Below are positions 1 through 64,000 of a stretch of DNA of 64,000 bases, in pieces. Below the pieces are notes generated by a model, which did no database searches, had not been told where the DNA came from, and was given only the letters and a program-made list of their open reading frames with translations. Source of the DNA: Agelas oroides (lineage: Eukaryota > Porifera > Demospongiae > Agelasida > Agelasidae); NCBI GenBank assembly GCA_949130485.1, contig OX422184.1, positions 22,157,506 to 22,221,505 of the forward strand, written 5' to 3'. The position numbers were made by a program, and so were the translations under genes. Position 1 is the first letter of the stretch. Each line of letters starts with the position of its first letter.

Positions 1-197
1 CCTGGGAAAGTCCCTATAGGACAGCCCAGCTAATTATGCTTCATTTGACTTCCTGTGGCACGTAATAACTATATACTACATAGCCGCGGGGTATGGAGCA
101 CTAATCGCTCAAAGTTGGCCATGACGACTATAGTCGTCATTCGTAATTAACATACCTATAATCATCACGACTATAGTCGTCATTCCGGTTTAAAGGG
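1..197. mobile_element. piggyBac-like element, truncated by window start
   Basis: Ends AAAGGG next to TTAA (198-201). Bases 1-100 are the inverse of about 39085-39160 of the 38953 element (for example gactttcc, cctaattatg, gacttcctgtggc). Two copies of the palindrome acgactatagtcgt lie at 123-138 and 167-180. Confidence 0.65.
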
Positions 198-268
198 TTA
201 AGTATGGACCTATGTTAAGTATTTGTATTTCTAATATATGTAGCAATTTTATTTACAGTCATACTCAC

Positions 269-367
269 ATTGTTCTGGGAGTTTAAGTTGGCACCTCGCC
301 CAATCAGTAGTCGTGTTATTTCATAATGGCCATGCACAGATGCAGTCATCAATGGAGACCAACCATC
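269..367 (-). CDS. Ankyrin-repeat exon E1 (single 33-residue repeat)
   Basis: Read on the minus strand this is a 99-bp exon encoding one ankyrin repeat. It begins DGWSPLMTAS, continues HGHYEITRLL and ends GANLNSQNN, matching the family pattern DGxTPLHxAAxxGHxxIVxxLLxxGADVN. The acceptor cctgcag directly precedes the first codon and the donor gtgagt follows the last codon, so both introns are phase 0 and the exon can be inserted or removed without shifting frame. Ankyrin repeats stack as helix-turn-helix units that bind protein partners. The upstream intron flank (368 to about 500) resembles the flank of E2 (14278 to about 14440), including the tails caacccata/caacccaca and ttggtgtctag, so E1 and E2 are duplicates of one exon. 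The host gene continues beyond the window. I cannot tell which full gene it belongs to. Confidence 0.85.
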
Positions 368-510
368 CTGCAGGGTGAACAATACAACCCATAAGTAATC
401 ACATTTTTCTTAGCAGCTATGAGTACGCCCATCTTCTCCAAGTCATTATCATTTGACTACTGCAATGTGATCTCTACTTTTACTTGGTGTCTAGTTTACT
501 GCTATATAAC

Positions 511-700
511 CAGGGTTCTAGGCCTTTAGTGGATGGTTTTGCACCATTTGGTTTATTGCAGCACCGTTTGGAATTGAACAGCACCATTTGGATCACTTCC
601 TAAGTCCAGCCCACAGCAGCTACTAACCTGGCTTCCCACTTAACATTTCAATAGCAGTGAGTATGCATCATTTGGAGGTAAATTCCTAGCAAGAACCCTG
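511..700. mobile_element. 190-bp hAT-like MITE
   Basis: Ends CAGGGTTCTAGG and its near inverse AAGAACCCTG, with 8-bp flanks TATATAAC and CATATAAG (6 of 8 match). CAGGG ends and 8-bp duplications fit the hAT superfamily. The interior has repeats of gcaccatttgg. One-ended inverse copies are at about 9425-9590 (A1) and 60838-60993 (A3). Confidence 0.65.
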
Positions 701-885
701 CATATAAGGTAACATAGACACTTTGTTGTACAAGTCAACCTTTAAGAAACACACATAGGTACACTTTCACAAATGAATGCAAGAGCATTTAATTTGATTT
801 TATTGGAATATACTAAGAAATAATTGCGTTCACAGTGAAATTTCATATTGAGATCACTGGCAAGTAAACGTAACTTTATACCCTC

Positions 886-905
886 ACAATATATATATAT
901 ATATT
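886..905. repeat. TA microsatellite
   Basis: A run of about nine ta units next to an inverted repeat tattatttg/caaataata (902-988). Confidence 0.8.
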
Positions 906-1037
906 ATTTGGTGGGTGAGAGGGCAATATGGCTGGATATTGCACGAGTGTGCGGTCATATTTTCATGAGCCGCACACATCAAATAATAGATTTATTATAT
1001 ACTACTGTGATTTAGCAGCACCTAGAAGATAGACAGC

Positions 1038-1055
1038 TACTGCGCATGCGCAGTA
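1038..1055. promoter_or_regulatory. 18-bp perfect palindrome with NRF-1-like core
   Basis: tactgcgcatgcgcagta is a perfect palindrome whose core TGCGCATGCGCA equals the consensus bound by the NRF-1 family in animals. It directly precedes a 107-codon open frame (1046-1369) that has no recognised domain. It may mark a promoter or simply be repeat-derived. Confidence 0.35.
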
Positions 1056-2570
1056 CAAAGGTCGTTGCTGCGTGCATATTTAATGAGCTTCAGGCTGCTG
1101 GCCTGTTTCTAGCTTTGGACGGCACCAGCACGTGTACCGATCCCTCTACCAGTGGAAGAAAGTACCGTAAGTCAGTAAATAATGCCGTGTTCATCTGTAA
1201 TGAAAGCTTATTCGTTGTTTCAGCAGCGGCTACGAGTGCATTCCAATTAAAGCACACGCCGCGGTTGCTACGCAGCATATGCCCTGGGGGCTATGAAATA
1301 CGGACTATGGAATATGGGAAAATATTTGTCATGTTGCTCTATGGGAAATACTATTGGCGCGTATACTAGGTATATAATATATTCAGGTACGCACATGTAG
1401 TGGGAGGTCATGGTTCAAATATACAATTCATCAAATATGGTAAGAACTCCGGAGAGATTGCTCTTCTACTTCCCTGACCTCCTCAGTGGTGTCAGTACAC
1501 TTGGAAACAATAATGGGAGGATGGGTGCCTAATGTTAGACTTCTGGTGTGATAGCATACAACAGGTAGAAATGAAGTTTCATCTTAACTATCCTCCATGC
1601 AGCTTAGCTGTAATGCTTGAAAGTGCTATCATAGTCTTTTGGTAGGTTTGAAAAATGACTACAATTCTACTTCATTAGTGGACATTACAAGCATTGTCAT
1701 AAAGACCATTCGCATGTTTTGTATTTCATATATACAACAAAGTATTTGATCATTGTACAGTGAAGTTAATAATGACGTGGTACAAATAATCTTCCATGCA
1801 CACGGTATAGGGTGAGGACTTGGAGGAAGGTTTTGTGGAAGCATTCTTGTAATTGGAAAGGAATCGAGAAAGGATACATGAATAGTAAAGGCACAGAACT
1901 CTCGGCTAAAAGCTGAGCGAATGTCTAGAATTGTTTCCAGAGAGAGATAGCAATCTCAGCTCTTTGTTCCAGTGTGGCGAGAAAAGTAGCCTCGTACCCA
2001 GGACGTTCGTAGAAACAATTGCTTCTGTTCTCAGCCTTGCACCGCCGTCCGGTTCATGCATCTGTGTTTACGTAGCACTTCGATTTCCTGGATGGCTTGA
2101 GCGATAGCTGTCAAAGGCACACTCGCTGACAGGCTTCTGTTGGAGTTAGGACGGCTAGATAGTTTGAAGTAGGCCAGACTGAAATGCGGTTCACTCGCTT
2201 TGCACATGAACAATGAAAATTTCACGGTTTTAATTTTCGCAAATGGCTCTTCACTCATGAAAAATGCGAAAATAAATCGCTCGTGAAAATTACCAACCAT
2301 ACGGTATATAAACTCATGATGCTTTAAGTGGAAAGAATAAAACTAAGACTCAGAACAAAAAAGCTGTAAGAGTGCTTGTGTATGCCTACTATTTTAGTGT
2401 TTCTCAACGATCCTTGGGATTTATTCATTTGATATTTTAGCTCTAAGCAGTTACCATTGAAGTATCTATGGTACAAGGACTAAGGCTAAGAGCTAATCCA
2501 TGGTGACCACGTGGAGTTTTTGCCATTAACAAATTGGACCTGTGCAGACGCAGGATTCTATAGAGGCTAA
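1056..2570. other. Unassigned sequence, no supportable gene
   Basis: Presumed intronic. It holds only short open frames and a degraded tagcctcgtacccagg terminus near 1989. I see no splice-bounded coding signal. Confidence 0.5.
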
Positions 2571-2571
2571 A

Positions 2572-3165
2572 CTATCTAGGGTTAGAGCTGTCCTCCCATT
2601 CTACAGTTGGAAGAGATTGATGGTGATTAGCTGTATCTAGCCTAAACAAAATTCTCACCGAACAGTCAACAATGTTGTATACAACATACAAATAGGGAAC
2701 TGGATTGTTCAGTGGGCTACAACAGTACACATCGCTGTTAAAATTACTGTAATTGTGGAGCCTAATTTTCTCATAATGTGCGGAAGTCTCTGGAGGTGGG
2801 GAGGGAGGATATTTCCTGGTCCTGAGTAAAGTGGGGGGTGAGGTGGCGGGTGGAGCTTGGTAGTTTGGGGAAAGGGTCATGAGGAATGTAGGGTCATGAA
2901 TTGGACTGGGACTAGTGTTTGGGACAGGGATTGGATTGGGAGATTAAGATCAGGGGTGGGGTTAAATAATGGGGAGGACGGTTCAGCAGTATGCTAGAGG
3001 TAGAAATATGAATTTGGCTGATGGTTTGAGTTAAAGTGTATGGGTTAAACAATAGGGATGATGGTAGTTGCTTCTGCTAGAGTAAGAAATATGATGGTAT
3101 GGGCTAAATTGTAGGAGAAATGAATGGGGCTAAACTGTAAGGGGAAGGGTCACTAATTCTACACA
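2572..3165 (-). pseudogene. Relative of the Pro/Ser-rich exon, frameshifted
   Basis: A 102-codon open piece (2572-2880) reads SPPPETSAHYEKIRLHNYSN and then SDVYCC, aligning with the Pro-rich, HNY and YDVHSS portion of the 41-kb exon. Further along (2880-3165) the SSIES/LFSPTP region survives as VELV..LPLTV and PLFNPTPD, but in different frames with stops. It may still supply an exon from 2880 down, but as a whole it is broken. Confidence 0.55.
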
Positions 3166-3169
3166 AATT

Positions 3170-4260
3170 GGATTACAAACACAGGAAACCACAAGATTGT
3201 GTCACTAAAGTGTGTGATAACGAGTTCATAATTCATTCCGAATATCTCGGAACTGTATCGCTGATTGGAACCGGATAAGCACTGAACGATTCTGCATGCG
3301 TTGGCCTTTTCGGTGATGTATGATATAAGGCAGTGGTCAAAAATTGCGCTCGCTGTAATAATTTTAGATATCCTTGGTGCACTGCAGGAACAGGTTTTTA
3401 GCGCTATTGCCCAAAGTCTTTATAGCAAGCGCTCGAGCATACATCGCTGCAGATAGAAGAACATAAACAATTTTTTTTCATAATTTTCTGACCATCAAGT
3501 CAGATATTTGGAATGTAGAATTCTTATATAAGCTAAGTTCTAAAAAATGGTTTCTGCTTACTGCATGCTGCTTAAACTACAAACTAGAGATATTCAAACA
3601 GAGCAGTCTTACAGCTTACAAAATGCCAATATTGCTACATAGGTACGGTGTGGAAAAAATGCACATCTTATGACTAGTTGTTCATCCCAGAAGGTTGAAC
3701 CGCCACCTTAATATTGTATAGTGGGTTATTTTCATAAATTACTGGCTGCGGTTTCATACCAGTACTGGGGTCAGCAGAGCGTGGCCAGCGTGTGCCAGCA
3801 CCAGCAAAGCGAAGGCAGAGAACTAGACAGAGTAGAGCGATAAACAGAAGCTTGAGGAAGTGGATTCCGAGAGGCCAGCAGAGTGCAGTCAATGCCTTAC
3901 AACACTAAGGGAGTGACGGCAAAGAGGCTAGCAGAGTGAAGCAAAAAGACAGTGATAGTTAAGTTACTATGCCATGCCATTTTGGTGCTAGGCAACGGCT
4001 GCAAAAATGTTGCTAATCTCCGCAAACCATCAAAAAGCACCACTTTGATATGGTTCGTTCATGCCTGAAGATCACTGACCATGTCTTTCTATATACGTAC
4101 AAGCAAACAAGATTTTCAAGACAAAAGTTTCTAAAAAAATTTAGAGGTGAAGTCTTGCTATTTGTAAATACATTCAAGTGTTGGGAGGTACTTAGTGGTG
4201 TACTGCGCCACATACAAATGTTGATGCATAACAAACAAATAGTGCTGATTACCAACAACA
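3170..4260. repeat. Segmental duplication B1 (partial, more diverged)
   Basis: Matches 30842-31430 and then 31915-32430 of B2 with the intervening part missing. It leads directly into A1. Confidence 0.8.
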
Positions 4261-5308
4261 TTCCTGAACCTCACCTGTGAATACACATGCATTGGTCATG
4301 AAACAAGGGTTCCGTCATATGCACAGAACAGGGATAGGCAACATAACAGCAAAAATTCTGTAGCCCTTGCTAAGGTAATGTGGATGCTCAAGCAACTGAG
4401 TGGGGATGGCAGACACAAACCCAGCTGTGGTTCGTGATTGAGATGATGGATGAAAATTGTACTTTTTATTGATTGGAAGATCACCCTTGACTTTGAACAC
4501 ATTATTATGGGGTGCTAAGAGACTTGGGCGAGCAAAAACTTACAACTCTCGAAAATATGCCCAACCCCCTATTTGAGGAGCATTGGAAGCATGCATTGCA
4601 TGGCGAATGGCATGTTTATAACTGGGCCTGGTATGCAGTGGGCATTAATGATTATTCCAAGGTTTTCATTATACACAAGAACATGGCATGCTGTGGTTTT
4701 GTGGCTTGTAGCATATTAACATCTGACTTGTATGTAACCATGGAAACCTGTCTCAAGTCAGGGTTTCAAATATGGGGGGTGGGGGTGCAATCGCCTCCCC
4801 CCCCCCTTGCCAGAGTCTCACCTCCCCTTGGAAATTAGGTTAGCATTTTTTTCAAGGGGTATGTAATGAATATACAGAACTGAAACTCAACACAAGGAAT
4901 ATACAGCATAAGGTAGCCTGAGGCTATACACAAGGAGAATGTACAGTTTTTAACTTAACAGCTATTCTTCTACTCTTTCTGTTCCACGAATCTACAATGT
5001 CTTCAACGTCACTACCTATAGACAGTGTGCCTGCTTGGGCGTGGTCCATATATTATACATCGATGTGCCAGCGGTGTTGGTGCTCCCCCACTCAACACAC
5101 AACTTCTGAACATGCAGGTACAGATAAAGTCTGTCGGCCCTGCCAAATGGGGAACCCGCAGCATCCTTCAATGGATCCACCCGAAGATGCATGTGTTCTA
5201 ACAACCATAATACCTCAGGCATGCCCTAGACCTAAACAGCATAACAGTGGGCACCAGGCTAGACTTCTCACTGTGCATGAAGGAATATCTCTCCAACAAT
5301 AATTCCTT

Positions 5309-5996
5309 GCCCCAGCCCCATTCCCATTTCCAAAGTTAACCATAGGATACCCCCTTGGTGAAGAGATAATTGAGCCGGAGGCTGAGGTGGTGGATAGTGA
5401 GAGTATCCGCTCAGGCAAAGTGCTTGTACAGTCAACCCACCCAGGACCGCAACCCCGTCCGCAGGGAATCTCCACCTAGCTACCACAGTGTATTTAATTG
5501 CGAGAGGAAGGACAGCTGTAGTCAAAAACACCCCGTCTTTATCCATCTCCACATAGATACATGTATATAAAGTATAAAGCCCTTATCCTAACACAGCCCC
5601 TGATCCAGCCCGTAGAGAAACCTACAGCATGCACACAGAGAGGTTTTAGTATCTGAGCTTACTGTTGTAACTAGGTCACAAGCAAGTCTTCCACAGCTTA
5701 GTCGAATACATCTTTACAACCCCCAGCCCCATTCCCATTCTCCAAAGTTAACCATAGGATACCCACTTGGTGAAGAGATAACTGAGCCGGAGACTGAGGT
5801 GGTGGATAGTGAGAGTATCCGCTCAGGCAAAGTGCTTGTACAGTCAACCCACCCAGGCCTGCAACCCCGTCCGCAGGGGATCTCCACTTAACTACCACAG
5901 TGTATTTAATTGCGAGAGGAAGGACAGCTGTAGTCAAAAAGACCCTGTCTTTATCGTGTATTAAGCATAAAGTATAAAGCCCTTATCCTAACACAC
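5309..5996. repeat. Direct-repeat pair of about 280 bp (A1)
   Basis: 5309-5590 and 5717-5996 share gttaaccataggatacc through cccttatcctaacaca. In both, a plus-strand frame reads KLTIGYPLGEEI, then VVDSESIRSGKVLVQSTHPG, and ends at a stop after GIST. The first is preceded in frame, across one TAA, by a 101-codon frame at 4997-5302 with six cysteines. The same pair occurs in A3 at 56627-57314. It could be a decayed coding element or long terminal repeats of something; I do not recognise it. Confidence 0.7.
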
Positions 5997-6002
5997 TCAC
6001 AC

Positions 6003-6260
6003 TCGTAATTTGAAATGCGAATGAGCTTCACACCCATAACGTAACAGTAGTAACTCAAGTGTGAATGAGCTTCACACTCGTAACGTAACTGTGAGTGAAC
6101 CTCACAGTAGTAACTCAAGTGTGAATGAGCTTCACACCTGTAGCGGAACTGTGAGTGAGCCTCACAGTAGTAATGTTAATTCTAGTGAGCCTCATACCTA
6201 TAGCGCAACTGTGAGAGAGCCTCACAGTGGTTAGTCAAGTGCGAGAGAGCCTGAAAGATA
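6003..6260. repeat. Approximately 60-bp minisatellite in A1
   Basis: Imperfect units built on gaatgagcttcacac and aactgtgagtgagcctcac. Each unit contains its own short inverted repeat (gtgtga/tcacac and ctgtgag/ctcacag). Confidence 0.85.
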
Positions 6261-6894
6261 ACACCGAACAGCCCCAGCCCAACCCTAGCCATAGCTCAGC
6301 CTTACGGAACCGACTATAACCCTAGGCGTACCGTTACTATAGCAAAGCACACGCTATAACTAGCGTAAAGATGCCGTTACAAGGGTAAGTATGCCGTTAC
6401 TAAGAGAAGCACGCTCCCATTTAAAGCCCCCCGACCGCGTCTCACACACAAACTAGTATAGTACTCACCGCAAAAAAGTCGCCACAGCACAGACCCGAGT
6501 GTCCAGCAAAAAAGAGTCTTCAGTACAGAAACGCCTACCGCCGAACAAGCCTCCCAGACGCACGGAACGACAGCGAGTCAGCGAGAGACGGTACGTTGGT
6601 TCGCCCATCCCCCTAGTTAGTGTTATGATAACTCCACCCATTTAGCCCCACCCCCAATTTGCTTAGTAATTAGAATATTCTTAGCTGTGTGAATGCCAAC
6701 CAAGAGCTGGGCTCCTCACTCAAAGCAAGCCTTAGGCGGGGAGTGGTCCCGCCCTTTCTGTAGTAGGCCACGGGTCAGGAGTTCAAAGGGACCAAAACCC
6801 GTGGTCATGCAAGGACCGGAAAGGGTACTCCCCTGAAGACCAGTATTTTTTTTATTTGAGCATATCTCCCAAAAACAGTAACTAACTGCCCCAT

Positions 6895-7015
6895 CCATTT
6901 GAGCCATAAATGCCCCACCCATTTAAGCCATAAATGCCCAACCCATTTAAGTCATAAATGCCCCACCCATTTAAGCCGTAAAAATGCCCCATCCATTTAA
7001 GCCATAAATGCCCCA
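6895..7015. repeat. 24-bp tandem repeat, five units (A1)
   Basis: Repeats of catttaagccataaatgccc with small changes. Confidence 0.9.
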
Positions 7016-7539
7016 TCCCCATCTCCCTTTATGTTTTAACTTCACACTTTATGTATGTGTGAAATTTTGAACATTGATGTGCCAGCGGTGTTGGTGCTCC
7101 CCCACTCTACACACACCTTCCTCTTCATTTCTGACAATTTTTGGGCCTGGTCATTCTCACACACACTTTAGCCATGCAGATAGAAGACTCACAGTGCAGA
7201 CCTACCATACTCTAACTTAGTGTTCACAACAGCTACTGTGGCTACACAGTCTAGGGATTAAGAGATCCAAAACATGAAGCTAGTATGGTGATCTCTGCTC
7301 TCTATATACCACAGTAGCATAGCTTGATCACCCTTGATAGTCATGCATTGTTAGTCCTGTTCCAAGACCATATTGTTTACACTTGCTGGCTGTGAGCAGC
7401 ATGACTTTCTGTCTTGCATATCACCCAGCTTGAGACAGCTTTGAGAAGCTGAGGAAAATTACCATGTTTGTCATGCAACCGGCAGTTAATATGGAACTAC
7501 ACAATTTTCCACTGAGTACATGTGGTGCAATAATAATTA

Positions 7540-7965
7540 CTGTATTGTCCCGGGCAAGCGCCCACCCCCCAATTTCGACTGCTGTATGGTTTTTAGAAGT
7601 CGTTTGTTTAACCGCCAACCACACAAAATTCTTGTGTAATGACTCACAATTTGTTTGTCGCTGAGCTCATGTACTGCGATCATTTTGATGAGCTTCAGGT
7701 GCCACTACAGTTGGCAGCAAGGTTTGCACACACCGGTCATAGCCTCATCTGCTATGTTCTCCTCTAGCAGTGCGATATTCATGTACTGCAGGCAATGAAC
7801 GCTGTGAGCCTTGGAAACGAGACAGCAGGTTGGCCCGTTTTCTAGCACAATACAGCTTTCTACACTGCCATGCTGCCCTCACTTGGCTAAAGGATGAAGC
7901 ATGCGTGAAGCGACAATGTAATAGCTCCTGTCTGATCAGAGTGGGCGCTTGTATGGGGATAGTTA
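7540..7965. mobile_element. Inverted-repeat element carrying an open frame (A1 copy)
   Basis: Ends share gcaagcgcccac and its inverse gtgggcgcttg, next to TA. Its minus-strand frame is closed at 7745 (HSR then stop), unlike the A3 copy. Confidence 0.45.
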
Positions 7966-8879
7966 AAAACATCCAATGCACTCATTCCTGCTTGCTGATA
8001 CCTGCTTGATTATGCTTCTGGTGTCAATCTATACACAAGAACATGCCATGTGGTTTGAACTCTGACTTGCTATGTAAACATGGAAGCCTGTTTCAAGATC
8101 TTTAGCAACCTAGTAACCAGGAATGCTCTTCCCAGATCTTCAATAAGCCAGCATGTGTGATATCCTCCCTAGTACGCTCAATCCTAACTCACCAAGGTCT
8201 ACTGTAAATAGTATGTATAACACTCCACTGGTCACATACACAACATTATATTAGGTCACGGGGGTTCAATATTTGGTCAATGATAGGGCTCAAGCCAGCA
8301 TACCCTTCTGTGTCTTGTGTGTGCAGACTCCCTAAATTGAAAGGACTAGTACACTGTGCCTGTATTGGGCTGTTTGAGATGAAGCTTCACAAGGGTACTT
8401 ACTACCTAACTGGAGGCATGAGGTAAAACAAAGAAGGGGGAAGGTGATGAGGGTTGGTGACAATATCTGACAGCCCAGAGAACTGCAGGTGAACTTGTGT
8501 CCACAATGCTGTATGTGATTATCAGGTGATTTAGTTATGTTGTCTAGCACCTGTACCAGATATATCAATATGGTAAATAACCAAGCCACACAATTAAACT
8601 ATCTAAGTTTAGCTATATTTATGCAGAGGTAAATACTGCATGAGTGTAGGGGTTGTGGGCGACAACTGTCATAAGTCCAAGAAATTATTATTGCTACCCA
8701 CTGGGAATGTCTCTCGTCATGGCTGTACACAGTCATGACTACATAAGTTACTTCCAGTGTGCAATGGTTTTGCTCTAACTGGCCTTGGTAACACAACTTC
8801 AGCTGGTTGCATCTGTTTCAACTATTGTCTTCTCAAAGCCTCACTGCAAACAGATGGTCAGTGACACCAGACTAGACAG

Positions 8880-9110
8880 GCATCATGAGGAATGTTAGGG
8901 CATGTACTGGAATGGGATTAGTCTTGGGGGCAGGGATTGGGTTGGAGAGTTACATCAGGGGTGGGGTTAAATAATGGGGATGGTGGTTCTGGAGAAGGCT
9001 AGAGAGATATGAGTCTGGCTGATGGTTGAGGTTGTAAGGAAAGGGATTGGTACTAGAGAGTAAGAGGAAGGATACGGTTACTATTTCCACACTACTAGTA
9101 GTATGTGGCA
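8880..9110 (-). pseudogene. Decayed Pro/Ser-rich exon in A1
   Basis: On the minus strand the anchor reads SSVEIVTVS, followed after a frame change by PLFNPTPDVTLQPNP and a stop. It corresponds to the ISSIESV and LFSPTP parts of the 41-kb exon. The SH3-ligand part is not preserved. Confidence 0.5.
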
Positions 9111-11094
9111 TAACAATTTTATTGGATGTTCAGAGTGGTGGGTATGGCAATTATGCTGTCATTCTGTAAGACTATGAAATGGATTGTCTCAGAGAATTGA
9201 CGTGAGAAGGCTTGGTACTTTGACAAGACATTTGTCAGGGTAGTTCAATTGTGTCATCATCTTTATGATGTAACGGTGAACATCAGGGGAGATTTGTTCA
9301 GAAAAATTGAAGAACCGTACAATCCACAGTTGTATATAGCACTGTGATTTGTTCAATCACTAGCTATAAATCTACTTTCAAATGGTGCATAGCACAATAG
9401 GCAGGTATGAAACACCCTCTCTACATACTACTATTGAAATGTTAAGTGGGAAGCCAGGACAGCAACTGCTATGGGCAGGGTTTAGGAAGTGATCCAAATG
9501 GTGCTCTTACATAAATTCACCACATTCAAATGGTGCTCCAATTAACCAAATGGTGCAAAACCATCCACTAAAGGTCTAGCGAGAACCCTGCCTACTGCCG
9601 TCTGCACTCAATCTTTAGCATCACTGAATGTTGACCGAAAATGGCCACGTGACCAACCGCTCCAACAGCTATACGCAGCTCGTCGCACAATGTTGTCATC
9701 ATCCCGATTGTATAGCCAGCTTCCGTGAAGTAGCATCACTCCATTGTTGCCTGAGCTCCAGTATATTGCTGCAGCTGCTCCTGGGACAGTTTGCTACTGC
9801 TATTCACACTTACTGGCTGATGGGTACTTATTCATAGGGTTCTTAGGCTCAAGGGGGTACTACTATTCAGGAAATTGATAGCAAACACTTTGATAGGTAC
9901 TTATATTCATAGGGTACCTGTGATTGATGGGTACTTACACTGCAGAGGTAATTACAGTGACATAATATCCTGTATCAGCTTGCTCAGGCTTGCCCCCACA
10001 ATGTTCTACATTTTCTAGTGTATAGTTGGGGCGAGCCTGAGCGAGCCCCACACCAGCGGGACCGCATTGCGCAGGTGATCACATGATTTTTATATTGTAG
10101 CCAGTGATGGCCAAGCCAATTTCAGCAAAAATCTATTTTTAGCATCTTAGCCACCAAATTTTCTTCTTATGCGATAAAGCACATCCTCTTCACTAAGAAT
10201 CCTGGATGGGAAAATACAAATCGATTCGCTTTTGGAGAAAACCGTGACTTTCTATTTGGTGGCTCACCATTAAAATGATGTTTTTGGCCATAATTGATTT
10301 CGTACAGCATGGTTTTGCTTCTCACGCAGGATCTTGGTAATATCAACCACTTACCCATTTCAACCTTACATCTAAAGGAAAAGAAATCGTTATTTTGGCA
10401 ATGTATTTTTAGTCACTCTTTGGAAATAGCGATGTCATAATTGGTCACATGATTATGAAAGTGGACATGGCAATAAAGTAAATGATATGTTTTCTGTCCA
10501 AATTCAGATTACGTATGCTAAGTGGAAAGAAAGTTACGGAAACTTCCTACTTTTGTTCTCCACTCGTGCCATACACCTGTGTATGCCAAAGACCCCAAAG
10601 TAGCAGACATAGATCAACTAGGTTTGAGGAACAAGTGGAGCATAATGGGAGCAATGCAAGAATGATAATTTAAAGTGAATTTCACGGAAGTTTCCTAAAA
10701 GCATAACTTGGGCCAAAATTTGAAGCATAATAGACTCAGGCTATAGATGTGCAAAGTTAACATACCATGGTGATAATTAGAGCAATTTGTCAAATGTAAC
10801 AATGAGGCAGATAGATTTCTAATTGACACCAAACAAGTGGTTAATTACACCCTCACAATATATTCAGCCATACCTTGAGGCTTCACCCTGGATATTGACC
10901 ATAAATCTCCTTGGCTACCATAAAAAATGAATCTGTTCATATACAAGATTAATCCGTAGGCATGAGAATATTATGCCTATAATATCATTCTATGCTCTTA
11001 TGCTCAAACAATGTGATGATTGTCCTGTTAACCCTTTGAACGCGATAGGCTTATATATATATGCCTAATCTTTACTTCCCGTGAGTATGAACGG

Positions 11095-11533
11095 TAGCCT
11101 CGTTCCCAGGCCCTCGCCCAGCTTCCCGTCGCTTGCAGCACGGTAAAGCGGGAGAGGGCCTGGTACATTTCCTCACGTGAGTGACGTCACGGACAGGGCA
11201 AATTATGTGAACGTGGGCGTCATGTAAACCACAAAAAACTTTGCCCGCACGCACGCACTGGAGCACGACTATTCCGAGTCGAAAGATGGCAGCACATGAA
11301 GGCGCTTTTATGTCGCTCTTCACGAGACAGTCGGGAGGACAGAGAGTTTTACCAAGCCAAGATAGTGAAGACACACAGCAACAATTTAGTCATGCTCGCC
11401 CACGTTCAATTAAAGTCTTTCTACCGCCTTTCTACCCGTGATGTCACTCATGTGAGGAAATGTACCAGGCCCTCTCCCGCTTTACCGTACTGCAAGCGAC
11501 GGGAAGCTGGGTGAGGGCCTGGGAACGAGGCTA
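11095..11533. mobile_element. Long-inverted-repeat element with 9-bp target duplication (A1)
   Basis: Ends TAGCCTCGTTCCCAGGC and its inverse, with inverted arms of about 100 bp running through a gtgacgtcac/gtgatgtcac segment. The flanks TATGAACGG (11086-11094) and CATGAACGG (11534-11542) match the empty site CATGCACGG in A2 (47873-47881). Long terminal inverted repeats with 9-bp duplications fit Mutator-like (MULE) non-autonomous elements (inference). Confidence 0.85.
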
Positions 11534-12164
11534 CATGAACGGTGTATTTATACACCTGCATTACATTTGGGCCCCTACCATGTGAAGAAGCAAAGCCAAG
11601 CAGCTCATGAGGGTACATCCTTTCCTATTTAGTGGTAACTGTTGAGGCCACACCTTTTCACTTACATCACTATCCAGGAAAAGCAGAAAGGGGCGGTAGT
11701 CTCACAAGCCAGACCTAGTGCGGATCGCTTTCAGTATAACGCACGGTGCTGGGGTTGGTTGGGTCTGGCTTGCGAGAGTAGAAGGGGTGGTACTACTTTG
11801 TGAGTGTGATTTGCCCAAGGGCTGCCAAACACGAAGCTTTTTCTCAAATGAGGGAAGCAAATGACCTCCAGTTTTCACATATGACAGAAGTACTACCTTC
11901 AAATAACTTAGAAATTGGCTGAATCTGTTGGGGCTATGGGTATCAAGTGGGAAAATTGGCACTATTTCAAAGTGCTGGTAAGTTACGAGTATAGTCACAC
12001 ATAAATGGCTTCAAACAAGAGGAAATAGCTTACTTAGCAGTGGTCAGTAACTTAGATAAACTAGTCCACCCTAGTTACACGCCACTTTTATGCAAATCAG
12101 GCAACTGGCTAAGCCTAGCGCTTGCTTAGCATGCTTGACACTTTGGTGCCTTTCAATTGAAGTC

Positions 12165-12175
12165 GGATAAGGCCT
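12165..12175 (-). other. Deletion scar: ankyrin exon missing from duplication A1
   Basis: A1 reads agtcggataa joined directly to ggcctgggaa. In A3 the same two pieces are separated by about 343 bp (63582 to about 63924) that contain exon E6, and A2 also retains the interval with E5. The junction shares only a two-base aa, as expected of a small end-joining deletion. A1 has therefore lost one whole in-frame exon. Confidence 0.8.
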
Positions 12176-12263
12176 GGGAATGTGGCTGTAGCTAGTTCAG
12201 ACAGTTCACCATTCAATAAGCATAACAATAATTATACAGAGTGGACTATGTAGTTCTTGTAAA

Positions 12264-12474
12264 TTGATGACCTTCCTCACTATTTACTGTTAACAGGTAA
12301 ATGGTAAAATTAATGTACTTGTGAGGTACCATTGATAGTGGTGATTAGAGCAATTTGTCCAACATAATTGATGACCTTCCTCACTATTTACTGTAGTAGA
12401 TAATGACATAGAATCAATGTACTTGTGTGGTGCCATGGTGATACATGTAATAAGAGTAATTTGTCCAACATAAC
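12264..12474. repeat. 104-bp direct duplication
   Basis: ttgatgaccttcctcactat begins at 12264 and again at 12368. A2 has it once (about 48953). Confidence 0.8.
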
Positions 12475-12886
12475 AGTGAGACAGGTAGTGTTGAACTCTA
12501 GTCGATGTCATCTTGGAGGAGAGTCTCAGCTGATGAATAATCATATTCTCACAGTATATACGGACAGGGATCAGTGTGAGGTTAAGGTTCAATACAAGTA
12601 TTAGTGTGCATAAGCACAACAGTATTGTCTCAGATACAGCCCTTGTGAAGTGGAAATGCAGTGCCTCTTACGTAGCCGTAGCTTACATTGTAGTATGGCA
12701 CATGTGGTTTGAACAGCACACTTTGGAAATGGTTTGGAATTTTATGTCAGGTTGGGTGCTTAGTGTTCGACTTCTGATTTGATAGCTGGCAATAGTTAGA
12801 ACAAAATTTCAACATTTCATGCTGCTTAAACAATCTTCTATGGATGTTGAGTGCAACCTCTGGGAAGCAATCAGACTACTACATGT

Positions 12887-13143
12887 GACAGTCCTGTGCA
12901 GAAATCGAAGATTGTTTCGTTGTGTATTTCGTTTGCATCGCTGTGTTTGAAGTGCCGTATTGCTGAACTTCCATTAAGGGCAGGGCTCATGTGCTTCGTA
13001 GATGCAAGAACATCTTCTGAGTCTATGAAGTGCGTATGAGCCCCGACCTTAACGGAAGATCAGTGATATGGCGCTTTGAACGCAGCGATGCAATCGAAAC
13101 ATGCAACGGAATGATCTTCAATTTCTACACGGGACGGCCACAC
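12887..13143. mobile_element. 257-bp imperfect foldback
   Basis: Arms of about 100 bp (12887-12995 and 13030-13143) are inverse copies, for example gcatcgctg/cagcgatgc and cttccattaagg/ccttaacggaag. No target duplication was identified. Confidence 0.65.
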
Positions 13144-13385
13144 ACATATGTATCAACCAAAACCGCAGAGGGAGGTAAATGAAGTTAGTGGTGTACATTT
13201 TCATACATGGCAACCAAATGATGCTGCTAAATCCCTAGCAACAAATTGCAGAATCTCACATCTGTATACACATACGTACACTGGTATGACACAAGGCTTC
13301 CATGGGACACACCCTGTGGTGCTGGCAAACTATGTTACACATTCAATGTGCTTAATGAGAAATTGGTATGGCTAAGTTTTATCAC

Positions 13386-13968
13386 AACCTCGTTTCCACA
13401 CTCTCCCCGCATGCAAACAAAAAACCTAAAAGAAAGAGGAGAGCCTGGAAAAATTTATCACACGAGAAATGTCATAGGTGGAGAGAAATGTGTGTGAACG
13501 AATGAACTCACCCACGCTTTATGGACAGAATACTTGCTTGGTTGGGAAAGCTTTCTTGCCAACAGAACGGTACTAGGTGGCACTACACTACATTACATGG
13601 CAGTACAGCTAGCTATGGTGAGGGTACACAGACCCGCACTTTTGAAAATCACGCTAACTTACTCGCTTACCTACCAAACTGACCACTGTACACTCCGGAG
13701 AATGGCTTTCTAAGTGCTATTAAACACAAATGTGCCCCTTTCCTAGGCTTTGGTCAAGTCTACTCTGCGCTTACTCTTTGAAAAAAAACACAGAATGGGC
13801 TCCTACTAAAACACGGCTACGTGTACTGTCGATTAAGCAATTACGTGCGTGGGATCCGCATATCCTCAATTAAATCCTCTACCCTCTTTCTGTCACTCAC
13901 GTAATAAATTATTCCAGGTCCTTTACTGCTTTTCTGTACTGGGTGGGGCCTGGCAATGAGGCTAACTT
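13386..13968. mobile_element. TAGCCTC-family element, inverted relative to 16.6 kb
   Basis: Starts near acctcgtttccacactctcc and ends gcctggcaatgaggcta. The interior cgtgtactgtcgatta is the inverse of that at about 16610. The pair forms a 2.6-kb spaced inverted repeat. Confidence 0.6.
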
Positions 13969-14178
13969 TATCGTAGCCCAGGGCAAATAGCTACACTCTT
14001 GTATCTGGTCAGTGGTTAGGTTGGGGCTTCCCCTACTAATATGAGTGGGTTGGTCTAGAAGCCCTCAAGGGGCAGAGTACAATGAATGGTAGAAGGCTGC
14101 CAGAGACTGACAATGAGGCTGTATTTTGTACACCTCTTGAACAATTTTGTTCCTAATGTCATCAATGATTGCACCAAC

Positions 14179-14277
14179 CTTGTCCTGGGAGTTGATATGA
14201 GCACCATGCTCTATCAGCAGTTGCACAATTTGCTGATGACCTTCTTGTGACGCAGCTGCTAATGGAGACGCACCATC
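14179..14277 (-). CDS. Ankyrin-repeat exon E2 (single 33-residue repeat)
   Basis: 99-bp minus-strand exon with one full ankyrin repeat: it starts DGASPLAAAS, has the central EGHQQIVQLL helix and ends GAHINSQDK. The acceptor is cctgcag. The donor reads gttggt, weaker than the gtgag-type donors of the other exons but still GT. The open frame continues into the intron for about 38 codons, so a read-through product is possible but not favoured, because the exon stops exactly at the repeat boundary as in its five relatives. Remnants of the same exon end are found at 30664 and 50412. Confidence 0.85.
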
Positions 14278-16570
14278 CTGCAGGGTGGACAACACAACCC
14301 ACATGTTAATCAACAACATTCTTCTTAGCAACAATCAATACTCGTTGTCTCTTACTGACTGTCGCTAAGAACCACATTATTGATTGTTGTAATATTCATT
14401 TGGTGTCTAGCACAAATTGTTTACTGTTAACGTGGAGCTATTGGTAAACACAAGTGTACTAGGTGACCATCTTTTGTGGATGAATGTGAGAACACTTGAG
14501 TGTTCACTCCCCACATTGGTGAACATGCAAGGTGCACTGCTCAATGGCAGGTCTTTCACGAGACAACACTACTTGCAGACTGATTACCTTCTTCTCTATC
14601 CACCATGAATATACATACACATGGCTGTAAATAGATCATTGTGGTGTGTAACTTCATTTGCCATGGTGATAACTACAACACGTGGTCAACTGTAACTATC
14701 ATATAATTATAGTTACTGTCAAATTTCTAACTAATGCAAGTTCATACCCTCATAATCCATTTGGCTATGCATGTGTAGTGATTCACATATACACACACTG
14801 CAGTACAAATTCATCCTATTACACATCTAGTATGGTACACATACTAGAGTGACTGTCCTTGGTCTTCAAAAGCACCCTTAGTGGTATCAGTTGTCAGGAA
14901 ATAGCAACCAACTATAAACATTGGTACAACCACCACTAACTTTAAATCTGTAAACATGGAAAACTGATCTACTGGTTTCAAGAAATGTGGTGATTTCATG
15001 CTCCTCCTAATCTGACTTGCTCATGTTATCATGGAGGTTTCCACTTGCTAAAAATCTACATAATTATAAGGAAACCTTATCAGCAACTGTTGTGTGTAAA
15101 CACAGTCAAGTACTTTAGAGTAGTGCACGATGCACTATATAAATTTACAGTGCTGCATAGCAACCAAAACGTACTGCTACGTATATCCCTAGCAACAACA
15201 CTGCTGACCCTCTCCCCTGGTACCTCTCATGTACTTAAGGCCTCAGTTGGCTTGACAACAGCCTCATTCCAAGGCCCATTCTAAAAATTGGAGAAAATGG
15301 GTCTGGTATCCACTGTTTGCGCATGTGCAATTAGTGCGTAAAGCTCACTTAAAAACCACGTATGAATGTGTCAAATGACATACATCGGCTTTCATATTCA
15401 ATATGTTGGTAACAAGTGAGTGCTGCTCCCCTAGATCTTTGAACACACCTTCTAACCCCAGTGCTTATCACTTGAACTGTGGTGTCCCTGTAGGACAATT
15501 TTGACACCACAAATGTAAGCTGTAACTTTGTAACACAAATCATAACTTGACAAATCCATAAGCAGTCATATTTCCCTAGGAATGTATGTTTCAAAGATGC
15601 TTTCTTTTCAAGTTTCAGCGCCATTGCTCCACCTCAAATTTGCAAGAAGGCATACAACGTGGCAGAATCCAGGTCTTACACACAAATAACCATTGTTAAC
15701 ATGCAGTGCACAATTAAATATACGACAATACACATGTACCTGAGTCTTATCGCAAATTCCCAGGGAAATTAGGCACATGTGCGAACAGGCTAGCTCGACA
15801 TTGACGTACTGAGCATAGCATTCTTGTACATGGCACCAGATGTCATGTAAGGGTGGTTTGTTTTACACCCACAACACTGCTGTTTTCACATGCATGTATT
15901 ACATCCAAATGCATTCGTAATCCAAGAAAATTATGGAATGTGGCTACCCACTTCATGTGACTTCCAGGCATAGAGTGTAGAGTGTAGTAAATGAAAAGTT
16001 GACATATTTGGATACTTTGAACAGCACCCTTTGGAAGATTTTTATGGTATGATGGGTGCCTGGTGTAGGACTCCTGATTTGATAGCTGATTACAGTTACA
16101 AAGTTTCATACAGCTTAACCGATTATACGTGATAGACGCAAATACACGTCACAGCAGCAAGTTAAGTTTCATCACAGCCGTAGGCAATTAGCAACACCTT
16201 TGATATCTGGTCTGTGGTTAGGTTGGGGCCTCCCCTAGTAATATGTTGGGTTTGGTCTAGAAGCCCTCAAGGAGAGGAGCATAGTGAAACCAAGAAGCCA
16301 TGATGGTTGTTGATCAGGTCGATCACAAAAGTGACTTATTCGCCACGTTTTCTTTCAATGCCTGTAACCAGAGATACAACGCTACCTACAAAGGTGCAGC
16401 AGACATTAGGCTTCATACCTATCAAATCAGTTCTGGGATTGCACCTCATTGTCAATGAGAAAAGCCAAAGACGCTACACATAACTATCCCAGAAGTAAGC
16501 GTTCCACACAAACCAGTAATGCTATGCTTCAGAACCACTTACATACATAGGTTAAAATTAACCTTGTAAA
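14278..16570. other. Presumed intron between E2 and the next upstream exon
   Basis: Contains an E1-like intron flank, scattered fragments of family A-type repeats (for example gaacagcaccctttgga near 16019) and a degraded TAGCCTC element near 15256. No coding evidence. Confidence 0.45.
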
Positions 16571-16574
16571 ACCC

Positions 16575-17062
16575 CGTCGATGTGCCCATGCACGTGGTTA
16601 CATAATCGACAGTACACGCAGCTGTGTTTTAGTAGGAGCCATTCTGACAGTTTTTTAGCACAGATAAGACTTGAGCAAAGCCTAGGAAACGGCTGCCTTG
16701 GCGTTTAATATGTAGCGCCCGGAAAGCTATTCTCTGGGTGTACAACAGTCAGTTTGCCAAGTAAGCGAATAAGTTAGCGTGATTTTCGAATGTACACGTC
16801 TGTGTATGCTCACCATAGCTTGTCGTAATGCCAGGTAATCTAGCGTAGTGCCGACTAGTCCCGTTCTGTCGGCTAAAAAGCTTTCTCAATCAAACAAGTA
16901 TTCAGCCAATAAAAGTGTGGGCAAGTTCATTCGTTCGCCCACTTGTAATTCATCTCTCTCTACCTATGACAGTTCTCACGTGATAAATTTTACCAGGCTC
17001 TCCCCTTTCCTTTTGTTTTTTTTTTGTTTATACATGGGGAGAGCCTGGGAATGAACCTAAGA
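16575..17062. mobile_element. TAGCCTC-family element, one end missing
   Basis: Matches 26089-26563 collinearly, including ccaggctctcccctttcc and the terminal gagagcctgggaatgaacct. Its other terminus is not present. Confidence 0.6.
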
Positions 17063-17960
17063 CTTTTCTATGAGTTTCATTTTCATTGTTGACTACGACC
17101 ACAAAAATGTTGTCGTGCTGAAATTTTTCCCAATTTACAGTAGTTCATAAATGTTATTGTGTTTACATATAGGTGCAAGAAATGCTTTAGACACTTCACA
17201 AATTTGTAATGGTGTGGACATAACAATAATGTGTACTGTACAAAACAACTTAATTGATATCACTATGCATTGTATATAGCCGTTGCCTATCTCTATTCTG
17301 TGCGTATATTATCTATGCTTCCATCTTATTAATGTGCTTCAGAGCAACTCTGCTATACCAAATACCATGCTACAATGCATATGCATATGACATGATTTCT
17401 TGGTAGGTCTCAATTGGAAATCCTCTGGAAATCTATTCCAAAAACATTTGATTATGTGCTCTAGTTGGGAAGTGGCAAAATTAGTAACAATGAAAATGGA
17501 CAAAGAAATGGATGGAATGCTTTGCACACAGATGGGCATTAGTGCAAGGTGCAGAATGGAGTTCTCAAACAGTGATGAATTTACTGGAATTCTGATTTAG
17601 TGAGAGCATTGGTAGAGTAAGGGTTAGGGTTTGGGCAGGTGAACAGGATCTTCAGTATTGTACTGATCCCAAGGAGCCCTCCAGATGCTCCTTTAGACAG
17701 AGTTGACAAAGACAGCATGTTTAAATATTGTTCATCCCTTCCTGCAGGCACTCCAATTAAGGCACCACTATTCACTGTCCCTTCCCCAAGTTAATCAACA
17801 ATCCCATCCCAAACATTTTAAAGTCCCACCTCCAATTTATGTAGCTATATTAAACACAGACATGTTAGGTACTATCTTGACAAGCATTGACCTTTACCAC
17901 TTCCCGTCTTAGTTACCAGGTGGTCTACTATTATAGCAAAAACGATCAAATATCAGAAAA
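17063..17960. other. Presumed intron, repeated at 26.56-27.0 kb
   Basis: 17090-17330 and 17795-17960 match 26590-26815 and 26815-26990, so this stretch and the adjoining transposon were duplicated together. No coding evidence. Confidence 0.5.
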
Positions 17961-18200
17961 CATATCTATATATGTGAAAGATTAGGATCAGGATTGGAGC
18001 TAAACAATAGGGAAGTTGTTTCTGGAGTGCTAGATCGAGGTGCATGTAGAAATATGGGTGAGGCCAATGGGGTTAGTTGGTAGAGGAGAGAGACTCGTGG
18101 TAAAAGTTAAGGGCTAGGGTTAACTAATTCTACACTACCAGTACTATGCAGCATGCATGGAGTTACAGACAAGACTCGGCTGTTCTAGGGTAGTGACCAT
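17960..18200 (-). pseudogene. Decayed Pro/Ser-rich exon near 18.1 kb
   Basis: The minus strand reads VTPCMLHSTGSVELVNPSP and then a stop, with LFSSNPDP further on. The VTPCM and S-V-E anchor matches the 41-kb exon. Confidence 0.5.
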
Positions 18201-19480
18201 GGGCATTTTTCAATATTTCTGTATCTTAAGTGACTAAGAAATGGGGTTATATAATTGTCGCAAGGGATTGAGGTGATGAGGTTGGTTCGTACCAAACCAA
18301 TCTCCTGATTTTCGATCACATGATGACTGACCAGCTGCAGCACAGAAAACTGTACTGACAACTGACAATCATAGCTTTATAGTACTAAACCTGTGAGTAG
18401 CTAGTGAAACTATAAGCTGGCAGCTGAATGCAGCGCCTTACCTATGTGGTGTTCATAAACCCTGCCCTCTACTATGGGAAGAGACTGTGCCAGACGTGCA
18501 AGTGGTCAACTTGGGGCTTCACTTGTGCACTAGTCTCGTTCCCAGAATAATGATCATGGTATTTGGTCTGGGAATGACACCACGTGTGTGCATACGTAAA
18601 AAAAATTCAAAATGGTGTTCTTTGCAACAGACAGCAACCACAGAGTGTTGTGAATGGCTTTGATTGATCAGGGTGAATTTCAAGCTATGAAGACGCTGAG
18701 TGGTCATAGAGTTCCGTGCTGTGATAAGCATTAGTTTTGTGCTAAAATGACGGTGAGTACTTAAACCGTTTGCAAGCCTATCATTGTTGAACATAGTGGT
18801 CTAAACAAGAAAGGAATTAAGAAAGAACAAGAAAAATAGGACTTTTGCTACTGCACACTTTTGCGTTCAGATGTCTTACGCGTGGCTTTTGTCCCTTATG
18901 AGTCTTGCTGATCACAAAAGGCAAAGAGGAAGTCTGGGTGGTTAAACAAGCTTGTAGCGCATTTGTGGTGAAGTCATGCGGCTTTTGCTTAAGTATTGCA
19001 TATATTGCGCGTAGGCGCCATCCCTACATAGAGAGTCTACGGACTCTCTGATAAAAAATCATAAGTTTCTTATTACTTTAAGAATTTTATGTAACTATCC
19101 CAAATCTCTTGTAAGAAACTGTACTTAAGCACTGGGAATTTCTCATAAAATTTTACTAAATCTTATGTGAATCTTTTGCATAAGAGTGCCTAAGGCCCTG
19201 AAGGTATCAGACTTCGCTCAAAATTGGAACGCTGGATATGCCTAAGGCCATGAAAGTATCAAACTTGGCTGCTGCCATGGTGATAATTAGAGCAATTTGT
19301 CAAATGTAACAATGAGACAGATTTCTAATTGACACCAAACAAGTGGTTAATTATAGCCTAATAATATATTCAGCCATACCTTCAGGCTGCACCCTGGATA
19401 TTGACCATAAATCTCCTTGGCTACCGTAAAATAACGAATCCGTTCATATACAAGACTACTCAGTAGGCATGAGATTGCTC
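18201..19480. other. Unassigned sequence
   Basis: Includes a fragment (19268-19490) similar to 10765-10990 and a small tagtctcgttcccag/ctgggaatga inverted repeat near 18531-18570. No coding evidence. Confidence 0.4.
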
Positions 19481-20690
19481 ATAATACTAGGGGAATGTAG
19501 CGAGAACATTGCAGGGCAAGCGTGAGGAAGCAATGCAGTTAGTTGCCAAGTTAATGATTCATCAGTGTATTACCAGATCACAAGGTTTGTCAGTCTCTAC
19601 AGTCTGCCACAAGCTTCTAACACATGAGGGTTCAGTAATCCAAATGCAGTAAATAGCTAGCTTGTCATGTATGGAGAAGTAGCTACCACACAATAAAGCC
19701 ATTTGTCTTGCCTAAGCCGCTACCGTCTCTGGGCTTTAGTGCTGACCTCTGTTTTCTTGTGAACACACAGGCTGGTTTGTCATGCATAGTCATTTCACAA
19801 ATAGCAAAGGAAAATCACCACGCATGCTAAATACACAGCTAGACAACCTTACACTAAACTGTTGAAGTAAACAGTTATCTGCCACCTTCTGTGTTATGTA
19901 AGTAGCCTTTTTGTTTGCACAGCTGCCTGCCTTCGTACAGTAGATGTTTATGCTCCAGCTTTCCCTCCTAGACGTTTCTTCTAACTTGTGTTTTCACTCA
20001 TGCAGACACGCTAGAACTGAGTGGAAATTTTACTTTTGCATTAAACCCGCAATTCAACTCACTAGTGTGGGGCCGGCTCATGCTCGCCTCAACAAGCTGC
20101 AGCAGACCTCTTCTAACTAGGCGAATGTAGAATATTGTGAGGTGAGCGTGAGCAAGCAATACACTATGGCATTGAACTGTCGTACAACTAAGGCTTTACT
20201 AGTGAAGTGTCAGAAAACAGCACCCAGGCCGTGGCATGTGGTAAACAAGGTTTGTCAGTGCTTACTCACTGAGAGAAGATTGTCGTAGCTGCAGAGAATA
20301 GCTTGTCATGGAGTGGTATGAACCAGCAGTCGTCACACATCAGTCAAGAAGGAGGATCATGGATCCTTCGTTCAGCCTGTACATGTGTACACAATTGTTA
20401 GCCCTTGTATACATACTGTAGTGCTCAGGCCCCAGCTGCCCATCCGGGATGTCGCTGTGAACATAACTGCTATCCTGCCGGCCCTTATGCACTAGATGCG
20501 CACGCTCCAGCTGGTCTTCCAGGCTGTCTTTCGTCATTCAAGCCCTCACCTTGAAGTTAGCTAGAAGTTGTACTTTTACTTATGGTCCACATGCGACTCG
20601 CAGATATCATGTAATAAACATACAGAACGATGTACACCCAATATAAATATACACAATTCAACTCACTAGTGTGGGGCTTACTCACACTCT
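19480..20690. repeat. Two diverged tandem copies of an approximately 600-bp repeat
   Basis: Shared landmarks recur in order: gaatgtag, aggtttgtcag, agcttgtcatg, ttttactt and caactcactagtgtgggg (first about 19492-20070, second about 20122-20675). Both end in an inverted-repeat-like cactagtgtggggc. Confidence 0.5.
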
Positions 20691-21530
20691 CCCCAAGAAC
20701 TTATTATTTATGCCTTTATGCTTAAATATTGTAGTGAATATGTTGCTAATAATGTATAGCTATGTTTCATATATTTATCACAATGTTTCATTACGGTAGG
20801 ACTCAAAGAAATAATATTTTAGTACTGGTGTGTGATATTAATTAGCACATGTGTATCATAGTGGTAAGGACAGTCTTCAAGGAATTCTCTTGTCCACCAG
20901 TAAAGAAATTTAGAAAACACACTGCTGACTCTCACCTCTGCATACACATACATTGGTCATGAAACACGGCTTCCATCTTTTCACTGCAATTGAGCTACAG
21001 TACAATTTCTAATAATTCGTATACACCCTATTAATTCGTACACCCCTTTTATGGTAATTTACGTACTCTAATTTATTCATACACGTAAAAATGAAATTAT
21101 TATTGTATTGTTTGTACAGTGGAAGAGCACACATTTGAGCACAAGCACTCTGAGTTGATGCAAATATGATGAGAGTGTTTCTAATGTTCACAAGTAATGC
21201 TTTTGGCTCTGATCATAGCCAGGTGTTTCCTCAACGTGCACCGACAACTGTGCTACAATTGCATGTAACACTCCCTACCATGGCCTATGCAGTGACAGTT
21301 ACAGCTTTTGGGTGGTACGTACATCCCATAGTCATTGGCAATGATTGCTAATCTGGCAGACAGTGGTAAAGACTCAAATATCCTTCATCTTTATACAGTC
21401 AGACACAAAATTCATTACGTTCTTAGTCTGATGAGGTCATCCTGTACATGCCTATATATAGACACATACACAAAGGCTCACATCAGGCCTTTCATTGACA
21501 CAGTGTGCTGACTGTAAATACAGCCCTCAC

Positions 21531-21629
21531 CTTGTTCTGTAGGTCGGGGTCTGCTCCAGAGTGTAGAAGATCTGTCACAATGTCGGTATGACCCTCAAAG
21601 CTAGCAGTCCACAGTGCCGTTCTGCCATC
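21531..21629 (-). CDS. Ankyrin-repeat exon E3 (single 33-residue repeat)
   Basis: 99-bp minus-strand exon: starts DGRTALWTAS, centre EGHTDIVTDLL, end GADPDLQNK. The usual His at repeat position 7 is Trp. The acceptor is actttag and the donor gtgagg, both phase 0. No open frame longer than 60 codons marks it; it was found from the repeat pattern and splice sites. It lies just outside segmental duplication C1 (which begins near 21950), and no second copy of this exon is seen in C2 or C3. Confidence 0.85.
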
Positions 21630-21949
21630 CTAAAGTGAATGTATACATAAGTAATCAGTTGTGAATGGGAAAAGTGTACAGAGACTTCTGTTACTTACAA
21701 GTGTCTGACTGTACCAGTTTCTTGTGCAAGGGGCCCGGGTACAGGCTATACAATCCCAGTTACCACACAACTCAGTGACCATGATTTATGAAAACAAACA
21801 GTGAATATAAAACCAAAAGAAACATTGGCATTCAGTTGACTGAAACTCCAATACTTCCTCATAGTACGTCTGTTAGTATTTTGGCCTACATACAACACAG
21901 GAAGGGACAACAATCTTCCTTGAAAGATTTTGAGTCAATAATTTGAACA

Positions 21950-24900
21950 GTCAGCTACTAACTTAAACTTGTGAACGTACCGGTAACTGATTCTTTAGGG
22001 CCGAGAGCAGATACATCTGTGCAATTGACATAGAACTTTTCTGTGGCTTCCCACTTGGCAACATTGTTTGACAAAGAACTGATGTTAATTTGCTAGAGTT
22101 CCCACTCACTGAAACTGTAGTAATAAGGGTGGGCTAAGGCACTGAGCAACAGAGCAAGCAGCTGTTTTGTGGAGACAGGTTGCCAGCAAAAATATCGAAT
22201 GGTATGAGTAGAAAGGCTTGTCTTGCCTTCATTTTATGCTTACTTGGAGTAGTGCTCTCAATGTGAGTTAATGCAGGTCCATTTTCTCCAGTAACAGGGC
22301 AACCATCATCATTCAAGAATAGAACAAATTGCTTTACAAAGATAGCAACAACCCATCATCTCACAAATGCACACTACATTGAAACCATCCTCTCCCATCG
22401 CACATTAACATGTGGCTAGGTACGTATCTGGATGTGGTTGATAGGCGTGCCAACTCAAAACGCAGGATTTTAAGTGTTTGTAGAGTGTATCTAGCACCTG
22501 TAGACAAGGCAGTCTTTCAATGTTTTGCACAGTTTGAAGGTATTTAGAACAGCCTGGATCTGGATAACTGGTGTTTTCGTACCGACAGATAGACAGACAG
22601 ATAGATAGACAAACTTAATGACAGAAATCGTTTTATTTAGCTGTTCTGAGAAGTGAGTATGGACATTTTGCCATCATTCTGTGTCTTCACGGACTATGAA
22701 ATGGGGTTATAAAATTGTTGGAAGAAATTGAGGTGATGATGGTTGGTTCCTTGACAAAGGTTTCAAATTCTGACATCACTTCAGCAGTGAACACAATGAA
22801 CAGTTGAGGAGATCAGTTCAAGAAAATTGAAGAACTAAACATTTCGCATCACATCCGTGAATCCACAGTGATGTACAACAGTAGCTAGCTAGCTAGCAAG
22901 TTAATCCACAGCACTACTTGTTACCAAGGGTTCATCAAGCTGCCAAAGGCGGCTCAATGTGCCCTTGATGTTAGAATTATCACTGATTCAAAAGATTCAC
23001 TCCTTTGAAAAGGAAGCTATAGGCAGCTGGCTAGCTATATATAGGCACAGCATTACAGCAATACAGTATTCAACTACCTGAGCAGTGTTTGACCTAGAGG
23101 AAAATATTTGGAAGTGAAAGTGTTTGGAAATTGCACAGCACAAAGCACTTTGTGACACTCTGCTTTTGGCTCCCTGCACTTTGCTAATTAGAGAACACCA
23201 AGATTGTAGTGGGATGTGGCTGAAGTTAGCTCTTAGTTTATTACGCTACTAGTATAGAATAATTTGTGATTAAACAAATTTCTATCCCTTTGGAGGAAAG
23301 CTAGACTGCTTGGGGGAAGTTTCCCCCCTTCTCCCACCTGTAGGTGAAACTCTGCCAAACTACTCAAAACTGCAACTGAGAAGCTTGGACTCACCCTATC
23401 TCTGGCGGTACTAGGCAGCTAGCCCTCAGGCATGTCAATAGCTTGATTTGGGACTAGTAGCAAAGCTAAGCAAGGCTACCTCAACAGTCATAACCACAGA
23501 ACTACTGGAGCTAGACTCCTCATGCAAACCTTACTGAAATTAATAAAAGGCAGCTGCACATCTTTGTGGAGCCAAGGTAACTGTTTACAGTATCATTTGT
23601 CTATGCATTTCTGTTCCATGCCTGAATAGATGTAAGCCATGCTTGTTCCATGCATAGAATGGTAGACACATGCAGACTTAGTGGAGCAAAGGTAATTTTT
23701 TAGAGTAACATGTGTCCACACATGGCTGTCCCACCTATTTCTTGCATGAACTTACACATGAAGTTATGTATGAAGAGAACCATACCTGTATCATGCATGG
23801 CACAGAATGGAGGATGATGAATGGAACGTGCATGGAATTGTAGATCCGTGTAGTGCATGTATTATGCACGATGCATGCACAGATCTAACAGACTATTTGT
23901 GCACATGTGCAGTTTAGCATTAACCCAATGGATATGGATTACTCACAGACGTACAAACAATACATTCCATAGACCTACTGTAATGTAATAATGATCAATG
24001 CCCACTCAATACACAAGAACATGCCATGCTGCTCTCTTGTGGTTTTGTAGCATATTAACCTCTGACCTGTTGTGCAAACTTGGAACTGTCCCAAGATCCT
24101 TCCTTAACCATGAGTGTTCTTCCCAGCTTTTATTATACCACTATGTCATTACCACCTCGTATTACATAAGCTCCCAACAATATGCCCCCACCCCTTTTTA
24201 CATACCACTTTGAGGTAAATGTTGGGGGGTGTATGCTCGAAAATTCAATTAGCATCGTTCATACACCCCACACCCCACCAGGTTCCTCGTGATGTTACAC
24301 ACAAGAACAAAGTCACGACGGCTTCTGTGACCTTCTGGAAGAATGACAGCTTTGCCAAAGTGTACTACGGAAACTCACTGACACTTGTATATATACTAAG
24401 CCGAGAAGCTTTGAAGTAACTTGCTTCGTCAGTGGTGACATAGAAGGACCCCGTGTAAGCTCATACTGCAAGCTACAATGACACTTGCTATGGGGTATTT
24501 ACACAAGTGAGAAATACTTATGCAAGAAATCAGGGGTTAGGAGGGCATTTGCAAAGAAGCAAGCACAGCAAAGAAGACAGCGATAGTGAAGACACTATGC
24601 CATCTGATTTTGGTGCTAGTCAAAGGTTGTAAAACCTCACTAATGTCCACAAACCCATCAAAAACACACTCGTACACCCTTGGGTGCAAACTCTGGGAAG
24701 CAATCTGATCAATAAACGTACATACCAGACAATACATGTGTGCACAAGCAAACAAGATTTTCAAGACAAAAGTTTCTAATTCTTAGAGGTGAAGCCCTGC
24801 TATTTGTAAACACATTCAAGTGTTGGGAGATACTTAGTGGTGTACTGTGTTACATACAAATATTGTCAATGATGTATAGCACACAAAATAACACTGAACA

Positions 24901-25150
24901 GCAACAATATTCCTGAACCTCCCTTCTGAATACACATGCATTTGTCATGAAACAAGGGTTCCATCATATGCACAGAACAGGGATAGGCAACATAATTCTG
25001 TAACCCTTGTTAAGGTCAAGTGGATGCTCGAGCAGCTGAGTGGGATGGCAGCCACAAACCCAGCTGTGGTTTGTGATTGAGATGATGAAACTGTACTTCT
25101 TATTGATTGAAAGATCACATTTGACTGTGAACACATTAACATGGGATGTT
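21950..25150. repeat. Segmental duplication C1
   Basis: Collinear with C2 from acttaaacttgtgaacgtacc (21960/40338). It lacks the 670-bp Pro-rich segment present in C2 at 40967-41640. It holds no gene I can support apart from a tail shared with that exon. Confidence 0.88.
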
Positions 25151-25226
25151 AGGGAAACCGGGAGAGCACAATCTTATGCAGTTTTATGAACACATTATCA
25201 TGGACGGGTGTAGCTGCAAGTACCTA

Positions 25227-25302
25227 TAGTCTCGTTCCCAAACCTTTCCACCATCTAGTTTTGGTCAAAAGTGGACAGTGGGAAGGCTTGGGAACGAGAC
25301 TA
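25227..25302. mobile_element. 76-bp minimal foldback, TAGTCTC ends
   Basis: TAGTCTCGTTCCCAA at one end and its exact inverse at the other. No clear target duplication. Confidence 0.6.
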
Positions 25303-25941
25303 GCCAGAACCATGCAATCCTTCCAACTTAGCTAGATATTGCATAGGGTTTAGAGTTTGTGGTAACTGCAGTAGAGCATGATTTGAGAATATGCTAATCA
25401 AGTTGCACTTCAAACTCCAGCATATAGCAGTCATTCACAGATGATTGCTTGCTGTGTATGGGAATACAGTGATGCATACTGCTGTAAGTTGGGAAAAGTT
25501 TGAGCTGTAAAATTTTGCAAGATAACTTTTTGTGCTAAAATATTTTCATAGGCCATTGTTTCTATCAAATGTTTCAACACTGAAAGATTCATGTGAAGCA
25601 TCAAGGCAATCAAGCACTGGTGTGGGCATGTGAGAGATTCAACTGTGGATGAGCTACCTCTGGCCAAAGACAATAGCTGCATTCGTGCCTATTATGTACC
25701 TTCATTGCAATCACTCATGAAGGCAGACAAAACCACTTGAGCAGATGCTTCAAAAGCAAAACTAAAATGAACACACTACACTAGCACTGCTGCCTCGATC
25801 CAATTCAATTGTATCCCGAAGTTCTGAGCCCAGCACTCAAGTTTGCTGGTAGCAGTACTTACCCAGCAGACAAGTCAGAAAAGCTTATTTTTGCGTGGTA
25901 AACAACCCTTGTTTTAAAGAATTAGCCGTCAAAGACTTCTA

Positions 25942-26563
25942 GCCTCGTTCCCAGCTAGGCCACTCCAAGCTTTTCGGCGTTTGCAGCACAGAAAACGGTA
26001 GAGGGCCTCAAATAATTTATCACTTGAGTAACGTAGAAGGTAGAGAGAAGCTAGAGAGGACTTAATTGAGTGTAGGCAGATCGTCGATGTGCCCACACAT
26101 GTGGTTACGTAATCGACAGTACACACAGCTGTGTTTTAGTAGGAGCCCATTCTGACAGTTAGCGCAGATAAGACTTGAGCAAAGCCTAGGAAAGGGCTGC
26201 CTTGGCGTTAATACGTACCGCCCAGAAAGCCATTCTCCAGGTCTACAGCAGTCTGTTTGCCAAGTAAGCAAATAAGTTAGTGTGATTTTCGAATGTACGA
26301 GTCTGTGTATGCCCACCATATCTTGCCATACTGCCAGGTAACGTAGCGTAGTGCCGTCTAGTCCCGTTCTGTCAGCTAAAAAGCTTTCTCAATCAAACAA
26401 GTATTCTGTCAATAATGTGTTGGCAAGTTCATTCGTTTGCCCACTTGTAATTCATCTCTCTCTACCTATGACAGTTCTCACATGATAAATTCTACCAGGC
26501 TCTCCCCTTTCCTTTTGGTTTTTTGTTCGTGCGTGGGGAGAGCCTGGGAATGAAGCTAAGAAT
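25942..26563. mobile_element. Larger TAGCCTC-family element
   Basis: Begins TAGCCTCGTTCCCAG and ends CCTGGGAATGAAGCTA. It shares its interior with 16575-17062 and, inverted, with 13386-13968. No transposase is seen. Confidence 0.65.
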
Positions 26564-27011
26564 TTTCATTGAGTTTCATTTACGTTGCTGTCTACGACTA
26601 CAAAAATATTGTAATGCAGAAATTTTCTCAATTTACCGTAATTCATAAATATTACTGTGTTTACATATAGGTGCAAGAAATTCTCTAGACACTTGGCAAA
26701 TTGTTAATGGTGTGGACATAACAATAATGTGTACTGTACAAAGCAACGTAATTGATATCAATATGCATTGTATATCGCTGTTGTCTATCTCCATTGTGAA
26801 TATTATCTATGTCCCTGAGTTATTCCACAACTCTATCCCAAATATCTGTAAGCCCCACCCTCAATTTGTGTAGCTATATTAAACACAGACTTGTTAGGTA
26901 CTATCTTGACAAGCATTCACCTTTACCACTTCCCGTCCTAGTTACTAGGTGCTCTAGTTACTATGACAGCAAATATGATCAAATATCAGGAAACATTCCG
27001 GAGAAGGTTAA

Positions 27012-27517
27012 CCCTTTAAACCCTATAGTACACTTTTGATAACGTCATACTGCGCACTGCGCAGAAAAGATAGTCTCTGCGCGCTGGCACGCAGGTTCTG
27101 CGTCAGCAGAAAGGGTGGGACAGGGGGAGGTGGGTGGGGTCACCCGCAGGGTGCTGTGCACATGGCAGCTGCTAGGCTTGGCTGCAAAAGGACCGTGGTT
27201 GGCACCGGGTGGGCCAACTCTTGGCCTGGCTGCATGAGCAGGCTTAGAAAATGCTACTCTCACCTTTCAGGGGGTTCATTTCTGGCAGGGAAGGCTTCTT
27301 GGGCTCTAAGCGGGTGTTTGCCAATCGAGAGTGCTGACCATTGCATGCTCGTTAATGAGGGGGCGTGGTTAAGGTCACGTGTCTGCTTGCTAAGGCTGGA
27401 AGTGGAGTTGGGCTCAGTTTTGGAGTCAGAGCTTTGACACAAATGGAGATACGGTGCGTTAAAGGCATGTTTAGGCTAAAACTAATCTCCAGTGAAAAAA
27501 ATTCAGTGTTTAAAGGG
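27012..27517. mobile_element. piggyBac-like non-autonomous element, 506 bp
   Basis: Ends CCCTTTAAAC and GTTTAAAGGG, flanked by TTAA (27008-27011, 27518-27521). Its GC-rich interior produces a 133-codon open frame (27036-27437) that I do not regard as a gene. Confidence 0.75.
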
Positions 27518-27522
27518 TTAAA

Positions 27523-27660
27523 GGTGAATGCGTGAGGCCAATGGGGCTAATTGGTAGAGGAGAGAGACTGGTGGTAAAAGGTAAGGAGAAGGGCTAGGGT
27601 AAACTAATTCTACACTACTAGTACTATGCAGCATGCATGGAGTTACGGACTCAGCTGTTC
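27523..27660 (-). pseudogene. Partial Pro/Ser-rich exon near 27.6 kb
   Basis: The best-preserved relic of the anchor: minus strand VTPCMLHSTSSVELVYPSPS followed by PYLLPP in one open frame. It is cut on its low side by the piggyBac-like element at 27012-27517. Confidence 0.55.
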
Positions 27661-28067
27661 TAAGAATTAAGTATGGGCATTTTGCCATCATTCTGTGTCT
27701 TCAGGGACTATGAAGTTATAAAATTGTCGCAGGGGATGGAAGTGATGATGGTTGGTTCCTTGACAAGAAAAGCAAGGCAAATGTTGGGGGATTCTGACTT
27801 TATCTTTCTGATGTAGCAGTGAACAATATGAACAGTGGAGATTAGTTCAGGAAATTGAAGAAATAAACGTTTAACGTCACATCTACAAATCCACAGTGAT
27901 ACACAACAGTAGCTAGCTAGCTAGCCCGTGAATCCATAGCACTACATGCTACAACTATCATGATTCACTCTTTTGAAAAAGGACCTAGGCAGTTTAGCTT
28001 ACTTTGCTAGATAGTATAGCTTTATAGCTCTGCGTAGATGGTTTTCATGGGGCGTGGCTTCACTTCC

Positions 28068-28245
28068 GGAGGGCAAGAGTCGGGGTCTGTGTTTAGTGCA
28101 GTTACGTGCAAAACACAGGCTAGTAAGCGCTACATCAAGTCCTTACCATTAGTACCTAAAGATAAAAGAAGCTGCTTCTAAGGTGAAAGGTCCACTGTAC
28201 AGCTGCCTCTTGATCGCACGTTTACCCTCCGGAAGAAGGATGCTT
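28068..28245. mobile_element. Approximately 178-bp inverted-repeat element
   Basis: cttccggagggcaa at one end and ttaccctccggaag at the other. No clear target duplication. Confidence 0.45.
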
Positions 28246-28795
28246 AATTGACATTTGGAAACCATCTATAGGGAATGAGCTATGGGGTAGCTATTAGTGT
28301 GTATATACAGCACTGTGATTTTGCTGGCTATCAACTTTGTGTAGTGCTGTAGATTTCCTGGCTAGCTATATAGGCACAGCAAGCGTCAATACATGCAGCA
28401 ATATCCAACTACTGAACTGCAACTGAGAAGCTTTGACTCACCCTATCTCTGGCTGTAGCCTGTTAGCTCTCAGGCATGTCAGTAGCTGTACCTTGACTAG
28501 GGGCCAGCAGTAAAGCCAAACAAGACCTACTAACTCAACATTTTATAGAGCTTGAAGAAGACTAGAAATTTGAAAATAAATGAACAGCAGCTGTACTTTG
28601 CAGCTGCTATGAGTTTGTGGAGCCATGGTAATTGTTTACAGTATTATTTGTGCATGTATGGCTGTTCTATGCATGTAAAGAACAGAACCACGCCTGTATC
28701 ATGTATGGGCTGGAAGGGAGACTGATGAATGAAACATGCGTGGACTTGTATACTGATGCATACAGTGGTAGATCTGTGCATGTATCGTACATGTA

Positions 28796-29183
28796 CCACA
28801 ATCTCTCAAAAATAGGCCCACCCTCGAAAATAAGCCCACCCCCCTTTTTGAATAAAGTTGTTGCAAAGGGTCCTTTTCTCCTGAAAGTACTCCCACCCAT
28901 TTATGCTGTAGTACATGCATTTAGGGCAAGCAAGAAGCACCAAAGAAGCAGTAGTGTATAAGAGGAGGGACTAACAAATGAAGGCAGACACCATTTGCTG
29001 TTGTTGCATAAGCAAGCGCATGCATTGCAGAATCAATACATGCGTACATAACTAGGACTAACTGCGAGGGAGGTGGGTGTATTTTTCGAGAGAAATATCA
29101 CAACTCTCGAAAATACGCCCAACCTCTTTATTGAGGAGCCACTTAAGTTCATTGCCCATGGGCGTATTTTTGAGAGATTATGG
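28796..29183. mobile_element. 388-bp TA-flanked MITE
   Basis: Ends CCACAATCTCTCAAAAAT and ATTTTTGAGAGATTATGG, flanked by TA. It is inserted in the middle of a palindromic gatctgtgcatgta/tacatgtacagatc sequence. Fragments of its interior (ctctcgaaaata.gccca) occur in family A at about 4545, 44600 and 54983. Confidence 0.8.
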
Positions 29184-29439
29184 TATTATGCAGCGTACAT
29201 GTACAGATCTATAATTCCATGAACATTAATGCAATGGATGTGGAATTACTCGAATGTACAACACATTGTCCATAGACTATATGTAGTGTAATTGGAAGCA
29301 TGATTAAGCAGGCATTGCATGGTGCATAACTGGGCCTGGTATGGAGTGGGCATTAACCATTATTCCAAGGTTCTCATTATACACAAGAACATGGTATGCT
29401 GTGGTTTTGTGGTTTGTAGCATAAGTTCTGACTTGCTAT

Positions 29440-32400
29440 GTAAACATATACCCACGACAGTATTGTCTCAGATACAGTCCTTGTGAAGTGAAGATACAGT
29501 GCATCTTATTTAGCCATAGCTTAGTATGGGACATGTGGTGTGAACAACACCCTTTGGTGGATTTTTATGCAGGATTGGTGCCTGGTGTTGGACTCCTGAT
29601 TTGATAGCTGGCAATAGGTAGAACAATATTTCATGCAGCTTAAACTATCTTCTATGGATGTTGAGTGCAACCTCTGGGAAGCAATCAGACTAATAGATGT
29701 ATGTTTAAGGCAACAAAATTATCAAGACAAGGTTTTCAAGTCTTGCAGGTGAAGCCGTGTTCAATTGTAAACAAATTCAAGTGCTTTGGGTGGCACATGC
29801 AGTTAGTGGTGTACCATGTCACATGCAAATGGTGATACATGCCAAACAAATGAATCCCTAGCAACAACATTGGTGACCCTAACCTCTGTATAAACATACA
29901 TTGGTTGTTGCATCAGTGAAACAAGGCTTCCATCTTATCACTGTGCCTCAGATTGACTATACCAACTACGATGGTACAATGCATACGTGTATCACAGATA
30001 TGACATGATATTTCAGGGTGGGTCTCAATTAGAAATCTCCTGGAAAATTAGTACACAACATTTGGGAAGCAGTAAAGGTACGGCCAGAAAGGGAAATCGA
30101 AATGAAAACAGAAATGGAACGCTTTGTATACAGATGGCATAAGTACGGATTACAGAATGGAGTGGTCAAAACCACTTACTCTGTGCATTCTGTTCCCAGG
30201 ACACCACCCAGCTCTTGTCACTTTCAATATGGAAAAGCAGGGGGTCCTGAGAATTTTATCTTGTAAGCGACATCAAGGATTAATAAACACAGGTGGGACC
30301 ATTTTCACTACATACACACTATTGCTGGTGACCTTTTCTGAGTAGTCCTTTTAACTTCAGTTACACACTTCTTACAAAGTTTAGTATCAACGTTTAGCAC
30401 CACAGATGTACGGTAGTATATAAATAACATGCAGAGGCTGTGTAGCTCCACAACAATTAAACATACGTGCAAACAGTTAACTTTCACTTCTTCTTTGGGC
30501 TACTTCAGGTGGTATGACACAAAAGTTTCTACTACCATATTTCTACCCCTGATGTCACTCTGACGATAAAAGTTCCCAACTGCAAGAGATGGAATGCTGG
30601 GTGGGGGCATGAGAATGAGGCTGTATCATGTGCTTTAAGAGTGTCATCTATGACTATACCAACCTTGTCCTGGGAGATGACATCATGAATAGCATACTTC
30701 ATATTCCAGATGTACACAAGCAAACACTCATGCATAAACACTTGATCCTGATTAGGAAACTCAAGAGTGTGAAGATTATTTCTAGTCATAAGGTGGCAGT
30801 TCAAAGTAAGAGTGATGAAGCCATGCTGAGTACTTAACACACTACAAATTGGATTACAAACACTGGAAACCACAAGATTGTGTCACTAAAGTGCGTGATA
30901 ACGAGTTCATAATTCATTTGCAGCAGCTTTTGTGCAGAATTTCAAATATCTCGGAACTGTATCCCTGATTGGAACCGGATAAGCAGTGAACGATTCTGCA
31001 CGCGTCGGCCTTTTCGGTGATGTATGATATAAGGCTGAGGTCAAAAATTGTGCTCGCTGTAATAATTTTAGATATGATTGATGCGCTGCAAGAACAGGTT
31101 TTTAGCGCTATTGCCCAAAGTCTTTATAGCAAGCGCTCAAGCATACATCGCTGCAAATGGAACATAAAAAAAAAAATAAAAATTCATACTTTTCTGACCA
31201 ACACCAAGTCAGATATTTGGAATGTAGAATTCTTATACAAGCTAAGTTCTAAAAAATGGTTTCTGCTTACTGCTGCTTAAACTACAAACTAGAGATATTC
31301 AAACAGAGCAGTCTTAGAGCTTACAAAAAGGCCAATATTGCTAGGTAGGGTGTGGAAAAAATGCACATCTTATGACTAGTTCATCCCAGAAGGTTGAACC
31401 GCCACCTTAATATTGTATAGTGGGTTATTTTCATAAATTCAGCCAGTCCCTCAATCTGTACCCTGGTTACTGACCATAAGCTATGATGCAGTAACTAGTA
31501 AGTAATAGCTGCTTAGCCTTATTCCAAGGCCCATCGACACCTCTCGTTTTTGACTGTTGAAAATGATTAAAAAGTGGAGCTGGAAAGTGTGGAAATGTGG
31601 CAGTAGCTAGTTCTTCTGAGAGAAGACTTTCAGTGGATTATGTAGTCCTTGCAGACTGAATATCTCCATCAATATCTACTGTTACTTGTGAATGGTTATT
31701 GCCGAGCACATTAGGGCGAGGCTACTGATCTTGCATTGTCTGTTCTCGGTTGGCAGGGTGTGGCTTACATAGTTATGTGCTAACATCTGTCACACAAAAA
31801 TCTGTCACATTTAGAAACGCAAACAACATTATGCTTAGGAATGAAAACATTAATCATAGTTAGGAATGCCCCAGCACAGCAGCATTGCTAGCAGTCTCAT
31901 TGTTTCATACCGGCTGCGGTTTCATACCAGTACTGGGGTCAGCAGAGCGCGGCCAGCGTGTGCCAGCACCAGCAAAGCGAAGGCAGAGAGCTAGACAGTG
32001 TAGAGCGATAAACAGAGCTCGAGGAAGTGGATTCCGAGAGGCCATCAGAGTGCAGTCAATGCCTTACAACACTAAGGGAGTGACGGCAAAGAGGCTAGTA
32101 GAGTGAAGCAAAAAGACAGTGATAGTGAAGTTACTATGCCATGCCATTTTGGTGCTAGGCAACGGCTGCAAAAATGTCGCTAATCTCCGCAAACCCATCA
32201 AAAGCATCACTTTGATATGCTTCATTCATGTCTCAAGATCACTGACCATGCCTTTATATGTATGTACAAGCAAAGAAGATTTCAAGACAAAAGTTTCTAA
32301 TTCTTAGAGGTGAAGCCCTGCTATTTGTAAACACATTCAAGTGTTGGGAGGTACTTAGTGGTGTACTGTGTCACATACCAATGTTGATGCATAGCAAACA

Positions 32401-32490
32401 AAATAGTGCTGATTAGCAACAACATTCCTGACCATCACCTGTGAATACACATACATTGGTCATGAAAAAACGGTTCTGTCATATCCACAG
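29440..32490. repeat. Segmental duplication B2
   Basis: Collinear with B3 at an offset of about 19.75 kb (31885 pairs with 51630). It includes the ankyrin stub at 30664 and a 73-codon open frame identical in translation in both copies, which I do not take as a gene because the surrounding non-coding sequence is equally conserved. Confidence 0.9.
30664..30677 (-). pseudogene. Ankyrin exon stub in duplication B2
   Basis: Only the last few codons of an ankyrin exon (...SQDK) and the adjoining donor-side intron remain. They match the end of E2, including cttgtcctgggag and the following caat/ctat gattg-type flank. The rest of the repeat is gone. Confidence 0.55.
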
Positions 32491-33601
32491 AACAGGGATA
32501 GGCAATGTAATAGAAAAAATTCTGCAATCCTTCCTAAGGTAATGTGGATACTCGAGCAGCCATGTGTGGATGGTAGACACAAACCCAGCTGTGGTTTGCG
32601 ATTGAGATGACGGATGAAAACTTGTACTTTTTATTGATTGAAACATCACCTTTGACTGTGAACAAATTAACATGGGATGCTAGGAGACCCCCGTGAGCAA
32701 AAATCTATACATTTTCAGTGGCCTCTCAGTTGGCTTCTGCACAAAATGCAAATTCTCAAAAACACTGGCCTGATGATGACTGGAGCATTCAGTCGAAACT
32801 GCGGCAAGTTATTTTCCGAGCTCAAGTTGGTAACAGATAACCTTCTCTTCTAAATCTATACAGTTTTATGTACACGTTATTATGGATGGGTGTAGCTGTA
32901 CGTAGGGGAATAAAGCCAGTACCTACAGTCTCGTTCCCACTGTCAAGTGTTGGAAAGATGGGCAGGGGCCTGAAAATCGGCTTCCATTTTGTTTATGTAC
33001 ACATGTGTACAATTGGGTTCGGAGCTGAAAATAGTGGGGCTTTTAAGTTACCTGGGAGTGGGGCAGTTATGATTAAATAGGTGGAGCATTTGTGATGGGC
33101 AGTGATGGTTATGTGGGTGGATATATCAGTTCCCAGTATCATTTAGATACGTATGCTCAAAAAACACTGGCCTTCAGTGTAGTACCCTCTCTGATCATTG
33201 CATGACTATGGGTCTATTATGTCACTCTGCATTATGTCAATTTGACATACTACTAGGCATATGCAGGTGCACTGTGCCTTATGCAGATCATGTGGGAGTG
33301 GTTTTATATAGTCAGTTTTTCGTGAGAACATCTGACAGTGGGAAGTGTGTCTAGTGTGTGTAGAGTCTTCTTACAATGATGCTGGGTTGCCTCCAGCTCA
33401 TGGACGTGGTTACGAGGTGTATCACATACCAATGAAAAGTGCATCACTTACCAATCAGAAGTGTATCACTCAGCTGCTAGTACATGTTTCCTGTCATCTT
33501 GTGTAGTTTGTTACACACTAAGTCTGTAAATCACCCTACTGTCCCACGTACCCACGTCTTTGTGGCAAAGAGTGCATATGGCAGTGATGTTACGAGACTA
33601 C

Positions 33602-33720
33602 TACCGTAATCACTCAACAATACGCTCCCCCTTTTTGTTAATTAGATTTAGCAACAAGTAGAGGGGCCTATAATGGTAATTAGTCTCGTTCATACGCCCC
33701 CTTTCCTCGCTGTGGAGCGT
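33602..33720. mobile_element. MITE fragment, taccgtaatcac end
   Basis: One end taccgtaatcactcaacaat, then cgctccccc, with tagtctcgttcatacgccccc further in. The same layout (caacaatatgcccc, tagcatcgttcatacacccc) is at 24176-24270, 43590-43700 and, partly deleted, 53950-54020. The second end is not identified. Confidence 0.45.
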
Positions 33721-34589
33721 GCGAGGGGAAACAGCAATGCCAGAATAGTCCGTCACCGTCTCGTCCGGTTTGCGATGAAGCTCGTAGTGGCTCAGTTCCG
33801 CAGGGCAAAGGATCATGAATCAATGAAGGTGCAGAGTGTGTGCGTTCAGAAAACACGATGCAGTTTTCGCACAACCACCAGCTAGCTACGAGCATGCTGC
33901 CGCGCAGCCAGTCGCTTTGTTGGTGTATCGCTGGCCACTAGGTAGCTAGACTGGTCCAGTGAGTTCTAACCTCCCTCTCATTCCTCGGAGTCACAGGGTT
34001 CTTCTGTGCTTATTGTGTATTAAATTTCCATGTATGGTCAAGGGGGGGTTTAAATTGAAGATAAATAACCACGTAGCTTTACTCATCACACTTTACAGAC
34101 CTACTTAGCACACCCTACAATTGAAACCCAGCAAGTGACCTCAAAGGCGTAGCTTTTAGTGAAATCCATAGCAACAGCTAGCCCATGGTGTGAGGATGTA
34201 CTATATTCGCCAGACCCTCCTTTCATCTTTAGAGAGGGATCTGGGTTCGAAACTAGCATGACCATAGTCAAACCCAGACAGAAACATATCCACATGATGT
34301 AACCACATAAGGTCCAGTCACAAGTAAGCACTAGACTAATATGATGTGTTCACAAAACAAAAGAAATACCTACATGTGCGTTGAATGACTAAAATTATGT
34401 CATAACATTCCCAATCCCAATCTAAGACTTATAAGACTTAGTATCATTCTGTGTACAGTGGTTTGGTTAAATTCTAAGATTGTGCTTACGATGCTACTTC
34501 AAGGATACTGACAGGAGCAAAAAATGTCAAAGAGTAATAGCATTTGTTTAAATGCCTGTGTTTGGTGTGGGTGTGCTCAAGTATGTCTC

Positions 34590-34740
34590 ATGTATAACTT
34601 TAGTGAAGTAGTTCAGCTTACTGAACAGTCACTGTTTGTTTTGAATGTGGACATACACCATATCTCATGCATGTATAACTTTAGTGAAGTAGTTCACCTT
34701 AGTGAACAGTCACTTTGAATGTGCACATACATGAAACCAC
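34590..34740. repeat. 81-bp direct duplication
   Basis: atgtataactttagtgaagt occurs at 34590 and 34671, followed in both by ttca, gaacagtcact and ttgaatgtg. Confidence 0.8.
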
Positions 34741-35000
34741 TAGCCTTGTTCACAGAACATTGCGTGCCCAGATTTTGTTGCTTGCTGTACAAACTTCTGC
34801 AGATCACCACAGACAATGCAAGTCGCCTTTACTTAGTATCAATAGCCATCACTGATATTCTGTGGTACATGACTAGCAATGTAGCTGTTTGGAACGGTCA
34901 TTGTGGATATTGTCAAGCCAACATTGAACAAGGGGGTTATGGTATGTGTGCACCGTTCAGCATCACAAACACAATCTATAACTGTAACACTCCATCTTAC

Positions 35001-35099
35001 CTTTGTCTCCTGCTCCACACTAGCTCCTGCTTGTAGTAGCAGCTCAACAACCTGGGCACGACCCTCCTGGCAGGCTATATGGATAGCACCGAACCCATC
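35001..35099 (-). CDS. Ankyrin-repeat exon E4 (single 33-residue repeat, divergent)
   Basis: 99-bp minus-strand exon: starts DGFGAIHIAC, centre EGRAQVVELLL, end GASVEQETK. It departs from the family consensus at TP (GA here) and at GH (GR here), but the helices and the GA turn are intact. The acceptor is tctttcag and the donor gtaaga, the best-looking splice pair of the set. It lies in a stretch that belongs to none of duplication families A, B or C. Confidence 0.83.
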
Positions 35100-35885
35100 C
35101 TGAAAGAGTCAACAATAAAGATCAATGTACATTTATAGTCAACATGTTTAATGACACAGAATAGAGCAAATGATTAATACTTTGCCACTGATCTGCTGCT
35201 AGGGGTACACAGGATGTAGCACAATGTATAGCTCAAGGGTTAATTATACATCACATGCCAGGCCAGGCTGATTAGTACTCTTGCAACAGCAACCATGTGA
35301 GCCAATTAGAGTTCAGTAATCTTGTAACATGATATTACAAGAACATTAAATACAGCTGTAACTTGACTGGGGTCAGCAACAAAGAATGATTAACTCAACA
35401 TTTCATAAATTGTTTACAGTATCATTTGTCTATGCATGGCTGTTCCATGCTTAAAAAGAACAGAACCATGCCTGCATTATATATGGCCTGGAAGGGAGAC
35501 TGATGCATGGAGCATGCATGGACTTGTAGACTCACGCATGGAACATGCATAAAATGGTAGATTCATGCATGCACATATCATGCATGTATTACACATGATA
35601 CATGCATGAATCTACCATTCCATGCACATAATTATGCAGTCTAACATTAATGCCCACTCCATACCACACCAGTTATAAACATACCATGCACCAATGCCTG
35701 CTTGAGGGGGTTTCCAAGGTGCTGATTATACACTAGAACATGGCATGCTGGGTCTTGTGGTTTATAGCTTATTAACCTCTGACCTGCTGTGCAAACTAGT
35801 ATGGAAGCCTGTCCCAGGAGCCTTAGTAACCATGAGTGCTCTTAGCAGCTCTTTATCATGTATTCCAGCTGTTCACTTAAGTCAT

Positions 35886-36524
35886 AGTTATATCCCTCCC
35901 GGGGGATGGCCTCGTCACCAGGCCCCATCTGAAAAAATGGGAAAGGGGCCTGGTAGTGTTTCCGTGTATTTTCTGTCAACCTTTGCCACTCAAAGTTTTG
36001 AGGAACCAATCAGATTGTGGAATGAAAGCACGTGGAATGTGATCTCGTCACCTGCGCACGAGGCCAAATGTGCTGACTATGCAATATGGTGGAGTAGCTC
36101 GTGATGGCGTAGTCTGTGTTTCCTACGCGTTTTTCTGGAGATCGGTGGACAATCAAACTCGGAGAGTGCTGTATACCCATGCGGGATATCGAGACAAACT
36201 CCCCGATCGTCTATCGGCACTGGCTGGGGTCCGTGAGGTCTGTTTGAATTTGTGTATAGGATGTGTGCATCTGAGCTGGATAGATAAACATAGAAGGTAG
36301 CATACAGCATTGCTTGTTCAACTCGCTCCTGCTCCAGCTTGCATACATTTGCATTATAGTCAGCTGACATCAACTGTTGAAGTATGGTGTGTCCTACCGT
36401 AGCACGCTTTTATAACGTATACATTAGCAACAGAAAGCCTCGTGTAAGCCCAATGTGTAAAACGACTACCCTGGGGGGTAGCCTCGTCCCCAGGCCCCAC
36501 CACACCCCAGGGAGGGATATAACT
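35886..36524. mobile_element. Composite inverted-repeat element, 639 bp
   Basis: A perfect 15-bp inverted repeat, agttatatccctccc and its inverse, bounds the interval. Just inside, both ends carry cctcgtc.ccaggcccc in the same orientation. It may be a TAGCCTC-family element nested in another. The interior is GC-richer than its surroundings. Confidence 0.55.
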
Positions 36525-36534
36525 ATTATATATA

Positions 36535-36797
36535 CCGTATAGCTCCAAATTTTCGTGGCACAATATTTTCGTGAATTTCGTGATTAACCTCGAGATCACG
36601 AAAATTTTGTTCACGAAATAATTTGAACGCGTGTCACGAGGTGGCCTATATAGCGCGCTCGCTGAAAAATGGGCAGGGCAACATTGAGTCACGAAAATTT
36701 AAAGTGATCACGAAATTTTTATCACGAAAATTTACTTTAACGCCAATTTGGAGAGATTCACGAAATTTTTGAACCACGAAAATTTGGAGCTATACGG
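36535..36797. mobile_element. 263-bp TA-flanked MITE with internal cacgaaa repeats
   Basis: Ends CCGTATAGCTCCAAATTTTC and its inverse, flanked by TA on both sides. The interior has many copies of cacgaaatttt in both orientations. TA duplication fits Tc1/mariner or PIF-type MITEs. Confidence 0.8.
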
Positions 36798-36799
36798 TA

Positions 36800-36872
36800 A
36801 CCTGTTACCTAGGCAACATCACTGCAGAAGAGAGATATGAGCAACACTTTATATGTTGCCTAGGTAACAGGT
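36800..36872. repeat. Short inverted repeat cctgttacctaggcaacat
   Basis: An approximately 19-bp arm at 36801-36819 and its inverse at about 36853-36871 abut the MITE at 36535-36797. Confidence 0.7.
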
Positions 36873-37388
36873 TTTACTGTCAACCAGAACTATGATGTCT
36901 ACTCCATTACATCAACTTAACTAATTTTGCATGAAAACTTGTTATGCACATTATACTGTTCAACATCAACCCAATGGATATGAAATTACAGACAAAATAA
37001 ATGTTCCATATACTACCTGCAATGCAATGATGATCAATGCCCACTTCATATCAGGCCCAGTTAAAATAACATACACCAGTGCCTGCTTTGTTATGCTTCC
37101 AAGGTGATGGGTATACACAAGAACATGCCGTACTGGTGTGTGGCCTAGTAAACTCTGACATGCTGTGTAAATGTGGAAGCCTGCCCCAAGATCCTTAGTA
37201 ACCACAAAGTTCTACCTGGTTCTTTATAATACCAACAAGTGATACCCACCCTACATTATGCTCAAGCAAGTGTATCCTAGATAGTATGTGTCACTCTCCA
37301 CTGGTCACATGCACATCACTTTAAGTCATACGAGCTTGTTATTAGGTCATTGAATGGGGTGAGGCGGTGGCGGGATCTCATTAGAGTT

Positions 37389-37884
37389 GAGGTAAAAGTG
37401 TTGACTCCCAGGATCAACAGGACCAGCATGCTAGTGCTGACCTGTACTGAGTTGAAGTCTCACACAGGTACTACCTAACTGGTGGCATGAGTGTGGTGAA
37501 ACAGTGACAAGTGAGGTAAAAGTGTTGACTCCCAGGACCAACAGGACCAGCATGCTAGTGCTGGTCTATACTGAGTTGAAGTCTCACACAGGTACTACCT
37601 AACTGGTGGCATGAGTGTGGTGAAACAGTGACAAGTGAGGTAAAAGTGTTGACTCCCAGGATCAACAGGACCAGCATGCTAGTGCTGGCCTGTACTGAGA
37701 TGAAGTCTCACACAGGTACTACCTAACTGGTGGCATGAGTGTGGTGAAACAGTGACAAGTGAGGTAAAAGTGTTGACTCCCAGGATCAACAGGACCAGCA
37801 TGCCAGTGCTGGCCTGTACTGGGATGAAGTTTCACACAGGTACTACCTAACTGGTGGCATGAGTGTGGTGAAACAGTGACAAGT
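37389..37884. repeat. Four-copy 124-bp tandem repeat
   Basis: Units start with gaggtaaaag at 37389, 37513, 37637 and 37761, and a fifth partial start is at 37885. Each contains gttgactccc, accagcatgc and ctacctaact. A single partial unit occurs in A1 (about 8398-8420) and A3. Confidence 0.92.
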
Positions 37885-38177
37885 GAGGTAAAACAAAGAA
37901 GGGGGAAGGTGATGAGGGTGGGTGACAATATCTGACTGCACAGTGAACTGCAGGTGAACTTGTGTTCACAATCCTTTATCTGGTAATCCTCAGGTGATTA
38001 AATTATGTTGTCTAGCACCTGTCACATGGTGCCACACATCCACATGGGCGAGTGCCCCAAAATTGACATCTCTAAGTGTGACAGACTTGTACACACGTAT
38101 GTACGCATGAAAATTGTGAGAATAGATCCCCATTCAAAGGTTTGCGCTAATGCACTCGGCAATAAGGCAACAGTTAA

Positions 38178-38779
38178 GGTTACGATGAACAAGCTGTGCG
38201 CGCGCTTATTTATAATTATATTCATGACGTATACCCACAAGTCTGAATGTATTCCTACCGTTACTAACTTTGCGTCAATTTTAGCGAACTACTTCTATTT
38301 TCTGTGGAAGATAACAGCTCTACGGCCTTCCATACTAAATTTTCGAGGTCGACTCGTGAAGTTTTGCCAAAAAAGTTCTGGACAAACCGTCAGAAAATGG
38401 CTTTTTCGGTCGTGGTTTACGAAGAATGCTACTCAAAATTTTATGTAGCACCCACATTTCGAGCGCTGCTTGAAAGTTGCCATCGACTCGACCTAGATAC
38501 TTGTGCTAGGAGACTAGTAACCGAAAACGGTGAGTTTGAGGGCCGTCAGTAAGCAGATATTTGACGCAAGAGTGTTTATGTGAAGGTTTTGTTCTGGATG
38601 GTGTGGATTATAAGCTGCTAGAGCTGTTATGACCAAAAGAGCATTATGTATAGCCTGGTCTTCGGTAACTGCGTAGGCTTTTGAAGCGCTAAAATACCTC
38701 CAAGCACTCTAGAGTTATAACGCTGACATTCAAGCGCATTTATTGAATTCTGAGATAGGACAGGTTGTTCATCGTAACC
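38178..38779 (+). mobile_element. 602-bp TTAA-type inverted-repeat element (copy 1)
   Basis: Same length and ends as 46939-47540, in opposite orientation, flanked by perfect TTAA on both sides (38174-38177, 38780-38783). An 82-codon frame (38304-38552, MEDNSSTAF...EGRQ) is open in both copies. Its end overlaps a good splice-donor-like sequence, gtca/gtaagc, suggesting that captured exon sequence is possible. Confidence 0.85.
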
Positions 38780-38952
38780 TTAAAGCAGGTACAGTTTTCT
38801 AACAAAGCAAGCCAAACTATCAATGAGTTAGTTTACACAATATAATGCAACTAATTGACATCACACAAAATTGCCATGCTTCAATAGCTCTCTCACAAGT
38901 TCAGCAATATAGTGCTTCCAACACAGCAATGCTCTCAAAAATGTGTGATTAA

Positions 38953-39569
38953 CCCTTTACCCCCGATAGCGCCCGTATGTGCCCGGAATTTTGACAACCT
39001 TTAAACCCGATAGCGCCCGTATGCGCCCGAGTTAGCTTCCGGCTATTTATCGCCACAGCTGCGCGTTTTTGAATTAGTACATAGTTATTATAAGCCACAG
39101 GAAGTCGATCGAAACATAATTAGGCGGGGTGTCCCATAGGGACTTTCCCCGGAAATCGCGTTCGAAGTTTGGCTGCCGACCGTGTTGAACCCAGCATTGT
39201 CACAGAACAGCTTGTATCCTACGCACAACTGGTTCTACAGAATTGTTTCTAGCTAATCATCTAAACAACAATGAAAACGTACCTTCGCTGGGAGTTTGGC
39301 CATGGATTTCCCGTCATTTCCAATGGATAGCGAGTACCCGCTTTTCATCCGTTCTGGCTTAGTCGAACTTCACCATCAACTCGTATGACTACTTCCTGAG
39401 TAAAGCAGGTTTGTTTTTGACTAAGCTAAGCCTAACTATCAACCTGTGAACTCAGCTAGTTTACAAGATATAACGCTATCAATCGTCATGATACAAAATC
39501 GCCATTTTTCAATATCTTGTCTCGTGGCTACGAGATTGATTTCTGCGCATGCGCGTCGGGGGTAAAGAG
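38953..39569. mobile_element. piggyBac-like non-autonomous element, 617 bp
   Basis: Ends CCCTTTACCCCCGA and TCGGGGGTAAAGAG, flanked by TTAA at 38949-38952 and 39570-39573. The TTAA-CCCTTT terminus is characteristic of piggyBac-type elements. The left terminal motif is repeated inside at about 38998. It holds no open transposase. Confidence 0.75.
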
Positions 39570-39573
39570 TTAA

Positions 39574-40330
39574 ATAATTTACTGGACTGCTACATTTGTG
39601 TATATCATGTGAGGACATTGTTTAGGGGTAGCTAGGCATGCATCAAGTAGCAATTTTCTGGAAACCTACTTTGTGACATCTGACACAGTAGAGATTCCAA
39701 ATGTTCAAATGAGTTAGTTTACACGATGTAATGCAACTAATTGACACGACACAAAATTGCCGTTAAAAGTACGTAGAGTTCAAGCACACTTCATAGACAC
39801 ATCAGATATTGATGCCCACCCTTAATGATAGTTCAGTTGATACAGTGCATTATAGCCTCACTCCAAGGCTCCTAAGCTGTTCAGTCACATGACATATGAA
39901 AAATAAGACCGAACAGCTGGGGAGGGAACTGAAAACAAGTATGTACATTTATTGATCAGATTGCGTCCAAGAGTTGGCACCCAAGATGCCTTGAAGATAG
40001 TTTAAGCAGTATGAAACTTTGTTTCCGCCTGTAATCAGTCTGCAAGAACTACATAATCCACTCTGTATATTGCTGTGCACATTGAACGGTGGAAAGTGTT
40101 CTCTCAGAAGAATTTGATCAAGCAAACAAGATTTTCAAGACAAAACTTTCTAAGTCTTAGAGGTGAAGCCCTGCTATTTGTAAACACATTCAAGTGTTGA
40201 GAGGTACTTAGTGGTGTACTGTGTCACATACAAATGTTGATGCATAGCAAACAATATAGTGCTGATTAGCAACAACATTCCTGAACCTCACCTGTGAATA
40301 CTCATACATTGGTCATGAAGCAATGGTTCT
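39574..40330. other. Unassigned sequence between a piggyBac-like element and C2
   Basis: 39710-39770 repeats a segment (gagttagtttacac, aactaattgaca) also present at 38822-38885 and, more diverged, inside the piggyBac-like element, indicating nested older copies. Confidence 0.45.
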
Positions 40331-40773
40331 GTCTACTAACTTAAACTTGTGAACGTACCGGCAACTGATTCTTTAGGGCCGAGAGCAGATACATCTGTGC
40401 AATTGACATAGAACTGTTCTGTGGCTTCCCACTTGGCAACATTGTTTGACAAAGAACTGATGTTATTGCTGGTAATTTGCTAGAGTTCCCACTCACTGAA
40501 ACTGTAGTAATAAGGGCGGGCTAAGGCACTGAGCAACAGAGCAAGCAGCTGTTTTGCGAGACAGGTTGCCAGTGAAAATATCGAATGGTATGAGTAGAAA
40601 GGCTTGTCTTGCCTTCATTTTATGCTTACTTGGAGTAGTGCTCTCATTGTGAGTTAATGCAGGCCCATTTTCTCCAGTAACAGGGCTACCATCATCATTC
40701 AAGAATGCAACAAATTGCTTTACAAAGATAGCAACAACCCATCGTCTCACAAATGCACACTGTATAATGAAGC

Positions 40774-41627
40774 CTATGAACATTGAAACCATCCTCTCCC
40801 ATCGCACATTAACATGTGGCTACGTAGGTACGTATCTGGATGTGGTTGATAGGCATGCCCATGATGCCAACTCAAAACGCAGGATTTTAAGTGTTTGTAG
40901 AGTGTATCTAGCACCTGTAGACAAGGCAGTTTTTCAACGTTTTGCACAGTTTGAAGGTATTTAGAAGTTGGGGTTTCGGGTGGGGGAGCGCCAACACTGC
41001 TATGCACATCGTAGCTCCCATTTGTTGAGGCAAGGCTCGCATAGTTGTGTAAATTGTGTCTTCTCCTAATGCGTGGGGGTCGTTGAGGGAGAGGGGGGGG
41101 GGGTGATGGCCACTTGTTCTGGATTATGCTGGGGGTGGGGCTGAATAGTTCGATGGATCCAGATAGGGATTCTTCATGCTGGGGGCTAGTGCTATGGGAA
41201 GAGGTTAGACTGTTGGTGGGGCTAAGTGGAGGGGGAGGTGGCTGGTCCTGGGTGGAATCAGGGGTAGGGGCATGGACTGGGCTTGCGGTGGGTGTGGGGC
41301 TAAACAGTAAGGGGGAAGGGCTATGGTTAACAGATTCTATACTACTTATACAGGGCATGCACGGGGTTACCGAGAGTACCAGCCTAAATTGGCTGTTTGG
41401 TGTCTCTTGTATGCTGCTGATGCTGTCATCCTGCGTCTGGGGGGGCTCTGACAGTATCTCCGGGGACGTAATCGGTTCCTCGGTATAGATCTCCCTGGAC
41501 CGAAGGGCGTATCTCAGGCGAGTAGTATAGTGCAGTAGTTTCATAAATGACGTCATACTGCGGCGCTGCGGTATAGGCTTATTGATATGATGAGGACAGT
41601 AGGAGGGGGTTGGCAAAACTTTATTCT
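40774..41627 (-). CDS. Pro/Ser-rich coding exon with SH3-ligand and tyrosine motifs
   Basis: The longest open frame in the window, about 280 codons. It is bounded upstream by an in-frame TAA and a possible acceptor (cctctaagcag, exon from 41627); an internal ATG begins MTSFMKLLHY. It is low-complexity and probably disordered. It carries the anchor VTPCMPCISSIESV, two LFSPTP motifs, a PPPPLPQRPPRIRRR segment that fits the class II SH3 ligand PxxPxR, and tyrosines in EIYTEEP, HNYASL, GSYDVH and SKYLQ that could be phosphorylation sites. It resembles the cytoplasmic tail of a signalling protein (inference). The last 60 or so codons (below about 40966) lie in sequence shared with C1, where the frame is largely kept; a donor could occur there (ctacag/gtgcta). 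Between 40967 and about 41640 the sequence is absent from C1. Decayed relatives at 2.6-3.1, 9.0, 18.1, 27.6, 45.4 and 60.4 kb support a real exon. Confidence 0.6.
41548..41555. promoter_or_regulatory. CRE-like palindrome TGACGTCA
   Basis: A full cAMP-response-element octamer inside the start of the Pro/Ser-rich open frame. It overlaps the MTS codons, so it may be there by chance. Confidence 0.2.
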
Positions 41628-42499
41628 CTGCTTAGAGGCCCAAGCCTGGATCTGGATAACTGGTGTTTTTTGTGCCAACAGATAGACAGACAAACTTAAC
41701 GACAGAAATGGTTTTATTTAGCTGTTCTGAGAAGTGAGTATGGACATTTTGCCATCATTCTGTGTCTTCACGGACTATGAAACGGGGTTATAAAATTGTC
41801 GCAAGGGATTGAGGTGATGAGGGTTGGGTCTTTGACAAAGGTCTCAAATTCTGACATCACTTCTGTGACAGAGCAGTGAACACAATGAACAGTGGAGGAG
41901 ATCAGTTCAAAAAAATTGAAGAACTAAACATTTCACATCACATCCGTGAATCCACAGTGATGCACAACAGTAGCTAGCTAGCTAGCAAGTTAATCCACAG
42001 CACTACTTGTTACCAAGGGTGCATCAAGCTGCCAAAGGCGGCTCAATGCACCTTTGATGTTAAATTATCACTGATTCAAAAGATTCACTCCTTTGAAAAG
42101 GAAGCTAGGCAGCTGGCTAGCTATATATAGGCACAGCATTACTACAAGCATCAATACAGTATTCAACTACCTGAACAGTGTTTCACCTAGAAGAAAATGT
42201 TTGGAAGTGAAAGTGTTTGGAAATTGCACAGCACAAAGCACTTTGTGACACTGTGCTTTTGGCTCCCTGCACTTGGCTAATTAGAGAACACCAAGATTGT
42301 AGTGGGATGTGGCTGATGAGTTAGCTCTTAGTTTATTATGCTACTAGTATAGAATAATTTGTGATTAAACAAATTTCTATCCCTTCGGAGGAAAGCTAGA
42401 CTGCTTGGGGGAAGTTTCCCCCCTTCCCCCACCTGTAGGTGAAACCCTGCCAAACTACTCAAAACTGCAACTGTGAAGCTTGGACTCACCCTATCTCTG

Positions 42500-43161
42500 G
42501 CTGTACTAGGCAGCTAGCGCTTAGGCATGTCAATAGCTTGATTTGGGACTAGTAGCAAAGCTAAGCAAGGCTACCTCAACAATCATAACCACAGAACTAC
42601 TGGAGCTAGACTCCTCTTGCAAACCTTACAGAAATTAATAAAAGGCAGCTGCACATCTTTGTGGAGCCAAGGTAACTGTTTACATATCTATGCATTTCTG
42701 TTCCATGCCTGAATAGATGTAAACCATGCCTGTTCCATGCATGGAATGGTAGACTCATCCAGACTTAGTGGAGCCAAGGTAATCTTTTGGAGTAACATGT
42801 GTCCACACATGGCTGTCCCATCTATTTCTTGCTGTACTAGGCAGCTAGCGCTTAGGCATGTCAATAGCTTGATTTGGGACTAGTAGCAAAGCTAAGCAAG
42901 GCTACCTCAACAATCATAACCACAGAACTACTGGAGCTAGACTCCTCTTGCAAACCTTACAGAAATTAATAAAAGGCAGCTGCACATCTTTGTGGAGCCA
43001 AGGTAACTGTTTACATATCTATGCATTTCTGTTCCATGCCTGAATAGATGTAAACCATGCCTGTTCCATGCATGGAATGGTAGACTCATCCAGACTTAGT
43101 GGAGCCAAGGTAATCTTTTGGAGTAACATGTGTCCACACATGGCTGTCCCATCTATTTCTT
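42500..43161. repeat. 331-bp perfect tandem duplication
   Basis: 42500-42830 and 42831-43161 read identically by eye, from ctgtactagg through tctatttctt. C1 and C3 have one copy, so it is recent or an assembly artefact. Confidence 0.85.
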
Positions 43162-45289
43162 GCATGAACTTACACATGAACTTATGTATGAAGAAAACCA
43201 TACCTGTATCATGAATGGCACAGGAGAATGATGAATGGAACGTGCATGGAATGGTAGATCCGTGTAGTGCATGCATTACGCACGATACATGTATGGATCT
43301 ACCACACTATAGGTGCACATGTGCAGTTTAGCATTAATCCAATGGATATGGATTACTCACAGACGTACAAACAATACATTCCATAGACCTACTGCAATGT
43401 AATAATGATCAATGCCCACTCAGTACACAAGAACATGCCATGCTGTGCTCTTGTGGTTTTGTAGCTTATTAACCTCTGACCTGCTGTGCAAACTTGGAAC
43501 TGTCCCAAGATCCTTCCTTAACCATGAGTGTTCTTCCCAGCTTTTATTATACCACAATGTCATTACCACTTCGTATTACATAAGCTCCCAACAATATGCC
43601 CCCCCCCCAAACCCCTTTTTACATACCACTTTGAGGTAAAAGTTGGGGGGTGTATGCTCGAATATTCAATTAGCATCGTTCATACACCCCACACCCCACC
43701 AGGTTCCTCGTGATGTTACACACAAGAACAAAATCACGACGGCTTCTGTGACCTTCTGGAAGAATGGCAGCTTTGCCAAAGTGTACTATGGAAACTCACT
43801 GATGACACTTGTATAGATACTAAGCCGAGAAGCATTGAAGTAACTTGCTTTGTCAGTGGTGACATAGAAGGACCCCGTGTAAGCTTGTACTGCAAGCTAC
43901 AATGACACTTGCTATGGGGTATTTACACAAGTGAGAAATACTTATGCAAGGGTTAGGAGGGCATTTGCAAAGAAGCAAGCACAGCAAAGTAGACAGCGAT
44001 AGGGAAGTCACTATGCCATCCGATTTTGGTGCTAGTCAAAGGTTGTAAAACCTCACTAATGTCCACAAACCCATCAAAAACACACTCATACACCCTTGGG
44101 TGCAAACTCTGGGAAGCAATCTGATCAACACAGTACATCACTAAGTACCTCCCAACACTTGAATGTGTTTACAAATAGCAGGGCTTCACCTCTAAGAATC
44201 AGAAACTATTGTCTTGAAAATCTTGTTTGCTTGTGCGTACATGTATTGTCTGGTATGTACATTTATTGTTGTCAATGATGTATAGCAAACAAAATAGTGC
44301 TGATTAGCAACAACATTCCTGAACCTCACCTGTGAACACACATACATTGGTCATGAAACAAGGGTTCTGTCATATGCACAGAACAGGGATAGGCAACATA
44401 ATAGGAAAAATTCTGCAACCCTTGTTAAGGTCATGTGGATACTCAAGCAGCTGAGTGGGATGGCAGCCACAAACTCAGCTGTGGTTTGTGATTGAGATGA
44501 TGGATGAAAACTGCACTTCTTATTGATTGGAAGATCACTCTTGACTTTGAACACATTAACATGGAATGCAAGGAGACTTGGGCGAGCAAAAACTTACAAC
44601 TCTCGAAAATATGCCCAACCCCCTATTTGAGGAGCATTGGAAGCAGGCATTGCATGGCGAATGGCATGTTTATAACTGGGCCTGGTATGCAGTGGGCATT
44701 AATGATTATTCCAAGGATTTTATTATACACAAGAACATGGCATGCTGTGGTTTTGTGGCTTTAGCATATTAACATCTGACTTGTATGTAACCATGGAAAC
44801 CTGTCTCAAGTCAGGGTTTCAAATACGGGGGGTGGGGGTGCAATCGCCTCCCCCCCCCTTGCCAGAGTCTCACCTCCTGTGATGCAGGTGAAGTTGTGTC
44901 CACAATGCTGTATGTGATTATCAGGTGATTTAGTTATGTTGTCTAGCATCTGTACCAGATATATCAATATGGCAAATAACCAAGCCACACAATTAAACTA
45001 TCTACATTTAGCTATATTTATGCACAGGTAAATACTGCACGAGTGTAGGGGTTGTGGGTGACAACTTTCATAAATCCAAGAAATTATTATTGCTACCCAC
45101 TGGGAATGTCTCTCGTCATGGCTGTACACAGTCATGACTACATAAGTTACTTCCAGTGTGCAATGGTTTTACTCTAACTGGCCTTGGTAACACAAGTTCA
45201 GCTAGTTGCAGCTGTTTCAAATACTGTCTTCTCAAAGCCTCACTGCAAACAGATGGTCAGTGGCACCAGACTAGACAGGCATCATGAGG

Positions 45290-45525
45290 AATGTTAGATG
45301 TAGGGGCATGTACTGGAATGGGATCAGTGTTGGGGGCAGGGATTGGGTTGGAGGGTTACATCAGGGGTGGGGTTAAATAATGGGGATGGTGGTTCTGGAG
45401 AAGGCTAGAGAGATATGAGTTTGGCTGATGGTTGAGGTTGTAAGGAAGGGGATTGGCACTAGAGAGTAAGAGGAAGGATACGGTTACTATTTCCACACTA
45501 CTAGTAGTATGTGGCATAACAATTT
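45290..45525 (-). pseudogene. Decayed Pro/Ser-rich exon in A2
   Basis: Duplicate of the relic at 8880-9110, with the same stops and the same loss of the amino-terminal part. Confidence 0.45.
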
Positions 45526-46303
45526 TATTGGATGTTCAGAGTGGTGGGTATGGCAATTATGCTGTCATTCTGTAAGACTATGAAATGGATTGTCTCAGAG
45601 GATTGACGTGAGAAGGGTTGGTACTTTGACAAGACACTTGTCAGGGTAGTTCAAATTCTGTCATCATCTTTATGAGGTAGCGGTGAACATTAGGGTTATT
45701 CAGAAAAATTGAAGAACAGTACATTCCACAGTTGAATATAGCACTGTGATTTGTTCAATAACTAGCATGGTGCAGCGCTGTAGATTAGCTGGCTAGCTAG
45801 TATAAGGTAAGCATTAGTAAAGTGTCTATACATGCAGCAATATCCAACTACCTGAACTACTGAAAACTTCAACTGAGAAGCTTGGACTCACCTCATTTCT
45901 AACTGTAGGCAGCTAGCTCGCATGTCAATAGTTGTAGCTTGATTGGAGGCCAGCAGCAAAGCTAAGCAAGGCTAACTCAACAACCATAACCACAGAACTA
46001 CTTGAGCTAGACTCCTCCATGCAAACCTAACAGAACTTTACAAATAAATGAACAGCAGCTGTACTCTGCAGCTGCTAACAGTTTGTGGAGCCAAGGTAAC
46101 TGTTTACAGTATCATTTGTCTACGCATTTCTGTTCCATGCCTGAATAGATGTAAACCATGCCTGCATGCATGTTCCATGCATGGAATGTTAGACTCATGC
46201 AAGTCCCATGCAGACTTTGTGTAGCCAAGGTAACCTTTAGCTGTCCATACATGCCTGTTCCATCTATTTAATGAGCATGAAATAAACAGAACCATACCTT
46301 CAT

Positions 46304-46436
46304 TAGCCTCATTCCCAGGCCTCCCCCATTTCGTTCTTCGGTTTGCGTTCAATATAATACACGCTCTTCCGCCTCCGTTCATTATATTGAACGCAAACCG
46401 AAGAACGAAAATGGGGGAGGCCTGGGAACGAGGCTA
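46304..46436. mobile_element. 133-bp foldback element, same terminal family
   Basis: Arms 46304-46358 and 46381-46436 are inverse copies with one mismatch and one indel; the loop is 22 bp. The termini are TAGCCTC and GAGGCTA. Flanks TACCTTCAT (46295-46303) and TACCTTTAT (46437-46445) are a 9-bp target duplication with one change. Confidence 0.88.
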
Positions 46437-46938
46437 TACCTTTATCATGCATGGCATAGAAGGGAGAGTGGTACATGGAAGATGCATAGAATGGTAGACT
46501 CATGCATAGAATGGTAGATCTGCGCATGTATTGTATATATAAGGAAAAGAACTAGTATTTTGGCAATGTAGTTTTAATCACGCTTTGGAAATAGCGATGT
46601 CATAATTGGTCATGTGATTATCAAAGTGGGCATGGCAATTAAGGTTAATGAGATATGTTTTCTTTCCAAATTTGGATTACGTATGTTAAGTGGAAAGAAA
46701 GTTATGGAACCTCCTACTTTTGTTTTCCCCTCATGCCATATACCTGAGTATGCCAAAGACCCCAAAGGTAGCAGACTTAGCTCAAAATTGGAATGCTAGG
46801 TCTGAGGAACAAGTGAAGCATAATGGGAGCAATGCAAGAATGATAATTTAAAGTGAATTTCACTGAAGTTCCCTAAGAGCATAACTTGGGTCAAAATTTG
46901 AAGCATAATAGACTCAGGCTATAGATGTGCAAAGATAA

Positions 46939-47540
46939 GGTTACGATGAACAACCTGTCCTATCTCAGAATTCAATAAATGTGCTTGAATGTCAGCATTA
47001 TAACTCTAGAGTGCTTGGAGGTACTTTAGCGCTTCAAAAGCCTATGGAGATACTGAAGACCAGGCTATACACAATGCTCTTTTGGTCATAACAGCTCTAG
47101 CAACTTATAATCCACACCATCCTGAACAAACCCTTCACATAAACTCTCTTGCGTCAAATATCTGCTTACTGACGGTCCTCAAACTCACCGTTTTCGGTTA
47201 CTAGTCTCCTAGCACAAGTATCTAGGTCGACTCGATGGCAATTTTCAAGCAGCACTCGAAATGTGGGCGCTACATCAAATTTTGAGTAGCATTCTTCATA
47301 AACCACGACCGAAAAAGCCATTTTCTGACGGTTTGTCCAGACCTTTTTTGGTAAAACTTGATGAGTCGACCTCGAAAATTTAGTACGGAAGGCCGTTGAG
47401 CTGTTATCTTCCACAGAAGATAAAAGTAGTTTGCTAAAATTGACGCAAAGTTAGTAACGGTAGGAATGCATTCGGACTTGCGGGTATACGTCATGAATAT
47501 AATTATAAATAAGCGCGCGCACAGCTTGTTCATCGTAACC
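46939..47540 (-). mobile_element. 602-bp TTAA-type inverted-repeat element (copy 2)
   Basis: Ends are GGTTACGATGAACAACCTGT and its near inverse at 47522-47540, flanked by ATAA (a mutated TTAA) and TTAA. The matching empty site gcaaagTTAAcatac is intact in A1 (10757-10760) and A3 (62162-62165), which proves insertion with TTAA duplication. No transposase is visible, so the element is non-autonomous. TTAA duplication is typical of the piggyBac and Kolobok superfamilies. Two overlapping short open frames are shared with the copy at 38178. Confidence 0.9.
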
Positions 47541-48617
47541 TTAACATACTTGTGTGGTGCCATGGTGATAATTAGAGCAATTTGTCAAATGTAACAATGA
47601 GGCAGATAGATTTCTAATTGACACCAAACAAGTGGTTAATTACACCCTCACAATATATTCAGCCATACCTTGAGGCTGCACCCTGGATATTGACCATAAA
47701 TCTCCTTGGCTACCATAAAAAAAGAATCTGTTCATATAATCCGTAGGCATGAGAATATTATGCCTATAATATCATTCTATGCTCTTATGCTCAAACAATG
47801 TGATGATTATCCTGTTAACCCTTTGAACGCGATAGGCCTATATATATATGCCTAATCTTTACTTCCCGTGAGCATGCACGGTGTATTTACACACCTGCAT
47901 TACATTTGGGCCCCTACCGTGTGAAGAAGCAAAGCCAAGCAGCTCCTGAATCCTTTCCTATTTAGTGGTAACTGTTGAGGCCACACCTTTTCACTTACAT
48001 CACTATCCAGGAAAAGCAGGAAGGGACGGTAGTCTCGCAAGCCAGACCTAACCAACCCCAGTGCGGATCGCTTTCAGTACAACGCACGGTGCTGGGGTTG
48101 GTTGGGTCTGGCTTGCGAGAGTAGAAGGGGTGGTACTACTTCATGAGTGTGATTTGCCCAAGGGCTGCCAAACACGAAGCCTTTTTTTTCTCAAATGAGG
48201 GAAGCAAACGGCCTCCAGTTTTCACATATGACAGAAGTACTACCTTCAAATAACTTAGAAATTGGCTGAATCTGTTGGGGCTATGGGTATCAAGTGGAAA
48301 AATTGGCACTATTTCAAAGTGCTGGTAAGTTACGAGTATAGTCACACATAAATGGCTTCAAACAAGAGGAAACAGCTTACTTAGCAGTGGTCAGTAACTT
48401 AGGTAAACTAGTCCACCCTAGTTACACACCACTTTTATGCAAATCAGGCAACTGGCTAAGCCTAGAACTTGCTTAGCATGCTTGACACTTTGGTGCCTTT
48501 CAATTGAAGTCGGATAAAAAGTTGCCAACAGTACCTTTCGAGTGTTTCTGCATTTAAGTTACACCAACTGACTCCATGCAGCGTAGCACTGGAGGATCAT
48601 TTTCAACATCATCTCAC

Positions 48618-48716
48618 CTCTTTCTGTTGGTTCACATCAGCTCCATTTTGCAATAGGTGGGCAACAATCTCTTGATGTCCTTTTGCACTGGCAATGTACA
48701 GTGCACTCTGGCCAGT
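48618..48716 (-). CDS. Ankyrin-repeat exon E5 (copy in duplication A2)
   Basis: 99-bp minus-strand exon: starts TGQSALYIAS, centre AKGHQEIVAHLL, end GADVNQQKE. The acceptor is ttcacag and the donor gtgaga, phase 0. It is the paralogue of E6: first seven residues and last ten are identical, while seven positions in between differ. A small inverted-repeat element (about 48789-48882) sits some 70 bp upstream in the intron, as it does for E6. The equivalent exon in duplication A1 has been deleted at 12170. Confidence 0.87.
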
Positions 48717-48788
48717 CTGTGAATACAAGGGATGCAGAACAAATTGCTGGTAATTCTCACTGTTTTACAAACCCTCACACTGTCTGCT

Positions 48789-48882
48789 TAGCCTCATTCC
48801 CAGGCACGTCCACACCTCCAGTTTTTGGTCGATGAAAATGATAAAGAGTGGAGGTTGGAAAAGGCCTGGGAATGTGGCTGTA
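48789..48882. mobile_element. Short TAGCCTC-type inverted-repeat element beside exon E5
   Basis: TAGCCTCATTCCCAGGC at one end and gcctgggaatgtggct at the other, about 70 bp upstream of E5 in transcript direction. The same element is at about 63851-63943 beside E6, and a diverged one at 31518-31610. Confidence 0.55.
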
Positions 48883-49199
48883 GCTAGTTCAGACATTTCA
48901 CCATTCAATAAGCATAACAAAATACAGAGTGGATTATGTAGCTCTTGTAAATTGATGACCTTCCTCACTATTTACTGTTACAGGAAAATTGTTATACTAC
49001 ATAAAAATCAATGTACTTGCGTGGTGCCATGGTAATAATTAGAGCAATTTGTCAAACATAACAATGAGACAGATATTGTTAAACTCTAATTGATACCATC
49101 TGGGAGGAGAGTCTCAGCTGATGAATAATCATGTTCTCATAGTATATACAGACAGGGTTCATTGTGAGGTCAAGGTTCAATACAGTATAAATATTAGTG

Positions 49200-52100
49200 T
49201 GTATACCCACGACAGTATTGTCTCAGATACAGTCCTTGTGAAGTGGAGATACAGTGCATCTTATTTAGCCGTAGCTTAGTATGGGACATGTGGTGTGAAC
49301 AACACCCTTTGGTGGATTTTTAAGCAGGATTGGTGCCTGGTGTTGGACTCCTGATTTGATAGCTGGCAATAGGTAGAACAATATTTCATGCAGCTTAAAC
49401 TATCTTCTATGGATGTTGAGTGCAACCTCTGGGAAGCAATCAGACTAATAGATGTATGTTTAAGGCAACAAAATTATCAAGACAAGGTTTTCAAGTCTTG
49501 CAGGTGAAGCCGTGTTCAATTGTAAACAAATTCAAGTGCTTTGGGTGGCACATGCAGTTAGTGGTGTACCATGTCACATGCAAATGGTGATACATGCCAA
49601 ACAAATGAATCCCTAGCAACAACATTGGTGACCCTAACCTCTGTATACACATACATTGGTTGTTGCATCAGTGAAACAAGGCTTCCATCTTATCACTGTG
49701 CCTCAGATTGACTATACCAATTACCATGGTACAATGCATACGTGTATCACAGATATGACATGATATTTCAGGGTGGGTCTCAGTTAGAAATCTCCTGGAA
49801 AATTAGTACACAACATTTTGGGAAGCAGTAAAGGTACGGCCAGAAAGGGAAATCGAAATGAAAACAGAAATGGAACGCTTTGTATACAGATGGCATAAGT
49901 ACGGATTACAGAATGGAGTGGTCAAAACCACTTACTCTGTGCATTCTGTTCCCAGGACACCACCCAGCTCTTGTCACTTTCAATATGGAAAAGCAGGGGG
50001 TCCTGAGAATTTTATCTTGTAAGCGACATCAAGGATTAATAAACACAGGTGGGACCATTTTCACTACATACACACTATTGCTTTTCTGAGTAGTCCTTTT
50101 AACTTCAGTTACACACTTCTTACAAAGTTTAGTATCAACGTTTAGCGCCACAGATGTACGGTAGTATATAAATAACATGCAGAGGCTGTGTAGCTCCACA
50201 ACAATTAAACACACGTGCAAACAGTAAACTTTCACTTCTTCTTTGGGCTACTTCAGGTGGTATGACACAAAAGTTTCTACTACCATATTTCTACCCCTGA
50301 TGTCACTCTGACGATAAAAGTTCCCAACTGCAAGAGATGGAATGCTGGGTGGGGGCATGAGAATGAGGCTGTATCATGTGCTTTAAGAGTGTCATCTATG
50401 ACTATATCAACCTTGTCCTGGGAGTTGACTATGTCATGAATAGCATATTTCATATTCCAGATGTACACAAGCAATCACTCATGCATAAACACTTGATCCT
50501 GATTAGGAAACTCAAGAGTGTGAAGATTATTTCTAGTCTTAAGGTGGCAGTTCAAAGTAAGAGTGATGAAGCCATGCTGAGTACTTAACACACTACAAAT
50601 TGGATTACAAACACTGGAAACCACAAGATTGTATCACTAAAGTGCGTGATAACGAGTTCATAATTCATTTGCAGCAGCTTTTGTGCAGAATTTCAAATAT
50701 CTCGGAACTGTATCCCTGATTGGAACCGGATAAGCAGTGAACGATTCTGCACGTGTCAGCCTTTTCGGTGATGTATGATATAAGGCTGAGGTCAAAAATT
50801 GTGCTCGCTGTAATAATTTTAGATATGATTGATGCGCTGCAAGAACAGGTTTTTAGTGCTATTGCCCAAAGTCTTTATAGCAAGCGCTCAAGCATACATC
50901 GCTGCAAATGGAACATAAAAAAAAATTTTTTTCATAATTTTCTGACCATCATCAAGTCAGATATTTGGAATGTAGAATTCTTATATAAGCTAAGTTCTAA
51001 AGCATGGTTTCTGCTTACTGCTGCTTAAACTACAAACTAGATATTCAAACAGAGCAGTCTTAGAGCTTACAATATTGCCAATACTGCTAGGTAGGGTGTG
51101 GAAAAATGCACATCTTATGACTAGTTCATCCCAGAAGGTTGAACCGCCACCTTAATATTGTATAGTGGGTTATTTTCATAAATTCAGCCAGTCCCTCAAT
51201 CTGTACCCTGGTTACTGACCATAAGCTATGATGCAGTAACTAGTAAGTAATAGCTGCTTAGCCTTATTCCAAGGCCCATCGACACCTCTCGTTTTTGACT
51301 GTTGAAAATGATTAAAAAGTGGAGCTGGAAAGTGTGGAAATGTGGCAGTAGCTAGTTCTTCTGAGAGAAGACTTTCAGTGGATTATGTAGTTCTTGCAGA
51401 CTGAATATCTCCATCAATATCTACTGTTACTTGTGAATGGTTATTGCCGAGCACATTAGGGCGAGGCTACCGATCTTGCATTGTCTGTTCTCGGTTGGCA
51501 GGGTGTGGCTTACATAGTTATGTGCTAACATCTGTCACACAAAAATCTGTCACATTTAGAAACGCAAACAACATTATGCTTAGGAATGAAAACATTAATC
51601 ATGGTTAGGAATGCCCCAGCACAGCAGCATTGCTAGCAGTCTCATTGTTTCATACCGGCTGCGGTTTCATACCAGTACTGGGGTCAGCAGAGCGCGGCCA
51701 GCGTGTGCCAGCACCAGCAAAGCGAAGGCAGAGAGCTAGACAGTGTAGAGCGATAAACAGAGCTCGAGGAAGTGGATTCCGAGAGGCCATCAGAGTGCAG
51801 TCAATGCCTTACAACACTAAGGGAGTGACGGCAAAGAGGCTAGTAGAGTGAAGCAAAAAGACAGTGATAGTGAAGTTACTATGCCATGCCATTTTGGTGC
51901 TAGGCAACGGCTGCAAAAATGTCGCTAATCTCCGTAAACCCATCAAAAGCATCACTTTGATACGCTTCATTCATGTCTCAAGATCACTGACCATGCCTTT
52001 ATATATATGTACAAGCAAAGAAGATTTCAAGACAAAAGTTTCTAATTCTTAGAGGTGAAGCCCTGCTATTTGTAAACACATTCAAGTGTTGGGAGGTACT

Positions 52101-52290
52101 TAGTGGTGTACTGTGTCACATACAAATGTTGATGCAAACAAATAGTGCTGATTAGCAACAACATTCCTGACCCTCACCTGTGAATACACATACATTGGTC
52201 ATGAAACAAGGGTTCTGTCATATGCACAGAACAGGGATAGGCAACATAATAGGAAAAATTCTGTAACCCTTGCTAAGGTCATGTGGATGA
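49200..52290. repeat. Segmental duplication B3
   Basis: Partner of B2. After 52290 it joins sequence that in B2 lies about 0.5 kb further on (33040), marking a deletion, and then continues into C3. Confidence 0.9.
50412..50432 (-). pseudogene. Ankyrin exon stub in duplication B3
   Basis: Same stub as at 30664, slightly longer: on the minus strand it reads IVNSQDK followed by gttgat. It duplicates B2, so the truncation predates the B2/B3 split. Confidence 0.55.
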
Positions 52291-52449
52291 TTTTAAGTTA
52301 CCTGGGAGTGGGGCAGTTATGATTAAATAGGTGGAGCATTTGTGATGGGCAGTGATGGTTATGTGGGTGGATATATCAGTTCCCAGTATCATTTAGATAC
52401 GTATGTTCAAAAAAACACTGGCCTTCGGTGTAGTACCCTTTCTGATCAT

Positions 52450-54660
52450 TGCATGGGGATTGAGGTGATGAGGGTTGGTTCCTTGACAAAGGTTTCAAAA
52501 TTCTGACATCACTTCTGTGACAGAGCAGTGAACACAATGAAAAGTGGAGGAGATCAGTTAAAGAAAATTGAAGAACTAAACATTTTGCATCACATCCATG
52601 AATCCACAGTGATGCACAACAGTAGCTAGCTAGCTAGCAAGTTAATCCACAGCACTAGTTGTTACCAAAGGTGCATCAAGCTGCCAAAGGCGAGACTACT
52701 TGTTACCAAGGGTGCATCAAGCTGCCAAAGGCGGCTCGATGCACCTTTGATGTCAAATTATCACTGATTCAAAAGATTCACTCTTTTGAAAAGGAAGCTA
52801 GGCAGCTGGCTAGCTATATATAGGCACAGCATTACTACAAGTATCAATACAGTATTCAACTACCTGAACAGTGTTTCACTTAGAAGAAAGTGTTTGAAAG
52901 TGAAAGTGTTTGGAAATTGCACAGCAGAAAGCACTTTGTGACACTCTGCTTTTGGCTCCGTGCACTTTGCTAATTAGAGAACACCAAGCTTCTAGTTGGG
53001 TGCGGCTGATGAGTTAGCTCTTAGTTTATTACGCTACTAGTATAGAATAATTTGTGATTAAACAAATTTCTATCCCTTCGGAGGAAAGCTAGACTGCTTG
53101 GGGGAAGTTTCCCCCCTTCCCCCACCTGTAGGTTAAACCCTGCCAAACTACTCAAAACTGGAACTGAGAAGCTTGGATTCACCCTATCTCTGGCGGTACT
53201 AGACAGCTAGCCCTCAGGCATGTCAATAGCTTGATTTGGGACTAGTAGTAAAGCTAAGCAAGGCTACCTCAACAGTCATAACCACAGAACTACTGGAGCT
53301 AGACTCCTCATGCAAACCTTACAGAAATTAATAAAAGGCAGCTGAACATCTTTGTGGAGCCAAGGTAATTGTTTACAGTATCATTTGTCTATGCATTTCT
53401 GTTCCATGCCTGAATAGATGTAAGCCATGCCTGTTCCATGCATGGAATGGTAGACTCATGCAGACTTAGTGGAGCAAAGGTAATTTTTTAGAGTAACATG
53501 TGTCCACACTTGGCTGTTCCATCTATTTCATGCATAAAGTTACACATGAACTTATGTATGAAGAGAACCATACCTGTATTATGCATGGCACAGGAGAATG
53601 ATGAATGGAACGTGCATGGAATCGTAGATTCGTGTAGTGCATGCATTACGCATGATACATGTATGGATCAACCACACTATAGGTGCACATGTGCAGTTTA
53701 GCATTAATCCAATGGATATGGATTACTCACAGACGTACAAACAATACATTCCATAGTCCTACCGTAATGTAATAATGATCAATGCCCACTCAATACACAA
53801 GAACATGCCATGCTGTGCTGTTGTGGTTTTGTAGCTTATTAACCTCTGACCAGCTGCGCAAACTTGGAACTGTCCCAAGATCTTTCCTTAACCACTTCCC
53901 AGCTTTTAATATACCACTATGTCATTACCACCTCGTATTACATAAGCTCCCAAAAGGTAAAAGTTGGGAGAAGGTGTATGCTCAAATATTCAATTAGCAT
54001 CGTTCATACACCCCACACCCCACCAGGTTCCTCGTGATGTTACACACAAGAACAAAAATCACGACGGCTTCTGTGACTATCTGGAAGAATGGCAGCTTAG
54101 CCAAAGTGTACTACGGAAACTCACTGACACTTGTATATATACTAAGCCGAGAAGTATTGAAGTAACTTGCTTCATCAGTGGTGACATAGAAGGACCCTGT
54201 GTAAGCTTGTACTGCAAACAAAAATGACACTTGCTATGGGGTATTTACACAAGCAAGAAATACTTATGCAAGGGTTAGGAGGGCATTTGCAAAGAAGCAA
54301 GCACAGCAAAGTAGACAGCGATAGGGAAGTCACTATGCCATCTGATTTTGGTGCTAGTCAAAGGTTGTAAAACCTCACTAATGTCCACAAACCCATCAAA
54401 AACACACTCGTACACCCTTGGGTACAAACTCTGGGAAGCAATCTGATCAACACAGTACATCACTATCTTCAAGGCATCTTGGGTGCAAACTCTGGGAAGC
54501 AATCTGATCAACACAGTACACCACTAAGTACCTCCCAACACTTGAATGTGTTTACAAATAGCAGGGCTTCACCTCTACGAATTAGAAACTATTGTCTTGA
54601 AAATCTTGTTTGCTTGTGTGTACATGTATTGTCTGGTATGTACATTTATTGTTGTTAATG
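52450..54660. repeat. Segmental duplication C3 (5' truncated)
   Basis: Begins with ggggattgaggtgatgag, equivalent to 41805 in C2, and runs into A3. It contains small local duplications near 52690 (about 37 bp) and 54410-54520. Confidence 0.85.
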
Positions 54661-55315
54661 ATGTATAGCAAACAAAATAGTGCTGATTAGCAACAACATT
54701 CCTGAACCTCACCTCTGAATACACATACATTGGTCATGAAACAAGGGTTCCATCATATGCACAGAACAGGGATAGGCAACATAATAGGAAAAATTCTGTA
54801 GCCCTTGCTAAGGTCATGTGGATGCTCAAGCAACTGAGTGGGGATGGCAGACACAAACCCAGCTGTGGTCCGTGATTGAGATGATGGATGAAAATTGTAC
54901 TTTTTATTGATTGGAAGATCACCCTTGACTTTGAACACATTAACATGGGGTGCTAGGAGACTTGGGCGAGCAAAAACTTACAACTCTCGAAAATATGCCC
55001 AACCCCCTATTTGAGGAGCATTGGAAGCATGCATTGCATGGCGAATGGCATGTTTATAACTGGGCCTGGTATGCAGTGGGCATTAATGATTATTCCAAGG
55101 TTTTCATTATACACAAGAACATGGCATGCTGTGGTTTTGTGGCTTGTAGCATATTAACATCTGACTTGTATGTAACCATGGAAACCTGTCTCAAGTCAGG
55201 GTTTCAAATACGGGGGGTGGGGGTGCAATCGCCTCCCCCCCCCCCTTGCCAGAGTCTCACCTCCCCTTGGAAATTAGGTTAGCATTTTTTTCAAGGGGTA
55301 TGTAATGAATATACA

Positions 55316-56192
55316 CTCAGGCGCGTTAAGGACTGGGTCCAGCTGTTTTGCGCGCGCTGCCTAAATTACCCTTGAGGCGGGCGTTATCTTACCATAAACA
55401 GGAAGGCGGTTGTATCTATGTAAACAATGCGGAACCTTGGAATGCAATTAAGTACCTTCGCTATCACTGTACGGATGGACCGTTCTAGGCGTGTACTCTT
55501 CCTAACGGTCTTGTTCTTACCTAAACGTGATGCGATACGCACGTCTGTAACACTAAAAGTCATTCTAGAAAGCGCTTCCAGCAATTTTCAAAGTGTCTGT
55601 AGTGGAGTCACGTGCACCATGTACGGTAGCACGTGCCAGCTACTCTTGAATAAGCCGCATAATGGCCGCTTGGCAGCTCTTTTTCCGGAAGTAACTCATG
55701 CGGAATTCTACAGAAGAGAGCTGGAGTGTACTATTGGGTTTGATGGAGAAGAAATCTAATTGTCTTTGATTTCACCGTGGGAAAAGTTCGTAGCTTACCG
55801 CTAAAGGTACGAAGTGAAGCTTTAAATGCCCGGTGGGCGTGGCATATTTGCCAGTTCTAGCGCTCTAGAAAGCGACATCGACTATTCCCACGGATAAAAA
55901 GTTGGGCCAGTTGAAATAGAACGTATTGGTGCAAAAAGAATCGTGAAATTTTGCTCGCGCGAATTCCGCATATCACGTTTATTGCATTGATATACCCTGA
56001 GGGAGGGGCTTGGTACAGCTAAGTTGTTTGTGGGCGGGGCCTAAAATTATGTCCCAGTAAACAATAAGGGTGGGGCTACATGTAACAATACTAAACAACT
56101 ACTTTAAGCATCTTCATTTGTCATAAAGTTGATTCAAATTTTGCCATAATATAGCCTCAGAAGCCCTGGACCCAGTCCTTAATGCCCCTGAG
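55316..56192. mobile_element. 877-bp inverted-repeat element with CA target duplication, A3 only
   Basis: The start CTCAGG, then GTTAAGGACTGGGTCCAG; the end is the inverse (CTGGACCCAGTCCTTAA, then CCTGAG). CA flanks both sides (55314-55315, 56193-56194), and A1 has one CA at the empty site (4875-4876). It holds a 110-codon open frame (55427-55759) without a recognisable transposase motif. I cannot assign a superfamily. Confidence 0.85.
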
Positions 56193-57317
56193 CAGAACTG
56201 AAACTCAACACAAGGAATATACAGCATAAGGTAGCCTGAGGCTATACACAAGGAGAATGTACAGTTTTTAACTTAACAGCTATTCTTCTACTCTTTCTGT
56301 TCCACGAATCTACAATGTCTTCAACGTCACTACCTATAGACAGTGTGCCTGCTTGGGCGTGGTCCATATATTATACATCGATGTGCCAGCGGTGTTGGTG
56401 CTCCCCCACTCAACACACAACTTCTGAACATGCAGGTACAGATAAAGTCTGTCGGCCCTGTCAAATGGGGAACCCGCAGCATCCTTCAATGGATCCACCC
56501 GAAGACGCATGTGTTCTAACAACCATAATACCTCAGGCATGCCCTAGACCTAAACAGCATAACAGTGGGCACCAGGCTAGACTTCTCACTGTGCATGAAG
56601 GAATATCTCTCCAACAATAATTCCTTGCCCCAGCCCCATTCCCATTTCCAAAGTTAACCATAGGATACCCCCTTGGTGAAGAGATAATTGAGCCGGAGGC
56701 TGAGGTGGTGGATAGTGAGAGTATCCGCTCAGGCAAAGTGCTTGTACAGTCAACCCACCCAGGACCGCAACCCCGTCCGCAGGGAATCTCCACCTAGCTA
56801 CCACAGTGTATTTAATTGCGAGAGGAAGGACAGCTGTAGTCAAAAACACCCCGTCTTTATCCATCTCCATATAGATACATGTATATAAAGTATAAAGCCC
56901 TTATCCTAACACAGCCCCTGATCCAGCCCGTAGAGAAACCTACAGCATGCACACAGAGAGGTTTTAGTATCTGAGCTTACTGTTGTAACTAGGTCACAAG
57001 CAAGTCTTCCACAGCTTAGTCGAATACATCTTTACAACCCCCAGCCCCATTCCCATTCTCCAAAGTTAACCATAGGATACCCCCTTGGTGAAGAGATAAC
57101 TGAGCCGGAGACTGAGGTGGTGGATAGTGAGAGTATCCGCTCAGGCAAAGTGCTTGTACAGTCAACCCACCCAGGCCTGCAACCCCGTCCGCAGGGGATC
57201 TCCACTTAACTACCACAGTGTATTTAATTGCGAGAGGAAGGACAGCTGTAGTCAAAAAGACCCTGTCTTTATCGTGTATTAAGCATAAAGTATAAAGCCC
57301 TTATCCTAACACACTCA

Positions 57318-57622
57318 CACTCGTAATTTAAAATGTGAATGAGCTTCACACCCATAACGTAACAGTAGTAACTCAAGTGTGAATGAGCTTCACACTCGTA
57401 ACGTAACTGTGAGTGTCACAGTAGTAACTCAAGTGTGAATGAGCTTCACACTCGTAACGTAACTGTGAGTGAACCTCACAGTAGTAACTCAAGTGTGAAT
57501 GAGCTTCACACCCGTAGCGGAACTGTGAGTGAGCCTCACAGTAGTAATGTTAATTCTAGTGAGCCTCAGACCTATAGCGCAACTGTGAGAGAGCCTCACA
57601 GTGGTTAGTCAAGTGCGAGAGA
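57318..57622. repeat. Approximately 60-bp minisatellite in A3, one extra unit
   Basis: Same array as at 6003 but with one additional unit near 57377-57430, showing change in copy number since the A1/A3 split. Confidence 0.85.
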
Positions 57623-58267
57623 GCCTGAAAGATAACACCGAACAGCCCCAGCCCAACCCTAGCCATAGCTCAGCCTTACGGAACCGACTATAACCCTAGG
57701 CGTACCGTTACTATAGCAAAGCACACGCTATAACTAGCGTAAAGATGCCGTTACAAGGGTAAGTATGCCGTTACTAAGAGAAGCATGCTCCCATTTAAAG
57801 CCCCCCAACCGCGTCTCACACACAAACTAGTATAGTACTCACCGCGAAAAAGTCGCCACAGCACAGACCCGAGTGTCCAGCAAAAGAGTCTTCAGTACAG
57901 AAACGCCTACCGCCGAACAAGCCTCCCAGACGCACGGAACGACAGCGAGTAAGCGAGAGACGGTACGTTGGTTCGCCCATCCCCCTAGTTAGTGTTATGA
58001 TAACTCCACCCATTTAGCCCCACCCCCAATTTGCTTAGTAATTAGAATATTCTTAGCTGTGTGAATGCCAACCAAGAGCTGGGCTCCTCACTCAAAGCAA
58101 GCCTTAGGCGGGGAGTGGTCCCGCCCTTTCTGTAGTAGGCCACGGGTCAGGAGTTCAAAGGGACCAAAACCCGTGGTCATGCGAGGACCGGAAAGGGTAC
58201 TCCCCTGAAGACCAGTATTTTTTTTTATTTGAGCATATCTCCCAAAAACAGTAACTAACTGCCCCAT

Positions 58268-58412
58268 CCATTTGAGCCATAAATGCCCCACCCATTTAAG
58301 CCATAAATGCCCAACCCATTTAAGTCATAAATGCCACACCCATTTAAGCCATAAATGCCCCACCCATTTAAGCCGTAAAAATGCCCCATCCATTTAAGCC
58401 ATAAATGCCCCA
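58268..58412. repeat. 24-bp tandem repeat, six units (A3)
   Basis: Same array as 6895-7015 with one additional unit. Confidence 0.9.
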
Positions 58413-58940
58413 TCCCCATCTCCCTTTATGTTTTAACTTCACACTTTATGTATGTGTGAAATTTTGAACATTGATGTGCCAGCGGTGTTGGTGCTCCCCC
58501 ACTCTACACACACCTTCCTCTTCATTTCTGACAATTTTTGGGCCTGGTCATTCTCACACACACTTTAGCCATGCAGATAGAAGACTCACAGTGCAGACCT
58601 ACCATACTCTAACTTAGTGTTCACAACAGCTACTGTGGCTACACAGTCTAGGGATTAAGAGATCCAAAACATGAAGCTAGTATGGTGATCTCTGCTCTCT
58701 ATATACCACAGTAGCATAGCTTGATCACCCTTGATAGTCATGCATTGTTAGTCCTGTTCCAAGACCATATTGTTTACACTTGCTGGCTGTGAGCAGCATG
58801 ACTTTCTGTCTTGCATATCACCCAGCTTGAGACAGCTTTGAGAAGCTGAGGAAAATTACCATGTTTATCATGCAACTGGCAGTTAATATGGAACTACACA
58901 ATTTTCCACTGAGTACATGTGGTGCAATAATAATTACTGT

Positions 58941-59367
58941 ATTGTCCCGGGCAAGCGCCCACCCCCCAATTTCGACTGCTCTATGGTTTTTAGAAGTCGT
59001 TTGTTTAACCGCCAACCACACAAAATTCTTGTGTAATGACTCACAATTTGTTTGCCGCTGAGCTCATATACATAGCTGCGATCATTTTGATGAGCTTCAG
59101 GTGCCACTGCAGTCGGCAGCAAGGTTTGCACACACCGGTCATAGCCTCGTCCGCTATGTTCTCCTCTAGCAGTGCGATATTCATGTACTGCAGGCAATGA
59201 ACGCTGTGAGCCTTGGAAACGAGACAGCAGGTTGGCCCGTTTTCTAGCACAATACAGCTTTCTACACTGCCATGCTGCCCTCACTTGGCTAAAGGATGAA
59301 GCATGCGTGAAGCGACAATGTAATAGCTCCTGTCTGATCAGAGTGGGCGCTTGTATGGGGATAGTTA
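58941..59367 (-). mobile_element. Inverted-repeat element with a 149-codon open frame (A3 copy)
   Basis: Same element as 7540-7965. On the minus strand the frame 59383-58934 stays open for 149 codons across the whole element (MHWMFLTIP... to ...GRLPGTIQ). I recognise no domain. It is probably an accident of a short low-divergence element, or a fragment of captured sequence. Confidence 0.4.
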
Positions 59368-60284
59368 AAAACATCCAATGCACTCATTCCTGCTTGCTGA
59401 TACCTGCTTGATTATGCTTCTGGTGTCAATCTATACACAAGAACATGCCATGTGGTTTGAACTCTGACTTGCTATGTAAACATGGAAGCCTGTTTCAAGA
59501 TCTTTAGCAACCTAGTAACCAGGAATGCTCTTCCCAGATCTTCAATAAGCCAGCATGTGTGATATCCTCCCTAGTACGCTCAATCCTAACTCACCAAGGT
59601 CTACTGTAGATAGTATGTATAACACTCCACTGGTCACATACACAACATTATATTAGGTCACGGGGGTTCAATATTTGGTCAATGATAGGGCTCAAGCCAG
59701 CATACCCTTCTGTGTCTTGTGTGTGCAGACTCCCTAAATTGAAAGGACTAGTACACTGTGCCTGTATTGGGCTGTTTGAGATGAAGCTTCACAAGGGTAC
59801 TTACTACCTAACTGGAGGCATGAGGTAAAACAAAGAAGGGGGAAGGTGATGAGGGTTGGTGACAATATCTGACAGCCCAGAGAACTGCAGGTGAACTTGT
59901 GTCCACAATGCTGTATGTGATTATCAGGTGATTTAGTTATGTTGTCTAGCACCTGTACCAGATATATCAATATGGTAAATAACCAAGCCACACAATTAAA
60001 CTATCTAAATTTAGCTATATTTATGCACAGGTAAATACTGCATGAGTGTAGGGGTTGTGGGCGACAACTGTCATAAGTCCAAGAAATTATTATTGCTACC
60101 CACTGGGAATGTCTCTCATCATGGCTGTACACAGTCATGACTACATAAGTTACTTCCAGTGTGCAATGGTTTTGCTCTAACTGGCCTTGGTAACACAACT
60201 TCAGCTGGTTGCATCTGTTTCAACTATTGTCTTCTCAAAGCCTCACTGCAAACAGATGGTCAGTGACACCAGACTAGACAGGCA

Positions 60285-60520
60285 TCATGAGGAATGTTAG
60301 GGCATGTACTGGAATGGGATTAGTCTTGGGGGCAGGGATTGGGTTGGAGAGTTACATCAGGGGTGGGGTTAAATAATGGGGATGGTGGTTCTGGAGAAGG
60401 CTAGAGAGATATGAGTCTGGCTGATGGTTGAGGTTGTAAGGAAGGGGATTGGCACTAGAGAGTAAGAGGAAGGATACGGTTACTATTTCCACACTACTAG
60501 TAGTATGTGGCATAACAATT
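60285..60520 (-). pseudogene. Decayed Pro/Ser-rich exon in A3
   Basis: Duplicate of the relic at 8880-9110, nearly base-for-base the same. Confidence 0.45.
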
Positions 60521-62506
60521 TTATTGGATGTTCAGAGTGGTGGGTATGGCAATTATGCTGTCATTCTGTAAGACTATGAAATGGATTGTCTCAGAGAATT
60601 GACGTGAGAAGGCTTGGTACTTTGACAAGACATTTGTCAGGGTAGTTCAAATTGTGTCATCATCTTTATGAGGTAACGGTGAACATCAGGGGAGATTTGT
60701 TCAGAAAAATTGAAGAACCGTACAATCCACAGTTGTATATAGCACTGTGATTTGTTCAATCACTAGCTATAAATCTACTTTCAAATGGTGTATAGCACAA
60801 TAGGCAGGTATGAAACACCCTCTCTACATACTACTATTGAAATGTTAAGTGGGAAGCCAGGACAGCAACTGCTATGGGCAGGGTTTAGGAAGTGATCCAA
60901 ATGGTGCTCTTACATAAATTCACCACATTCAAATGGTGCTCCAATTAACCAAATGGTGCAAAACCATCCACTAAAGGTCTAGCGAGAACCCTGCCTACTG
61001 CCGTCTGCACTCAATCTTCAGCATCACTGAATGTTGACCGAAAATGGCCACGTGACCAACCGCTCCAACAGCTATACGCAGCTCGTCGCACAATGTTGTC
61101 ATCATCCCGATTGTATAGCCAGCTTCCGTGAAGTAGCATCACTCCATTGTTGCCTGAGCTCCAGTATATTGCTGCAGCTGCTCCTGGGACAGTTTGCTAC
61201 TGCTATTCACACTTACTGGCTGATGGGTACTAATATTCATAGGGTTCTTATGCTCAAGGGGGTACTACTATTCAGGAAATTGATAGCAAACACTTTGATA
61301 GGTACTTATATTCATAGGGTACCTGTGATTGATGGGTACTTACACTGCAGAGGTAATTACAGTGACATAATATCCTGTATCAGCTTGCTCAGGCTTGCCC
61401 CCACAATGTTCTACATTTTCTAGTGTATAGTTGGGGCGAGCCTGAGCGAGCCCCACACCAGCGGGACCGCATTGCGCAGGTGATCACATGATTTTTATAT
61501 TGTAGCCAGTGATGGCCAAGCCAATTTCAGCAAAAATCTATTTTTAGCATCTTAGCCACCAAATTTTCTTCTTATGCGATAAAGCACATCCTCTTCACTA
61601 AGAATCCTGGATGGGAAAATACAAATCGATTCGCTTTTGGAGAAAACCGTGACTTTCTATTTGGTGGCTCACCATTAAAATGATGTTTTTGGCCATAATT
61701 GATTTCGTACAGCATGGTTTTGCTTCTCACGCAGGATCTTGGTAATATCAACCACTTACCCATTTCAACCTTACATCTAAAGGAAAAGAAATCGTTATTT
61801 TGGCAATGTATTTTTAGTCACTCTTTGGAAATAGCGATGTCATAATTGGTCACATGATTATGAAAGTGGACATGGCAATAAAGTAAATGATATGTTTTCT
61901 GTCCAAATTCAGATTACATATGCTAAGTGGAAAGAAAGTTACGGAAACTTCCTACTTTTGTTTTCCACTCGTGCCATACACCTGTGTATGCCAAAGACCC
62001 CAAAGTAGCAGACATAGCTCAACTAGGTTTGAGGAACAAGTGGAGCATAATGGGAGCAATGCAAGAATGATAATTTAAAGTGAATTTCACGGAAGTTTCC
62101 TAAAAGCATAACTTGGGCCAAAATTTGAAGCATAATAGACTCAGGCTATAGATGTGCAAAGTTAACATACATGTGTGGTGCCATGGTGATAATTAGAGCA
62201 ATTTGTCAAATGTAACAATGAGGCAGATAGATTTCTAATTGACACCAAACAAGTGGTTAATTACACCCTCACAATATATTCAGCCATACCTTGAGGCTTC
62301 ACCCTGGATATTGACCATAAATCTCCTTGGCTACCATAAAAAATGAATCTGTTCATATTCAAGATTAATCCGTAGGCATGAGAATATTATGCCTATAATA
62401 TCATTCTATGCTCTTATGCTCAAACAATGTGATGATTGTCCTGTTAACCCTTTGAACGCGATAGGCATACATATGCCTAATCTTTACTTCCCGTGAGTAT
62501 GAACGG

Positions 62507-62944
62507 TAGCCTCGTTCCCAGGCCCTCGCCCAGCTTCCCGTCGCTTGCAGCACGGTAAAGCGGGAGAGGGCCTGGTACATTTCCTCACGTGAGTGACGTC
62601 ACGGACAGGGCAAATTATGTGAACGTGGGCGTCATGTAAACCACAAAAAACTTTGCCCGCACGCACGCACTGGAGCACGATATTCCGAGTCGAAAGATGG
62701 CTGCACATGAAGGCGCTTTTATGTCGCTCTTCACGAGACAGTCGGGAGGACAGAGAGTTTTACCAAGCCAAGATAGTGAAGACACACAGCAACAATTTAG
62801 TCATGCTCGCCCACGTTCAATTAAAGTCTTTCTACCGTCTTTCTACCCGTGATGTCACTCACGTGAGGAAATGTACCAGGCCCTCTCCCGCTTTACCGTA
62901 CTGCAAGCGACGGGAAGCTGGGTGAGGGCCTGGGAACGAGGCTA
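62507..62944. mobile_element. Long-inverted-repeat element with 9-bp target duplication (A3)
   Basis: The same insertion as 11095-11533, inherited through the A1/A3 duplication, with the same flanking TATGAACGG/CATGAACGG. Confidence 0.85.
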
Positions 62945-63628
62945 CATGAACGGTGTATTTATACACCTGCATTACATTTGGGCCCCTACCATGTGAAGAA
63001 GCAAAGCCAAGCAGCTCATGAGGGTACATCCTTTCCTATTTAGTGGTAACTGTTGAGGCCACACCTTTTCACTTACATCACTATCCAGGAAAAGCAGAAA
63101 GGGGCGGTAGTCTCGCAAGCCAGACCTAGTGCGGATCGCTTTCAGTATAACGCACGGTGCTGGGGTTGGTTGGGTCTGGCTTGCGAGAGTAGAAGGGGTG
63201 GTACTACTTTGTGAGTGTGATTTGCCCAAGGGCTGCCAAACACGAAGCTTTTTCTCAAATGAGGGAAGCAAATGACCTCCAGTTTTCACATATGACAGAA
63301 GTACTACCTTCAAATAACTTAGAAATTGGCTGAATCTGTTGGGGCTATGGGTATCAAGTGGGAAAATTGGCACTATTTCAAAGTGCTGGTAAGTTACGAG
63401 TATAGTCACACATAAATGGCTTCAAACAAGAGGAAATAGCTTACTTAGCAGTGGTGAGTAACTTAGATAAACTAGTCCACCCTAGTTACACGCCACTTTT
63501 ATGCAAATCAGGCAACTGGCTAAGCCTAGCGCATGCTTAGCATGCTTGACACTTTGGTGCCTTTCAATTGAAGTCGGATAAAAAATTGCCAACAGTACCT
63601 TTCGAGTGTTTCTGCATTTAAGCCACAC

Positions 63629-63667
63629 AAACGTGATCCTCCAGCATAGCACTGGAGGATCACGTTT
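63629..63667. repeat. Perfect 16-bp hairpin beside exon E6
   Basis: aaacgtgatcctccag, loop catagca, then the exact inverse. In A2 the right arm is nearly the same but the left arm differs (ccaactgactccatgc), so the hairpin is specific to A3. Confidence 0.85.
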
Positions 63668-63680
63668 AACATCATCTCAC

Positions 63681-63779
63681 CTCTTTCTGTTGGTTTACAT
63701 CAGCTCCATTTTTCAATAGGTAGGCAACAACATTTTGATGACCTCGCCAGCTGGCAAGGTACAGTGCACTCTGGCCAGT
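63681..63779 (-). CDS. Ankyrin-repeat exon E6 (copy in duplication A3)
   Basis: 99-bp minus-strand exon: starts TGQSALYLAS, centre WRGHQNVVAYLL, end GADVNQQKE. The acceptor is ttcacag and the donor gtgaga, phase 0. By my count it differs from E5 at 14 of 99 bases and 7 of 33 residues, with six changes packed in nine adjacent bases around AK to WR. A perfect 16-bp hairpin lies 13 bases beyond its donor (63629-63667). It is the most 5' ankyrin exon seen if all belong to one minus-strand gene. Confidence 0.87.
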
Positions 63780-64000
63780 CTGTGAATACAAGGGATGCAG
63801 AATAAATTGCTGGTTATTCCCACTGTTTTACAAATGCTCACACTGTCTGCTTAGCTTCATTCCCAGGCATGTCTACCCCTCCAGTTTTTGGTTGATGAAA
63901 ATGATAAAGAGTGGAGATTGGGAAAGGCCTGGGAATGTGGCTGTAGCTAGTTCAGACAGTTCACCATTCAATAAGCATAACAATAATTATACAGAGTGGA

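Follow-up and report, generated by a model that had tools for sequence, protein, structure and literature searches.

Single-repeat ankyrin exons set in copied DNA blocks of about 15 kb in Agelas oroides

In canonical ankyrins (ANK1/2/3), ZU5-UPA and death domains come after a run of 24 ANK repeats, and vertebrate ankyrin genes contain many 99 bp exons. Expansion of domain repeats by exon duplication is said to have been described by Street et al. (2006, J Mol Biol). In one account, domain-repeat expansion proceeds by exon duplication and recombination in introns is a proposed route (PMC1553488); spider MaSp2 silk genes are described as having iterated introns with high similarity inside one gene and a possible role in guiding recombination (PMC9779670).

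The locus compared with these systems is a window, the whole stretch of DNA that was analysed, of 64,000 nt from Agelas oroides (GCA_949130485.1, contig OX422184.1, 22,157,506-22,221,505). Like the canonical ankyrins and other genes with one repeat per exon, it encodes 33-residue repeats on single exons, and the best solved relative of the joined six-exon product is ankyrin-1; unlike them, its minus strand gives no match to a ZU5-UPA/death tail, which could lie outside the window, and the intervals between its exons are copies of one another. With the exon-duplication expansion (PMC1553488) it shares whole repeats on phase-compatible exons, whereas here about 15 kb of intron accompanies each 99 bp exon and the homology between introns is still visible. 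Homogenised repetitive introns would be a likeness to MaSp2 if the intervals belong to one gene; in MaSp2 the coding units are homogenised as well and the introns are small (PMC9779670), whereas here the intervals span 7-15 kb and the exons are far more diverged than the intron patches.

Six ANK exons, all on the minus strand, are found at the places given in an earlier, preliminary description of this DNA: A63 (63681..63779), A48 (48618..48716), A35 (35001..35099), A21 (21531..21629), A14 (14179..14277) and A0.3 (269..367). Each is 99 bp long, in phase 0/0, with AG/GT splice flanks and one 33-residue repeat, and length, phase and register are common to all six. Pfam Ank is matched at every one of them (E 3.5e-8 for the A63 ORF), and PF00023, the model of the 33-residue repeat, scores 28.4-35.6 bits in the six ORFs against a curated cut-off of 21.1; a generic ankyrin seed recovers the same six exons at E <= 3.6e-4, the next match having an E of 4.6. 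The window was also searched with a profile built from the six exons, which they therefore match by construction; it returned no seventh or decayed ANK exon, the best other place in the window scoring 0.3 bits, below the shuffled controls (up to 3.4 bits in five two-base-chunk shuffles; all scores in the reversed window are negative). Neighbouring exons are 7-15 kb apart, and together they make up 594 bp in 64 kb, a low density. Among the 15 exon pairs, dN is smaller than dS in all 13 that are computable, dS being saturated in the other two. Register and phase would allow the repeats to run on in one polypeptide. Joined in genomic order, the six exons reach 180 bits with PF00023, in six stretches, and 185 bits with PF12796; any exon order keeps the register, and the score of the joined array is therefore no proof of splicing.

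A cassette of about 15 kb is evident from the mutual similarity of the intervals. In the reference copy (49202..64000, minus strand) its order is ANK exon A63, Pro element a, H, E with Pro element b, and F; the 7-15 kb between ANK exons consist largely of direct copies of this cassette, with at most one ANK exon per block. A minus-strand copy at 1518..12245 is largely collinear with 49326-64000, is 98% identical over the longest piece and lacks the ANK exon, while the copy that carries A48 (40112..48716, minus strand) matches the reference at 88-96% in its main pieces and at 73 and 79% in two out-of-order pieces. An F segment at 29447..33204 (minus strand) matches 49202-52455 as two pieces with 98% identity and at 29447 abuts an E-like segment (84%), an F-to-E junction that marks a cassette boundary without an ANK exon; an E segment copy at 22727..25176 (minus strand) resembles 52459-54980 at 84-93% identity, one piece of it (24710-24851) being inverted. 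In intervals 2 to 4 the order of the cassette map is scrambled. Counting pieces of at least 100 bp and at least 65% identity, the share of each interval that is directly similar to another interval is 96, 58, 64, 25 and 73% for intervals 1 to 5, the 96% referring to 48717-63680 and the 25% to the 7.3 kb of interval 4, and within the window direct copies account for 57149 aligned bp versus 6420 for inverted ones.

The preliminary description had proposed repeated duplication of a cassette made of one ANK exon and one Pro-rich exon. Repeated copying of the ANK exon together with Pro-rich DNA holds, with a unit several times larger than the one envisaged, about 15 kb. It had also argued that the alternation of ANK and Pro-rich places could not reflect independent placement; no two ANK exons are adjacent, with a naive probability of 0.016 for seven Pro-rich places or 0.028 for eight, but this is no independent test because the units arose by copying from each other, and the cassette map is the better evidence.

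One recent cassette copy is documented best. Positions 4875-12170 match 56193-63581 at 98% and positions 12169-12245 match 63924-64000 at 100%, so that 342 bp with the ANK exon (the counterpart of 63582-63923) are missing at the minus-strand junction 12169..12170, where TT is common to both sides; the deleted ankyrin exon claimed earlier at 12.17 kb is thus borne out. An assembly artefact is a quite unlikely source of this pair, in which 4.2-12.2 and 54.7-64.0 kb would be two haplotypes of a single locus, one with the ANK exon and one without, that ended up in one contig. The number of substitutions, 1 to 7 in 15 of the 16 full 500 bp bins, is a level reached by alleles of many invertebrates and favours it, whereas 51 kb separates the two copies, which share one orientation, the stretch of 98% similarity has its left-hand end at 4222/54659, and the main pieces of the remaining cassette copies show differences of 4-12%, which would probably be too much for alleles in most species; with differences of that size the array itself would remain despite such an artefact. 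An additional repeat would be frame-neutral, as the preliminary description had it (99 bp, 0/0, six of six); its further proposal that extra ANK exons are simply tolerated is unsupported, because the recent 98% copy and the junction at 29447 both lack the exon.

All six exons are symmetric and encode whole repeats, and the intervals are homologous over 25-96% of their length, as in expansion by exon duplication. Patches of 1.8-7.4 kb are 88-98% identical between intervals, whereas the flanking exons are identical at only 41-57 of 99 positions, and the copy with the 7.4 kb patch is the one that lacks its own ANK exon. From these sequence comparisons we regard it as likely, with a probability of roughly 0.6, that the window covers an internal part of a single large minus-strand ankyrin-repeat gene that gains and loses repeats via recombination in its introns; neither a first nor a last exon of a gene was found within the window. 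Against this reading count the low exon density, the 25% coverage of interval 4, the scrambled map in intervals 2 to 4, and the two possible coding stretches described below, the Pro-rich ORF at 41.3 kb and 3240-3419. The six ANK exons, spliced in order, would give a continuous ankyrin solenoid, and unequal crossing-over or gene conversion could use the long homologous introns as templates, with every intronic exchange adding or removing whole 33-residue repeats and leaving the frame unchanged. Selection would retain the old, diverged ANK exons, while some freshly copied ones would be deleted, and the Pro-rich stretches would be passengers, part of a repeated intronic element copied with the block. 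A more far-reaching version, which we consider doubtful, is that the introns of the one gene evolve in concert, their blocks being copied and homogenised, with the ANK exons shielded, new exons being removed or diverging fast, such that selection would keep repeat number and identity constant amid highly recombinogenic introns. Ankyrin arrays are known to vary in repeat number, and the causal DNA events are hard to see from proteins; here the scars persist in the introns, in the form of the roughly 15 kb cassette with its junctions and of an exon missing through a small deletion. With them, gains and losses of repeats could be followed one event at a time and tested at the population level.

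It appears unlikely that the region is instead a series of separate genes in tandem, each containing a few ANK exons along with other exons that encode no known domain. In length the cassettes could accommodate genes, the Pro-rich ORF at 41.3 kb described below could be a terminal exon, and 3240-3419 leans weakly towards coding in two comparisons (differences by codon position 6, 2, 8 and 5, 2, 6). Each cassette, however, holds a single ANK exon, and several repeats are reportedly needed for stable folding of ankyrin proteins, a single one not being expected to suffice (PMC7314423). Of 160 stop-free windows with at least 8 differences between copies, the sole one with low dN/dS (below 0.3 with at least 5 synonymous changes) overlaps A48, and 11 of the 13 jointly open stretches of at least 60 codons have no notable third-position excess, the power of these coding tests being low where copies are 98% alike. 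A Pfam scan of the minus strand in three frames (overlapping pieces, stops read as X) gave only Ank models at E <= 0.05, all at the six exons. It is because only Ank domains are found on the minus strand, no clear coding signature is seen in the copied DNA outside the ANK exons and lone repeats are not expected to fold that separate small genes are the less likely reading.

Searches of the remaining ORFs for domains gave no match reaching the cut-off; Amelogenin, HlyIII, MEA1 and Toxin_8 in two of ten further ORFs (E 0.02-0.05) are at chance level, as are DUF7217 and TraI_2, which accompany Ank in two of the ANK ORFs. On the plus strand, Pfam scans of 35000-49997/49998 in two frames, of 50000-64000 in one frame and of seven ORFs gave no match reaching the cut-off. 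No RNA family reaches its gathering score in the window. Collections of viral and prokaryotic contigs yielded no relatives (5 pattern matches in one scan of the viral contigs, 0 confirmed), which says little because the collections are of viruses and prokaryotes; one of the search patterns fits only 2 of the 8 Pro-element cores of the window itself.

These cores are, by nhmmer, present in eight copies, all on the minus strand and all inside longer copied DNA; blastn shows copies as well. Subtype a is found at 60496..60759 (193 bits), 45500..45759 (189 bits) and 9094..9356 (193 bits), and subtype b at 52455..52652 (207 bits), 41691..42000 (332 bits) and 22610..22911 (311 bits); 27629..27938 (284 bits) is near subtype b, and 18149..18297 (107 bits) is truncated. 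Seven of these went into the profile, and only the match at 9.2 kb is therefore independent of it. Related Pro-rich DNA does occur at the sites listed in the preliminary description, which lacked two of the eight cores, those at 52.6 and 22.75 kb; the latter is without most of the Pro-rich part found at 41.3 kb, and the place at 2.8 kb shares the Pro-rich part without the core. Two cores are present in three of the five ANK-to-ANK intervals. A transposable element would be marked by copies in both orientations, terminal repeats or a transposition ORF; the eight cores share one orientation, and Pfam detects no transposase domain on the minus strand.

Judged from sequence, the Pro-rich parts resemble intronic repeats more than coding parts. 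No frame exceeds 67 residues at seven of nine Pro-rich places, and the copies at 60.4, 45.4 and 9.0 kb, whose adjoining cores are 96-100% identical, have ten stop triplets in common, at least one per frame. That an ANK exon and a Pro-rich exon together make up the cassette, the Pro-rich copies having decayed after duplication, as the preliminary description held, is very unlikely in view of these shared stops. The sole long Pro/Ser-rich ORF, a candidate of 285 aa at 40774..41631 (minus strand), favours it, being of a length reached in none of 1000 local simulations (maximum 233), and its translation matches the 2.8 kb region at 30.8 bits without composition correction versus at most 28.5 in ten shuffles. 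Its only close copy, at 22.5 kb, nevertheless differs by a frame-shifting 4 bp gap and three substitutions, two of them non-synonymous, with no synonymous excess, a coding test of weak power because the changes are few; the codon-position composition of the ORF is also unlike that of the ANK exons, a weak point because domain type shapes composition too. A second Pro-rich ORF, at 2572..2943 (minus strand, 123 aa), is equalled or exceeded in 17 of 1000 simulations. The 41.3 kb ORF, longer than chance, could be a real exon; no solved structure matches it at E <= 1, and a RhoGAP_pG1_pG2 hit (E 0.28) is at chance level.

The closest exon pair, A48 and A63, agrees at 85 of 99 nucleotides. Ungapped, 14 of 99 exon sites differ, compared with 27 differences at 420 near-flank sites (Fisher p 0.02), a contrast that would weaken with the gapped alignment behind the flank counts, which gives 10 of 97 differences plus 4 gap columns in the exon; in the farther flank (47873-48399), 14 of 513 sites differ. 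Diversifying selection on the ANK surface was considered and is not claimed, because a conversion tract from an unseen exon could account for the clustering of the differences, 12 of the 14 lying within 37 bp (p 0.0016). Seven residues are changed, two of them at positions that are randomised in DARPins.

A search of 2266 stop-to-stop frames of at least 20 residues with a generic ankyrin seed returned six minus-strand matches with E ≤ 3.6e-4 (next match E 4.6), at the places where the preliminary description had put ankyrin (ANK) exons: 63681-63779 (A63), 48618-48716 (A48), 35001-35099 (A35), 21531-21629 (A21), 14179-14277 (A14) and 269-367 (A0.3). Their ORFs reach 28.4 to 35.6 bits with Pfam Ank (cut-off 21.1), confirming that placement, and all six exons are 99 bp long, with AG before, GT after and phase 0. 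In a Pfam scan of the minus strand (three frames, overlapping pieces, stops read as X), Ank models confined to these exons were the only matches at E ≤ 0.05. The six-exon profile scores 59-68 bits at its own places, by construction; its best match elsewhere has 0.3 bits, and the maximum over five shuffles of two-base chunks is 3.4 bits. Identity between the retained exons is 39 to 64 of 99 nucleotide sites, except for A48/A63 (85), and on this divergence we regard the six as old; 12 of the 14 A48/A63 differences are packed into 37 bp (48659-48695), as if an unseen ANK exon had donated a conversion tract.

Self-comparison of the window reveals 247 direct pairs (57149 aligned bp) versus 59 inverted (6420 bp). 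The five intervals between consecutive ANK exons, from A63 downward, measure 14964, 13518, 13371, 7253 and 13811 bp, and 96, 58, 64, 25 and 73% of each, respectively, is similar to another interval in direct orientation. Interval 1 served as the reference onto which the others were placed. The first 8.6 kb of interval 2 follow nearly the reference order (main pieces 88-96%; two out-of-order pieces 73 and 79%); beyond this it is scrambled, at 63-89%, with some pieces inverted. In interval 3 a 98% copy of segment F abuts an E-like segment at 29447, with a second segment E copy (84-93%) further on; interval 4 has four short matches only; interval 5 runs from the cassette end to a cassette start that lacks the ANK exon, and from there toward A0.3 it keeps the reference order, in pieces of 76-98% of which one is inverted. 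Because of this map we read the duplication unit as about 15 kb, comprising an ANK exon and Pro element a, followed by segments H, E (which includes Pro element b) and F; the cassette duplication proposed earlier thus stands as regards direct copies, though with a unit larger than one ankyrin plus one Pro-rich exon. Interval 2 also holds a 124 bp tandem repeat (37388-37893; four copies, 97% alike) and, in its segment E, a 331 bp tandem duplication (42491-43163; 99% match). The self-comparison further shows imperfect palindromes at 12884-13142 and 46304-46436, which match their reverse complements at 76% and 85% identity.

Divided into 500 bp bins, the copies 4222-12245 and 54659-64000 (98%) show 13 substitutions in the first of the 16 full bins and 1 to 7 in each of the other 15; their alignment also has gaps, the longest of about 880 columns. 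Assembly could account for part of this copy. A deleted ankyrin exon had been suspected at 12.17 kb, and indeed 342 bp with the exon, present at 54659-64000, are missing at 12169-12170, with TT shared at the junction. Since the 48.6 kb cassette copy retains its exon, loss appears the simpler reading. At 29447 a second cassette boundary lacks ANK, and a third may lie near 40 kb, where the region is scrambled. Between the 98% copies, copy number varies in minisatellites with 30/60 bp and 24 bp units (6044-6241, 57362-57615, 6883-7015, 58256-58412); a 126-residue plus-strand ORF (4922-5302, 56240-56620) is identical in both and has no Pfam domain at or above cut-off. Between intervals, 1.8-7.4 kb stretches of intron match at 88-98%; with exons as old as these, such stretches indicate either that exchange of intron blocks came later than the divergence of most exons, or that the accompanying exons were lost.

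A core adjoining the Pro-rich stretches, modelled from seven of its eight copies, scores 107-332 bits at all eight, each on the minus strand, and no more than 6.8 bits on five shuffles. Subtype a (60.6, 45.6, 9.2 kb) is 96-100% identical and subtype b (52.6, 41.8, 22.8 kb) 95% alike; the 27.8 kb core is closer to b, and the truncated 18.2 kb core is closest to 27.8 among comparisons with a useful number of columns. Intervals 1 and 2 thus carry a then b, interval 3 two b-like cores, interval 4 one, and interval 5 a, plus core-less Pro-rich DNA at 2.8 kb. The 60.4, 45.4 and 9.0 kb copies have 10 stop triplets in common, at least one in each frame, which speaks against these stretches being exons that decayed after copying. 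At seven of the nine places the longest minus-strand frame has 37 to 67 residues. The other two reach 285 residues (41.3 kb; 40774-41631) and 123 (2.8 kb), matched in 0 and 17 of 1000 local simulations. Against the 22.4-22.6 kb copy, the well-aligned part of the 41.3 kb frame shows gaps of 9 and 4 bp and three substitutions, two of them non-synonymous as read by eye; the frame is therefore no more than a candidate for coding, and as a repeated feature it behaves like intronic DNA. The preceding frame (about 41400-41580, minus strand) likewise stays open, for about 50 residues with a tyrosine-rich translation, over the beginning of the Pro-rich ORF.

Single-repeat symmetric exons, long homologous intervals and an exon missing from one copy are the observed basis for our best explanation, one large ankyrin-repeat gene gaining and losing repeats through homologous introns. 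The six exons would be spliced, in order, into one solenoid; ankyrin proteins are described as folding stably only with several repeats (PMC7314423). Intron homology would drive frame-neutral changes in repeat number; recombination in introns is described as a possible means of spreading repeats, not one that explains all of them (PMC1553488). Duplication of ankyrin units has been proposed to depend on identity between existing copies (PMC7314423), which homologous introns would supply. Among the literature matches listed (titles and abstract openings, with subscription journals mostly outside coverage) there was no comparable case. In segment F, sixty codons at 3240-3419 (minus strand) are open when compared with the copies at 30.8-31.4 kb and 50.6-51.2 kb, with 6, 2, 8 and 5, 2, 6 differences by codon position, few at the second, a possible if weak coding signal; that both comparisons lean toward coding counts slightly against the single-gene explanation, whose probability we put at about 60%.
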